From contig JBBHKE010000387.1 of NCBI GenBank assembly GCA_037447655.1, forward strand, positions 248,001-312,000: a DNA stretch of 64,000 bases, given 5' to 3'. The position numbers and the translations under genes were made by a program. Source of the stretch: Zygnema cylindricum (taxonomy: Eukaryota > Streptophyta > Zygnematophyceae > Zygnematales > Zygnemataceae). Position 1 is the stretch's first letter. Each line of letters starts with the position of its first letter. Positions 1-64,000 of this stretch are shown piece after piece. The notes under the pieces are model-generated. The model was not told where the DNA came from and did not search any database. It worked only from the letters and a program-made list of their open reading frames with translations.

Positions 1-254
1 GCTCCTCACGGAAATATGGACGGATAGTACGGACAAATCTCTATGATAATTACGTGCGTAATGCACAACTGTACGGCATCCGCTACGAGCCAAAAGAGTC
101 AGGGTTCACAGTCATCACTGTGAAAGCTGCACTTCCTCCCTCATTTAAAATACTGCAGCATAGTCACCACTCACCAGTACAATCCACTTCTCCCCTCTCC
201 CTCTCCCTCTCCCTCTCTCTCTCCCTCTATCCACTCTCGTTCTCTCTCCCTCCC

Positions 255-285
<31 letters not shown>

Positions 286-288
286 ATT
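1..288 (+). promoter_or_regulatory. 5' flank and pyrimidine-rich leader of DHAD
   Basis: No gene is supported here. The first 170 bases are ordinary mixed sequence. From about 180 to 288 the + strand is almost pure C and T (CTCTCC and CTCTCT runs) and runs straight into the DHAD start codon. A similar CT tract sits just before the ATG at 15150, so these tracts may be part of 5' leaders or core promoters. That function is inferred. Open frames on both strands here are low-complexity by-products of the CT repeat. Confidence 0.4.
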
Positions 289-797
289 ATGGCGACTCTC
301 AGCCATGTCACGTCTTCTCTCTCCTCCACATCTCTTACAACTCTCCAAACCAAATCCCTCTCCCTTCCTCATTCCTCTTTCCTCCCTTCCTCTCACTCTC
401 TCTCTCTCCCCTCTCTCACCTCCCTCTCCTCCTCTCACCTCTCTTTTTCAACCTCAGCCTCTCTTTCCAAAGACAGTCTCCCCTCAGCTTCCGGAACTCG
501 TTCAAAACGTGACGTCACGGCCATGGCTGTGGCAGTTCCCTCTCCAGAGACGAGAGAGAGAGAGGTGGAGGGGGTAGAGGGAGAGACTCCCCTTAACAAA
601 TATAGTTCAAGAATTACTCAGCCTAAGTCTCAAGGGGCCTCTCAGGCTATGTTGTACGGAGTGGGACTTACAGAGGAAGATATGAATAAACCACAAGTAA
701 GTCTTTTTCGCCTCTCTCTCTCTCTCTCTCTCTCCCCTCGTCTTTCTCTCTCCTCTCTCCTCTCTGTCTCGTACCTCCATCTCCTCCGTCTCCTCTT

Positions 798-829
<32 letters not shown>

Positions 830-3800
830 CCTCTTCTTTTTTTCCTGTCTTCTTTTATATGTACACTGTATTCCTCTCTCTTAAATACCATTTTATTTAT
901 CCGCTCTGTCTTCCACTTTCTTCATTTGCTCTCGCTCTCTCACATTCTGCGTCTCTCTCTCTCCCCCTTCATTTATGTCAGCACCCCTCTCCATTTTTCT
1001 ATAAAAACTTGACTCTGACAAAACAAACAAACAAAAGAAAAGGATAAAGTTTCCAAAATAGTTTTTATTTCCTTTATTTAGTTAGATTCTGCAAGGTGAC
1101 AAAATATAATATTAAGTTTTTGACTATCCCCCCTTTTTTGTTTGGAGCCTATTGACTTATTATTTTTTATTTTTTTCAGGTTAGTTTCATAATAATTAGA
1201 CATCAGAAATAATAGCTGGACAATAGAACTTATAATTAGACATAATTTCGTTTTTTCAAGTTGTATTTATGATGATTCACTAGGCATCATAATTAGATGT
1301 AATTTTATTTTTTCAAGTTACATATAATGGTTTAGCACTTTTAGGTGCATGTTTTAAAATTATACTTTTATCTGAAAACTTATTTGAAACTTAGAAACCG
1401 CAGTTCATGGTACAAAATTTATGTACTTTTGTAAGATAAAAAATTAAGAGACTTGCATACAACAATTTATCAAGTTGATATAATCAACTTGGTTAAATAT
1501 TGTTTTATTTGAATTTGTCGGTTAATGTTCCGTTGATTTTGCAATCAAGATATTTATTCTTACAATATCTTGAATAGCTCTAATTATTATTAAAATTTTG
1601 TCTATGGGGAACTTTTTTTTTTGTTTTTTGTGACATTGCCAATTTTGACATTTATAGCAATTTGTTTATTTATTTGAAATTTATGGCAATTTATGTCGAT
1701 TTGTTAAAGATTTTCAATTGTTAATGAAGTTTTGTCTATAAAGAATTTCCATTATCTCAGTGTTACGTTTATTGTGATATTATTTATTTTGACATTTTTA
1801 TTTTTGTCCACTTTTTTTTTGACATTTATTTTGGCATTTTATTGCCACTTTTATTTGACATGATATTATTTACTTTTTATAATGTATTGACACTTTTTTC
1901 TGCCACATTGTATGTTAGCAATATCTTATTTCAACAATCATTATTATTATTATTATGTTTTGTAAGTTAATGATTTATTAATGTTTAGATTTTATTTCTT
2001 ATCTTTCAATCTGTACTGATGTTACTTTAAGGAGGTCCTATTAAACAAACATTATTATGTTGTCGATTGATGTATATACAAATTAATGGTTCATTTCATT
2101 ACTTGGCCATTTAATTCTTTTCCGATGTTACTTTTCTTCCAGAATGTTTCTTGAAATGTTTGACACTTTTTTGACATTGTAGGCTAACGCTATCGTATTT
2201 TAACAAACATTATCATATTTTCTATTGTTTAATTCGATCCCTGTCTATTATATTAACGTTTCTCTGCTCTGGTCTATTACTTTTTCTTTTTCGATCTTTC
2301 TTTACTGACTTTTTTTCCTGAAATGTTTTTTGAGATGTTTCTTAAAATTATAAAATGTTTTTTTTTTTTTCAGGTGGGAGTTCTTCGGTTTAGCATGAGG
2401 GAAATACTTCGATTTTCTAATCTTACTGATGTTCCTTTTCTTGAAATGTTTCCTACATTGTTTTCTGAAACGTTTAAGATGTTTTTTTTTTTTTTTTTCA
2501 GGTGGGAGTTTCTTCGGTTTGGTATGAAGGAAACACTTGCAACATGCATCTTTTAAAATTGGCGGAAGTTATAAAGGAGGGAGTGAGAGAGGCAGGAATG
2601 GTCGGTTTTCGATTTAATACAATTGGAGTGAGTGATGGGATTTCTATGGGGACCGAAGGAATGTGTTACAGGTGAGATTTTTAAATCCTGGCTTTTAGTT
2701 TTGAGTTTTTATTTTTGAGATTTTAATTTTTAGTTTTAGTTATGGGTTTTGATTTGGGTTTTAGATCCGGGTTTTAATCTTGTACTTTTCTTTCTCTTTC
2801 GAACTTTAGGCTGTCAAGAAGTTAAGGAGGTTTGCCACTGGCTAGTTTTTTTGTTCTCCTTTTTCCCCCCTCCCTTTTTTTCCTTCCATCTTTCGCTTGT
2901 TCCTCCCTTAGATGATATCTTTCCTAAAATTTTATCCTTTTTCTGAAGAGAATGAGCTAGTTAGATTTCAAGGCCTCTTTTGCCTGCCATTTTTTTCTCT
3001 CCTTTGTCCTGGTCCTTTTTCCCGCAGACAAGAACGTCTTTGACATAAAAATCTTTTTTCTTTCTGGATGGAATGAGCTGGATAGTTGTCAATCTCATGA
3101 TTTAATTGCCCCTCCCCCTTTATCCCTCTTCTCTCTCTCCTTTCCTCTTTATTCGTCCACCATTTTCTCCTTTTCGCTACATCTCCTCTCTCCCTGCCCT
3201 TCTTCCTCTCCTTTTTCCCTCTTTGTTCTCCCTTAGACGGTATCTCGCCTAAATTTTTTTGAATGGGGTAGTTTACAGTCTCACGGTCTAACTGCCCCAC
3301 TTCCTCCTCCCTTCTCCGCTCTCTCCCTCCCATTAAATTCTTCCTTAGAATTTTTTTGTCTCTGGGGAGAATAAATTGTCTAGTTTGCATTCTCTCGCTT
3401 TCTCCCTCCTCCCCTCCCCTTTTTCCTTCTGTCCTTCTCTCCTTCCTCCTTTAGCATGTACCTCGCCTACAATTCTGTTTTTCTTTCTGGGGAGAACGAA
3501 TGGGGTATTTTGCAATCTCGTAGTCTAATTGCCTGTCTTCCTCCTCCCCTCTCCACTCTCTCTCCTCTCCTTCAAAAAACCTCCCTTAGACCATATCTTG
3601 CTGAATTTTTGTATTTTTTTCAGGGTAGAATGAGTGGGGTAGTTTAGAGTCTCGCGACTATTTCAGGGCCCTCTACTTCCTTCCCTCTCTGTTCTCTCCC
3701 TTCCCCTTTTTTCCTTCCATCTTTCTCTCCTTCCTCCCTTTATCTAGCCTAAACTTCTGTTTTTTTTTCTGGGGAGAATGATGGATTAGTTTACAGTCTC

Positions 3801-6800
3801 GCGACCTAATTGCAGACAGCATAGAAACCGTTATGGGGGCCCAATGGTACGACGCCAATATCTCCATTCCAGGATGCGACAAAAATGTAAGTAAAAATTC
3901 CTTACCTGCATTACGTACAAAAACAACAACAACGACGACGACTACAACAGTGTTAAAGATTATTTGGGGATATCGTAATCTATCCCCAAATGTAGTTTTT
4001 GTCTTTTTTTCTCAAAAGAGAATTGAAATGTACTTCACTAAGATCACAATATCCTGAAGTCACTTTCTTCAGATACGAAAAAACTAAGTTTCAGAAAGAT
4101 ACATTCTTTTCATGGCTGTATATGTGTATTGTATCGGTTTTTTTTCTAAAATCCTTACCAAATTTCTTTTTTCTCAAGAACATTGTAGCATAGAAGTTGA
4201 CACTTCATTTGCAAGTTCCTAATTCTCCCTCTCCCTCCTCCCTCTTCCTCTCTCCTCTCTCCTCTCACTCACGTCTCACTTCCCCCGTCCTCCTCTTCTT
4301 CCTCTCCCTCTTTTCTCTCCACTCCTCTGGTTACTCTTCCTCTCTCTCCTCACCTTTGCCTTTCTTCCTTTCCCTCTCTCGTCCCTCATTCGCAAGCTTA
4401 TCCTATCAGAAGTGGGAAATGAGGGCCTCATTTTTATCCTCTCTCTCCTCTCCTTGTCCTTGTCTTCCTTTCCCTCTCTCTGTCCTCTTTCTTCAGCAGT
4501 TTCTCGCATCTGAAGTGGGAAATGAGGGCCTTCCATTTTCATCCTCTCTCTCCTCTCCTTTTCCTTGTCTTCCTTCCCCTCCTTCTCTCCTCTTCCTTCA
4601 CCAGTTTCGCCTATCTGAAGTGGGAAACGATGGTCTTCCATTTTTGTACTTTTCCAGATGCCAGGTGTCGTTATGGCTATGGCTCGTTTGAATCGCCCGA
4701 GTTTGATGGTCTATGGAGGGACCATTAAGGTAAGAACACCACGGTTATTAGTGTGGAGTAAAATGGTTTTTTAATCCGAAAAGTTTTTTTTTGTGAAAAT
4801 GGAAAGCAGATGGAACTTAATAGGAGTTAATTTTCCTTTTGAAGCACAAATCTAAAGTTGGAGCAACTAGTATGATTCAAGATTGTGGGTTTTTGTCGAT
4901 TTGTTTAAATAGAGAGATTAAGGTGATGATCTACTCCTCCCTTTTTTAACATTTTTGTCCTTTTCTGGTTTCTTAATGAGTTCACAGCCAGGCTACTCCA
5001 ATGGGGCAACACTCGACATTGTCTCTGCATTCCAAGTAAGACAAAAATGTACTTTGTTGGACCAAACTGCATTTCATATGAGACAAAATATGTACTGTAC
5101 ACCATGACACTATATCGGCGCCCCTGAAATTTACCCCTCGAACCTAAAATAGTATCAATGGTACTAATTGTTTTTTTCTTAATGCTAATTCTTTAAACGA
5201 CTCAAAAACAGCCATGTCATTTGGAACTCAATTAGAATCAATAACACTAATGTAAACCCCACACTTATAATTTCTTTACCATAACAACAATCCACGTAGT
5301 ACTGAACTAAAAACCAAGCTACACTGTGACGTTATTATCGCTAAGAGATAATTAATAGGACTGTTTTAATGTTGATAAATATATTTCCGCTCCAATTGCC
5401 GTGATTGTGAACTTCAAGAAGAACTAGCGTCAAGAAAAAAACAGTTTGTATTAATGTCGCTATTTTGTGTTCAGGAGGCACAAAAGGCCGGGGCAAAATT
5501 AGTGTTACTAAGGCTAATAGCGATTGACAATGTAATAGACCTAAAATCGTGAACAGTGTTTGATGAACGAATCCGTACCATTTTGCAGAGCTATGGCCAA
5601 TATGTCGCGGGATCGATAACGGAAGCGGAGAGACAGGCCATTGTCAAACATTCTTGTCCCGGAGAGGGAGCTTGTGGAGGGATGTATACCGCAAATACTA
5701 TGGCATCTGCAATTGAGGCTCTTGGACTTACTCTTCCTTACAGGTATCTTCTAAACAAGAATGTCGAATATTTGGTAGTTGACTTGTTTTTTTCTTTCGC
5801 CTTCATGGATAGTCAAACAGGAATCGGAAAAAACAGGAATCGTTATTCATTTTGTGGAAAACTTGACTTACTGGTTTAGTTTCCGCCGGGTGTTTTACAT
5901 CTTTATCTGTTAATAATATTTTTTACGTTGATAAACTTGTGATATTACTTGTATATTACGGAATTTTTATAATTTACTCTTTTTTTGTAATTTTTATGGA
6001 TTCTTTACGGATTCTGTTGAACCGTAACCATAATGTCACGTACGACGGTGTACATTGGTATGTAGAAACAAGCGACAAAATCATACAGTTAGAAATAGGA
6101 ATTCATTTTTTTCCGTAATACAATGTTTTTTGAATGTTATCTTGAATGTTTTTGGAATCATATTGGAAGAGTTTGGGATTGGCTTTGGAATGGATTTTGA
6201 AGGTTTTTGAGTGTTTTTGGAGTTTTTTTGCAGTTCTTCGATTCCTGCAGAAGATCCATTGAAGGTGGAAGAATGTAAACTCGCGGGACGATATATTTTG
6301 GAACTTTTAAAAAATGATTTAAAACCGAGAGACATTATTACTCGAGCTTCGCTGGAAAATGCGATGGTGACAGTTGTCGCACTCGGAGGGTCTACAAATG
6401 CGGTTCTCCATCTCATTGCCATAGCTAGGTGAGAGAGAGAGAATTTTTTCTACTCACAAAAAACCAGTTTTTCCTGGTTTTTGGGCTCAAATTTTATTCT
6501 TTTTTAAATCAACACGATTGAACTTGACTCTACATTTTGTTACTGTTTCTTTTACTCACAAAAAACCATATTTTCCTGGTTTTTGTGCTCATTTTGTGCT
6601 TTTTTTTTTAGATCCGCGGGACTGAACTTGACTCTGGATGACTTTCAGCGAGTCAGCGATCGCGTCCCTTTCATCGCTGATTTGAAACCGAGTGGGAAAT
6701 ATGTCATGGAAGATGTTCACAAGGTGAGGGAGGGAAGGGAGGGAGGGAGGGAGGGGAGGGAGGGAGGGAGGGAGAAGGAGGGAGGGAGTATGAGTATGAT

Positions 6801-9800
6801 ATATGGAAATGTTAGGAAAAATAGACCATAATAGACTCATAATTGGTTACCAGAAAACATTATTAAGAAAAAAAAATATCGGATTGTGAACCATACTATA
6901 ACGGCTATTTATCAACATTTGTTGTTGAAGTATCACCTAATGGTTATGGCCGATTATGACCATACAACCTATGAATAATTTTTCATTTTTTATGTGAGAG
7001 TCGAAAATGTTCCTACTGTTGTTTGATTTAGGTTTTTGTTTGTTCAGATCAGGATTTCCTTAGTGTGCTTTTATGTTTTTTTAGGGTTTATCTGAAAAGG
7101 GTTTTTTGGTTATGGGGTATAAATGGGTTCAGGTTGGTGGTACTCCAGCTGTTCTTAAATACCTTTTGGAAAAAGGTCTTTTAGATGGAAGCTGTATGAC
7201 AGGTAGTTTCACACAACCTTTTCTTTTTCTTGGTTCTTTTTCTTTTTTTTGGTTCTTTTTCTTTTTCTTCTCCTTCTTCCTTTTTGTTTCCTTCCTTATT
7301 CGTGTGTTTTCTTTCAATTTTTCATTCTTTTCTCTTCATTTTCCTTCCTTTTCATTCCTTTTTCTTTTGCCTTTACTTTTATTTCCTTTCTTTCCACCTT
7401 TCCTTTCCTTTTTTCTTTCTTTTTCAATAAATTTGTGTCAAGAAAATGTTATAAGTTTCTTTTTCTTTTTCTTCTCGTTTTTTTTTTCTTTGTTTTTGCT
7501 TCTTCACCTGTAATATTTTCTCAAGAAATTTTAGTCGATTAAAATCTAAGGTTTCAGTTATTACAATGTGTTTTCAGTCAAATGTGTATTACTGTGACGT
7601 CTTTCTTAATAGTGGACTTGTTATGAAGTTTAAGCTTATTTCCAAAATATCTGAACTGTAAGTCAATCGATAAACAAAAAAAATAAAAAACTGATCTCTC
7701 CTTTTTTTTATTTATTTTGGGTGGGCAGTGACCGGAAAAACTTTGGCAGAAAATTTGGAAGGCTGCCCGGCCCTTTCAGACAAACAGGCGCGGAAATTTT
7801 TATTTTTAATTTGATTTGTTTATTTATTTGTTTATTTTATTTTTATTGCTATTTTCAATCAAATTATAATGTTCTCAAGCAAGTTCAGGAAGTCACACTT
7901 GTAAAATTTTCTTTTGGCAAAATTGTTTTGTAAAATAACCTCCTTTTAGAAATTTCACACGAATTGCTGGTGAAATTGTTTAGAAAAATATAAAATAACT
8001 TTGGTTTGGTTTTGAAATTAATTTATATTTTTTTTTGCACTTCGTAATTTTTTATTTTTTTTTAAGAAATTGATTTTACCTTTGGAAACACCGGTTAAAA
8101 TTACATCTCTCTCTCTTTCCTCTCTCTCACCCCCTTCTATCGGTCCTCTTTGTCTACTTCTCCCTCCTCTCTCTCGTCCTCTGGTATCTTAGGACTTACA
8201 TTGCTTTTCTTGTCATTTCTTGCAGGAAGTTATTTTGCCCTTAGAAGCTCCCATTAAAGCCACGGGGCATTTACAAACTCTTTACGGAAATTTAGCTCCG
8301 GAAGGCTCTGTAGCTAAAATTACCGGAAAAGATTCAGGCTTCCATTTCCTCCCTTATCTTCCCTCTTCCCCCTCCCTCTTCCCTCCCTCCTCTCCTCTCG
8401 TCTCCCTCTTCCCTCCTGCTCCTCCCTCCCCATCTCCCCCTCTCCCTCTTTTTCTATCTCGCTCCTCCTCCTCTCCCCTCCTCTCCCCTCCTCCTTTCCT
8501 CCTCTGCCCTCCACTCTCTCTCCCTCTCTCCTCCCCCCCCCTCTCCCCCTCTCCCTCTCTTCCTCTCTCTCTCTCTGTGTGTGTGTGTGGTGGACAATGC
8601 TGATATTTTGTCCTTCGTTTGTTTCTTTGTTTTTCTGTTTGCTTTTGGCTTTTTCTATATCAATAAACAGGTCAGCTCATTTTTGAGGAGAAAAATCAGC
8701 TCATGAAACACGAAAGTTTTAAGGTAGAGTGAGGAGAAACAACTGCAGGGAAAGGTAAGATCGAGAGAAAAAGGTGAGAGGGAAAAGGTGAGAGAGAGCA
8801 AGTAAAAAACCTGAAAAAAGAGAACAGTTGAGGGGAAGGAAAACCTGAAACAAGAGAAAATGGTGAGGGGGCAAATGGAGTGGCCGAAGAAAATCTTTCA
8901 AAATATTCTGGAAAGAAAATCGTTCAAGAGCTTTTAAAAAGGTTTTGAAATCCTTTAAGTTGCCTTTAAATGCCTTTATATTGTCTTTTTAAAGCCTTAA
9001 CATTGTCTTTTTAAAGCCTTTAAATGTTGATTTTTTGAAAAACTTGTCAGGAGTTCTGAAAAACTTTGAAAAGGATAGCAAATAATATTGCCAGGTGAAC
9101 CCTGTGGTGGTAATTCGAGGGAAGAGGGAGGGAAATCGAGGGAGAGGGAGGGAGGGATCTAAAGGATTATAAATCATATTGCCAGGTGGCGGTTTTTTAC
9201 AGGGCACTGTGGTGGTAATCCGAGGGGAGGGGCCCAAAGGGGGTCCAGGGATGCCCGAAATGTTGACTCCCACAAGTGCCATTATGGGGGCTGGACTTGG
9301 AAAGGTGAAAGAGAGTTTTTTTCTAGTTCCTTTTTCTCTTTAATTTATTTTATTATTGTTGAATATTACTTTGTTTCTTTTTCTTGTAGTGTTATTGACA
9401 GACAGTCTACACTATTTTGAAGAGCAGATTTTGTCTTTTTGTGACAGGAAGTCGCATTATTGACAGACGGCCGATTTTCGGGCGGCTCTCACGGATTCGT
9501 GGTGGGACATGTCTGTCCAGAGGCTCAGGTATTTTATTTTTATATTTTTTTATTTGTTTTTATGTATTCAAATTCGGTTTTTGCTTGTATCCTGTTTTTG
9601 TCTCTATTCAGTTGTTGTCTTCAATCAGTTTTTTTCCATATTCAGTTCTTGTCGTTGTTCATTTTTTTCTTATATTATGTCGTTATTTAGATTCGTGGTT
9701 TGACATGTCCGTCCAGAGGCTCAGAGACAAAACTTTACTTTTTTGTTTTTTTAAATGTAATAAAATGTGTTGTACACCATATTGAACTCAAAGCATACGT

Positions 9801-11252
9801 TGTATCATATCGTTCGCAAGGGAAATAAATTTAAAATAAAATAAAATGAAACAAAAATAAAATAAAACAAAAATAAAACAAATAATAATAATAATAATAA
9901 TAAAAAATTGTGATGCGTTTTCTATACGTAGAATTAATAAGAAATTTATTTGAGGACTGATTTAGTGTTAACCAGCTTTAACGACGTTTTACAACATTAT
10001 GTAACATAACTTTATGTGACGTTGTCAACATTGTATCGATGTGTAATATTAAACAACATTATCGATTTTATGCTTCATTATGCAGCATTATGAACATTAT
10101 AATTCATTATACAACATTATCAACATTATAGTTCATTATACAATCAACATTATACAACATTATGGTACATTATACAACATCATCAACATTATTAACATTA
10201 TACAACATTACCAACATTATGGTTCATTATACAACACCATTCAACATTATCAACATCATCAACATCATGGTTCATTATAAAACATTATCAACATTATCAA
10301 CATTATCAACATCATCAATATTATCAACATTATCAACATGACCAACATTATGGCTCATTATACAACATTATCAAAATTATTAAAACTATCAACATTATCA
10401 ACATTATCAACATTATCAACATCATCAACATTATCAACATTATCAACATTTTAGTTCATCATACAACATTATCAGCATTACAATTCATTATACAACACTA
10501 TCAACAAAACATAATGTTATCAACATTATAGTTCATTATACATTATCAACATTATACAACATTACCATCATCGTTCCAGCGTTATCCAACAACAGTTAAT
10601 ATTATTGTACTTTGTATAACTTAATAAGTTAAGAGTGTTTTTTGCAGGTCGGAGGTCCAATAGGCCTGGTTAAAAATGGAGACATCATCACTATTGATGT
10701 GGAGAAAAGAGCCATGAATATGGAGGTGTCAGAAGAGGAGTTAAAAAAGAGAAGAGAAGCTTGGACTGCTCCTCCTCTAAAGGCAACTCGGGGAACCCTT
10801 TATAAGGTACATTTTTTTTCTGACTAAATGTGCTGTTTTTTTGGGTTCTTTTGTTATCCTTTTTGTTATTTTTGTTATTTTAATATTCTTTTCTTATTCA
10901 TTTCTTAGTCTTATGTTCTTTCCTGATTCTGATTTTGATTGTGATTCGTATCCATTATTGTTATCCCTTTTGTTTTTGCTACCCATTTTGTTACCGTTAC
11001 TTTTTCTTTTTCTGGTTCTAGTTCTTATTCTGGTTTTGCTTCTTACCAGGTTTTCTTTTTTCACTATTTGTATTATTCGTCGCGTTGTTCTTTCTTGAAA
11101 ATGAGACGGGCACACATTTGATAAATTACCTTCTTTGTGATTTCTTTTATCGTCTAAATACATTTTTGTGTTTTTATGTGTGGTTTTTTTTATTTATGCA
11201 GTACATAAAACTGGTGAAATCTGCATCGGAAGGTTGTGTGACAGACGAATGA
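289..11252 (+). CDS. DHAD: Dihydroxy-acid dehydratase, plastid precursor, 16 exons
   Basis: Dihydroxy-acid dehydratase removes water from 2,3-dihydroxy acids in the valine, isoleucine and leucine pathway of the plastid. Exons: 289-696, 2502-2671, 3790-3886, 4658-4729, 4988-5035, 5589-5743, 6234-6428, 6612-6723, 7133-7202, 7729-7787, 8226-8337, 8671-8723, 9203-9304, 9448-9528, 10648-10806, 11202-11252. All join in frame to about 647 residues; plant enzymes are near 600. Residues 1 to about 100 are Ser/Leu-rich, fitting a transit peptide. Three [2Fe-2S] cysteines are visible: C149 (GNTCNMH), C222 (PGCDKN) and C294 ([12 protein letters not shown]). GRFSGGSHG lies at 559-567, and the C terminus is GCVTDE. 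Introns 10 and 11 seem to have GC donors. Exon 12 is short and diverged where the family has a GPALVFEGEE-like stretch, so a microexon may be missing there. Confidence 0.95.
697..2501 (+). other. DHAD intron 1, with an echo of exon 2
   Basis: The intron begins with CT microsatellite (about 706-760 and 798-835). It then becomes strongly AT-rich with irregular TTTGACATTT-like repetition. A diverged copy of the exon 2 acceptor and first 40 exon bases lies at 2371-2414, 128 bases before the real one at 2499. No other gene is seen. Confidence 0.6.
2371..2414 (+). repeat. Echo of DHAD exon 2 5' edge
   Basis: The segment starts CAGGTGGGAG and aligns with the real acceptor and exon start at 2499-2543. 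It has one single-base deletion and a handful of substitutions. The flanking GAAATGTTT...TTTTT sequence is duplicated too, so this is a tandem duplication with a period near 128 bases. The deletion breaks the reading frame, and the copy has no usable donor. Confidence 0.8.
2940..3825 (+). repeat. Degenerate tandem array echoing DHAD exon 3 acceptor region
   Basis: Six diverged units precede the real exon 3. Each has a CT-rich body, then CTCCCTTAGA..ATCTCGCCTAAA, then CTGGGGAGAATGA, then a copy of the exon edge (TAGTTTACAGTCTCGCGAC in the true copy). Copies of the edge are near 2949, 3070, 3261, 3369, 3495 and 3629. The functional one is 3776-3825. Spacing varies from about 90 to 190 bases. 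Several copies keep an AG at the acceptor position, so they are potential decoy splice sites. Confidence 0.75.
4385..4657 (+). repeat. Three-unit tandem repeat before DHAD exon 4
   Basis: The motif CTGAAGTGGGAAATGAGG followed by GCCTTCCATTTTCATCC-like sequence and a CT-rich body occurs three times, starting near 4399, 4511 and 4614. The period is about 105-112 bases. The third unit ends at the splice acceptor of exon 4. Confidence 0.75.
6450..6537 (+). repeat. Echo of DHAD exon 8 and its acceptor region
   Basis: TACTCACAAAAAACCA and the following polypyrimidine stretch recur about 102 bases later at 6553. The echo continues into TGAACTTGACTCT at 6519-6531, which is identical to exon 8 bases 6623-6635. 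The copy is otherwise diverged and lacks a clear acceptor. Confidence 0.75.
6724..7132 (+). other. DHAD intron 8, GA-rich microsatellite and AT-rich filler
   Basis: The intron starts with a GGGA/GGAG repeat at about 6730-6790. The rest is AT-rich and nothing else was recognised. Confidence 0.5.
8064..8105 (+). repeat. Echo of DHAD exon 11 5' edge
   Basis: Forty-two bases align without gaps to the acceptor and first codons of exon 11 (8223-8264), with about 27 matches. Translated in the same frame the copy reads [13 protein letters not shown] against [13 protein letters not shown] in the real exon, so the protein is conserved better than the DNA. An AG precedes it, but no donor follows before CT-rich repeat. 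It could be an old duplicate or a dead alternative exon. Confidence 0.6.
9084..9130 (+). repeat. Echo of DHAD exon 13 5' edge
   Basis: The stretch AATATTGCCAGGTG then CTGTGGTGGTAATTCGAGGG matches 9176-9235, where the real acceptor and exon 13 lie. The copy has lost about 18 bases that include the polypyrimidine tract and acceptor. Confidence 0.75.
9383..9410 (+). repeat. Echo of DHAD exon 14 5' edge
   Basis: TTATTGACAGAC preceded by TGTAGTG resembles the acceptor and start of exon 14 (9443-9471, CAGGAAGTCGCATTATTGAC). It lies about 60 bases upstream of the real copy. Confidence 0.6.
9689..9724 (+). repeat. Echo of DHAD exon 14 3' edge
   Basis: This 36-base segment matches exon 14 bases 9493-9528 with four mismatches, including the terminal CAGAGGCTCAG. 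After the copy comes AGACAA rather than a GT donor, so it is not spliceable. Exon 14 thus has echoes on both sides. Confidence 0.85.
10040..10625 (+). repeat. CAACATTAT minisatellite in DHAD intron 14
   Basis: About 580 bases are built from CAACATTAT and CATTATACAACATTAT units, with interspersed GGTTCATTATACAAC. The unit length is 9 with higher-order variants of about 30-40 bases. It gives an open frame full of His, Tyr and Asn, which is an artefact of the repeat. Confidence 0.9.
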
Positions 11253-13062
11253 AAATCCTTCCTCGGCAGAAAAAAGAAGAAAAAAAAAAAGACAGATTTT
11301 TGACAAAGTTAATGCGAGTAAAACTTAGAAAATTCAAAGCATAGTTTAAATTTTTGAGCTTGTTGCGAGGGTTATGTTTCAGGAAAAAAAAGTCGTTAAG
11401 ACTTTTTAGAAATTTCTTCGGTATCTTCAGTAATAAGTTGTGAAGTTGGGTTTATTTTTCATGTTTATTTCAGGCAATTATCAATTTAGGTTTTTTTTCT
11501 TTAAATTTAAGGAAAGCGTTCCATATTCGAGAGTTTCAATATTGTTTCTGCGAGTTTGTTCAAAGTCAACTTAACTTATCAACAAGCCCACAAAATATAA
11601 TGTGGAAATGCTAAAAAAAAACAGCGAAACACACCAGTCCTGAATGATACCAAGCTTAAAAAACATGAAATACTGTAAAATAATGATAATCTTCACTATA
11701 ATTAAATGTAATGATAGGATTTGGCAATAAATAACACCAACGTTTACTGTGAAATTCTTCGAAGAGCATTTATCATTCGAACTTTATAACAAAGGTTTTA
11801 CCTGACCTACAAAACTTGGAAAAAACCCCTAAAACAAGATAACCGCCATTCTTTCTACACTATTTCAACAAGACCAGTGACAGTTGTCACTGGATGACTA
11901 GTCAAATTTCCACTTTTGAAAGGATCCGAAAAACCGGATGATTTTAGTTATCCGTTCTCCTATCCAACTGCCCTTTCCTTCTCTTCCCCTCTCTTCCTTC
12001 TCGTGTCCAAAATGCCTAGAAGCGTCAAAAGGGTTTAGAAGTACAGATCAACAAAAACAAAAAAGAAAGCTCACAAAAGAATAAGTCATGTAGAAAAACA
12101 TAATGTGGTGTTACCATTTCAGATTTGCAGATTTCTTGTGAAACAGTAAGAAGTAAGATCTCGTCAGGCTCATGTGTGACATATCTCATAACTTGTGCAA
12201 AAAAAAAGAGGAAATTCCACACAAATAACCTGCTGGTGCGACTACGGAGAGGGAGGGAGAGGGAGAAGGAGAGGGAGAGGGAGAGAGAGAGGGAGAGGAA
12301 GTTTTAGTCTGCGGTCTATTCCTATTACGTAATTTCTGTTGCAATTTTCCGAAGGAAAATAGATGTGTAAAAAATAGTATACTGCCCGGAGTTAATACTT
12401 AATAGCGTTTGTAACATAGTTCAAAAGTAGGTGACCGTACGCCCATACAATATGCCTATTGTACGCAAAACATACAATATGCCCTTAAGACCCATATTGT
12501 ATTGGCCGCAAAATGAAATAAAATAGGAACAGGGTAGAGTTGCACATCGATCGATAGAGAATTAAACGTCATGACTAGTTTCGAAAAAAAATCGGACAAA
12601 AAAAAACATTTATGTGAGTTTTGAGGGACTTTTTATTTAAACCGTCAGATTCGGACGATCGGACGGTCGCTGATCAAAGTAGCGATCTAGAAGATCACAT
12701 GAAAAGCCCATAACACAACTTACCATAGGACTATCTGTCATATTAAGTACAGTACACCGCGAATCGTAATTAGAGTAATGAAAAAATTAGAGTAAAAAAA
12801 CAAAAAAAAAACAATTAGAGTAATTGACGCTAATTTATGTGATAGAGCTTTTTCAACTATGAAGTTTACTCTAATTTATTTAGTTATTCTATATTGGGTT
12901 ATGTCGGCGATAATTATGTGCGCGATAAATATGAACACTAAATTACGTAGACGTACAAAGTGTGTCAGTCCGGTATAGTATTGACGTCATTATGACGCTA
13001 ATAATATTTGTCGCATTGAATGTCAGTTACAATGACGAAGATGCTGTCGACGGACGAGAGTT
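11253..13062. other. Gene-free stretch downstream of DHAD
   Basis: The 3' UTR of DHAD probably occupies the first few hundred bases. A GA-rich simple repeat lies at 12247-12300. The rest is AT-rich unique-looking sequence with no coding signal on either strand. Confidence 0.5.
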
Positions 13063-13849
13063 AGGCTGCGGCCCCATGTAGTTGTAACTTAGCGTACTTA
13101 TTTTGTATTTTAGCGCGGATCCGGCGGACCCGGATTTCAAGTGTCTCTATGTGTTCATTCGAAATTGTTACTTAAGTTTGTGACAATTGTATACGTCGAC
13201 AGCGCCCGTGACGGCTGTCACCGTATACAATTTGTGATGACGCACCATATTTTTTTGTAACTTTTTGAAGTGTCGCCAGACACATCGTACTTTTTGAAAC
13301 GATTTGCGGATTTGGTATGTCGCGTGTCTTTGCGTGACATCGTTGACGTAGATCCTTGCACCCGTGGCTGTGCAAAATGCCTTGCGTAAACCTCTCCCGT
13401 CCGGCCGCCATTACTTCGCAGATTTTTCACGTTCGCAGACTTTTCAACTTTGCGTGAAATGACACTGCAGCGTCGAGACCCCTGAAAAAAAAGAACCGTA
13501 CAACATGCAAGCCGACAAAAACAAACAAACCTTGTACTTTTTTTTATCGTCAAAAACTTCTAAAATCTTTTCACACGTGGGAATATATTTTCAGATTGGT
13601 GTAGACGGATTTGCTTAGCTTAAAACACATTGCCGATGTGTTTTATGATAATTTTGAAAATGACGTGACAGTGGGTCGAAAAAACGCAACACGACAAATT
13701 TTCGTACATCCTAAGTTCAAGAATGACGCAAATTGTACTCTACAAATTTGCAATTTCTTCGTACGGTCGCAACTTAGGCAGTACGGCGCTAAGTTATATA
13801 GGAAAACGACAGAAAAAAACCCGAACTTAGCCACATGGGGCCGCAGCCT
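13063..13849. mobile_element. Non-autonomous DNA transposon with 17-bp perfect inverted ends
   Basis: AGGCTGCGGCCCCATGT starts at 13063, and its exact reverse complement ends at 13849. The inverted similarity weakens but continues inward (GTTGTAACTTAG against GGCTAAGTTCGG). The 787-base interior has only short frames without domains, so the element is MITE-like. I cannot define a target-site duplication, and the superfamily is uncertain (hAT-like by size and end type). Confidence 0.7.
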
Positions 13850-14917
13850 TATGCGAACGGCTTTTTTTCGATGTGATTGATTTTTTTGTTTGGTGCAATT
13901 TCACGTGCGAGCGCGATTCTATTAAATCATTATTTGTACCTTTTTATTTATAAAAATACAATTTTGCACGGTCAGACGTTGTGTACACTAATTCCGTCCC
14001 GCTTTTTTTTTGTTTTATTCTCAAATAGCGTAGTTTATTCTATTAATTCTTTATTCTATTTAGGGTTTTTTTCAGTACGTTGTCTGTTAAATAGAGTGGT
14101 GTACGGTACGTGTTAAACCGTACATAAATGTACCTTTTTGAGTTAAAAAGTACAATAAATTAATTTTAGTAACCGCGGACGCATGAGAATGTGCGTTCTA
14201 AAAAGGAAAAAAAACCTGGTCGTAAAAAATCCCGCTCGCACATATTCGTCCGACAGCCGCGTTTCGACCGTGTGAATGTACGATTTGTGTACGATTTGTC
14301 AGATTTTGTACGGATACTTATGTTAGTGTAAGCATGTTTGCGACCGATTTTTTTTTTTCAAAGATCCAAATTACCATAATCAAACAATTAGAATGTATGA
14401 TTTTTTCCAAAATTTTCAAATTCTTAAATAGCGTACACCACGGTAATTATTTTTATACGCTAATCAAACTTCTACGCTAATAGCGATTGGCGGTGTAGCG
14501 TTTGCAATTTTGAACGTCCGCGTTTTTTAGTTTGCTAAAAAATTTCGTCCGGCGGCGTGATCTTACGTCAGATTCGGACGTTCGTACAGGAGTGTGCACG
14601 ACGCACACACATACAGTGCCTCCTCTACGCGAGTTTTGTGCAAAGTTTTGTGCGGCCACCAAAGGCCTACCATAAAAAAGCCTACTTTTGAACTATGGTT
14701 TGTAACAACAATTGAAATCGCCAATTTTTTTTGGTCGAAAATCATACATCATCGTTGGCAACGCTATTTAGGGGAGTGGACTACAACTTGCCACGTATCC
14801 AAAAACTAATTTAGTGACGATTTGTTTTTACGGTCGTATTAAAGATTTTTTGCAACTAAAAGGAAAACCGTAATTTGTCGTCGCTATTTGTGTGCATTTC
14901 CGTACATAGCCGTGTGA
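13850..14917. other. Gene-free stretch upstream of the DUF7918-like gene
   Basis: Mixed AT-rich sequence with scattered GTACGG/CCGTAC words that recur in other repeat-rich parts of the window. No gene or defined element could be supported. Confidence 0.4.
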
Positions 14918-14933
14918 ACCCGCCCTCCCCCTC

Positions 14934-15003
<70 letters not shown>

Positions 15004-15140
15004 GCTCTCTTGCTCTCTCTCCCTTCCCCGCACTCTCCCTCTCTCTATCCCTCACTCTCCCTCTCCCTCTCCCTCGCTCTCCCGCTCTCTCTCTCTCCCT
15101 CTCCCTCTCTCTCTCCCTCTCCCTCTCCCTTCCTTTCTCT
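14918..15140 (+). repeat. (CT)n / CCCTCT tract directly upstream of a start codon
   Basis: More than 200 bases of nearly pure pyrimidine, including about 60 bases of uninterrupted CT at 14936-15000. It ends ten bases before the ATG at 15150. Like the tract before DHAD, it may form a 5' leader or promoter element. It also produces long Ser/Leu and Arg/Glu frames that are not genes. Confidence 0.85.
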
Positions 15141-15149
15141 GCTGTCACC

Positions 15150-17820
15150 ATGGTCATAGCACATAACGGCCGAGAAAAGTTCGAAGTCAAAGTGACCGAC
15201 AGTCATAAAGTGGAATTTCCTCAAATTTCACACAACGGTGTGACATATGTCACAGCTGAGCCTAATGCAGCATTCGAAGTTCATGTGAGACTTTTACATG
15301 ATGGCAATTCCGTTTCAGTGGTTGGACTCAGGTCAGTTGCATTACTTTGTTCGGCAAATCCTAATCTATGGATGCGTCAAACCCTAATCTATGGATGCGG
15401 CAAACCCTAATCTATGGATGCGCAAACCCTAATCTATGGATACGTCAAACCCTAATATATGGATGCGTCAAACCCTAATATATGGATACGTCAAACCCTA
15501 ATCTACGGATGCTTCTTTCTTTTCTGTTTATAGCCTTTGTCTGGTTGTCAATCTGTGAAGCCGGAAGGTATCACATGTATGCAAACTACATATGGTTATT
15601 GCAAACAACGGATTAAAAGGTTAACTATTAAGTCAACTCTTGAAAATATAATACCGCAACGGTGATAGGAATTTAGTAAATAAATGTTGTTATTTAGAAT
15701 ATAGAACAATAATAGTTGTATTGCTTATACAAGAAGATAATGCACTCGTAGTTTTTCTATATGATGATAAAATGCTCTGGTGCATAGAGAGAACCTTTCC
15801 GTTATTCTAAGAACCACAGGAACGATGAAATCCGTAAATATACTGATTTGAAGGCCGTATCCCTTCAAACATTAGAAACTGCCTAATTGTGTTCTAACGC
15901 GGCGAGATTTGCTTTATAGAGCAAATTCTACAGCAAATAACGGTTCAAATTTGTAAATTGTGTGTATCCTTACTGTTAAATCATATCCGATTGCTGTGCG
16001 TCGGTTACTTTAGTTTCACTGATATTTCACCAAAGAGTTGGGAATTTTTTGTGTTTTATTCATCAGTTTCCTAAATGCTACAAGATTGTGTTAAAGGTCA
16101 TGTTTGAAAAACATTCAAACGGCTTAATTCAGTCTTGCAATTTGTTTGCAAGTGTCCTCTTTTTTTTTAACTCCATTCCGTTTAATTCGGAACAATACAT
16201 GTTTTGTGATGCTCTTGTCTGCAATGTTGTTTTCTTTCTTATTGTTTTTTTGGTTCCGTTTTTGCAGTGTTGATGGAGTATGTGCTGGTAGCAGCATCCG
16301 TCTTCATAGAAAAGAGATTTGGCGTCGATTTAAGGGGTTCCATGTGAACTCAAAGGAAAAAAGACAGTTTGTGTTTTCTAGTCCTAACTATGGTTTGCCT
16401 CGACTCTTCATGCACTCATTTTTTTTGAGCATGTTTTATACCCTACCATTTGTTCTTTTGTGGGATAAGGTTGTTATGCCTTGTAATTCTTGTGCTTATG
16501 GATTCAACACACGTGTGTCCTGAACTCATTTCAAACTTTTTGCATCAAAACCTCCTTTTTTGACACCTGGCATTACGGAGGGATGGCCAGGTGCCGCTGG
16601 GGGAGAGGTTGATGGTGGCAGAGAAACCCAGGTTGGGAAATTGGAAATCTATATTTTGCCAGCTGAGTTTCAAGCTTGTCCAGGAGCCAACTGTAACTGG
16701 TGCAAATTTCATGGTCATGGCGATCCGACCGTACCCTATGAAGACTCCCCAGGACAACATAAGGTACGACACATTATCCATCGCAGATTGACATTATTTG
16801 AAGGGGTTTATGATTACGCTCCAAGAGATCTTGTCCTGGTTCAAAATCAAGACAAAAATGATAACGATGTGTCTGGTGTTGTTTCTGTTCTTTATTTAAA
16901 CAGGAACCAGCGGAGCTAAACCAAAACGATGATAAGAAGTTCTTTTTGGCCCCAAGTCTCTCGGTTAAAGCAGGTCCCACTATTTATCGAACTCTTTCAA
17001 AAAAGGAGAAAATGGTGCGCTCATTCACTTTTGACAATATTTTCACTTATAGCTATGTCCATGTGCTTTCGGCAGTTGTTCAATCTTGACATCACAAGGT
17101 TGCTTATTCATATTGATTTTGTAAAGGTGCAGTAAGCTTTTTGTCAAGATGTTTGTCCAGCCAATTTTGCATGCTTCACGTTTTATAATGTCTAAAGGTC
17201 AAGTCTAAATTTTCTTTGCATTTTTTGTGCCAAACAGCATCCTATAGTTCTTCGAAATGCCAAACATTTCTCGATTTTCCTCCAATGTGAGACAGTAGAG
17301 ACTCTTAGATTGAGAAACATTTTGCCTCGACAAAACGTTACGCTAAATGCTGGATGTCATAATTATGGCGAAGAACGAACGGATCATGGACGCCAAAAAG
17401 TTAGGTCTGAAGGTGAGTATGTTTTATTAATGTACGCCTAGCTTGACTTTAGTCATGCTCCATTATGTGCATATGTATGATTGGGTCCATTGTAGAATTC
17501 AACAAAATTGTTTATACCCATCTAGCATATCCCAAAATGCAACATGTCTTGAAATCTTCAGTGAGTGGCTTTTTTAGAGGATTTTTTTATAGTTAAAATT
17601 GTCAAATTCTTTCTTGAAAGTAACATATGGCTATTTGGAAGCGACAGGGACGGTTGGGACAGTGAAGAGAGAAAGGACAACCAATACCGCTTCTTCAAGT
17701 GGTGGAAGGGGTGGCGAAGGCTCGTCTGATATTATTGATCTTACCGAGGATGATGCATCAGATGATATGCTCATTTGGAAAGTCATCAAATGTCCAAAGC
17801 GAGAGGTAGTTTCTTTGTGA
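15150..17820 (+). CDS. DUF7918-like protein with C-terminal SUMO-interaction-like motif
   Basis: Exons: 15150-15331, 16268-16392, 16591-16763, 16904-17014, 17238-17412, and 17621-17820 (the last could start at 17648). All phases agree, giving 312-321 residues. The ATG has a good context (CACCATGG). The N-terminal half reads like the fungal and protist DUF7918 fold. YVTAEPNAAFEVHV is followed by VDGVCAGSS, then RFKGFHV..KRQFVFSS, then a GKLEIYIL strand. A Cys/His patch (CPGANCNWCKFHGHGD) lies in exon 3. The tail has Gly/Ser-rich linkers and SSDIIDLTEDD, a classic hydrophobic-acidic SUMO-binding motif. Function is unknown and a nuclear role is inferred. The family call rests on remembered sequence pattern and is moderate. 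Confidence 0.7.
15356..15515 (+). repeat. Seven tandem 23-bp units carrying AAACCCTAA telo-box
   Basis: The unit AAACCCTAATCTATGGATGC plus GTC repeats seven times, with one-base variants, in intron 1 of the DUF7918-like gene. Most units hold AAACCCTAA, the plant telo-box and telomere-like word. Spacing is 22-23 bases, about two helical turns. Confidence 0.9.
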
Positions 17821-17844
17821 GATTCTCCATTTCGCAAGAGAGCA

Positions 17845-18320
17845 TGTATTATGGAGGGAAGCATAAGCAAGAATCCAAACTTTGGACGAAAACATAAACG
17901 CGAATTAAGTTTTCGGAGGGAAGAATAATCAAGAATATTTGGGTGAAAGCATAAACGAGAATCGAGTCTTTGGAGGGAAGTGTAAAGCAAGAATCTAAAC
18001 TCTGAAAAAAAAAAGTATAAACCAGGCTCCAGTCTTCGGGAAGCATAAGCGAGAATCAAGGCTTTGGCGGGAATGAGAAGGGAGAATATGCACTATGGAG
18101 GGAAGCAATAATGTAAACGTTGGAGCCAAAAATATGTAAGAATCCAAACGTCGAAAGGTGGATAAGGTGGTGTTTGTGAGCAAAAATATAGACTTTAGAT
18201 GAAAGTATGGAATATATTAGGTTTGAAAGGAAGCATAAGCAAAAATTTAGATTTTTAAGGCAAATGTTGTAGCAAGAATTTAGACTTTAAATGAAAGCAC
18301 AAGCAATTCATCAAATTTCT
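17845..18320 (+). repeat. Degenerate minisatellite, unit about 35-40 bp
   Basis: The phrase GGAGGGAAGCATAAGCAAGA followed by ATCCAAACTTTGG-like sequence repeats about a dozen times with decay. It lies just after the stop codon of the DUF7918-like gene, probably overlapping its 3' UTR. Confidence 0.8.
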
Positions 18321-20260
18321 GGAGGGAAGAATACGTCTTTGTCCTTGAGAACTTAGATGTTGTCCTTTCATGCACCCAATATTAGGAATAAGAAAGGAAG
18401 TGTGTAAGCGAGAAGAGGTTGGGGGCATTTTCAATAAGATAGGAATAAGATCGGTTAACGATGGTTGGTGTTCTTTTCCCATTGTAGCGGATTGCGTTGT
18501 AAGTTACATTTGTATCATTTTGTGTATGATTTTGCCCGAGATGCAATTGTGCCTGCTGGTTCAAGTGGAGTACACCATCAAATGACAGGTTTCTCATACA
18601 CTCCTTCCTTGCCCTCAGTCCGAGGTCTTTGAAGCCCTCGGGTTGACTTTGTTTTCCTCCATGGTGTTGGGAGGATCCTTAGTGATGTGGTCTTCTCATA
18701 TCTGACTGTGACATGTTTTTTCTCATGCGACATTGTAAATGGGTGTGGCAGCCCGAGAAACGGTGGTTAATAAGGGAGGAGATTATGCTCACCGAGATTC
18801 GATGGAGATTTTCGGATCATTGGACAAGACGACTTCTTTAGTGATTGTGATCGATTTTTTTTTTAATCCAAGGGTCTGTGGAGTCTGTCACCAAGGTTTC
18901 TAGCTGCTTTCTACAGTCAACGTTATCGGTTTGCGGGCCCTTCTTTGACGAAGTACTATGGCAGATGGTAGGTGGGCCCTTCTAAAAATTCCGCCAAGAG
19001 ATCTGGTCCACATCGACGACTTTCACGGTTGTCGACTTTTTGTCAAAGTTGTTGGTAGTCATATAGTGTATGTTTCTACTTCTTGTGCGTTCAAAATTGT
19101 TTTACAATGGGACCACTTACTATCAACTAAAAGAGCATTTGATCTTTTTACAATATTGGATTTTATTGCTGTGCGATATACGTCCTCCACACTTAGTTGG
19201 GTTTGTTTATGGTATGTGTGGCGCCTGGGAATTGGTGCATTAATGCCTCGACTCTTGTCTCTCGTTTTTTGGTTGGGGATACTCCATTACTTGCTTCCAT
19301 TGTCCTTCGTGTTTCGGACGCTGTCTTCGCCTTCCAACAGTCTATTTTGTTCCATTCCTCCTCTCTCCTTTGCAGATATCATTACGAAGCTAGTTGCGCG
19401 TGTGCAATAAAAAATATTGGTCAGTTGTCGCCACCATTTGATCTGAGCTTCTCAAGACATTTTCCCTTTTATTGTTCAAGCGCCTGCTTTCTCCCTTGCA
19501 GTGGGTATAGTTTCGAAGTTTGCCCACTGGCTACACCTATTCTCTCCACTATATGTTTCACACCTTCTCAATTCACCACCGCCACCTTTACTTCTCGTTT
19601 ACTCATGAGGTCGTGTCCTTGCGCCATATGGCGTCCATTTGCTTCGTTGCTCTCATGGGGGAGAGTTGAATTCGCGGCGGATTGATATTGGATTGCTTGA
19701 TGGTGCCTATCGTATATTTGGTGACATTGTTTCGGCAAACCTTGCCTCGGATGCAATCGTTGGTCGTTTCTCCGTACTTGCGGTTGCGCGACTCTTTTGA
19801 GAGAAAGGGGACTTGGGAGCCTCCCTGCTTCAACCCTTTCTTCTTTCGTTCCTTTCTTCTTTTATCGTCAACATTTATTCCATGGATTTACAATTGTGGA
19901 AAATTCTATCATCCTTCAATCGGCTATTATTGTCATGGACTGTCCACGTGTTTCGAAACTTCCTTGGCATGCCCCTCCCAGCTTGGGTTGGTTTAAGGTG
20001 TTGCTTTAAGTAAATCTTTCGCCCTGTTTTGGTTTGGTTGGGTAGTGCTCGTTTAGGTGACCTATTTCGGTGTTGCTTTTGTGATTGTTGCTTCTTCGAG
20101 AGTCTTGGTCGACTCGCCTTTTGTCTACATGTTAGTTTCTTTCAGAATCCTTTTTCGGTTCGTGCAAGTTTTTCAGTTTCAATTTTCGGGATCCCGTGTT
20201 TCTTAGGTGGTTTACCATCGCGCTTTCCTAATTATTATTTTTTATCTTGAAAATACATCC
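18321..20260 (+). mobile_element. Decayed repeat with hairpin-plus-T 3' end (possible LINE relic)
   Basis: No intact gene. The segment near 18960-19040 (CCGCCAAGAGATCTGGTCCA...CATCGACGA) resembles 25870-25925. The stretch ends at GGTGGTTTACCATCGCGCTTT (20206 on), a short hairpin followed by T-rich sequence that recurs at three other places in this window. Shared 3' hairpins are typical of non-LTR retrotransposon families. No reverse-transcriptase motif is visible, so this is tentative. Confidence 0.35.
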
Positions 20261-21729
20261 TTTGCTTTGTGACAATGAAATATCCATGTTACTTTTGTTG
20301 ATTGTGTAGGCTGTTTTGAAGTCTTTCTCAAACTAGTTGTCTTAAAATTTGTGCAACGAAGTGACTTCATTGAACCCACTAGAAAAATAACTTACTTCGT
20401 GAAAGCATGTGTTGTTAAGATGTCATTGGAACCATGTACTTGGGTAAAGTGTAGCAAAAGTTTTCACTTTTTATCCTTTTTTTTTGTTTTATTTTGTTTT
20501 TTGGAATGCTCTGATTTCTTTTGTCCATTCAGTTTTCCGTCGTGTACTTGGTAAATACGACCACAGAGTCCTACGACTTCTTTTTCCCGTTCAGTTTTGT
20601 TTTTTGGTATGTACTTGATTCCCTTTGTTTCAAACTTTCAGTGTACCAATCATAGACATAACTACAGATTTTGTGGATGAGGCTCTTGTGAGTAGACTTT
20701 ATTCCTAAATATTAATCTTTATATTCTACTGTTTTTGCCTATAAAGAGGTTGCGAACCTTGGAACGTTTGAAATGTAGTTCTGTCCAGGCACCTGGCACA
20801 AAGCTTCAATGGCAGTTCTAGTTGCCGAAACGCAGAAACGCGCAAGCACGTAAACACGCTAACGCGCCTCTTTACGCCCTCAAATTGTAACTGAATGAAC
20901 GTCTGACTCTATTGTAACTGCCGAGATTACACGCGAACATGTACGAACTAAATTATTGTACGATCCTACAATGCCGTATGACAGTTCGCACTAAAAGAAA
21001 GTACGAAAATATCATACGAGATCGATGGCGTCGGGCTTTTCGATGGTCTTACCATCGCGTTTTTGGAAATAAAATTCTATTATTTTTCCAGTTGCAACAA
21101 GCGTTCGAACGTTTAGACAAAAATGTGATTTCGTGCGTCGGAAGAGAATGTTACTGTACGGTCGGGTACATGGATGCAGCGGAAAAAAAATTCGCAAGTA
21201 GGTATCGAGTATCGACCGATGCGCTCAGTTAATTTCCCTCTGGTAATGATCGTACAAAAAACTCGTATTATATGAAAGAGATGTTCAAACTAAATAGAAT
21301 AGCTTGAAAACTTTTTGTAATTGACTAAACTGTATTATAGAATTTTTGCGCTATGGTTCACAATATGAGGAAAAATTGGGATAGTGAAAATTCAGTGCGG
21401 TAATCAGTGAGAAAGCGCACTAAAAGTTTACTTATCCGTACTCATCGCACGGTTTGTGGATTTCTGCGAACCTCGCACTGAATGTCCGCACGGTCTGTAC
21501 GGAAATGACACTTCCTCCAGGAAAAATTGTACACCAAAAATTGAAGTGTGGACATTGCAAAAAAATTTATTCTGTTTAAAATTTACGACAAGTTTAGTTC
21601 TACAATTCCCCTCAACCCTAAAAGCTCCCTTTCCCCTAATTTTCGCTCGTTCTCACCCTTGGTTTTGACACGTGTAATGTTTAATTTCTGCTTTTTAAGT
21701 AACTCCGTGTTCACACGTGCGAACCGGAA
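20261..21729 (+). other. Gene-free stretch upstream of uL29m, with a second hairpin end
   Basis: Mostly unique-looking sequence. A hairpin CGATGGTCTTACCATCG lies at 21041-21057, followed by CGTTTTTGGAAATAAAA, matching the 3' end type seen at 20206. Nothing else could be assigned. Confidence 0.4.
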
Positions 21730-24063
21730 ATGCTGTCACGTCTCCTTAGACGTCCTTTGACGTCTGTTTTTGGCGCCGTACGGCCTGTCAGAGGTGTGGA
21801 GGAATTTTTTGAAGCTCGGGCAGAGCCCGGGCAGACAGGTAAAAAAACTTGTGAAACTTGTATTTTTATGTATTCTTTATGTATATATTTTATATTTGAT
21901 TTTTTTTTATGTTTGTGGAAACAATAAATTAGAGGTGGTGGACTATTTCATCCTCAGTAATTTTGGTTTAAATCACAAAATAGTGCTGGTTTTAGGTTTT
22001 TTTTTTTATTTTAAGGTTTGTATTGGATTAGGGTTTAGAATATTAGGGTTTTTAGGGTCATGGTTTAAATTATTAGGTCTTGGATCACTATTAGGGTTGA
22101 AAGTCTAGATTTTTAGGGTTTGGAGGATTATATTATTATCAGGGTCTAGATTGTTAGGGTTTATATTGTTGGGATTTAGACTAATCATGAAAGTAAATCG
22201 ATAGTTTGATTATTTTTAGGGGTTTCTGAATTTTTTGGTTGATTTTTTTTATAATTTAGAGAGAGAATTTGGGTTCTTTGGGCAGCAAAAAATAGACTTT
22301 GGAAAAGCAACTTGTTTCTCACACTAAGAGAGGGAGAGGGAGGGTGGGAGAGAGTAGATGGAGAGGGAGAGGGAGTGGGGGAGGGGAAGAGAGGAGAAGA
22401 GAGGAAGAAGGGAGACGAGGAAGGAGGAAGGGGGAAGGGAGGGGGGACGGCATTTCTTTTTCACACTATGAGAGGGAGAGGGAGGGGAAGCTGGAAAGAG
22501 ATTTTCTCTTCCCCCTTTTCTTCTACCTATCCCTCTCTCTCCCTCTTCTTTTCCCTCTCCCTATTCCTCTCCCTCTCATTCCTGTTTCAAAGTAAACCCT
22601 AAAAAACTCTCAGAAACTCTCAATAACTCTCAAACCCTAAACCTCCAAAACCCTAAGGAAAAAGCCCCCCATAAACCCTTATAATAATAATGGGACCTCA
22701 GGTCGGTCTTGGGAGGCGTGGGAACTTCCTCCCTCTCTCCCTGCTTCCTTTTTACAGCTTCCCCACTCCCTCTCCCTCTTCTTCTCCCTCTCCCACCCTC
22801 TCCCTCCCTCTCCCTCTCCCCCATAAACCCTTACAATAATAATGGGGCCGCAGGTCGGCCTTGGGAGGCGTGGGAACTTCGACAAAAGAGCTTTTCTGAT
22901 CTCCACAAATTATGGTATGTTTTGTTGAAGGAGAAAAATCTCCTTTATTCTCAAAAAGAGCTCATGAGATCGACGGGAATAAAAATGCAAGAACCTCACA
23001 GGATAATGAAGGTATGTCTTTTTTTTTTTTGCTTTTTCTGTCGCTATTTCTTTTTATTTGTATTAATGTGCATTTTTATGTTTTTTATATTTTTGTTTGT
23101 TTTTTTTTTTTTGTGGGCTGATATTAATGTGGTCTTTTATTGAGAGTGTTGAGTTCTTTTTTGGGAATTGTATTCTCAACTGCCTTTATGTTTTTTATAA
23201 ATCATTGGAAAGAATTTCATCCACCAATTTTAAATATTTTTTCGGAAGAAATCGTTTTTTTGGATTACAAGTTTTCACATCTCCAAAAATGTATGAATGT
23301 ATTTGAAATTATGTGTGGATTTGAATTAATAATCTTTATGCTTATTATACCTCTTTTCTTTTTATTTTATAGGTTGACTAGTATAACATAGGGACATATT
23401 AAACAAGAATATTTTTTGGCTTTTTTTTATCCTTTGGTGTTAAAGAAAAGGTCAGTCGGGTGAAAATCAAAAAGCATTGACAGGATTTTTTTTTCTTTTT
23501 TTCAGGTTAGAAAATCGATGTGTTGAATGAGAGTAAAAATAAACAAACAAATCGGAAACTAATTATAATAATTGCTAGAACAAGTTTTATTTTTGCAGGT
23601 AGAAAATCTGTGTGTCGAATTAGAGTAAAAAAATAAAAAATTGTATTCACGGAAAATAAAATTGTTTCGCAGGCTTGAACGTTGTCGAATAAGACATAGG
23701 AAGTATTGTTTTTGACATTTTTTTTTTGTTTTTTTTTGGAGGTTAAAGTCGATGTGTCGAATCAGAGTAAAAAAAATGGCTTTTTTTTGGATGGAACATA
23801 AATTTGTTTGCAGGTTACTGAATCGATGTTGTCGAATAAAACGATAAGAAATTATTTTCTGACATGTTTTTCCTTTCTTTTGTTGCTGGTTAGAAAATTG
23901 ATGTGTCAAATAAAACGATAAGAAAATAAATTTTTTTGACACTTTTTTTTTGCAGGTTAGAAAATCGATGTGTCGAATAAAACAAGTTCTTACGGAACGA
24001 GCTTTGGCCGAAACCGACCCCGGAAAGCAATTTGCTTATAAAAAACTTATTAATGATATGTGA
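21730..24063 (+). CDS. uL29m: Mitochondrial large-subunit ribosomal protein uL29m (MRP-L47 family)
   Basis: Exons: 21730-21838, 22854-23011, 23956-24063, joining in frame to 124 residues. It is a structural protein of the mitochondrial large ribosomal subunit near the exit tunnel. The N terminus MLSRLLRRPLTSVFGAVRPV is basic and amphipathic, as in a mitochondrial presequence. It is followed by VEEFFE, then the family core GRPWEAWELRQKSFSDLHKL and WYVLLKEKNLL. The C-terminal exon gives VRKSMCRIKQVLTERA and ends KKLINDM. Plant homologues are slightly longer (about 140 residues). Both introns contain copies of the downstream exon edge. The first intron also has degenerate TTAGGG-type repetition at about 22010-22170. 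Confidence 0.93.
22010..22175 (+). repeat. Irregular TTAGGGTTT-rich stretch in uL29m intron 1
   Basis: TTAGGGTTT and close variants occur about nine times at irregular spacing. This is the reverse orientation of the AAACCCTAA boxes at 15356. It resembles degraded interstitial telomere-like sequence. Confidence 0.6.
22668..22728 (+). repeat. Echo of uL29m exon 2 and its splice acceptor (93% identical)
   Basis: Sixty-one bases match 22820-22880 with four substitutions and no gaps. The copy holds the CCATAAACCCTTATAATAAT leader, an intact CAG acceptor and 27 bases of exon. It is 152 bases upstream of the real copy. After it comes CTCCCTCTCT pyrimidine repeat instead of the rest of the exon. Confidence 0.9.
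23501..23925 (+). repeat. Five degenerate echoes of uL29m exon 3 5' edge
   Basis: Copies of GCAGGTTAGAAAATCGATGT followed by GTCGAATAAAA start near 23501, 23595, 23738, 23811 and 23885. They precede the true exon at 23951. Spacing is about 65-145 bases. Several retain a plausible polypyrimidine-CAG acceptor. All lack the remainder of the exon and have no GT donor in frame. Confidence 0.85.
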
Positions 24064-24092
24064 TCATTCGGGTACAAATGGGGTTAAAAAAA

Positions 24093-24270
24093 AAACTTAA
24101 AGCAATATGTGATCATCGAGGGACAATCGGGTTTTTGGATAGAACCTTGTTAACGAGATTTAGTCATTGGGGGACAATTGAGTTTTCAAAGTGGATTTTA
24201 TTAATAAGGATTTTATTAATAAGGATTTTATTAATGACATGTGATCATTGGGGGGCAAATGGGGTTTAAG
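24093..24270 (+). repeat. Three echoes of uL29m 3' end and stop region
   Basis: The true end reads TTATTAATGATATGTGATCA followed by TTCGGG, then ACAAATGGGGTT. Diverged copies follow near 24093, 24143 and 24222, the last being TTATTAATGACATGTGATCA with GGGGCAAATGGGGTTT. They lie in the 3' UTR or flank. Confidence 0.75.
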
Positions 24271-25860
24271 AAGGTGAAAAAAAACATTTGTTTATATGTA
24301 GAGGATTCCATTTTACCTTTTTTAGGGTCGTGAGCCTTTTAATTTAGTGTATGGAAAAGAAAGTTTAGAAAGGAAAGAATTAAAGAAGGAAGGGATTGGT
24401 AAGAAAAAGAGAGAAGGAAAAAGAGAGGGAAAAAGTAAGCATGGGAGAAGATGACAGTTTTTTGTTTTTTTTTTTTAGGTTTTTTTCTTTTTTTTGGGTG
24501 AATATGATGAGAATAAGACGAAATGTAGAACATGAAGGTGTAACGTTTATTTCTTTTTTGTTAGGCAATACAACTCTGTTTTGTTAAAAGAAAATGTTTT
24601 TAAAGATAAGTTGTTTCATCATTTTGGTTTCTTTTGTGTTATGTCCAAATTTTTTATTGGAGATCACACTTTTTTTTTGTGTTTGTTTATCTTTTTATTT
24701 GTTGTTTATTTATTTATTTTTACCAAAATTTTATCTGTTGTGAGAAAGTATATATAAGACGTGTCGATAAAAATGTCAAATTTCCATCTTACGAGTCTGT
24801 GACATTGAAAAGTTGCAAAAAAAAAATATTTTGTCAAATTAACAATTTAGGAATGGTCACATGTTTTTGTGGTTTTTGTAGTTTTTTATCTTTGTTCGTT
24901 TGTGACAATCAGGACAAAAGATCTATGAAGCTGAGAAAATACAAAAGACAAAAAAAAAACCATTAGTAAAATAACATAAGCAAGTATTTGTTTTTTTGAA
25001 TCGAGGACTTGATTATACGGAAAGTTAAGTTCTTCTTGGACCAAAAACACAAAAACACTATTATCATCTTTAGGAAGCAATTGGAAATTTAGCGAGGATG
25101 TTTCAAAAGGGTATCTCAAACTGGAGGTATTACGGGATGTCTTTTTAGTTTCAACCATTTTGAACCTTTTCTATTTTATTGCTATTTATAATTCCAGCGA
25201 GGTGATATTTTAAGTTAAGCTATTGGCTGGCAAATTTGATTATTTGTTATTTGACTATTTGTAAATGTTGAAGGAAATTATATCAAAAAGTAAAAAACAG
25301 ATCGACAAAGCCTATAGTGAGTCCATTTTACCAGAATAAGTATGATCCACATCGTAGTATTCTTGCAGAAAAGAAGTTATTTAATTCAATTTGTGATGTA
25401 TATAATTTACGGTCAATTTCAGTCACTGTTGTTTTTGAAAATGAACAGTCATTTTAAAATCTGCATTCAAGATTCTGGTTTTGACCAACGCCTAATTGTA
25501 CTGCATCAACACTATAGTCCATATAACATACGACACGATTGTCTCCAGGCCGTTTATAGTTTTCATTCGAAGTGTACCACAAGTGTAAAATTTCTGATTT
25601 GCAGGTGCATTCTCTTAAACGGCTTCTCTATGCAATCGCCACGAGTTTAACCGACTTGCCGCTGCCGTACACTTTCGAAATTTAGATTCGAAATTTAAAA
25701 ACGACAAGGTGACAGGCAAGAGGTAGGTTTTTTAAAAATTCATGGAGTTATCGAAGCGTGGCATCACTAATTAATAATTACTAATTACAAAACGTCAAAT
25801 TTTACCCAGCATACGTGCACCGCAAACGCAATAACCTATGGAATTTACTGTACTAAAATA
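24271..25860. other. Gene-free stretch downstream of uL29m
   Basis: AT-rich sequence with short purine- or T-rich runs. Open frames here are short and compositionally biased. No domain, RNA or element was recognised. Confidence 0.4.
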
Positions 25861-26165
25861 GATATCGGGGGCCTCCCAGATCTTCCACCAAGGGATCCAA
25901 TCCACATCCACGATCTTCGGGGGTGTGGAGTTTAGCTTGTTAGGGTTGGGTAGTTTTTTCTTTTGATTAGTGTCATCTTTAGTATATTTGCTTGTTTTTG
26001 GCAGTTTTTTGTAGATAGATTTGGTGTCTTCACATGTTTTGTTTACCTTCTTTTCCTTTGGCTATTCTTTAGCAACAAGCGTCTATTTCTTCTTTTTGAG
26101 CCCCTTTGTACCTTGATGGATTTTTCCATCGCACTTTTTGAAATAAAGTTTGAAATGTTTTTCTC
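25861..26165 (+). mobile_element. Truncated repeat copy ending in GATGG hairpin (possible LINE relic)
   Basis: The start (CCAAGGGATCCAATCCACAT) resembles 18985-19015. The end is GATGGATTTTTCCATCGCAC followed by TTTTTGAAATAAAG, the same hairpin-plus-T design as at 20206, 21041 and 45347. No coding remnant is recognisable. Confidence 0.4.
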
Positions 26166-27192
26166 CTGTCCGTAATACACGGCGTAATTTCCAAGATTCG
26201 TTAAGATGTACGGTTTCAAAGTTTCGTAAAACTAACAGCTGTCTGGTTTGTCTTTAAGCAAGTTGTGGTGGATATGATATATATTTTTCGTGGATATAAT
26301 ACTCTCCAATCCAAAAGGTGAAAAGTCGAAAACACGCTACAGGTAAGGTTCGTTAGTTTTAGTACTGTACTGTAATAGACTAATAGGAACGAAACTACAG
26401 TACAGTACATTAATGTACAGTACTATAGTACACAGTTATGTTGTATTACGATTTTATATTCCTTTACGCAGAAATCCAACCGACGTGGATGCCTGTAATC
26501 CAGTCAAATTTCTGGTAATTTCGTTATTGAGACACTAAATCATGCGCAAATATCGGCGTCCGGTCCAGTATCAGACTACAATTCAGACGCAGCAAATTGT
26601 GTGAGACGTGTAATAGTCTAATAGACTATTGTACTGTAGCTCATTTACCCGCTCGGCGATGCACGTGGACACCTTGCAGAATGTAGAGTACAGAAAGGTA
26701 CATAACGAATCACGGATTGGCGACAAAACATTCCCGCGAGAACCTGCAAATATTCGATCTGTACTTTAGATGCCGTTAAAGTACAATAATAATGATAGTA
26801 CATATGTACAGTGTACTGTATCTAGTATCGTAAGCTAAGAGCCGCTCAATACATAGATTGACGGCAACCTACACGCAATCTTAACCGTCGATAAATGTAA
26901 AATCCGAAACGTTTTAACGGTTCTCCGTTTGGATACTGAACAATTTTCGTACTATAAAATCCAAACCGAATAAAGTATGAACTAACTATAATCGCAGGCG
27001 TCCGTAATCCAGAGAGGAGAACTGTACGGACGTCTTCACGAATATTCGTTTTTGCCTCTTCTGTTTTTGAAAGTTTCAAATTCCACAGAAGTCATATCTT
27101 TTTTAATTTAGGGAGAAAATATTGTCAGTTACAGGTAATTTTAAGCTTCTTCCACGAAAACGACAATATAATTTTGTCTTTTCCTAGCAGCC
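26166..27192. other. Gene-free stretch with short TGTAC palindromes
   Basis: Contains clustered ACAGTACATTAATGTACAGT-like palindromic words (26398-26430 and nearby) and GTAC-rich sequence around 26790-26830. This may be a decayed inverted-repeat element, but its ends could not be fixed. It also holds the 5' flank of the gene at 27193. Confidence 0.4.
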
Positions 27193-30100
27193 ATGGCGAC
27201 TTCCTTCTTTTCATGTCAAAGGCCATGCCTTCCATCTCTTCTAATGGGAAACTTCTCAGAATCTTCTCATATTTCTTCTTTAAATTCATTTTATTTTTTA
27301 AAATCTAGCAGTTTCAGTCCAATCCGGTCATGTCTGGTGACGTCAGCTTCTCATAATGGTACGGAAGTGAATTTTCTGAAAGCTTCTGAAAAATGTACGG
27401 CAGCTAGGCGACAAAAGAAGTGGGAGGTTCGTGCAGCAAGTGAGAATGGAGCCGACGCTGTATGCAACTCTCTCTCTCTCTCTCTCTCCCCCCCTCCCCC
27501 TCTCCCTCTCCTCTTCCTCTCCCTCTCCCTCTCACTCTCTTTTTCTTATTCTTTTTATATTCCTCCTTTTCTCTTTTTTTCTTTCCTTTTTTTTTCTCTC
27601 ACTTGCAAACACACTATCTAAGTTTTTTGTTGCTCCCTTTTTTCATTTCATTTTTTTAATATGTAAATGTATAGGTGAAAACAAGTATATAACACTAGAA
27701 GTTTTGAAATGATACCATACCCCAAGTATATATATATTGTAAGATAAAAATAGTGTGAGGAAGGATGACACGGCATGTGCGGAGTAGATTTGTATACTAT
27801 TTATCTATGCGAAAATTAAATAGTTCTTCAATAATTTGTTTGCAAGTTGGCCACAATTTGATCAGTGTTTGTTTTGGAATTTAAATTAAATTATTAGTTT
27901 CAAATCATTACTAATTGGTCAATTATGTTTCTGACAGAATCAAAGTTGCATTTTAAAAACACTTGACTTTTTTGTTAAGATGCGATGATGATAGTGATAG
28001 TGCAATCAATGTTGATGATTATAGTATAATGTTTAATATTGTTTGGTGCTGAGTTTTTTTTGTCGAATGTCTTGAAATTTATTTATTGAACAACTTGGAT
28101 CTATTTGTTGAACAACTGGAAAGTATTCGTTCAACATCTTGAGTTAATTAGCAATTTGAGTTAATTTGCTGAACAGCTTGTGTTAATTTTTTGTATTTTT
28201 TGAACTAATGTGATGCAGGGAGCTGCTCAAAAACCTCAGGAAGAGGACAAGGAGGATCTCGCAGCCAAGGTGACCCTTCTAAATATTGTTTTACATTTCT
28301 CATTGTAATTAGTGTGGATTTTATAATTCTCACTATCATTAGTGCCGAATCTGTAACTCTCACCGTAATCAACGAGGACAATATAACTTTAATCGTAATT
28401 AACGAGGTCAATATATTTATCACTTCAATTAGTGTGGACTACATAATCTCACTATAATTAGTGTGTATCATGTGATTCTCATTGTAATTAATGTCGACTC
28501 CTGATTCTCACCGTAGATGTTGTGGACCATGTATTCCTCGCCGTAATTAACTTGGACTGAATAATTTCTCTGTAATTAGTGTTGATAGCATAATTGGTAT
28601 CCGACTAAGCGTGTATTGAACAATTTTTGTGCGGATTAGCATTTGTAGCGCAATATTTAAATCTGCGTGAATCTTAGTACTGATTTGACACTGCTAAGCC
28701 GATTACAAACAATACCAAAAACCATATTAATATTTGTGTGGGCCAGTATTTTGAACCCACGTTTGAAGTAAACGCCTTCAATTTTGTGTGCATTATCATT
28801 GGTAAAACAAATTTTTGGTTGTTAAAAACCTCACTGAGAAGCACTTGTAAAACATGTTGAACTCCTTATTAAAGCACAAAGAATATGTGGACTACACTGC
28901 CGATCGCTATTAGTGTTAGATATTTTTTGGGCTCTCAATCTCTTTAGATTTATTTTCTACCGCTGGATTTTATTTTTTTGTTAGGGAAGTAATTGAAAGG
29001 CAACTGTCATAATTTGGTCGTGATGTCACGATTGGAAATCGGAAAACTCATGGCGAGAAAAAGTTTTTTGAGTCCCCGGAAAATGTTTAACATTAACCCG
29101 ATGGGCAGTGTAGTGTTGGTCTTGCGCAATCATAGCCTTTTTTTTTTGAGACATTACACCAATATTAGTGTGGACCACACACACAATTGTCACAACAAGT
29201 CTTCAGCTAATTTTAAATTTACTGCACAGTTATTTTCAAACGCGTTAACAAACCCACATTATCAATTTTTATGTCGATTAGCATTGGTAGCAAAACTATA
29301 ATGAACATGTGTATATAGTTATGTCATATATGACAGGTTATGATAGATATATACTATATATATGACACATAATGTTTACGTGGAAGTGAAATAAAATGGT
29401 AAATTTGTTAATGTAATCCATATGGACAATGTCTTATGTTTAACTTGAAGCTTATCTTCAAATCCACACTATAGCTGTTTTGATTAGTGTTTTGTTGTAA
29501 AAGTCCATGTCAGTAATGGTGATGTGGATGATCATTTGTAACGAAAATACAAATATCAAAATCGCACTAATAATTGAGGTGAGGGATGAGGCTTATAACA
29601 AAAATATGAAATATGTGACAAAAATCCACGCTAGTCATGTGGTATGGATGTATGAATTTCTTTTAAATTCACTAAATAGTGATGGTGTGGATTTGGATTT
29701 TGATTGGTTATTGAAATCTACATAGTGGAGCTAGAAAATATCCATGATGATTGGTACAAAAGTACAATAACATAAAAGTACAATAATACAGATTTGTTAT
29801 CAAAGCCCATAGTTTTAATGGTGGTACAGATGTATGTTTCCACTTTAACGGACTATCGTTCATAATAAAGAGACAACTTGTCATCAAAATCCACGCCTAA
29901 CGGTGGTGGCGCACGGTAATGAAAATACAATATTACAAAAACACACCGGTTTTTTTTTGTATTCACTCACACTAATAATGGTGTCAAAGGATGGACGTCA
30001 GGACATAAGTACAATAAATACTGTTATAAAATTTACAAAAATACTGGTGGTGGTGGACACTTGTTTTGTCATCAGAATCTACATGATGGAGTTGGAAAAA

Positions 30101-33100
30101 AGACGGATGTCCCATGAATATGAAATTGTTATAAGGACCCAACACTAATAATGGAGGTCAAAGGATCACTGTTGGTAACAAACATTTAAAAGTACAAAAA
30201 AAAAACAATGGTAGCAGAATCCACTTTAACAATGGTGGTAAAAGATGAGCTTTTGGTAACAAAAATACATAAAATACAGCAATTCAAATTTACAAATTTA
30301 CAAGCATTGAAAAAAAACAAATTTACAGAATTGCAAAATTATATTTAAAAAATGTTCACAACATCCACACTAATAATGGTGTTGAAAGCAACAACATCCA
30401 CACTAATAATGGTGGTGGGTTTTATAGCTGGCAGCAGCAGAAGCTGAGGCCGAGGCTCTGAGGAGGGAATTAGGGTTAAGGAGGGCGGAAAAGTTAGGGG
30501 ATCTCTCCAAACTAAAACCTGCTCCTCCTCCGAAACGAATTGACGGGACCGGATTTCGAGAAACAATTCTTGGGAGTAAGGGAGGTACAGGTGTGTATTT
30601 TTTCTTTTGGTTTTTAGTTTTTTTTTTTCGGTTTGTTTTTGGTTTGGTTTGGTTTTTTTTTTTTTTTGTTTATTAGTTTGGCATTTTGCTTGGTTTTTGT
30701 TTCTTTTATTTCTTTTTTTTTTTTTTTGTCTTGAAGGAGGCAGGTTTGTGGAATGATTTTTTTTTTTCTTGTGAATGTAATGGACAATTAATCAACTCTT
30801 TTTGTTTCTTGTCTTATGAAAAAGAAGCCAGTTTTTTCAAAACTTAACGGTCAAGGTGATTATTTTTGAAGTTAATGAATAAAAACATCGTGTTGACGTT
30901 TTTTTTGTGAGATTTGGTTTTTCACAGATTATAAGTTGGATAAACAACATTTATAGTAATAAATTGTTTAGTAATGAATTGTTATCAATAAGTTGTTTTT
31001 TTGAAAGGAGTATCTTCATCTGTTCCCTTTTTCTGTTATCTTTATCTTCTGTCTGTTCTTCTTCTCTCTTCTCCTTCTCTCTCATCCTCTGTGTAATTCT
31101 CTCTTCTTCTCTGTTCTTCTCAATCTTCTTCTCCTTTTTCTTCTCTTTTCTTCTCTGTCTTCGTCTCTGTCTTTTTCTCTTGTTCTCTCTCTTCTTCCCT
31201 GTCTGCACCTTTCTTTCTTTTTCTTCTCTCCCCCTACTCCCTCTCGCTCTCTCTCTCTCCCCCCCTCTCTCTCCCCCTCCTCTCTCTGTCTCTTTCTCTT
31301 GCTCTTCTCTCCTCTCTCTTCCCTCCATGAATTCGATCACAAACATTGCATTCAAAAAATTCTTCACTTTGCTTTCTCTTTCTCGATATTTGATATTCTC
31401 TCCGTATTCTCTCAATATTCTCTCAATCTTCTCTAAATCTCTCGCTCCATATTCTCTCTTTACTTCTCACAAAAAGCTCTCGACATTTTTTCAATTTCTC
31501 TCTCCATATTCTTTCACTATTTCTCTCAAAAATCTCTCGACATTCTCCCAACATTCTCCTCACTATATTCTCCCGACATCCTCTCTACATTCTCCTAACA
31601 TTCTCCCAATTTTCTCTCGACATTCTCCCAATTTTCTTTCAACATCTCCAAGATACTCTCCCGACATCCTCACGATAATTTTGTTTCTTTTCTTTTTTCC
31701 CTCCATTTTTTATTTATTTAGGGAAACCCGAACAACAAATGGGTAAATGGGGACTTTCGGAAGCCGATCTTTTTGTGGCGAAGGATGGACCTTCGGAAGG
31801 ACTTGGTCTCCAAGAACCAGCCATGGAGGAAGGAGGAGAAGACGTCGTAAAAAGGCGACTTTTTATCGGGTTGGGAATTACCGCAGTCACTCTTGCCTTG
31901 GCGTTCGTAAGTTTTGTTGCTTTTTTTTTGTTCTTCTTTTTTTCCGGGGGTGTTTTTGGGTGTTTTTTGGGTGTTTTTTGGGTTTTTTTTTGGTTTTTTT
32001 CGGTTCTCAACGCGATGTTATGGGTTTCAAAAATGTATTGGAAAAGAGGACGTATGGAGGAGCCACATTTTCATGAAAATTAAATTATGGAATATACAAA
32101 AGTTCATATTTAAGATAAATGAATTTAAAATATGAATTATATTTGTGTTAGGTAAATAATAAGTGAATTTTGACATGCGAAATTTGACTGTAAGAATAAA
32201 TGCATTTTGTGGAGCTCAATGAAACCCTTGAAACCGGAATACTAGAGAGGAAGGAAGGAAAAGAGAGAGAAAAAAGGTATAACTATGTATATTGTATTTT
32301 TTTTTATGTGATACTTCATTCTTAATTTGGACAAACATATATTACCATTATATGTATATAAATTTATCCATATCCTACAAATAGAATAGAATAGAATCAA
32401 TTAAAATAGAAGAATGTACCAATCCAAAGTGTGCGAATAAAGTGAATATAATGTCTGATATTTGAAGTTTAAGATTTTTTAAAGAAAAATGATATAAGTT
32501 GTTCCTTTGCCTTAACTCTCTCTCTCTCCCTCGTTTTTTTTTTCTTTTTCTCTTTTTTTAAGTTGTTCCTTTGCCTTAACTCTCTCTCTCTCTCCCTCGT
32601 TTTTTTTTTTTTTCTCTTTTTTTTAAGTTGTTCCTTTGCCTTAACTCTCTCTCTTCCCCTCGCTCTTATTTGCTTTTTTTCTTTTTTTAAGTTTGTTCCT
32701 TTGCCTTAACNNNNNNNNNNNNNNNNNNNNNNNNNNNNNNNNNNNNNNNNNNNNNNNNNNNNNNNNNNNNNNNNNNNNNNNNNNNNNNNNNNNNNNNNNN
32801 NNNNNNNNNNNNNNNNNNNNNNNNNNNNNNNNNNNNNNNNNNNNNNNNNNNNNNNNNNNNNNNNNNNNNNNNNNNNNNNNNNNNNNNNNNNNNNNNNNNN
32901 NNNNNNNNNNNNNNNNNNNNNNNNNNNNNNNNNNNNNNNNNNNNNNNNNNNNNNNNNNNNNNNNNNNNNNNNNNNNNNNNNNNNNNNNNNNNNNNNNNNN
33001 NNNNNNNNNNNNNNNNNNNNNNNNNNNNNNNNNNNNNNNNNNNNNNNNNNNNNNNNNNNNNNNNNNNNNNNNNNNNNNNNNNNNNNNNNNNNNNNNNNNN

Positions 33101-36100
33101 NNNNNNNNNNNNNNNNNNNNNNNNNNNNNNNNNNNNNNNNNNNNNNNNNNNNNNNNNNNNNNNNNNNNNNNNNNNNNNNNNNNNNNNNNNNNNNNNNNNN
33201 NNNNNNNNNNNNNNNNNNNNNNNNNNNNNNNNNNNNNNNNNNNNNNNNNNNNNNNNNNNNNNNNNNNNNNNNNNNNNNNNNAGAATTAGTTCAAGCTTCT
33301 TTTATTTTTTTTCCAGGATTAAAGAAATTTAGTATTGAACCTTTTTTTTTTGTGTTAGAAAAATTAAGCTTTGAGCTCTTTTCTGCTAAGATAAAAATTT
33401 TTGTTTTTGTTTTTTTTTTCCAAGTTATGATTTAAAGAAATTAGGACCTTTTTTTTATTTTCTTCGAACTTGATTAAGAAAATTTCAATCGTTTCTGTTT
33501 TTTTTTTTTTTTTTACCAGAAAAAATAAAATCGTTTCTCATTTGCTTGAGTTAAAATTTTAAAAATATAATTTAAAATCCAAAAAAAAGGGTGTGTATTT
33601 TTGCAGAAATTAGTATTATTTCGCAGCAAATTAAAGCAACCATCGGATCCTCAGACGCCCTCCGGAAAAATCTTTTAAGGTAAAAATATTATCCCTCCTT
33701 TTCTTTTGTTTTCCTTTTTTTGTTTTCTTTTTCTTGTTTTCATTTTTTTACGTTTTCTTCATTTGCAATTTAACGATATCTGATCTCCCAAAGGTAAAAA
33801 TATTTTCCATAAAAATAATTCCCTTTTTTTTCAAAATAATAACTTACCAAAAGCAAAAGTAACATTAAAAAATTATGATGATGAAAGCATCGGTTTTTTT
33901 CTCAAGTTTTTGAAGTCGTTAATTTCCGCAATTTTTTCTGTGTTTTCAGAAATTAGAACAACTTTGGTAAAATCTAAACGACTTGACAACCGACTTTGTT
34001 ACGGTTCTTAGGAAAAAAGCAAATATATGTGTGATTTGTATTTTAAGAAATAAAAACAGGCGTAATTTATGCGTGCTTTTAACAAAACTTAGGGAAACTA
34101 AAGTACTAAAAAAAAAGAAGAAAAATGTTGAAAATTTACTGAAAAAAAAAAATGTTGAAAATTTGCAGTGCAGCTTCTTTATTTGAAATTCCAAATCAAG
34201 ATTCTGCGACAAATTTGGCTTTTGAAATTTTGGAGTATTTGGATCAGGTGAGTAAAAGTACAATCTTTTCTCTCTCGATTTGCTTCTTTCCTCTCATTAT
34301 CTATTCTCTTTTTCTTCTCTCTACGTTCTTCTCTCCTCTCTCCCCTTCTCTCTCTCTTCTTTCTCTCCTCTTTCTCTCTTCCACCCCCCCCCCCCCCTCT
34401 CGCTCGCTCGCTCATCTTGTTATATCATGAATATATAGACTAATTTAACCTCCTTAAAAATAATAGTCAAGTAAAAAATAGTATAATTACACAAAAAACA
34501 GAGGGGGAGGGAGTGGGAGAGAGAGAGAGAGAGAGGGAGAGGGAGAGGGAGAGGAAACACAAAAAAGGACGTATTTATTTCTGGATTTTTTTTAAAATGT
34601 ACATCTATTTTCACATTACGTTTTTTTAAATTGCCTTTTTACATTTCTAAAACCAAAAAAAGTACACGAGTTTCCAAAAAAAACAAGAATAAAAAAAGTA
34701 CAGATTTAAAGCTATTGTCGTCTCCATCTCCTCGCTCCCCTCATCTCCCACCACTCCCCCCCTCTCCCTTTTCTCTCTTTTATTTATTTTTAGCTTCACA
34801 GATTTTTGTATAGATGTCTTGGATATATTTACATGCATATAAGATTATTTTTTGTATTTTTTCTTTATCTGATACGTAATTTTTGATTTGGATAATTGTG
34901 TATTTATTTATTTTATTTTTTTGTGGTTTTTTTAGGCGGATTATACCAAATATTTTGAAAATAGAGGGAAGCCGAGCGCCACTCAGCAGTGAGTTTCATA
35001 ACTAGCAAAGGGGAAGGGAGGGGGAGGGGGAGGGGGAGGGAGAGTGGGAGGCGGAGGGAAAGAATGAAGTGGGAAGAGGAAGAAAAAAGGGAAGAAAGAG
35101 GGAAAAGGAGGAGGAAAAGGAAACCAAAGTGGTGAGATGATAGGAAGTTGTGTGAAAAGGGAAAATTAATGAGAATATTTCCTTGTATTGCAAATTCTAA
35201 AACTTGTTGTTAATTTCGATATCAAGGCTCTTTTTTATTTCTAATTTTCTTTCCAATTCTGGGAAATCATTTTTTCACTGCATTTATAATATCATGTGTC
35301 AGTTTTTCATGTTCTTTATTTTTTTGTTTATGCACTTTTTTAAAAACTCGTTTAAAACTCCTTTTTTTTTACTTTTTTTCCAGGGCTGAGTATTTGAGAT
35401 TCAGTTTTGAGTCAGTAAAGGTATGTATCGTTTATGGTTTTCATAAAAAATTATATTTCAAAAATCTGTGATCAAAGTTTAAAAGCTTAAAGAAAATTAT
35501 GGTTCATATCAAACTAAACAAAATTCAAAAAGCTTCAAATTTGAGTTTGGTTTTATCAAACATAGAAACTATACAACAAGTTTACATGTAATTCTAAAAA
35601 CTGAAACAGAAAGATCGCATAGTATCCTCCAGCACCTATGTCGATTTTGATTTAAAGTCAGTTTTTTAGACTCAGTTTATAATTGTAATGGTATAATAAT
35701 TGTAATGGTAATTTGTAATTGTAATCGTAATGGTTATTTGTAATTATAATCGTAATGGTAAGTGTTGTATAACTTTACACTTTTGTTGTAGTTAATATCT
35801 CTTAGGATAGGGGTGACTCTCACAAATTATTTTTTTTAGAACCTCGAAGTCCTTAAATCTTCGAGATCTTTAAATCATTAGAACACTTTAGATGAGATAC
35901 ATTTGAAGTGCTTTTTTTTAAAAGTATTTTTACTCGGCCTCTCAATTTTTTTCTTTGTTATTGGTTTGTTTCTTAGAAATAAAGAGACAAAAGATAAAAC
36001 AGAAATATTTACTAAAAGTTTAATGATCGGTCTCTTAGAAATTAAGAGAAAAACTGAACAGAGATGTTAATTAGAAAAATATTGACAAGTTTTTGTTGTT

Positions 36101-36225
36101 TTTTGCAGGCTGCCCTTTTAAAATTGAAGACTTTCTTGTCCTTGGCACCGACAGAAGATTTAGAAGCTGCATATGTTCAGATATCTGCGAGGTTTAACAG
36201 TGGGTTTATTTCAGTAGGAGAATAA
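27193..36225 (+). CDS. Plastid-targeted membrane protein, unnamed, at least nine exons
   Basis: Exons: 27193-27459, 28219-28269, 30428-30590, 31722-31906, 33627-33679 (or from 33607), 34169-34247, 34936-34988, 35384-35420, 36109-36225, giving about 334 residues. The Ser/Phe-rich N terminus with SCLVTSAS looks like a chloroplast transit peptide. Residues from about 107 form an Ala/Glu/Arg helix (LAAAEAEAEALRRELGLRRA). Then come FRETILGSKGGTGKP, LSEADLFVAKDGPSEGLG and a membrane-type segment RRLFIGLGITAVTLALAF (about 205-222). The C-terminal half is helical (QIKATIGSSDALRKNLL, FEILEYLDQADYTKYFENR). I recall similar unnamed plant and algal plastid proteins but cannot name it. The 581-base gap lies in the intron after the membrane segment and may hide an exon. 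If exon 5 starts at 33607, the frame demands one. Confidence 0.75.
27466..27545 (+). repeat. CT microsatellite at the start of intron 1
   Basis: About 80 bases of CT and CCCTCT repeat follow the donor of exon 1. The frames running through it are not coding. Confidence 0.8.
28285..28600 (+). repeat. Degenerate ATTAGTGTGGA.. repeat in intron 2
   Basis: CTCACTGTAATTAGTGTGGA-type units of about 35-40 bases repeat with decay some eight times. A related word (CACTAATAATGGTGGT) recurs between 29500 and 30420, ending right at the exon 3 acceptor. The intron thus looks built from one expanding sequence. Confidence 0.6.
30591..31721 (+). other. Intron 3 of the plastid gene: T-rich and CT-rich repeats
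   Basis: T-rich at the start, then CT-rich from about 31020 to 31330. Next come TCTCTCGACATTCTCCCAA-like units at about 31430-31670. A 279-codon open frame on the + strand is an artefact of this composition. Confidence 0.6.
32498..32710 (+). repeat. 64-bp tandem repeat running into the assembly gap
   Basis: GTTGTTCCTTTGCCTTAACT followed by CT and T runs starts at 32498, 32562, 32627 and 32691. The last copy is cut by the N gap. The periodicity (64-65 bases) probably caused the assembly break. Confidence 0.9.
32711..33291. other. Assembly gap (581 N)
   Basis: Unresolved bases within an intron of the plastid gene. Both sides are T-rich repeat. A coding exon could be hidden here. Confidence 0.99.
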
Positions 36226-37480
36226 GAAAAAAATATTTCAGCTCAAAATATTTCAATTCAATTTATAATATTCAAGTGCTCTTAATTACAGTGCTTTTCC
36301 CTTAAAACACAAGTTTTGGCTAGGATCATGGTGCTTATGTAGAACAAGGATTCATTTCCATGTTTGATTATTTTTAGTGTTAAATCTACCCTTCTTTTCA
36401 CCTCTTTTTCATTTTTGTGCAAGCTATCCAAATGCTGAAAAGAAGGATTTATTGAAAACGATCATTAGAACGAACTTTTTTTTGTTGAGTGTCTGTTTCT
36501 GAAAAAAAATGTTGAGTCCGTGTCAATAAAAATTTTAATATTTGTGTTGATATGCCCACAATTCCACAACTTAATCTACAACATAGGAAAAATCACAAAA
36601 ATTTATATGTTAGACAGCAATGAAAAAAATAGGGATGAAAAAATCAAAAAGTAAAACAAAAAAAGAAAATCAAACTAGTATGCTCCCAGAATTGACTGAA
36701 ACAATTCAGACAAATTAATGAGTCAGATATAGTTTCTTACCAACAACTGTTATGTGACACAATTAGTTATTAAAGATCATCTTCTGGAAACTAACAATTT
36801 TTGGACTGGCGTCAAATGTCAAACTAGTTGTCTAATGTTTATAGGTTAACTTATTCATTCATATTTTAATTCCTGAAGTCTGGCATTTTATTTTGTTTTG
36901 CTTCCTCTAAATTGAACAAACAAACTTGTTTTCCCAGCTTCTGTTTTAACCTCACATCACAATTAAAAGAAAAAAAAAAAAAAAAAAACGAGTTTCAACT
37001 TAAGACTGCCCAGGAAGCTCAAACAGAAACCATTTAAAAAAGCATATAATCTTTAAACCTCAACTGAACAAGGTGAAACAGAAAAAACTCGAGCTAAAAT
37101 CTTTCCAATCAAGTTGGCTGGCTGTTAAAATATTCAGAGCAGTAAAAACATCCGCCACAGGAGCACAAAAAATGACAAAAAATGAAAATGAGCCATCGCT
37201 TATTTTCCTGCCTACATGATTTGCGTATCTAAATCAAAAATTATACGACGAAGTTTATACATTGACATTTTAAGACTTTGTAGTTCATTCATATAGCCCT
37301 ATCGTCCATTCATAGCCTCCTATCTACTCTGTCAACGCTGGCATCATTTTGCGTTGCTCGGTACAATTAAAAGTACTTTAGTCCCTCCTATCTAATTGAA
37401 CCTGTGGTCTGTACACAACTTGTTTTTCAAGCTGCTATATACAAAATTTGATATGACAAGCTAGCAAAGACTGACCTTTT
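36226..37480. other. 3' flank of the plastid gene, no gene seen
   Basis: AT-rich sequence, presumably the 3' UTR of the upstream gene followed by spacer between convergent genes. A CT-rich tract at 37484-37545 lies just beyond the end of the opposite-strand hydrolase gene. Confidence 0.45.
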
Positions 37481-37695
37481 CTCTAACTTCCTCCCTCTCC
37501 CTCCCCCTCTCCTCCTCCCTCCTCCCCCTGCCCCTTTTTAGGACTGGACGAAGTTCTACAGACCAAACAAGGAAACATACAAAAGTTAACCATGCAGATT
37601 TGAAACGATGGTACTCAACTCCTACGATTCTCAAGTCTCGAACAATCCAAGAATACTTCACAAGCAAACCTTTTTTTCAACTCTTGTCAAGAAAG

Positions 37696-38400
37696 TCAGG
37701 TGACGGAAACGGAGCTTTCGAAAGCCTCTCGGATTTTTTTCGCGTCAACCAAGTAAGCAAATCCATAAGCAAGATTTTTCAAAGTTGCTTCTTGGAGCTC
37801 CTGGTTGCAAGTTGCAGTTGCATCCGTGGAGAAAAAAATGGTGAATCCTCTCACAAATGCGTCTCTTGCTGTAGTTTCGCAGCACAAATTAGTCATAACT
37901 CCGGTAATTATCAGCTCTTTGACACCTTTTTCAGCTAAAATCTGACTCAAATCAGTCTTGTAGAAAGCACTGTAAGTAGACTTTTGAATCAACAAATCTG
38001 TTTTGTCATTTCTGCCGACTTCAGGAAGAAGAGCTCCAGCTGATGAACCTTCTAGAATCTCTCCTCCTGGCCACCATTCACTGAGTTGAGTTGGATGTAA
38101 AGGATTATCTACACGTTGTGTATATATAACAGGAACTCCGGCTGAACGACAAGCTGCAATAGTTTTCTGCAGTGGTCTTAAAATAGTTTTTCCCATTCCT
38201 CTCCAAATTTCTTGCATATCAATCACAAGAAGAGCACATTCAGAGGCTTTTGGAAGTCTCTTCCGTACAGCGTATCTCTTCACGGAAGGAGATACATGAG
38301 AGCAGCTTCCCATGGCTATTAACTGAAGGACGGTACAGACGTTTTGGAGGACTTGTATCAAAGAAAGAGGGAAGTTTGGGAGTTTGTAATCGAGAAACAA
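37696..38400 (-). CDS. Isochorismatase-family cysteine hydrolase, intronless
   Basis: A single open frame of 234 residues. The first Met is at 38400. A second Met at residue 30 (MGSCSH) is an equally good start, since the first 29 residues are not family-like. The core is ALLVIDMQ (Asp61), then DLLIQKSTYSAF (Lys140), then IITGVMTNLCCETTARDAF (Cys173). This is the Asp-Lys-Cys triad and cis-peptide context of isochorismatase/nicotinamidase-type hydrolases. Length fits the family (about 180-220). The substrate cannot be told from sequence; nicotinamide, isochorismate, ureidoacrylate or oxamate are known in the family. It is the only intronless protein gene here and sits among genes with many introns. 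That fits a retrocopy or an acquired bacterial gene. Confidence 0.92.
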   Translation of the reverse strand: MFLDYKLPNFPLSLIQVLQNVCTVLQLIAMGSCSHVSPSVKRYAVRKRLPKASECALLVIDMQEIWRGMGKTILRPLQKTIAACRSAGVPVIYTQRVDNPLHPTQLSEWWPGGEILEGSSAGALLPEVGRNDKTDLLIQKSTYSAFYKTDLSQILAEKGVKELIITGVMTNLCCETTARDAFVRGFTIFFSTDATATCNQELQEATLKNLAYGFAYLVDAKKIREAFESSVSVT

Positions 38401-38514
38401 GATTGTAAATTGTTATGTGTGATCAAGTTGCTAATGAATGAAGCGTTATGATTTTAGGATACGAAGAAAGAACCGTGGAAGAAATCAGATATAATTAGAA
38501 AAGCTTCTGAATTT

Positions 38515-38780
38515 TGTAGTTACTATAAAAGTTTTTGACTTTTGTAATTACTATAAAAGTTTTTGAATTCTGTAGTTACTGTAGAAGTTTTTTAATTTTG
38601 TAGTTACTATAAAAGTTTTTGAATTCTGTAGTTACTGTAGAAGTTTTTTAATTTTGTAGTTACTGTAGAAGTTTTTGAATTCTGTAGTTACTATAAAAGT
38701 TTTTGAATTTTGTAGTTACTATAAAAGTTTTTGAATTCTGTAGTTACTGTAGAAGTTTTTTAATTTTGTAGTTACAGACT
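38515..38780 (+). repeat. 28-bp minisatellite, about nine units
   Basis: The unit GTAGTTACTATAAAAGTTTT plus TGAATTCT repeats head to tail. Two alternating variants (TATAAAAG and TGTAGAAG) are interleaved, suggesting a 56-bp higher-order unit. It lies about 115 bases upstream of the hydrolase gene start, in its 5' flank. Confidence 0.9.
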
Positions 38781-39895
38781 TGCAGTTTCAAGTGATCAGC
38801 AGTTTTTGCTGCTGGTGAGTTATGACTAAACGAGTATTAAAATCCGGCAGACTGTTGCTGAAAGATTTACAGGCTGCAGTAGCAGGCGGAAAATAAATAG
38901 TCGGCCGTTAGTATCCTGAAATGAACGACGGTTGTTATTACTTGGTCAACACGTCAAATGTCTGGTCCGAGCGTCACTTACTTTGGGCACTAATTGATAA
39001 ATTGACAGAATTATCGACATTCCTGTACATAGTTTTGCGGATCGCCGGCCGAGGGAACTCTATTTGTGAGTTCTGCGATAGAACAAACACCAATATCGTA
39101 CAGTCCGTACCTTTGTACAAGCTATTGACATTAATGACAAACTGTGTGACGTACTCATTGACTGCGTAAAAGAAAAGTGCTGCCGTGGCACAAACTGACA
39201 AAAGCATGTCACAAAGTTTACGGGCTTCTATGTGTTTGTCGGCTTCTGCGGAGACCTAATCCAAACGTCCAGAAAGAGAAAATAAAATCTACCCAATTAC
39301 GTTAAAATTGGTTTGACATCGTAAAGATTATAATACGGAAAAAGTAAAAACACGCTTTTTAAAGTATGTGCTGTTACAATACAAATGTATCACTTCGTAC
39401 GTTTTCTATTTATGGGTACAATTACAATTCCGTAGGTTTTTCTCGACCAAGAAACGCCCAAATGTACGTACGGTACGCGAGTGCCGACGGCAATTTTTCA
39501 AAGTGATCTCCCAGAGCGACAACAAAATAGTCGGCCGTTAAGAAACCGAACGTAGATTTGAAGAGGCGGGCTTGAAAACTTTTGGAAAGAAAAGAAACCT
39601 TTGTGGGCTTGCAAGCTGCAGGACAGCAAGGCATCAGCTCTCGAGAGCATGAGCGTACGGTATCACTTCAGATACTGTAGTTCAGCGAATAATCTGCTAA
39701 AATGCTTCCAGTATTGTTGGACACTTCAATTACTATTAAGGACTTGGCAGGATTTTATTTTATAGCACGTGCTGGAGCGAATCTTTCCTTTGTTTTTTGT
39801 ACTTTTTTGGATTTGATCAATCTTTCAGGTTCCTTTTTTAAGAAACGTGGCTTAAATATATAGGTCGATTCAGATTTTAGAGATTGTTATGTACG
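38781..39895. other. Gene-free stretch with a repeated TAGTCGGCCGTTA word
   Basis: ATAGTCGGCCGTTA occurs at about 38897 and 39527, about 630 bases apart in direct orientation. The rest shows no coding signal. It may be a decayed element, but its ends could not be defined. Confidence 0.4.
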
Positions 39896-39898
39896 GAA

Positions 39899-40321
39899 TC
39901 ACACGAGCTCCACGACCTTTGCTCGTCTGGAGATCTCTTCAAAAGCCGCGCATGTGCGTCGATTCTTAAAAAATGTCTGACAGCACTGCATTTGGTATGC
40001 CAGCGTTGCACTCACCGGCAAGTAAGCCGTCCTATTGTTGACACGTAGACAGGAATTGCTCGTGATTACATGGACAACCGCACGTAACCGGGCAGGCGCC
40101 AGCAGGTAAGCCGTCCTATTGCTGCCACGTACACAGGAATTGCTCGTGACTACATGGACAACCGCACGTAACCGGACAGTCGCTTCCAGCAACGTTTGTA
40201 AGAGCTCCAATTCTATTGGTGTAGTCGTGTAATCACTGAACAAAACAACAGACTGACCAAATTGTAGAAAATGTTCTACTCGTAACATCCACGGATCCAC
40301 TGATCCACTCCTATGAAGCAT
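39899..40321 (-). other. Open frame of 140 codons with a 28-residue internal duplication, unlikely gene
   Basis: The frame contains RLRAVVHVVTSNSC and a second copy RLRAVVHVITSNSC, 28 residues (84 bases) apart. The rest resembles nothing I know. There are no splice borders linking it to other exons. It may be a piece of a decayed element or chance. It is listed because the duplication is in frame. Confidence 0.25.
40010..40185 (+). repeat. Two tandem 84-bp units
   Basis: AAGTAAGCCGTCCTATTG through ACCGCACGTAACCGGGCAGG is followed by a second copy with about ten substitutions. Confidence 0.85.
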
Positions 40322-40541
40322 GAACAGTAAACTTCCGATTTGTTTGAGGTGGAATTAACAAACCAGTAACTGAACAAAGAAATGTAAAAATCCCAGCACA
40401 AAGCGATTGTTTCAAAATTTGACCTAGTAACAAGAGGACAATGCAAGTTAGGCCATGTTTCCTTACCGGTTTAGCCTCTTCGTGATCCCAGAGTGGATTT
40501 TGGAACTCTTGTTCGCTCACTTTCAATGTTACAAAAAATTA

Positions 40542-41696
40542 TAGTGTTGTGTATCGGGTAAAAACTTATCGCGATAAAGACAATACCTATAGTTATCGGT
40601 TATCAAACGGTGAGAGGTACTGAAATATACGTACAAATAGTACAGAATATATGGTATGGAAATAATAAGTGTTGTGTATCGGCAAAAAAATTATCGCGAT
40701 AACACCGATACCGATAGTTATCGGTTATCGAACGGTCAAACGTCCCGATATATCGGTCCGAGACCAACAAATTCCTTATCGGCGATAACTAACAAAAATT
40801 ATGGTACGCATACAATAGTACTTTATAATATACTGTATTATATTATTGACTTTATAAAGCGTGGCATGCCTCATACAAGAAAATGTTTCGTACTTCGCGT
40901 AAATCAAGTTTATTACGGACAGTGCAGCACATAAACGTTGACAAATTCAAAACAATAGTTTATAGCTCTAAAACTATAGTACCGAAATGAAAAAAGTAAA
41001 TTACATTGTAGATTTGTAAAATCAAACTTTTTCGAAAACTAGACGAGCAGACGAACAGTGTAAACGAACAAATCTGCCAGATTGCCACCATTAACTGCCA
41101 TTTAGAAAAAAAAGCAATCAAAAGAACATTCTGGAAGGGTATGGGAGCGTGGAACCTGAGTAAAACCCCATTAAATTATAAATAATCAAGCAAATATCGC
41201 GTTTTTTTTCCGAAATCGGGGGGAAGGGGATCCGCGGAGCATCCGAGGAATAACGCGTACAGTTAAGTGTACGGGCCGTACATCTAGTTGTACGGTCCAT
41301 ACAGTTGTCGCCGATAGTTATTGATATCAATGTTATCGCCGATAAACAACCGATAACACCGATGTTGATATACTCTGTCAATATATCGATTATCGACAAC
41401 CCGAAAAAAGGCCCATATCGGTTATCGGCAAATCCTTAACGATACACAACACTATAAATAATGTACAAAATGAGTGCAAAGATGTCGCGACAAGGGGGGA
41501 AGGGGTTGGCTTTTAAAAAAAAACCACAATCCATTGTGACCAGAGTACAAACTTATCGCCGATAGTTATTGAAAATATTGATTTTTCATCGCAATAGCAC
41601 CTCTACCGATATATCGTGTCAATTTATCCATTATCAGTAGGCAAAAAAAAAGTGGCATATAGATCGTCGGCAAATGGCTACCGATACACAACACTA
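40542..41696. mobile_element. Outer hAT-like non-autonomous element, split by an inner copy
   Basis: The left end is TAGTGTTGTGTATCGG and the right end is CCGATACACAACACTA, an exact inverted pair. The flanks are AAAAATTA (40534-40541) and TAAAATTA (41697-41704). That is an 8-base target-site duplication with one mismatch, as expected for the hAT superfamily. The element itself is only about 367 bases, because a second family member occupies 40667-41454. There is no transposase frame. Confidence 0.85.
40667..41454. mobile_element. Inner hAT-like non-autonomous element (788 bp)
   Basis: The ends AGTGTTGTGTATCGG and its inverted partner bracket 788 bases. The flanks GAAATAAT and TAAATAAT look like an 8-base duplication with one change. 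Subterminal regions are packed with TATCGG/CCGATA and ATCGCGAT words, probably transposase-binding repeats. The interior has ACATTCTGGA..GGGTATGGGAGCGTGGAACC and an AATCGGGGGGAAGGGG block shared with the copy at 46037. Confidence 0.85.
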
Positions 41697-41704
41697 TAAA
41701 ATTA

Positions 41705-43130
41705 TTTTTTAATTAAATGAAACAGGAGATGCCAGCGTGAAATCGTAAGGAGGGAATACGTTTCGTGATTTCATCAATTACACGCGGTTGCGATTCTTTT
41801 GATTTCGGTAAATGTTATGTTATTCTCTTGGTTCCAAAAGCTTTTTCTCGATTCTTGAGTGTCGTTCACCGACAAAAGGTAAAGCTATAAGATCATTTCT
41901 CTTGGGTTCAAAATATTATTGTCTACTCGTTCACTTTCACCAGTCCAAGCCGAAGATGCATTTACTCCATTCTCTTATATCATCACAAGCAGTCACTCAC
42001 TGATGTAAAAACATATTTTCGATAAGGCAACCCATGACGAATTCTAAAAACTCCTTTACGCGTTGTTGCGTTTGAAGCTCGAGCTCAACTTCGCTCTTGT
42101 TCAACTTTAGGGGCCAAGGTTTGGCTTGTTGACACTGCAATTTTTGCCACCACTTATATTCTCCCCGATTTTATCATGCACTTCGCTTGCGTCTCGGCTT
42201 GTCACACCCCTTTCTCTCAAGCAAGCATCGTCGCATATGTAGCCATTTTATCGATGAGCAATGCGTCCATTTGCTCTACTTTTTCCATAGTGGGGAGAGT
42301 AGAACAACGTGAAATTATATGGGCTCCATTGCCACACAGAATTCGCAGATCCGAAGAAGCTAATCTAGATAGTGTCGACTCCAAGTTTATATAAACCCAA
42401 ATGATTGACCCCTTGACAATTAAAATCCTATTACAACTTCACCCTTGAGAAAAAAGACTTTTGGTGTGCTCAATTCCCCCACATAATGCAAAGCTTGAAC
42501 ATGTGTTTTGGACAATATTCCCCACTTTGACTTTCCCACTGAATAGGTGCCAGCCAGGCACGCAAAAACTTTGACCGACTACTCCCGTGTGTAGCTTAGA
42601 CTCCCTTGAGTCCGCAGCAAAAATAATCATTGAATTTGCTCCCCCGAGCATTAAGTTATGGCTGGTCAAAGATGACCTTTATAGTTACAAGCTCTCTTAG
42701 AGAGAGGTACCTAAATATCACTAAGTCTTGGTCTGCCTACTCACGACTACCTACTGCTAAACCCTAGTCCAATAGGAACACTATATAGTACAAGAAGGTA
42801 CGATGGGCGATGTACTTATTGTACGACCATTGTACGATATGGTCTACAACGAGACATCTGCCAAATCCGGAGCCATGGTTCCTCTTCCCATCCTCTTCGG
42901 TATCAAATAATGTGGCGCCACGTGGCACCGCGTGACACTATCCCCAAAGTTCGCCGAAATTTTCTTGTTGGTGGCGGCTATAATGGTGGCCGTATGGTCA
43001 GTTATATTTATACGGCTTCGATTCGCTTCCATGCATGAATTGATTAATGCGCGTTTTCGTTAGTCTGGTGCGAAATAGTCCTTTGAATAAATAGATAAAT
43101 ATGCGTGAAATATTTCATGCGTTTTTTTTT
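41705..43130. other. Gene-free repeat-rich stretch
   Basis: No intact gene. Short open frames occur on both strands without recognisable domains. GTAC-rich palindromic words appear around 42795-42840. Confidence 0.35.
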
Positions 43131-43135
43131 GTTAG

Positions 43136-43203
43136 TGCCTTAATGGATTGGTGTAGGTCTACATAGTATTTTGCTGACCCCGGTTCAAATCCGGCCAGAG
43201 GCA
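43136..43203 (+). pseudogene. tRNA-like relic with good B box
   Basis: GGTTCAAATCC at 43182-43192 fits the B box, with flanking CCGG/CCGG able to form the T stem. TGCCT at the start can pair with AGGCA at the end as a partial acceptor stem. The region GTAGGTCTACATAG resembles the D/anticodon part of plant elongator tRNA-Met with an extra base. The D arm is poor, so it is either a tRNA pseudogene or the head of a tRNA-derived SINE. Confidence 0.35.
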
Positions 43204-43430
43204 ATATTTTGCTAAAACATGAAAAATACCTTCTCATTCATTCTGCCTCCTTTTTAATGACGCAGTAGCCATGGCCTACCTTTGGTCCTCTCTTTCTCTC
43301 TCTTTCCATTCTAACTAAAATATAGAAGTGAACTATTAATTACCTTTTTCCAACACTATTTTTTTTTCCAATACAACCTAGAAAATACATAAATTTCAAC
43401 ACTTCCCTTATTTTCTAGTCTACTTTTTTT

Positions 43431-44201
43431 TCAACTCCGACTAAACACACATTTTTTTTTTCTTTTCTTTCTCTTATTTCTTTTCTCCTCATAAAACTTT
43501 ATGTAAATACCATCGTATTTACAGAAGTGTGTTAGATGAGCTAAAATAAAAAATACATCACACATTTTGGTTTGCACGCCATTTTTAATAAATTCGAGAA
43601 ATGGTTTTATCCACCTCATCTCTTTTCCAACCACACTAAATCCAATTTCCCTCTTGCAATTCAAATACCCAGCCCCATCTCCAATCTGCAACACACACCC
43701 AGATGCTAACCCTTTTTCAAGCACACCTTCATAAATTCCATCACTCCCATTAGTGATGTCAAATCCATTACCCCCCAAATTTTCCCAAAAAATGAGTGTC
43801 CCCACTAAGTTCCTCATAAGATCCACGTCTTCCGTACTCATATTTTTATCCATGATACTCACCCCATTTTTTGAACTTTCCTCACTCTCTCCCATGGAAT
43901 TCTTTCCGCTATCACTTTCTCTTTTTATTCCAAATGAACATTTCTCCTCCCCTAAACCTTTCATTAAATATTCCTCTTCTCCCCTATCTTTTAAAAACTC
44001 CTCTAGAATTACTTCTCCCCTTTCCTCGAAATTTGTTGAAGTCTTCTTTTCCGACCAGTTTTCTGTTTTCAAAATATCTATAAAATTATCCTCATTATTT
44101 TTATTTTTCCCTTTTTCAATTATATATTCTAGATCTGACTCCTTGACATCCACATCATGCCTAACTCCTTTAAGTACCTCCCTTCCCTTTACTTCCCTCA
44201 T
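43431..44201 (-). other. 256-codon open frame behind the Gag relic
   Basis: Acidic and Lys-rich, with no family I recognise (for example VDLMRNLVGTLIFWENLGG). It lies on the same strand as, and just after, the Copia-type Gag relic. It could be a non-standard part of that element or an inserted sequence. The T-rich opposite strand gives shadow frames. No protease, integrase or reverse-transcriptase motif is visible. Confidence 0.35.
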
Positions 44202-44255
44202 ACCTCCAAAAGCACACTGTTGCTTTCGTGGATTCTTTGTGTACTTTTCTCTCTT

Positions 44256-45040
44256 CTATATTCTACCGATGTGGAGAAGCTCTAAGATTTTTTTATCCTC
44301 TTTCTGCTCTTCCCTTTCTTGCTCCTCATCCACATTCCAACTTCTAAGTTCTTCCAAACAAGGGCATTCCTCCACATAATGACCCGGTTCCCTACAAAAG
44401 AAGCAAACCCCCTTTTTCAAAGCTCCCCTATCTTTTCCTGTCCCTCTCTTTCCACCAAAGTTCCGATAAGGTTTACCTTTGTCTTTCTTCCTCTCATCAC
44501 ACTTCCGCATTTCACCACCGTTCCTCTCATCACGCTTCCGCCAATCACTACTAGCTATAAATGCAGTCACCCTGTCACTTATCCTACGAAGCTCCAAAGT
44601 GCTTTCCCTCACTAGAATTATCCCCATGGTAAAGCTCCAAGTCCATGAGGAGCCATCAATCGCTTGCATACAATAAATGATGTTTTTGTACTCATCTAGA
44701 AATTTCATGAGTAGTGTATTAATCTTTCTCTCCTCAGTTTCTACATATCACGCAATAGCAAGCTCAACATATAACGCAGCAATATTATTGCAAAACTCTA
44801 TCATGTTACCGCCTATATAAACATAGGCCTCTATTTCCTGTTTTACTAACAACTGCCTCTGAATAGTCTCACTCTTATAAATCTGACTTAGTGTTTCCCA
44901 TATTTCCGAAGACTTGGTTAGAATGTTAGAGTTGTTAACCCTTACACGACCCCATGTCACCTTTTGACTGCCAAAGCATCTCTTTCGCCTTCAAAGCTCT
45001 CGAGCATCGACTCTCCCCCTAAAGGGTACAGTGGTGAATG
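44256..45040 (-). pseudogene. Ty1/Copia-type Gag relic with CCHC zinc knuckle
   Basis: Read on the minus strand, the order is SSEIWETLSQIYKS (the usual Copia Gag helix region), then a stop codon near 44748. Then come LLMKFLDEYKN, a basic linker, and CFFCREPGHYVEEC, a C-X2-C-X4-H-X4-C nucleic-acid-binding knuckle. The frame is also broken upstream of 44960. It is a dead fragment. No LTRs or primer-binding site were found on either side. Confidence 0.8.
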
Positions 45041-45420
45041 ATGGTCGTGAACTAAGAGACTTACCTTCGTGCCACCCTTCGCACATCAATGATGTTTGCC
45101 ATTACGACCTTTAGTGTGGACTTACTTTAAGTTTTGGGCCGACGACCATTTATATCATTTGGAGTTTGTGTATACCGTGGTTTTTAGTGCTCTTAGCTTT
45201 AATATTTCTATTTGTCTCTCTAGCTTTAAATGTCTTGCTTTCACTGTTGCTTAACTTTTATGGTGTTTGTTTGTCCTTTTGGGTTTTCCATCTCCAGCCT
45301 TTAACGCTAGTCAACTATTTTCCATTTAAATTATGTTTTGTATGTTGATGGTTTCACCATCGCTTTTTTATAGAAAAAAATTCTCTTAACAAGAAAACAT
45401 CTCCTTAGAAACCTTATATT
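45041..45420 (+). mobile_element. Repeat copy with GATGG hairpin 3' end
   Basis: The end GATGGTTTCACCATCGC (45347-45363) followed by TTTTTTATAGAAAAAAA matches the ends at 20206, 21041 and 26114. The upstream 300 bases are T-rich with no coding remnant. Tentatively the 3' end of a non-LTR retrotransposon. Confidence 0.4.
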
Positions 45421-46036
45421 ACCGGTTCACAAAAAGGTGCGCTTGAGCTGGACTGTTTTGTTTCTATGTTCCAACTACAACTGCATTAATGGGTCACATG
45501 CTAGTTATGTTCTAGTTGGCCCTTCATTAACGGAGTCCGAGCACCTCATTAAGATTCTACCCTTTTCGTTTTTATGTTGCAATCCACGTGTTTGTCTTAT
45601 TTAGCTCGTTGTGAGATTAGGAGGCCGGCTTGAAAAAAGTCAAATGTAGTCAACATTTCTTTTTGTCAAAATTTACTAAAATTGTACGAATCACGTTCTT
45701 TTCCGTCCTTGATGTTGTAAACTCTTTCGTCAAGCCAAAATCGCTCTCGCTAAAAGTGTTTCCTTGTTGAACTATTTTAATATCCAACGTGAAACATAAT
45801 TTTGGCCTTGTTGGTGTTTATACGTTCAGGTTTTTTACTAGTTCGCCCGGGGTGTGGGGCATGTGGGACGATGCCCCGCACAGCCAAATAAGGCGTTATG
45901 TCCCACAATTTGCAAGGTACCGCATGGGCACCTCGGATTTTTAGGGTTAGATGTTTAGGGTTTTTGATTGGTTGTGTTTTTTTTTATATAAAAAAACACA
46001 AACAAGAAAACAAGTAAATAACCCTAAACATATTTT
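45421..46036. other. Gene-free stretch with a strong hairpin
   Basis: GTGTGGGGCAT at 45852-45862 pairs with ATGCCCCGCAC at 45871-45881 around the loop GTGGGACG. Related GTGGGAC/TGCCCC words reappear beyond the next transposon at about 46875-46905. No gene is seen. Confidence 0.5.
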
Positions 46037-46829
46037 TAGTGGTGTATCGGTAAAAAAATTATCGCGATAACACCTATATCGATAGTTATCAGTTATCGAA
46101 CGGTAAGAGATCATGATATATCGGTCAGAGACCAACAAATTCCATATCGGCTATAACTTTTAAAAATGTAGTATGCATACAATAGTACTATATAACATAC
46201 TATATTTTATTATTGACTTTATATAGCGTGGCATGCCATGTATTATGAATCTATTTCGTATCTGTTTAACTGAAATTGACTACGGACAGTGCAGCACATA
46301 AACGTCCACAAATTCAAAACAATACTTTATAGTTCTAAAACTATAGTAGCGAAACGGAAAAAATAAATTACATTGTAAATTTTTACATCAAACTTTTTCG
46401 AAAAACAGACGTAGAGCAGACGAACGAATGTGCTAGACTGCCGCTATTTATTGCCACCATGGAAGTGATATGAGGGCGTAACTAACCTTGCAAAAAAAAA
46501 ATAACAGGCAAAAGGACATTCTGGACGGGTATGGGAGCGTGGAACCCCATATAATAAATAAGTACCCCCTTAAATTAGAAATAATCAAGGAAATATCGCG
46601 ATTTTTACCGAAATCGGGGGGAAGGGGCCGTACATCTAGCCGTACGGTCCGTACAATTACCGCCGATAGTTATTAATATCGGTGTTATCGCCGATAAACA
46701 ACCGATATTGTCGGTTAATTATCGGCGATAACACCGATAACGATATATCGTTCCAATATATCGATTATCGGCAACCCGAAAAAAGGCCCATATCGGTTAT
46801 CGGCATATCCTTACCAATACACAACACTA
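46037..46829. mobile_element. hAT-like non-autonomous element, second full copy (793 bp)
   Basis: Colinear with the inner element at 40667-41454 over its whole length, in the same orientation. The left terminus has lost a few bases (TAGTGGTGTATCGG). The right terminus CAATACACAACACTA has one change. The interior again holds the CATTCTGGACGGGTATGGGA and GAAATCGGGGGGAAGGGG blocks. An 8-base duplication is not evident. Confidence 0.85.
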
Positions 46830-47132
46830 ATGTTTATACACACGACGTCCGCGCGGCGCGGCGCGTCGTAGAATGTGGGACGTTGCCCCGAATGCCCCAC
46901 ACGTTGTCCGTAGCGCGGAAATTGCGAGGTTTAGAACTGTTTCTGTGCTGCAAAAGATCAGGCCCGGGACCATAAAGATCTGGGCTTCTCGGCGGGAAGG
47001 AATTTTTCTTTTCCTTTGAACCAATAAAAAAATTGCCATGTCAGATTAAACAGCAGGAACCCAACTCTTGTTGGAAAACTTTAAAATTTCGAAAGGCCAC
47101 TAATTATCAACTTTTGCCGCCAGTTTACTATC
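46830..47132. other. GC-rich patch and spacer
   Basis: Contains CGTCCGCGCGGCGCGGCGCG at about 46845-46865, unusually GC-rich for this window, followed by GTGGGACGTTGCCCCGAATG. No gene is seen. Confidence 0.4.
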
Positions 47133-47855
47133 TAAGGGTAAGATTCCATTAGACGAAAAGTGGGTCTGGTTACTGGACGCCGTACCTATTCGTACATATC
47201 CGTACCATTTTTGTTTGTTTGTCAGACGAAACATCGTTACTGGAAAGCTGTCGGGATGCTCCAATAATTCTTGACCGTTGGATATTTCACTTTCTGAGAT
47301 CCGCGAAGCGATCGCGCATATCGTCCAATGTGAAGAAACTCTCCTTGCGAGGAGAGTTATTTCACACTGGTCGTGTACCATTGGTACACATGCAAACAAA
47401 AAATAATATCCACTTTGACCAAGCGATCGCAGTCCTACACGTCGTACAGGCCATCTGCCTGCTGCCACGCTGCACTGGATGCAGGTCAACCGAAAATATC
47501 CTTCTCCGTCTGACATCCACCGACCATCAAAGTTTGCCGCGACCTTCAAAGTTTGCCGCGTCTTTTTGCCATTCCGTTTCGAAATTTTGATTTCCATTTT
47601 CAAAATCAAAATCTGGCCGCAAACTTTTCGTACGAATCATTAACTACCTCCGGTGGTACAGATATTTCGTTCTGACTTTTCGTTTGTAGATTTTTTAAGA
47701 TTTTCAGAATCTGGACTCTACCTATGTGGCGCCAATCATAATTGAGGAAGGTTATTTACTGGCCCGACAAAATGGATCAGACTCCCAGTAAACAATATCA
47801 TTAGACGTATCCGTACATTTACTGGGACCCCCTAATGGAATCGAGGCCTAATTAG
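47133..47855. mobile_element. Possible element with imperfect inverted ends
   Basis: CTAAGGGTAAGATTCCATTA is found near 47133, and the reverse complement of a related sequence (CTAATGGAATCGAGGCCTAA) near 47831. The shared core is GATTCCATTAG, with patchy continuation (GTGGGTCTGG against GGGGTCCCAG). The interior has no domain. Evidence is limited to the ends. Confidence 0.35.
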
Positions 47856-48099
47856 TAAAGCATTTTCCATGCTGTCAAACATGCAGTAGAGGATTGGCTG
47901 AGAAAAAATAGTACTGCCACGTATTTCCGCGTTCACACCTGCCAGTTCAGTGAACCTGACTAGTGCAGATTCGTTATGTCACCCCCCTATTTCCATTTTA
48001 GACTTTTTCCCGCCCTCCGAATTTATCTTTCCCTCCAAAACCATTGCTCTTGTCACATTTGGGCTTCTCGTTTTCAATTTCGCTTTTTCATTTTCTCTC

Positions 48100-48409
48100 T
48101 CTTGCTTTCTCTCTCTTGCTCCCATACTCTCCAGGTCTGCATAGAGGAGCTCTCCTCTACCTCTTGTTTTCAATCTCTCGCTCTTTCAATTTCTCTTTCT
48201 CATTTTCTCTCTCTTGCTCTCCAGGTCTGCATACAGGAAACCTTAAATCTTCCATTCAGCTCTGCTTCGCTGGTTGTGTTACTGTTTTCTATCCATAAAC
48301 ACAAGCGAGTGATTGAGAAGTAAATACGTTTTGCAACAGTGCCGATAGAATCTCTTTCCGAATGACACTTAAGCTAGTGAACACTTAGCTTCTCCTTGTC
48401 AATTTTCAG
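48100..48409 (+). other. 5' UTR exon and leader intron of the gene at 48413
   Basis: A donor-like GTAAAT at 48320 and the acceptor AATTTTCAG ending at 48409, three bases before the ATG, suggest a 5' UTR intron. Upstream, CTCTCCAGGTCTGCATA appears twice (about 48129 and 48220). This looks like another tandem echo of an exon edge. Confidence 0.5.
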
Positions 48410-48412
48410 AAA

Positions 48413-51400
48413 ATGCCAGGTCTTGATGCTAGTTGCAAGGAGACATCTTTAGCAATTCTTAACCAATCCCACTCAATTTTTTTTAACCAATCAGGTGGAA
48501 GCTCCTGTGCGAGATGTGTTCCATGGGAACCTAGAAGTTGGCGTCCTTTAGAGCTCTCTTTGTCATCGTTGTCAGCAAGTACGGCTGAATCTTCTGAGCT
48601 CGCAACTGCTACCAGTCCATCACCTTCGAAGAAGAATGGCAACAATGCAATATGCTCCGTTTCTACGATCAATAGATTTGGTTTAACAATGGATGTCGAG
48701 GAGAAAAACAGGAACTCAGGAATCTCGGTTTTAGATATGGCTCTCCAGCAGATGGTTGGAAAGAGACAGTGGAAAGATATGCAGCTAACGGTTAAGGCGG
48801 AGGTTTTATCAGAGGTGATATCGGCACCGATATTAGATGCTATCACTGACAGTAAACTTATTACTGCAACCATGGAAGCTGGATTGCTATCGGACACAGC
48901 AACATCACAAGGCAAGTTCATGGGCTACAGGGAGGCTGCAAAAGAGAAAGGGTCACCAGAGAAGGATACAAAAGGTCGTAGTCCTTTTAAATGTCAGACA
49001 GGTGTAGACTCCAGCTTTCTGGGTGACGGTTTCACTGCTAAAAATAACGAGGAAAAGAAGCATTTTTTGTCGACAAACAACGTAGTGACGCTGTCCTCTT
49101 CTGAAGCTTCCAAGGAGTTGACTGGTCAATGTAGTCCTTCAGGCGGGACGTTTCAATCTGAGAATTCAACAACCTTACTAGAAATTAACGACAATTTAAT
49201 GTCACCACCAATGGCAGCTTCCAGGTCAGTTGTCACTTCGAAGGATTCTTTTTCTTTTACAAAAGCTATTTGCGTCCTGCTTCCTTGTTTCTTAAACATG
49301 AAAACTATTTTCAAAGAAATAGAACTAAAGTTAAGGGATCCTTCTTCCCTTGTATCTTAAGCATGCGATTTTTTTTCAAAGAAATGGAAGTAAAGCGAAG
49401 AGAGCTCGGCAGAGTAGTTAACATGTTGCCAATCAATCTTTGGAAACAAGTAAAAATTAAGGGAGCTAGGCAGGACCAAATATCTGAATTAGGAGTGGAT
49501 AATATGTTGCCAATGTTTGGAAACAATGTGTGGAACTGAGTTGCAGGTTTCGGGAGTCTGTTGATAAGCAAAAGCTATTTCAGGCATACTCACTTCTGTT
49601 AGCAAGCTCTTAGATATTATTAAAAAGCAAGATAATATGAAGAAGAATGATGGCAAGCTCTTAGATATTATAGCATAAATATGAATAAGAATAATAGCAA
49701 TCTCTCAGATATTTGTGCAAGACAAGATAAATATGAATAAGAATCTCGAATGATGAGCAACTCAATATTGTCTATTGTTGTTTCTAGCAGCAATATTTTG
49801 CCGGCTGGAGGAAGTAGAGATGGAGGCTCAACATGTGAAGTTGTGATCAAGATGGAAGCGAAGGATGATCTCCAGGATTATGAATCGAATAAAAATGCAA
49901 TTCAAATTGCAAATGCACAAAACATAAATATGGTAACTATCAAGCGTAGTCAGGAGGCCAACCAGTCGGCAAAATGCAGTTTTATTGATATGTCGTTTCC
50001 ACTAGTGGACAGAATTTCAGATGAACATAGTGGTTCACTATGTCGTCAGGATATTACATTTTTAAAAGACTCTACAGCTGCTGAACTACTCGTCATTGCA
50101 GAAGATTTGAACATTCCTGTCTCTATTCCTGTTGGCCCACTTTTGACTGGAATCTCGAGTAATAATCAGAAAGCAATAACTCATTCAAATGCTATGGAAA
50201 ACGACAAGCTGGATTCCTTGATTATAGAATCGGAGAAACCTAACTTGTTTGCCAAAATTTCTGAGCAGCAACAGCCTTCAATTCAAAAAGCGGAAATCAA
50301 TTTTGATGGTACCGATGAAGATAACAATCGAGATAACGATCAAGATAACATCCAAGATAACAAGCATGTTGTTTCTGGTGAGCTTGAAGACGTGTATCTG
50401 TCCACTAACTGCCCCTCATTAATGGCCATAGACGTTGATGAAAGTGACAATGTCTCCAAGCGTTTACGAGATTTGAATGCTGAAAGCTTTATTGCGGTTG
50501 AGAAACGGAGGAAAGTAGATAGGCAGTTGATACCTGAAGTATACAAGGGTGAACATTTAGAAGGAATATTTAACTCTCAAAATTTTGTCAATTTTGACAC
50601 AGTTGATTCAATTCCCTTGCAAGAAGAGGCTGTTTTGGATTGCTGTAAAGTTATGACAAGAGAAGATTTTGATAATTCTCCGATTTTAAAACAAGGAGGT
50701 GGTTCAATCAAAAAGAGACTATTATTGGATGCCGAAGTAGATGTTCCACAAGAACAGCTTAATTCTGGTGAGGATATTACCGAGGCTTTTTTCGAAACTC
50801 CAGCATTGACACTGGAAAAGGAAAAGAAAGAGGAAGTTCGATTTGTTCAGCAAGAGACAAAGAGTTGGGTTAATGAATGGGAAATGTTGGACTATAGGGA
50901 TAATACATATGCTGGTATTGGCTTGGAAGAAGCTATGGAGGATGCCGGTATTGAATATGACAAAAGAGGTTCCACCATGCCGGCTATTTCTGGTCATTTA
51001 GAGAGGAAAGGGCCAAGTAGTCAAAGTAATAGCCTTGACGTTGACTCAGAACCAATAGCATTCCAGGAAGGGCGAGATATAAATTGCTTGGAGAGCTCGA
51101 AACTCATTGAAAATAAGTCTCCTTCTCCTTCTTCTCTTCCTTTAGAAACTGATTCTGATGAAGATTCAGCAGTTGCTTGGACCAATGTGGAGAATATTTT
51201 AGCGTCTGTTCTTAGTCCAGAAAATGACGATTTTGAAAGTGGATGCGAATGGACTGATTGTGTCAAATTGTCACCCGAGAGCTCCCAAAAAAAGACAAAT
51301 GAAATAAATGTGCAGCAATTTGTGGCAACCACTGGAGAAATAGGATCCACAAGCTTGTCACCACCCCTGCTTAACGTCCATGATTCAGATGGGAAAAGGA

Positions 51401-54400
51401 ATGGCATTGAGGATATCCAGAAAGATTTTATTGGAAAAGAAGAGAGCAAGTTGTCACCAGTGGAGCTTTTGACCCAAGAAACACTTGAAGTGGAGGATGG
51501 AGTACGAGAAATAGAAAGCGAGAAGGGGACCATGGAGTTACCTTCAAGCATCAGTGGTGTCAAACAGGTATTTTTTTTGACTTTTTTTCTGGTTTGCCAA
51601 AATTTAATTATATGAATGCTTGTAATTATTTGGTTGATGGAAAAGGATTGAAAAATGTTTTTAGCTATTTGCAATCACATGCCCTCTATAGGGTAACACA
51701 TGCCGTTATAACCAGTAACCGTGTGATTTAACACAGTCTTGGTTAGAGACAACGCACATGTGCCAACATATTTTGCCGACACGTTTGCCAGTGTTTGTTA
51801 AGATGTTTTCTAACATGTTTGTTAACATTTTTGCGAAGATTTGCTAACATGTTTTCCAACATATTTGTTAAGATATTTGCATATCCGCTTAATTTAATAT
51901 GTTAGCATATTTGCTCATATTTTTTCCAGCTTAGTTGCTATATTTAATGCCAACATACATGCTAGCATGTTTGTTAAGATGTTCTCCAACATATTTGTCT
52001 ATATGCTTTTCAACATAATTGTTAGGATTTTTACATATTTCTTAACACCTTTGCCAGTTATTTGCTAGCTTGTTTTCTTGCATGTTTGCTAACATTTCTG
52101 TTAACATACATATTTTGTTGCAATACATGTATACTTGTTAACATAATTGCTATTGACATGTCTGGTTGTTACCAGGAGACTGCACTGGAGGATTCGGTTG
52201 AAAGGTCCCATCGCTTACCAACAATACGTCTAAAATTACCATCTGGTTTAGCAAGTAAGCTATTATTGCCCAATAAAGCTCTTTCTATGCTACATTCAGT
52301 TTGCCAATCCCAGTTTTCAATCTGAATCAGGAAAGTCTTTCCTCCGTTCAAAGCTCTCCACCTCTCTATGTATGGTTGCTGAGTTTGGACCTGATAGCTT
52401 TCAAGCAGGGAAGAGGTATGCCTTCTTGAGTTTTTTTGTTTCATTTTCTTTAATGTAATGGCAATGTATATTGCAATAGAAAATGTTTGAGGAAAACTGA
52501 GCCTCATTTTGGAAAACATTATTTTGCTTTATTATTTTCAACTGCAATAACCGGGTCACATTCAGATTCCTTGAATTTTCAACTGCAAAAAGCCAGCCAC
52601 CTTCATAAAATATTATGCTTTATTATTTTCTACTGCAATAACCGAGCCACAGTTAGAAAATGTTATTTGGCTTTCTTATTTTTAATTTCTTACCGTCATG
52701 AATATACGAGGGTCAGCTTGGTGACTTAGTTTGTCGGAAAAATAAATATATGGAGGATATCGAGCATATGATATGGAGGATTGGTATATGGAGGACTGAT
52801 TTATGGAGGATTGATGTATGGAGAATTGGTATACGGAGGAGTGACATATGGAGGATTGATGTATGGAGGATTGATATATGGAGGATTGATGTATGGATGA
52901 TTGATGGATGGAGGATTTATATATGGAGGATTGATGTATGAAGGATTGGTATATAAAACATTGTTATATTGAGGATTGAGACATGGGGGATTGATATATG
53001 GAGGATATAATATGGAGGATTGATAATGGAGGATAGACATATGGAGGATTGTGATATGGAATCTTGATTGATGTAACTGATAATTTTCTCGACTATGGAC
53101 AAATTCATGTTTTTCTTCGGTTCTGATGATTTACTGACCATGGATCTATTTCTGATTTTTTACAGGAGTTTTTGGACCAAGAGCTGGTATGGATCAGTTA
53201 GAAGAAAAAGAAAATCCCTCAGAGGTTCAAAATCGCAACAAAAGGGTCATTGATAAGCTTAGTCGAAATCTCCTTTTTGATTGGTCAGAACAAAATCATA
53301 ACAGCAGTCCAGCCAGTCCAGTCAGTCCAGATTTCGACTCAGCCTATTCTAAAAAGAATCCGGTAGAATTTTCAAACTATCCTCCTCCTCCACCTCCTCG
53401 TCCAGTAAAGCCTACCCTTGACGAACATGTAGAAAACTCCATCTCTAACAACTCAACCTCACGATTATGTTCCGATAATAATGCCCCATCGAGATCCCGA
53501 AGAAAACGGACTCTAATATGTCCTAAGATCTTTATTAACCATGCCTTTGATTCCCTATCTCCTGATGATAATATACCAGAACCAAGCTCTCCTTCTTCAT
53601 TACCAATTCCTTCCACTCTCTCTCTCACTCTTCTCCAGTCACCGTCTCCTCCTTCATCTCCAGTGATTCACAGAATGTCTCGTCCATCTATCTCTTCGGA
53701 ACTCACTTCACAAGGTGAAAAAATGAGAGGAGATAATAGAAAATTGAAACTCCTTCCGAAAGGTATTTTGAAAAAACGGAAACAAAAACACTCTTGCAAA
53801 TGTGGAGAATGTGGGTGTTCTGTACTTCCTAAAGCCATAAGACATTCACAACAACAACTTCGTTTGGCAAGCAAGACTCTTTTCTCTCTCCTTGCTGATC
53901 TGCGGGTAAGTTTAGTTTTCTTGCCCACTTTAGAAGATTAATATTCTTCCCAAATTTTATTCTGCCCAGAAAATGTTATATTCGGCCGGAAAAACGTTTT
54001 TTTCTGCATGAAGTTTTACTCTGCCAAAAAAATGTTTTATTCTTCAGTAAAACTGTCATATTCTTTCCAGGAAATTGTTTTGTTCTCCCCAAAAAATGTT
54101 TTTTATTCCTCTATGCGAGTTTTACAAGTGTTATGCTGTTACGGCTGCTCAAAAAATCTTCAGAAAGTGCAGAAACAGAACAGAACATAATAGTTTCTCA
54201 TTTTATTAATATATTTTATTCTCAGTTTTTAAGATTGGTTTCAATTTAGCAATGGCTACATTATAGTACGTGTCAGCAAGCGAACAACGGAGTTACAAAA
54301 TAGAACATGTAAATTTTGTGACATGACTATATTGTGACAATCTCTCTGCCATTTTATTATAAAGGCGTTTCTATGAATTTTCTCTGATAACTTCATCTAA

Positions 54401-55670
54401 ATGCTTGTTTCGTTCGGATTGGAACAGGATTTACGGGGTGTTGTAGAGGAAGAACTATTGCAAGAGAGGGATGAAACGGGAATGCCAAAAGAAGCCCACG
54501 AGCCCATCAATTACACTAAGGTAAGCCCTCTCTCACTCTCCTGCCCCCGTTTCCTCCAGCTCCGAATTTTTTCTCTCCTCGTTTTCTAGTTTTCGAATCC
54601 CTCTCCTCAGATTTCTCCGCTTTTATTCTATATTTACAGTGCACCGAGATTTTGTGAAAATAACCATTGAATTATGAAAAGTGTAAGAGAATTCGAATAA
54701 AGTGTAATAGAGTAATTATAAAGTTATGATAAACCTGAGAGTAATTTGTCAGTTAAGACATTTGATAGACCTATACATTTTGATTTGACGAAATAACTAA
54801 TTGGAGGATATTCTGGTCATGTAGCTAGTTTTAACTAACTAATTGGAGTTAAGTTTTTTGATGTTAAAACATTTTATTTTATTTTTTGCCAATTCATTGT
54901 ATATGGTGTAGTTAAATGTCTAGCTAAAATGCTATAATTACAAAGCACGATCAAATCAAGAAGAACTTCGGTCCTGGATCAGTATTCTATAAATCTGTTG
55001 GATACTTTTTATTTTCGAAGTTTGTTTATCCTTTCTGTTTTTTCAATGCAAAACTTTCTGTTTTTCTTTGAAATTGTCCTCATGTATTTACACTGTTGGC
55101 AACTGCAGGTTGAGAGTGTCATAGAGAAGACATATCAGGGGGAGAAGATTGTGGATCAATCCTTACAAACATTAATGTATAGGTCGAAAACATTTTGTGG
55201 ATCCTCAACAGAAGGAAAAGTGAGTATTATGAGAACATAAACTTAACACATGTCTTTTTCCTTTGAAACTCTTGGAAACAGTTTTACTGTAACTGTCAAA
55301 CCAGAGAAACAGGCGATGAGATTATTCTTCTTTATTTGCAAATGTATTGAATGTAAAATCAAATGAGAGTGAGGAACTTGTGGATTTTTGTACGTTTTTT
55401 TGAAATTTTACTGTAAATGATTTCAGATTGTTTGGTGATAATAACTATCTTTAATGAGTAAACTTGTGATGGAAAACCGTATGAATACAACGGAGAAAAA
55501 GAAAGAAATGTTTATACATTTCATATTTTTACTACGGAAAAAATGGGATTCACTCTCTCTGACAGTCTGGTTGAAACTTGAATTGGTTGTGAATACAGGG
55601 TAAGCGAAAACTTCGATTTGCAGATGAGGTGGGAGAGGAACTTTGCCGGATCCGTGTATTCAAAACATAG
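48413..55670 (+). CDS. Large Ser-rich, probably nuclear protein with C-terminal FADEVGEEL motif
   Basis: Coding exons: 48413-49224, 49788-51567, 52176-52254, 52314-52415, 53166-53905, 54428-54520, 55109-55219, 55599-55670, in frame to 1262 residues. The first two exons encode a long low-complexity Ser/Asp/Glu region. A basic cluster (VEKRRKVDRQ, about residue 510) is a likely nuclear signal. Exon 5 has a PPPPPP run, a basic patch RSRRKRTL and LLPKGILKKRKQKHSCKCGE with a CxCxxCxC knot, followed by a helical region. This resembles the conserved C-terminal part of uncharacterised plant proteins (KGILKR..C.C..C). The last exon reads KRKLRFADEVGEELCRIRVF. That fits the extended pattern around PP1-docking RVxF sites, with Leu in place of Val. 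Function is unknown and phosphatase binding is inferred. Confidence 0.75.
51720..52150 (+). repeat. AACATGTTTGCTAACATATTTG degenerate repeat in intron 2
   Basis: AACATGTTTG, AACATATTTG and AAGATGTTTTC words alternate at about 10-23 base spacing through most of this intron. The repeat stops about 25 bases before the exon 3 acceptor. Confidence 0.75.
52500..52690 (+). repeat. Two-unit repeat after exon 4
   Basis: TTATTTTGCTTTATTATTTT followed by CAACTGCAATAACCGGGTCACA recurs at about 52615 as TTATGCTTTATTATTTTCTA and CTGCAATAACCGAGCCACA. The period is about 95 bases. Confidence 0.7.
52745..53065 (+). repeat. 15-bp minisatellite TATGGAGGATTGATA
   Basis: About 20 units of TATGGAGGATTGATR lie in intron 4. 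The + strand reads WRIDVWRID and the - strand YINPPYINPP, both artefacts of the repeat. Confidence 0.9.
53930..54115 (+). repeat. Degenerate TTCTGCCCAGAAAATGTT repeat after exon 5
   Basis: About five decayed units of 35-40 bases with the theme TTCTxxCCxxxAAAATGTTTTA follow the exon 5 donor. They do not resemble the exon itself. Confidence 0.6.
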
Positions 55671-56185
55671 TTAAGACTCGTTACTTTTTGGGCACATAAG
55701 GCAATAATAAGCTTTTTTTTTTGCATTTTTGAAACCTGCATGTATAGACTCCTAAGGGAACTAGTGTAGTTCAGATATAGAATAATAGGTCTCTCGTTTA
55801 AAATTTGGGCAGTTTGTTGAATAAAATGCCAAGCACCGAGGAAGTGGCAAGGATTTTGTAGATTTTTGTTCAAGCCGAGTTATCGCTATAAATTCATTCA
55901 GTCATTTTGTAGGTTCGTCCATTTTTGACGTGGAAATTATAAAACTTGTAAGAATCGAAGAAAAGTGAATTAAGGATCTTGCATTAATTGGTCTAATGTG
56001 TGTTTTTTGCACCCTTTGTTTTGTGTCCTCATGCATGGAATGTTGAATAATTTCTCTAATTTGTCAAATTGTTAATTGAATGTTGAACAAAGTGTGTTTT
56101 AATTAGCGAAAGACAACAGTGCAAAATTTAGAAACCTCTAAAAAAAACTTTATTATTTTCTGTATGATAATGCTTCATAATGATG

Positions 56186-56225
<40 letters not shown>

Positions 56226-56770
56226 GCGTTTGATGATGGTTTTTGTTTCTTTTGTTGTTATTGTTTCATGTTTTCTGTTCTTTGTTAACGTGTTATGTGT
56301 TATGTTAGATGATAATGTTTTAATTTTTGGCACCATAATTTCTGTTCTGAATTCTGTTATTAATAATTGCTTATTCTTATCGTTTCCATTCTGAATCTGA
56401 AATGATAATCCCGCTGCTTGTGGGCAGTACTGTAGGTCAAAAGTTTTTTTAGTTGTTGCCTTAAATCCTCATAGAGGCAGAAATTGGTCGGAGCAGTGAC
56501 CAAACAAGTCATAAAATAATATTATATCAAATTATTTTACTTCGTGATCAAAAAATTCCGTACGGAGGTGGACCTTATCGCCTTATCGGTCATGTAGTCG
56601 TTGATACAAATACACTGCTGTACTAGAAATTGTTAATAAGCTACGTGGCGGAACCCTAATTGGAATGCCTTAAAGCGACAAAGGGCATAAATTGGGCTAT
56701 TAAAATTGGGGTAAAAGATAAATAAATAAAATGATATTATTTAAATAAATCAATGATTTATTTCCATAAA
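55671..56770. other. Spacer between the large gene and the tRNA pair
   Basis: The first part is presumably 3' UTR. A GAT trinucleotide repeat of about 12 units lies at 56181-56226. No gene is seen. Confidence 0.5.
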
Positions 56771-56842
56771 ATCAGAGTGGCGCAGCGGAAGCGTGGTGGG
56801 CCCATAACCCACAGGTCCCAGGATCGAAACCTGGCTCTGATA
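56771..56842 (+). tRNA. Initiator tRNA-Met (CAU), copy 1
   Basis: A 72-base cloverleaf without intron. The acceptor ATCAGAG pairs with CTCTGAT, keeping the initiator-specific A1-U72 pair. The anticodon stem is GTGGG/CCCAC with CAT at 56803-56805. The T loop is GATCGAAAC, with A in place of the usual T54, an initiator hallmark. The A box is GTGGCGCAGCGG and the B box GGATCGAAACC. The sequence matches the plant cytosolic initiator tRNA as I know it. CCA is not encoded, as expected. Confidence 0.97.
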
Positions 56843-57039
56843 TAATTTGGAATGGTGTCATTTTGCCCTCTTAAACCTGGCTTTAAGATCCGTCATATTT
56901 TAAATTTCGTTGTAATCACCTTAAATTTTGATCGTCTATTCGTCATGGGTTCTGGCGTTCGCTGATATTATTTCTGTTTTATTAGTTATATTTATTTAAA
57001 AATTATTAAAATAAATTGCAAAAACATTTCCACCAGCAC

Positions 57040-57111
57040 ATCAGAGTGGCGCAGCGGAAGCGTGGTGGGCCCATAACCCACAGGTCCCAGGATCGAAACC
57101 TGGCTCTGATA
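57040..57111 (+). tRNA. Initiator tRNA-Met (CAU), copy 2
   Basis: Base-for-base identical to the copy at 56771. The anticodon CAT is at 57072-57074. It starts 269 bases after copy 1. Its downstream flank (TTTTGCTCTCTTAAAACTTG, CCGTCATATTTCAAATTCCG) is a diverged version of the flank of copy 1, so the whole unit was duplicated in tandem. Confidence 0.97.
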
Positions 57112-58259
57112 GATTTTCCAAACACAGTTTACTCTTTGTAGAGGTTTTTTGTTTTGCCTATTTTGAAAGGTCTTTTCTTTATTTTGCTCTCTTAAAACTT
57201 GGCTCTGATGCCGTCATATTTCAAATTCCGTCATTATCTCCTCACATTTTCATTTTCCTGGTTCTACCATTCGTTGATTTGAAATTTGAATGCTGTTCTA
57301 TTCATTATGATTATCATGTTCTAATCAAAGTTGTTCCTTTCACATAAAAAGTCTGCATGTAACGCCCAAAAAATAATGAATATGCGCATGGAACAAATGA
57401 AGTGTTTATAAAATATTTTGACCGACTCTGATTTTACAATAAAAAAAAAACTCAAAAACATGTCATCAATGAACAATCACAAATTCACAATTGAAGCAAA
57501 AAATAGCCAAGTTTTGTATTCATGTGAAGGATATGGCTTACTTTTCACATAAAAAGTAGCTCAACTCATTGCCGGCCATAATTTTTTTCCGTACAGCGAA
57601 AAGTATACGAAATTCACAAAAAGTTCAAAATCAAGAAAAATAATGGATATTCGTAAAAAAGTCAATAAATTCACGAATGGAACAATTATGGTTCTAATTA
57701 TCACTTCACTCATTTCCACACTTTCCTCTATTCGTTCTTTTTTATTAATTGGCTGTTATCCTACGTCAACTATGATCAGTTAATGAACAATTGTTCTTTT
57801 ATTATGGAAACATAAGCTAAAGGAAGATTTTTAAAGTAGGCGCAAGATAGTCCACGATCATGTGTGGCCCACACTAATTTAGGTAGCTGAGATATTTAGC
57901 TTTGTACCGCATTTCATGGGTGTACTATATGTAGATGATTTCTCTTTGTATTTGGATAGTTCGAGCTCACATAGGTTAGGGTTTGGTTTTATGAGGTTTA
58001 CTCATTTTGTTAGTAGTATTTAATCACTATATACCGCTTTTATTAAAATCGTGAATCCTTATAAGATTTAGAAGACAAAGAAAAAGGACTCTTTTAGAAT
58101 TAAGAGTTCTACTGATGGTCTCTCACATAACACATCCCTGATGGTCTCTACACATCCCTTATTGTTGTACCGCGGATTTTAGTATAAGGACAACCTCCCG
58201 GTTGTCTTTCGACTTCCCCACTGTTCCGTGCTTGTGGTTCTTTCGCGAAATATTTACTT
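57112..58259. other. Spacer after the tRNA pair, no gene seen
   Basis: The first 180 bases are the duplicated tRNA flank. The remainder is AT-rich with no recognised feature and may include decayed transposon sequence belonging to the remnant at 58260. Confidence 0.4.
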
Positions 58260-58560
58260 GGCTTGCTCTTTCTTGAACTCCGACTTCCAATCAATGTCCA
58301 ACTCGCCCCTCGCAATAGAAATGTTATGGATTATACATGCAACAAGAATACAGGACACCAATGTTTCCCTCTGCGGATAGTTCCAATGTTTCCCCTCCGC
58401 GGATGGTAAACCTCCAGAAGATGTCTCCATTGTGTCTTTAGTTTTCCAAAAGCCCTTTCAGCCACCATCCTTGTTGCAGTGAGTTTAAAGCCAAGGTAAG
58501 GGACGATAACTGACTTAGACGGTTTTGAAGCCAAAGGTAGTAAAAAACTGCTTTGTGTTA
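58260..58560 (-). pseudogene. PIF/Harbinger transposase remnant (DDE_Tnp_4 C-terminal part)
   Basis: On the minus strand, LGFKLTATRMVAERAFGKLK and TQWRHLLE match the well-known xxRMVVERAFGxLKxRWRIL block after the last acidic catalytic residue. After a frame break the next frame gives LVSCILVACIIHNISIARGE, the usual xxCIxLHN segment. The remnant covers only the end of the domain. No matching terminal repeats were located. Confidence 0.85.
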
Positions 58561-58570
58561 AAAAAGGCAA

Positions 58571-59297
58571 AAAGATTAAGGAAAACAGTATTATTTAGGT
58601 TTTTAGGGATTCAGGGATTTTTTTTTTAATCCAGGGTTACAATGTAATCATGGTGGGATGGTTAAACATTAAAAAGGGATTGAAACTGATAACATTTCAC
58701 AAAAAACATTCCAATATCGCACCAATTAGGTGTGCTCAAAACGGAGCGATAAGACGAGAGCACAAATATAGAAACAAAGAGTTTATAACATTTTAAGGGT
58801 TTTTCCATATTGGCAACATTCTCTCTTAAGTCCAATACTGTTTATGGTATTTGTTCTCAAAATCTTTCCATGAAGCAATATTAAAAAACAAACAAAAACA
58901 AACAAAGAAAATAAAAAGAGTAACCCATAAAATTTTCACCAAACAAATAAGGAATCTAATTCCTTCCTTTCGAAATCAAGATCCATAGAAAAAAAAGATT
59001 CCCGTGATACTATAGTTTAAAAAAAAAAAGGATCCCGAAGGAGTACAAAAAAGCAAACAAAATTGTCTCCGAAAATTGCAACTAATTGAAATATATATAC
59101 ACAAAAGTACAACTTTTCAAAGCTTTCCAATCTACATGGAACTGAATATACAAAAATTCCAGCCCGATTTCACTGACAAACTAAAAAACTTTCCAACCTA
59201 TTCTTACAAAACATGCATACTACCACCACAAAACAAACGAAAAAAAACAAAAAAAACAAAAAAACACTGCCGAAAAAAAAAATAGCAAAAAAACAAA
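58571..59297. other. Spacer and probable 3' UTR of the Gly-rich gene
   Basis: A-rich sequence with several poly-A runs. No gene or RNA is recognised. Confidence 0.4.
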
Positions 59298-62200
59298 TCA
59301 ACCTTGCCAAGCACCATATGTAGATCCCCTAGTTTGTCCTTTTGTGGCATTCGTACCGGCTCCTCCCGACACCGGTTCATTTCCATTCCCTCCATAACCA
59401 GTCTCTCCTTCATACCCATATGGCCTACTCTTATTTCCTCCACTAACAACATTCTCTCCTCCTCCTCCAAAACCACCCGAGGTAGGCCCCAAATTTCCTC
59501 CCCAACCCTGGTAAGCCTCGACTTGATAAGGTTTTCGACCGGTCTCTCTCTCATATGTACTCGAAAAGTCATTTCCCACGGGTTCATCAAATCCTCCCAC
59601 TCGATTATTCCTATTCCCTCCTACTCCTCCCTGCAAATCCGAGCTTACGAACTTTGTATCAAAACCGCCGGTGTTTCCAAAACCCCCACCGACATTTCGA
59701 GTTCCTTGTATTCCGTATTCAGTGTTACGAGACCCATATCCTCCTCCTCCTCCTACTACTCCAGGTTCATAGTTAGTTTGTCCTTGTAATTGAGCAAATC
59801 TCCTTTCTAAATCGTCATCTTTATCAACATTTCCTCCATATCCTCCTGAAGGTTTTCCGAACCCAGTTTCCACTGAACCAAAAGTTCCTGACTGAGGATG
59901 ACTTTGTCCATCATATACATGTGGATAAAGACCAGAATTTACGTTACTTGTTTTGTCTCCAAATCCCCCTCCGTAGTTTCCTCCACCATAGTCTCCTTCT
60001 TGATATTGTTGTCCTTCATTTCTAACATGAGAGGGAGGAGGGTTCATAGGAGGGAGGCCTCTGTATCCAGCTTTGGAAGCAGCTTCAGCATGAAGTCTCG
60101 CAGCTTCAGCAGCTCCTCTTTCGTAATCGGGTGAATGCGGACGTTCTGGACCAGATACCTGCAAATAGAGAAGTAAATCTTACATTAGAAAAAAAAAATA
60201 ACGCTAAATTTGTAAATTTCCGATATTTCATTGCATATTTCTGAAGTGATATTTAAAAACTACTCCGTGAACCGCTGTTATTTCATGGCTTGTGGTTCAC
60301 AATTGTCCACGAAATTCGAACTGGAAATAGAATCATACCAATATTAGTCCTCATATTCATATTTCTTTATACTAATAACCGGCTCACGGTGTTCTTAAAA
60401 CACTTCAACATTGAAGGATTTCTTACTCTGGACACTGTACAGGACCAGGTACCTTAAACATAAATTCTTACACCAAAATTGTAATAACAATAAAATAAAA
60501 TATTCACATTTATGACACTTCTCTAAACATTTCTTAAGCAAGCTTTACCATTCAAACATTTATTAAATCATTTCAGAACCATTTTTGAACACAAAAATGC
60601 TGCACATTTTTTAACACAAAAATACTGCGTACTTTTCGTAACCATTTTTGGAATTCACCATTTCTCGAACATAATCATAAACGGCTTGTAAACACACGTG
60701 CGAACTCCGAAACAAAATTCTAAATTTGACAACAGTAGATGTGACATAACATATGTTAACATGTTTTTTGTAGCATATTTCGTATTTTTTGTCATCATGG
60801 TGAGTTTTTACATAATGACCGATACACCGCAATCAGCTTCGGTAAAACCTTCAAATCAAATATCACAAAATATCACCAAATATTACAAAATACTACAAAA
60901 CGTCATAAAAAATCACAAAATGTCACAATATATCACACGAGATTACAGCGACATTACAAATACATTAGACACATTAAACAGCCTGCATTATAGTTAGGCG
61001 TGGAATCAAGTATATCTTTTTTGTAATTTTAAAGTCTTAGTAATTTTAGTAAGAATTGAGTGTTAACTATTGGTTAGAACGCTGAAATATCCAGAAAAAA
61101 CAATTTGAAAAAACAAAAAAATCAAAAATAAAGAAATTTTATGAAAACCTTAAAAGCAGCTTTTACCAGGTAACTTTTGGCAGTTCTAAGAAAACTCAAG
61201 TCATTCAGAATAACCAAATTCGAATTTAAAAATAAAAGATGATAAAAAATTAAAATGAAGTAAAATTACAAACCTTTGATCCCAGGTAGCTGTCGGCAGT
61301 TTTCAGGATAACATTGACTTTGCTGACCCATGTTGCATACTCTGATTTGTTAATAATCTGCTTTTCAAGAAAAATTGACAGAAAAACACCAAACAACAAA
61401 AAACAACAAAACAACAAAATATAAGTGTTCTGGAAATATTGAGGTTTAAATGGCTTTTTTAAACACAAAAACATACAAATTCAAGTTCAAAACTCAAACA
61501 CTTAGTTCATTTGATGGAAGGTTAACAGCTAATTCATTCAATTCATTCAATCTTAAGTTTTTTTTTATCCAGTGTTTTTCCAAGTTGGTCCAAAAGAGGA
61601 AGAGAAATTATGTGCAAAGGAGGAACCCATTTAAAACAATAATTCAGAAAACTCCGCTTAGTTAAAAACCTTATTTCATCGGAATTTTAAAATAAATTAG
61701 AAGAAATCAACTCCAAAAGTGCATCGGTTCATACGCGAAAAAAAAAAAAAACAAAAACAAACAAGCAAATTTCAACAACTTACAAAATAAACAATTTTTA
61801 GTGCTCCTCTAATTCTCTCTGACACATTAAAGCAATTTATTTTATTTGCTGTTACAATAAATAAAGTGAAGGACGTAATCAAGCACGATAAGAAATTTAT
61901 TTCTGTCCTGGTGAAATAAATAAAGTGGAAAGACATAAAAAAACACGATAAAGCAATTTATCTTTATTTACTATTGCAATTAAAAAAAGTTGAAAGACAT
62001 ACGCCTGATTGTGAAGCTTTTTCCATCAATTGAATAGCCATTTGAAGAAATCCTCGAATTTGATCCAAATTCAAGCTTCTCGCAATTTCATGAGCTCCTC
62101 CTGGTCGTACAGGTCTGGAAGAAGGAACTCCTACACTTGATTTCTGCAAAATGACAAAATTTGAATAAAATTTTTGGTGAAGAATGACGTTCTTTTTGCA

Positions 62201-63463
62201 TAATTAACACAGAAATCGAGTAAAGTTTTAGTAAGATATGAAGTAGACATGCTATTCGCATCATCAGAGTCAAAAAGCTTTCACATTACTATGCAGGCTT
62301 TTGTAAGCACCTACCAGCTACTGGTTTCCGTTAGACATAAGTGAATATTAATGCCCTAGAGGGATGTGAAAGAACACCTCCATCATAATTTGTTAGGACG
62401 AAAGCAGTTTTCGATGCTGATAATTTGGAAAAACAGACAAAATAGCTTGGACCATAATGTTTATTGAAGAAACGATATGTCCGTTCAACTTCAAATATCC
62501 ACTTCAATTTTTGTGCACATTTCGTATCCATTACCATCGCTGTTAAATGTCAGCAAGTTACAAAACGTGTTTGTTTCTGATTATATCACTTTTTTCAGTG
62601 TTTTACTTTGGTCAGCATTATGCGTTTGTAAACATTATACAGGCCAGTTCCGTGAGCCTAAATAAGTTGCTGTAATTAATGCCTTCAACTGCAACTACAC
62701 GATATTAATGGAGTTATAATGAATGCAAGAAAACATATGTATCCTCACACTTTTACTGTAAAGAATGCAAGAAAAGAAATACATTTTTCAATGAAGGATA
62801 TACATACATTGCTGAAAGAATTCATCAAGGCCTCTTCCATTGTGTCCCCAGCTTGCTCTTGAATCCATAACATCTGCTCTCGAGAAGGCGTCTTTCCCGC
62901 CATATCTCCTGGATTGTTAGGGTCCTGCTTGGCCAGAAAAAATCCACAAAAACAGGTGAGCTATTTCATCAAAAGAAAGAGGCTTAAAGACATCATGCAA
63001 CTGCTAGGCCGAAGATAATCCTCACAAAAGAAAGATGTTAAGAAAGGAGTTAGCGACATAAAGCAACATTGCAAGGTAACAGTAAGTCAAAAATCATATA
63101 TGTGAGAATCCACAATGCTAATCATTGAAAATACCAACTTGTAAATCTATACATGATCAGCTTAATAAAACGGCTCAGGTGACTCACAGAAGAAAATATT
63201 CAAAAACACAATACAATACAACAGGATTAGATCAGTCAAGAAATAAAGTAAAATCCTCGAGTATCCAAATAATTCAAAATCAAACATTAAAATTGTCCGA
63301 CAAACCAAACAAACAATGAATTAAAGATCAAACAACAGTGATTTGATTGACTGGAAGATGATTAATTCAGCAGCAAAAAAGAGGTATAACTGTTTACCAT
63401 TCCAAACTTATCCTTGACAAACTCCTGCATCTTTTGACCGATCATATCCTTTATGAAATCCAT
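59298..63463 (-). CDS. Gly-rich protein of unknown function, five exons
   Basis: Exons in transcript order: 63463-63398, 62924-62808, 62143-62003, 61357-61274, 60158-59298. All junctions are phase 0 and GT-AG, giving 422 residues. The start MDFIKDMIGQKMQEFVKDKF is an amphipathic helix. Residues 23-61 are polar and helical (REQMLWIQEQAGDTMEEALM). Residues 62-136 look like a compact helical domain (LNLDQIRGFLQMAIQLMEKA, then EYATWVSKVNVILKTADSYL). Next is a conserved-looking SGPERPHSPDYERGAAEAAR. The last 240 residues are low-complexity Gly/Asn/Tyr-rich (NYGGGFGD) with a short helix DDDLERRFAQLQ. I do not recognise the family. There is no signal peptide or membrane segment. Confidence 0.8.
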
Positions 63464-64000
63464 GGCTACCGATTGTTGCAAAAAAGAGATTCCTGTCCTT
63501 AATTCGGTTTGCTAAAGTACTAGTACGTTTGTATTTATGCTTTTCTACTTTCTGCTTTCTTCTTCGTCTCACTTCTTCCGTGTAATTCTGCTTCTTCGGT
63601 CAACTTCTCATTCACTTCTCATTTCCTTTATAAATGTTTTTTTCAGGATTCTTTCTTAGTTTTTGTTTCTCTCGGGCTCATGTAAGCCGTAGCTAAGCTT
63701 GATCGAGCTGGAGGATCCACTTTTGTTGATCCTTCTATTCGGGCAGAAATCAACAAAAACAAAAAAATACAAAACAGCGGAAGCAAAAAAAAAAAGTTAA
63801 ACATAAAAGTACACAATCAGTGGGCAAGGGAAAATTTTCTAAGAGACTGAAGAATCAGAAATATCGCCAATGAAATTGAGGCGGTCAAAGAAAAGATTTG
63901 CATTCTGTGCCAATTATTTTTTTCGGGCAGAAAATTAATTTTGTTGGCATAAATTTTGACCTCGCATTGGCTGTGAACTCCAATGAATTTTTTTGAAGCT
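63464..64000 (-). promoter_or_regulatory. 5' flank of the Gly-rich gene
   Basis: Probable 5' UTR and promoter of the minus-strand gene. CT-rich and AT-rich stretches are present. No second gene or clear core element could be supported. Confidence 0.35.

Follow-up and report, generated by a model that had tools for sequence, protein, structure and literature searches.

Do exon edges provoke the duplications that seem to repeat them inside adjacent introns, or do such repeats reflect local tandem duplication that reaches exon borders and intron interiors alike? The question is raised by a 64-kb window, by which we mean the whole stretch of DNA analysed (bases 248001-312000 of C301, one of the 2689 contigs that make up a 352.8-Mb assembly). 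A sequence-only reading had reported diverged copies (echoes) of exon edges at nine borders of two genes in this window, DHAD and uL29m.

Gene models in the window

The four genes modelled in the window are as follows.

289-11252, plus strand: DHAD (dihydroxy-acid dehydratase) gene, 16 exons, spliced frame open, 647 aa
21730-24063, plus strand: uL29m (mitochondrial ribosomal protein L47/uL29) gene, 3 exons, spliced frame open
27193-36225: third modelled gene, nine exons, frame open
48413-55670: fourth modelled gene, seven exons, frame open

The DHAD protein carries the Pfam domains ILVD_EDD_N and ILV_EDD_C, and the uL29m product matches Pfam MRP-L47. The best 120 of 8000 scored candidate relatives of DHAD are nearly all streptophyte where named; among the matches listed, identity reaches 80% in Closterium, 80% in Sphagnum, 76-78% in Riccia and 73% in Chara, and is 92% to the assembled protein P0002. 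The DNA is most naturally read as that of a streptophyte green alga. In the gene at 48413, which was included in the counts, the exon 2 acceptor is uncertain and does not lie at an AG. A candidate gene at 15150-17806 was left out of the border and array counts because its frame is not open. Ab initio exon calling in the window was also tried; at the loosest threshold, 27/40 plus-strand calls overlapped known internal exons and 13 calls lay on the minus strand. Of the known exons, 15/27 were exact, with a caller trained on the same genes; these calls were rejected as a source of introns.

Duplicated exon edges at the named borders

To assess the echoes, the adjacent intron was searched over at most 500 bp for copies of each 60-bp border window, with 60 dinucleotide shuffles of each as the control. 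With 31 acceptors and 31 donors of the four modelled genes tested in the window, the cut-off score of 36 was reached at 5/31 acceptors (DHAD exons 2, 3 and 13, uL29m exons 2 and 3) and 1/31 donors (DHAD exon 14). The echoes are listed below with their scores and the highest score among the shuffles.

2319-2538, plus strand: DHAD exon 2 acceptor and echo (exon start 2502; echo 2319-2409, about 128 bp upstream); score 77, top shuffle 29
2900-3813, plus strand: DHAD exon 3 acceptor and up to six upstream copies (exon start 3790); score 43, top shuffle 20
6458-6635, plus strand: DHAD exon 8 acceptor and echo (exon start 6612; echo 6458-6531); score 35, top shuffle 26
9070-9231, plus strand: DHAD exon 13 acceptor region and echo (exon start 9203; echo 9070-9128); score 37, top shuffle 27
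9494-9753, plus strand: DHAD exon 14 donor edge and echo (exon end 9528; echo 9690-9753); score 55, top shuffle 28
22666-22880, plus strand: uL29m exon 2 acceptor and echo (exon start 22854; echo 22666-22728, offset 152); score 77, top shuffle 22
23485-23983, plus strand: uL29m exon 3 acceptor and six upstream copies (exon start 23956; spacing about 67-93 bp); score 58, top shuffle 25

The duplicated exon edges are mostly real. Seven of the nine named echoes were upheld: those of DHAD exons 2, 3, 8 and 13, the DHAD exon 14 donor and uL29m exons 2 and 3. They are clear at five of the nine borders and weaker at DHAD exons 8 and 13, where the score exceeded all 60 shuffles. At the acceptors of DHAD exons 11 and 14, scores of 21 and 24 were matched by 8/60 and 2/60 shuffles, respectively, and are not clearly beyond chance. 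Within the two multi-copy sets, the most distant of the six DHAD exon 3 copies is poor and was placed by eye, and the third upstream copy of uL29m exon 3 is also poor.

The alignments show that intron edge and exon edge were mostly duplicated together and in direct order, the exon part amounting to 14-37 columns. Echoes of exon starts sit in the acceptor-side part of the intron with the intron edge attached; in the 1.8-kb intron before DHAD exon 2, for instance, 1.6 kb precede the start of the echo. The distance to a single copy is approximately 100-200 bp; in the two multi-copy sets, copies reach back several hundred bases.

Borders compared with intron interiors

Are borders duplicated more often than the rest of the intron? 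To get beyond genes picked for their echoes, we located chaperonin (Cpn60/TCP-1) exons in the same assembly, and the comparison set comprised nine such loci together with the four genes of the window. The chaperonin loci contributed 46/63 profile matches (loci L031, L036 and L037 remained outside the counts), of which 32/46 acceptors (matrix score >3) and 33/46 donors (>4) were kept, all having a target of 60 bp or more. Their splice sites were chosen near match ends, so that some may be several bases off, the L030 donor probably among them, and an intron called between matches that are not neighbours may contain unseen exons.

Scores of at least 36 were obtained in 76/562 intron-internal tests in the four window genes, in 15/754 tests of windows between the modelled genes of the 64-kb window and, in the chaperonin loci, in 4/65 border windows vs 56/1485 internal windows. 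After pooling, a nearby copy was found for 10/127 border windows and 132/2047 windows inside introns (P 0.46 by Fisher's test, with a Mantel-Haenszel odds ratio of 0.89). Borders are thus duplicated at a rate like that of the intron interior, and the claim that they are duplicated more often does not survive the count that the sequence-only reading had itself named as decisive. The ratio was 6/34 to 44/280 in DHAD and uL29m and 4/93 to 88/1767 in the other genes; by border type, copies were found for 6/63 acceptors and 4/64 donors. Exon interiors are nearly free of such copies: 2/188 tests were positive, both from a single window in the CT-rich DHAD leader that was tested on both sides.

Internal windows with a copy numbered 75/879 within 300 bp of a border, 35/547 at 300-600 bp and 22/621 at 600 bp or more, the last class being diluted by long chaperonin introns with unseen exons. 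On the acceptor side they numbered 29/278, vs 19/374 on the donor side. A mild bias of repeats toward intron ends is possible.

Because internal windows are not independent, one array filling several of them, the arrays themselves were tallied as well. The test covered 54 introns (31 from the window and 23 from chaperonin genes, the latter being only those whose exons are adjacent in the profile), with a total length of 40.7 kb and a mean of approximately 0.75 kb. Borders are crossed by 7 of the 29 arrays, at an acceptor in 5 cases and at a donor in 2, and uniform placement predicts 6.36 (sd 2.17). With introns of this mean length and units largely of 60-250 bp, approximately one-fifth of arrays should meet a border by chance, and the premise that random duplication would rarely be centred on borders fails. 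The proposal that exon edges seed duplication finds no more support in the arrays than in the window counts, and a special border mechanism is not supported. No array lay wholly within the 12.3 kb of flanking exon.

In DHAD and uL29m, 5/10 arrays are at borders, where uniform placement predicts 2.49; the main setting gives P 0.073, and the printed P values of the 20 settings run from 0.000 to 0.247. In the unpicked genes, the figures are 2/19 vs 3.87 expected, with P from 0.49 to 0.99 over the 20 settings. For all introns, P ranged from 0.006 to 0.859 and was below 0.05 in 2/20 settings (0.010 and 0.006), in both of which exon overlap had been capped at 60 bp. An excess limited to the picked genes is the pattern expected from choosing genes by their echoes, and there may also be a local effect within DHAD and uL29m. 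Border arrays were found in chaperonin genes on other contigs too; the donor border arrays of L030 and L035 fell outside the array test (far intron end unmodelled) and inside the window counts.

Local tandem duplication as a probable general process

The repeats of the window are predominantly direct and short in range. Direct repeats of at least 32 bits numbered 79 at offsets below 500 bp and 0-4 in every other 500-bp bin below 10 kb, and inverted repeats numbered 10. The intronic copies lie head to tail in direct order at short spacing, as in a minisatellite-like intronic tandem array. Between two haplotype-like chaperonin loci, the one pair compared and one with few arrays, no difference in arrays was seen. 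Over C301:1-200000, 432/6542 window tests reached 36, very unevenly distributed, vs 3/3271 in a shuffled control that permutes letters rather than dinucleotides. Direct repeats of at least 45 bits in this region numbered 45 under 500 bp and 19, 17 and 12 in the next bins, with 10 inverted; strong repeats are less concentrated at short range here than in the window. The segment C301:20001-30000 is very repeat-dense, 48% of its window tests matching a copy at most 500 bp away.

Two further duplications in the window are located as follows.

24047-24266, plus strand: duplication of the uL29m stop codon and 3' UTR (24047-24085 and 24228-24266; 90% over 39 bp, offset 181)
56771-57253, plus strand: tandem tRNA-Met pair (genes 56771-56842 and 57040-57111)

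The former concerns a coding border and not a splice site. In the latter, the gene is 97% identical over 76 bp and the flank, which has decayed, 79% over 75 bp, the same asymmetry as that of exon edges.

These observations are probably best explained by local tandem duplication that is tolerated in introns and purged from exons, with constrained edges recognisable for longer. Short tandem duplications, with units mostly of approximately 60-250 bp, would arise repeatedly in this genome and would later diverge. A block crossing a splice border would yield a head-to-tail repeat of intron edge plus exon edge, in which the frame is preserved only by the copy still attached to the remaining exon. 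The extra copies would therefore become part of the intron, on the upstream side of an acceptor or the downstream side of a donor. The last acceptor, or the first donor, would then presumably be the one used in RNA. Border events, presumably nearly neutral, would persist about as often as intron-internal ones, and exon-internal events would be removed. Replication slippage, unequal exchange or templated end joining could supply the duplications. Thus, a simple mechanism, duplication even over introns and borders and filtered by selection, would replace the suspected special one, and growth of introns by tandem duplication is plausible.

Divergence of the copies

Under this duplication-and-selection account, the constancy of the original's exon half should leave a border copy recognisable, as the earlier reading had also suggested. 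In the exon part of three arrays, which have four to seven copies each, echo-to-functional and echo-to-echo identities were 0.768 and 0.637, 0.653 and 0.517, and 0.720 and 0.672, so that the functional edge is the nearest to the echoes in each. In the intron part, the corresponding values were 0.422 and 0.391, 0.610 and 0.478, and 0.505 and 0.555; in the DHAD array, the functional copy is nearest to the echoes in the exon part and the intron part alike. The suggestion is thus supported in part: the arrays fit it, but in the pooled alignments substitutions differ little between exon (54/404 columns) and intron (76/489), a comparison that is weak because local alignment picks similar stretches. 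Gap columns numbered 7 in exon vs 38 in intron. The pooled columns exclude the DHAD exon 14 acceptor row, a self-alignment, and include DHAD exon 11, which is at chance level, and the third uL29m copy, whose match is a T-rich intron stretch only.

Duplicated acceptors and splice-site choice

The AG is kept in 11/15 modelled acceptor echoes (the start of the most distant DHAD exon 3 echo may be one base off, and its AG is perhaps kept), and use of any of the 15/15 is predicted to introduce a premature stop. The acceptor of uL29m intron 2 exists in seven near-copies, the last of which is the functional one, and 5/6 upstream copies keep the AG. Two of the six echoes score 21.3 and 20.1 vs 18.0 for the functional acceptor, on a matrix built on at most 31 sites from the same genes, which makes the scores rough. 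If the last uL29m copy is cleanly spliced, the alga might, as a tentative reading of the sequence, choose acceptors by exon definition and not by the first good AG. Were this true, recurrent tandem duplication would provide a natural series of decoys testing acceptor choice across many genes. More generally, a genome whose introns apparently grow by tandem duplication offers graded series of duplicated splice sites, natural material on how the spliceosome chooses among near-identical acceptors.

Alternative explanations

It could be argued that exon borders promote duplication, for example through stalling of replication at the polypyrimidine tracts or RNA-DNA hybrids of acceptors. The border excess in DHAD and uL29m and the mild acceptor-side skew of internal repeats are consistent with this, as are the end-biased repeats described for other plants and algae in PMC3887541. 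We nevertheless consider it unlikely: the unpicked genes have no excess of border arrays, the window counts of every pooled set lack one, and donors are copied as well as acceptors.

The copies might instead be retained for function, in regulated alternative splicing or as poison exons tuning expression, to which the kept AGs and the premature stops predicted on use would lend themselves. Judged from sequence, this seems more doubtful again, since 11/15 is near a neutral expectation that we estimate at ~0.72 for ~15% divergence per site, premature stops are expected from intron sequence anyway, and most introns tested have no border copy. An assembly artefact in low-complexity introns is the least credible of the three and very improbable. 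The window does contain low-complexity tracts and 571 N, and the DHAD exon 11-12 region appears damaged; yet the divergence of most copies runs from several per cent to a third, beyond read errors, and similar arrays occur on other contigs. Moreover, two chaperonin loci, L032 (C2488:5900-11500) and L037 (C315:104000-108700), which are either haplotypes or a recent duplication, are colinear at 98.6% identity, although this is one pair only, at a locus with few arrays. Local duplication filtered by selection thus remains the preferred explanation.

Relation to known systems

Gao and Lynch reportedly found, in 2009, that internal duplication of gene segments is frequent. The present case is similar in that gene segments are duplicated internally and differs in that only an exon edge (~14-37 aligned columns) is copied, which gives no usable exon; duplication of a whole exon with both splice sites, as in mutually exclusive exons, was not found among these echoes. 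Introner-like elements are a source of intron sequence in some algae and consist of dispersed copies of one element. In contrast, an echo matches its own gene only: when edges were compared with wrong introns, among the four window genes only, the cut-off of 36 was reached in 1/310 tests, and no sequence family common to many introns was found in these tests.

In their survey of 31 plants and algae, Zhao et al. 2013 (PMC3887541) describe repeats with 1-50-bp units concentrated near intron ends. Our arrays resemble these intronic tandem repeats, which are dense in green algae, in their head-to-tail arrangement; unlike them, they have units mostly of 60-250 bp, and some include an exon edge. According to the potato RdRp report (PMC4974935), a local tandem duplication within a gene copied a splice site with intron and exon edge, and an 83-bp duplication within an intron is also mentioned. 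The splice site is likewise copied here together with both edges; unlike in potato, the copy lies inside an existing intron, no new intron is formed and the exon count stays the same. Among the titles and abstract openings of a partial literature set, border-spanning duplication did not appear as a general route of intron growth, the related work comprising surveys of repeats and studies of tandem duplication as a source of new introns.

Other features of the window

The window gave no match in phage and viral collections. The DHAD exon 11-12 region (8338-8723) is without the conserved stretch GLYFSGPARVFEGEE, which is present in P0002, and enters a CT-rich tract; the assembly is at fault here or the gene is damaged. 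In the gene model, DHAD exons 10 and 11 have GC donors. Telomere-like AACCCTAA/TTAGGG motifs were seen by eye within introns at 15354-15512 and 22021-22660, partly in a 23-bp array. On the minus strand, an open frame at 44256-44747 has a CCHC-like knuckle and appears, by eye, retroelement-like.
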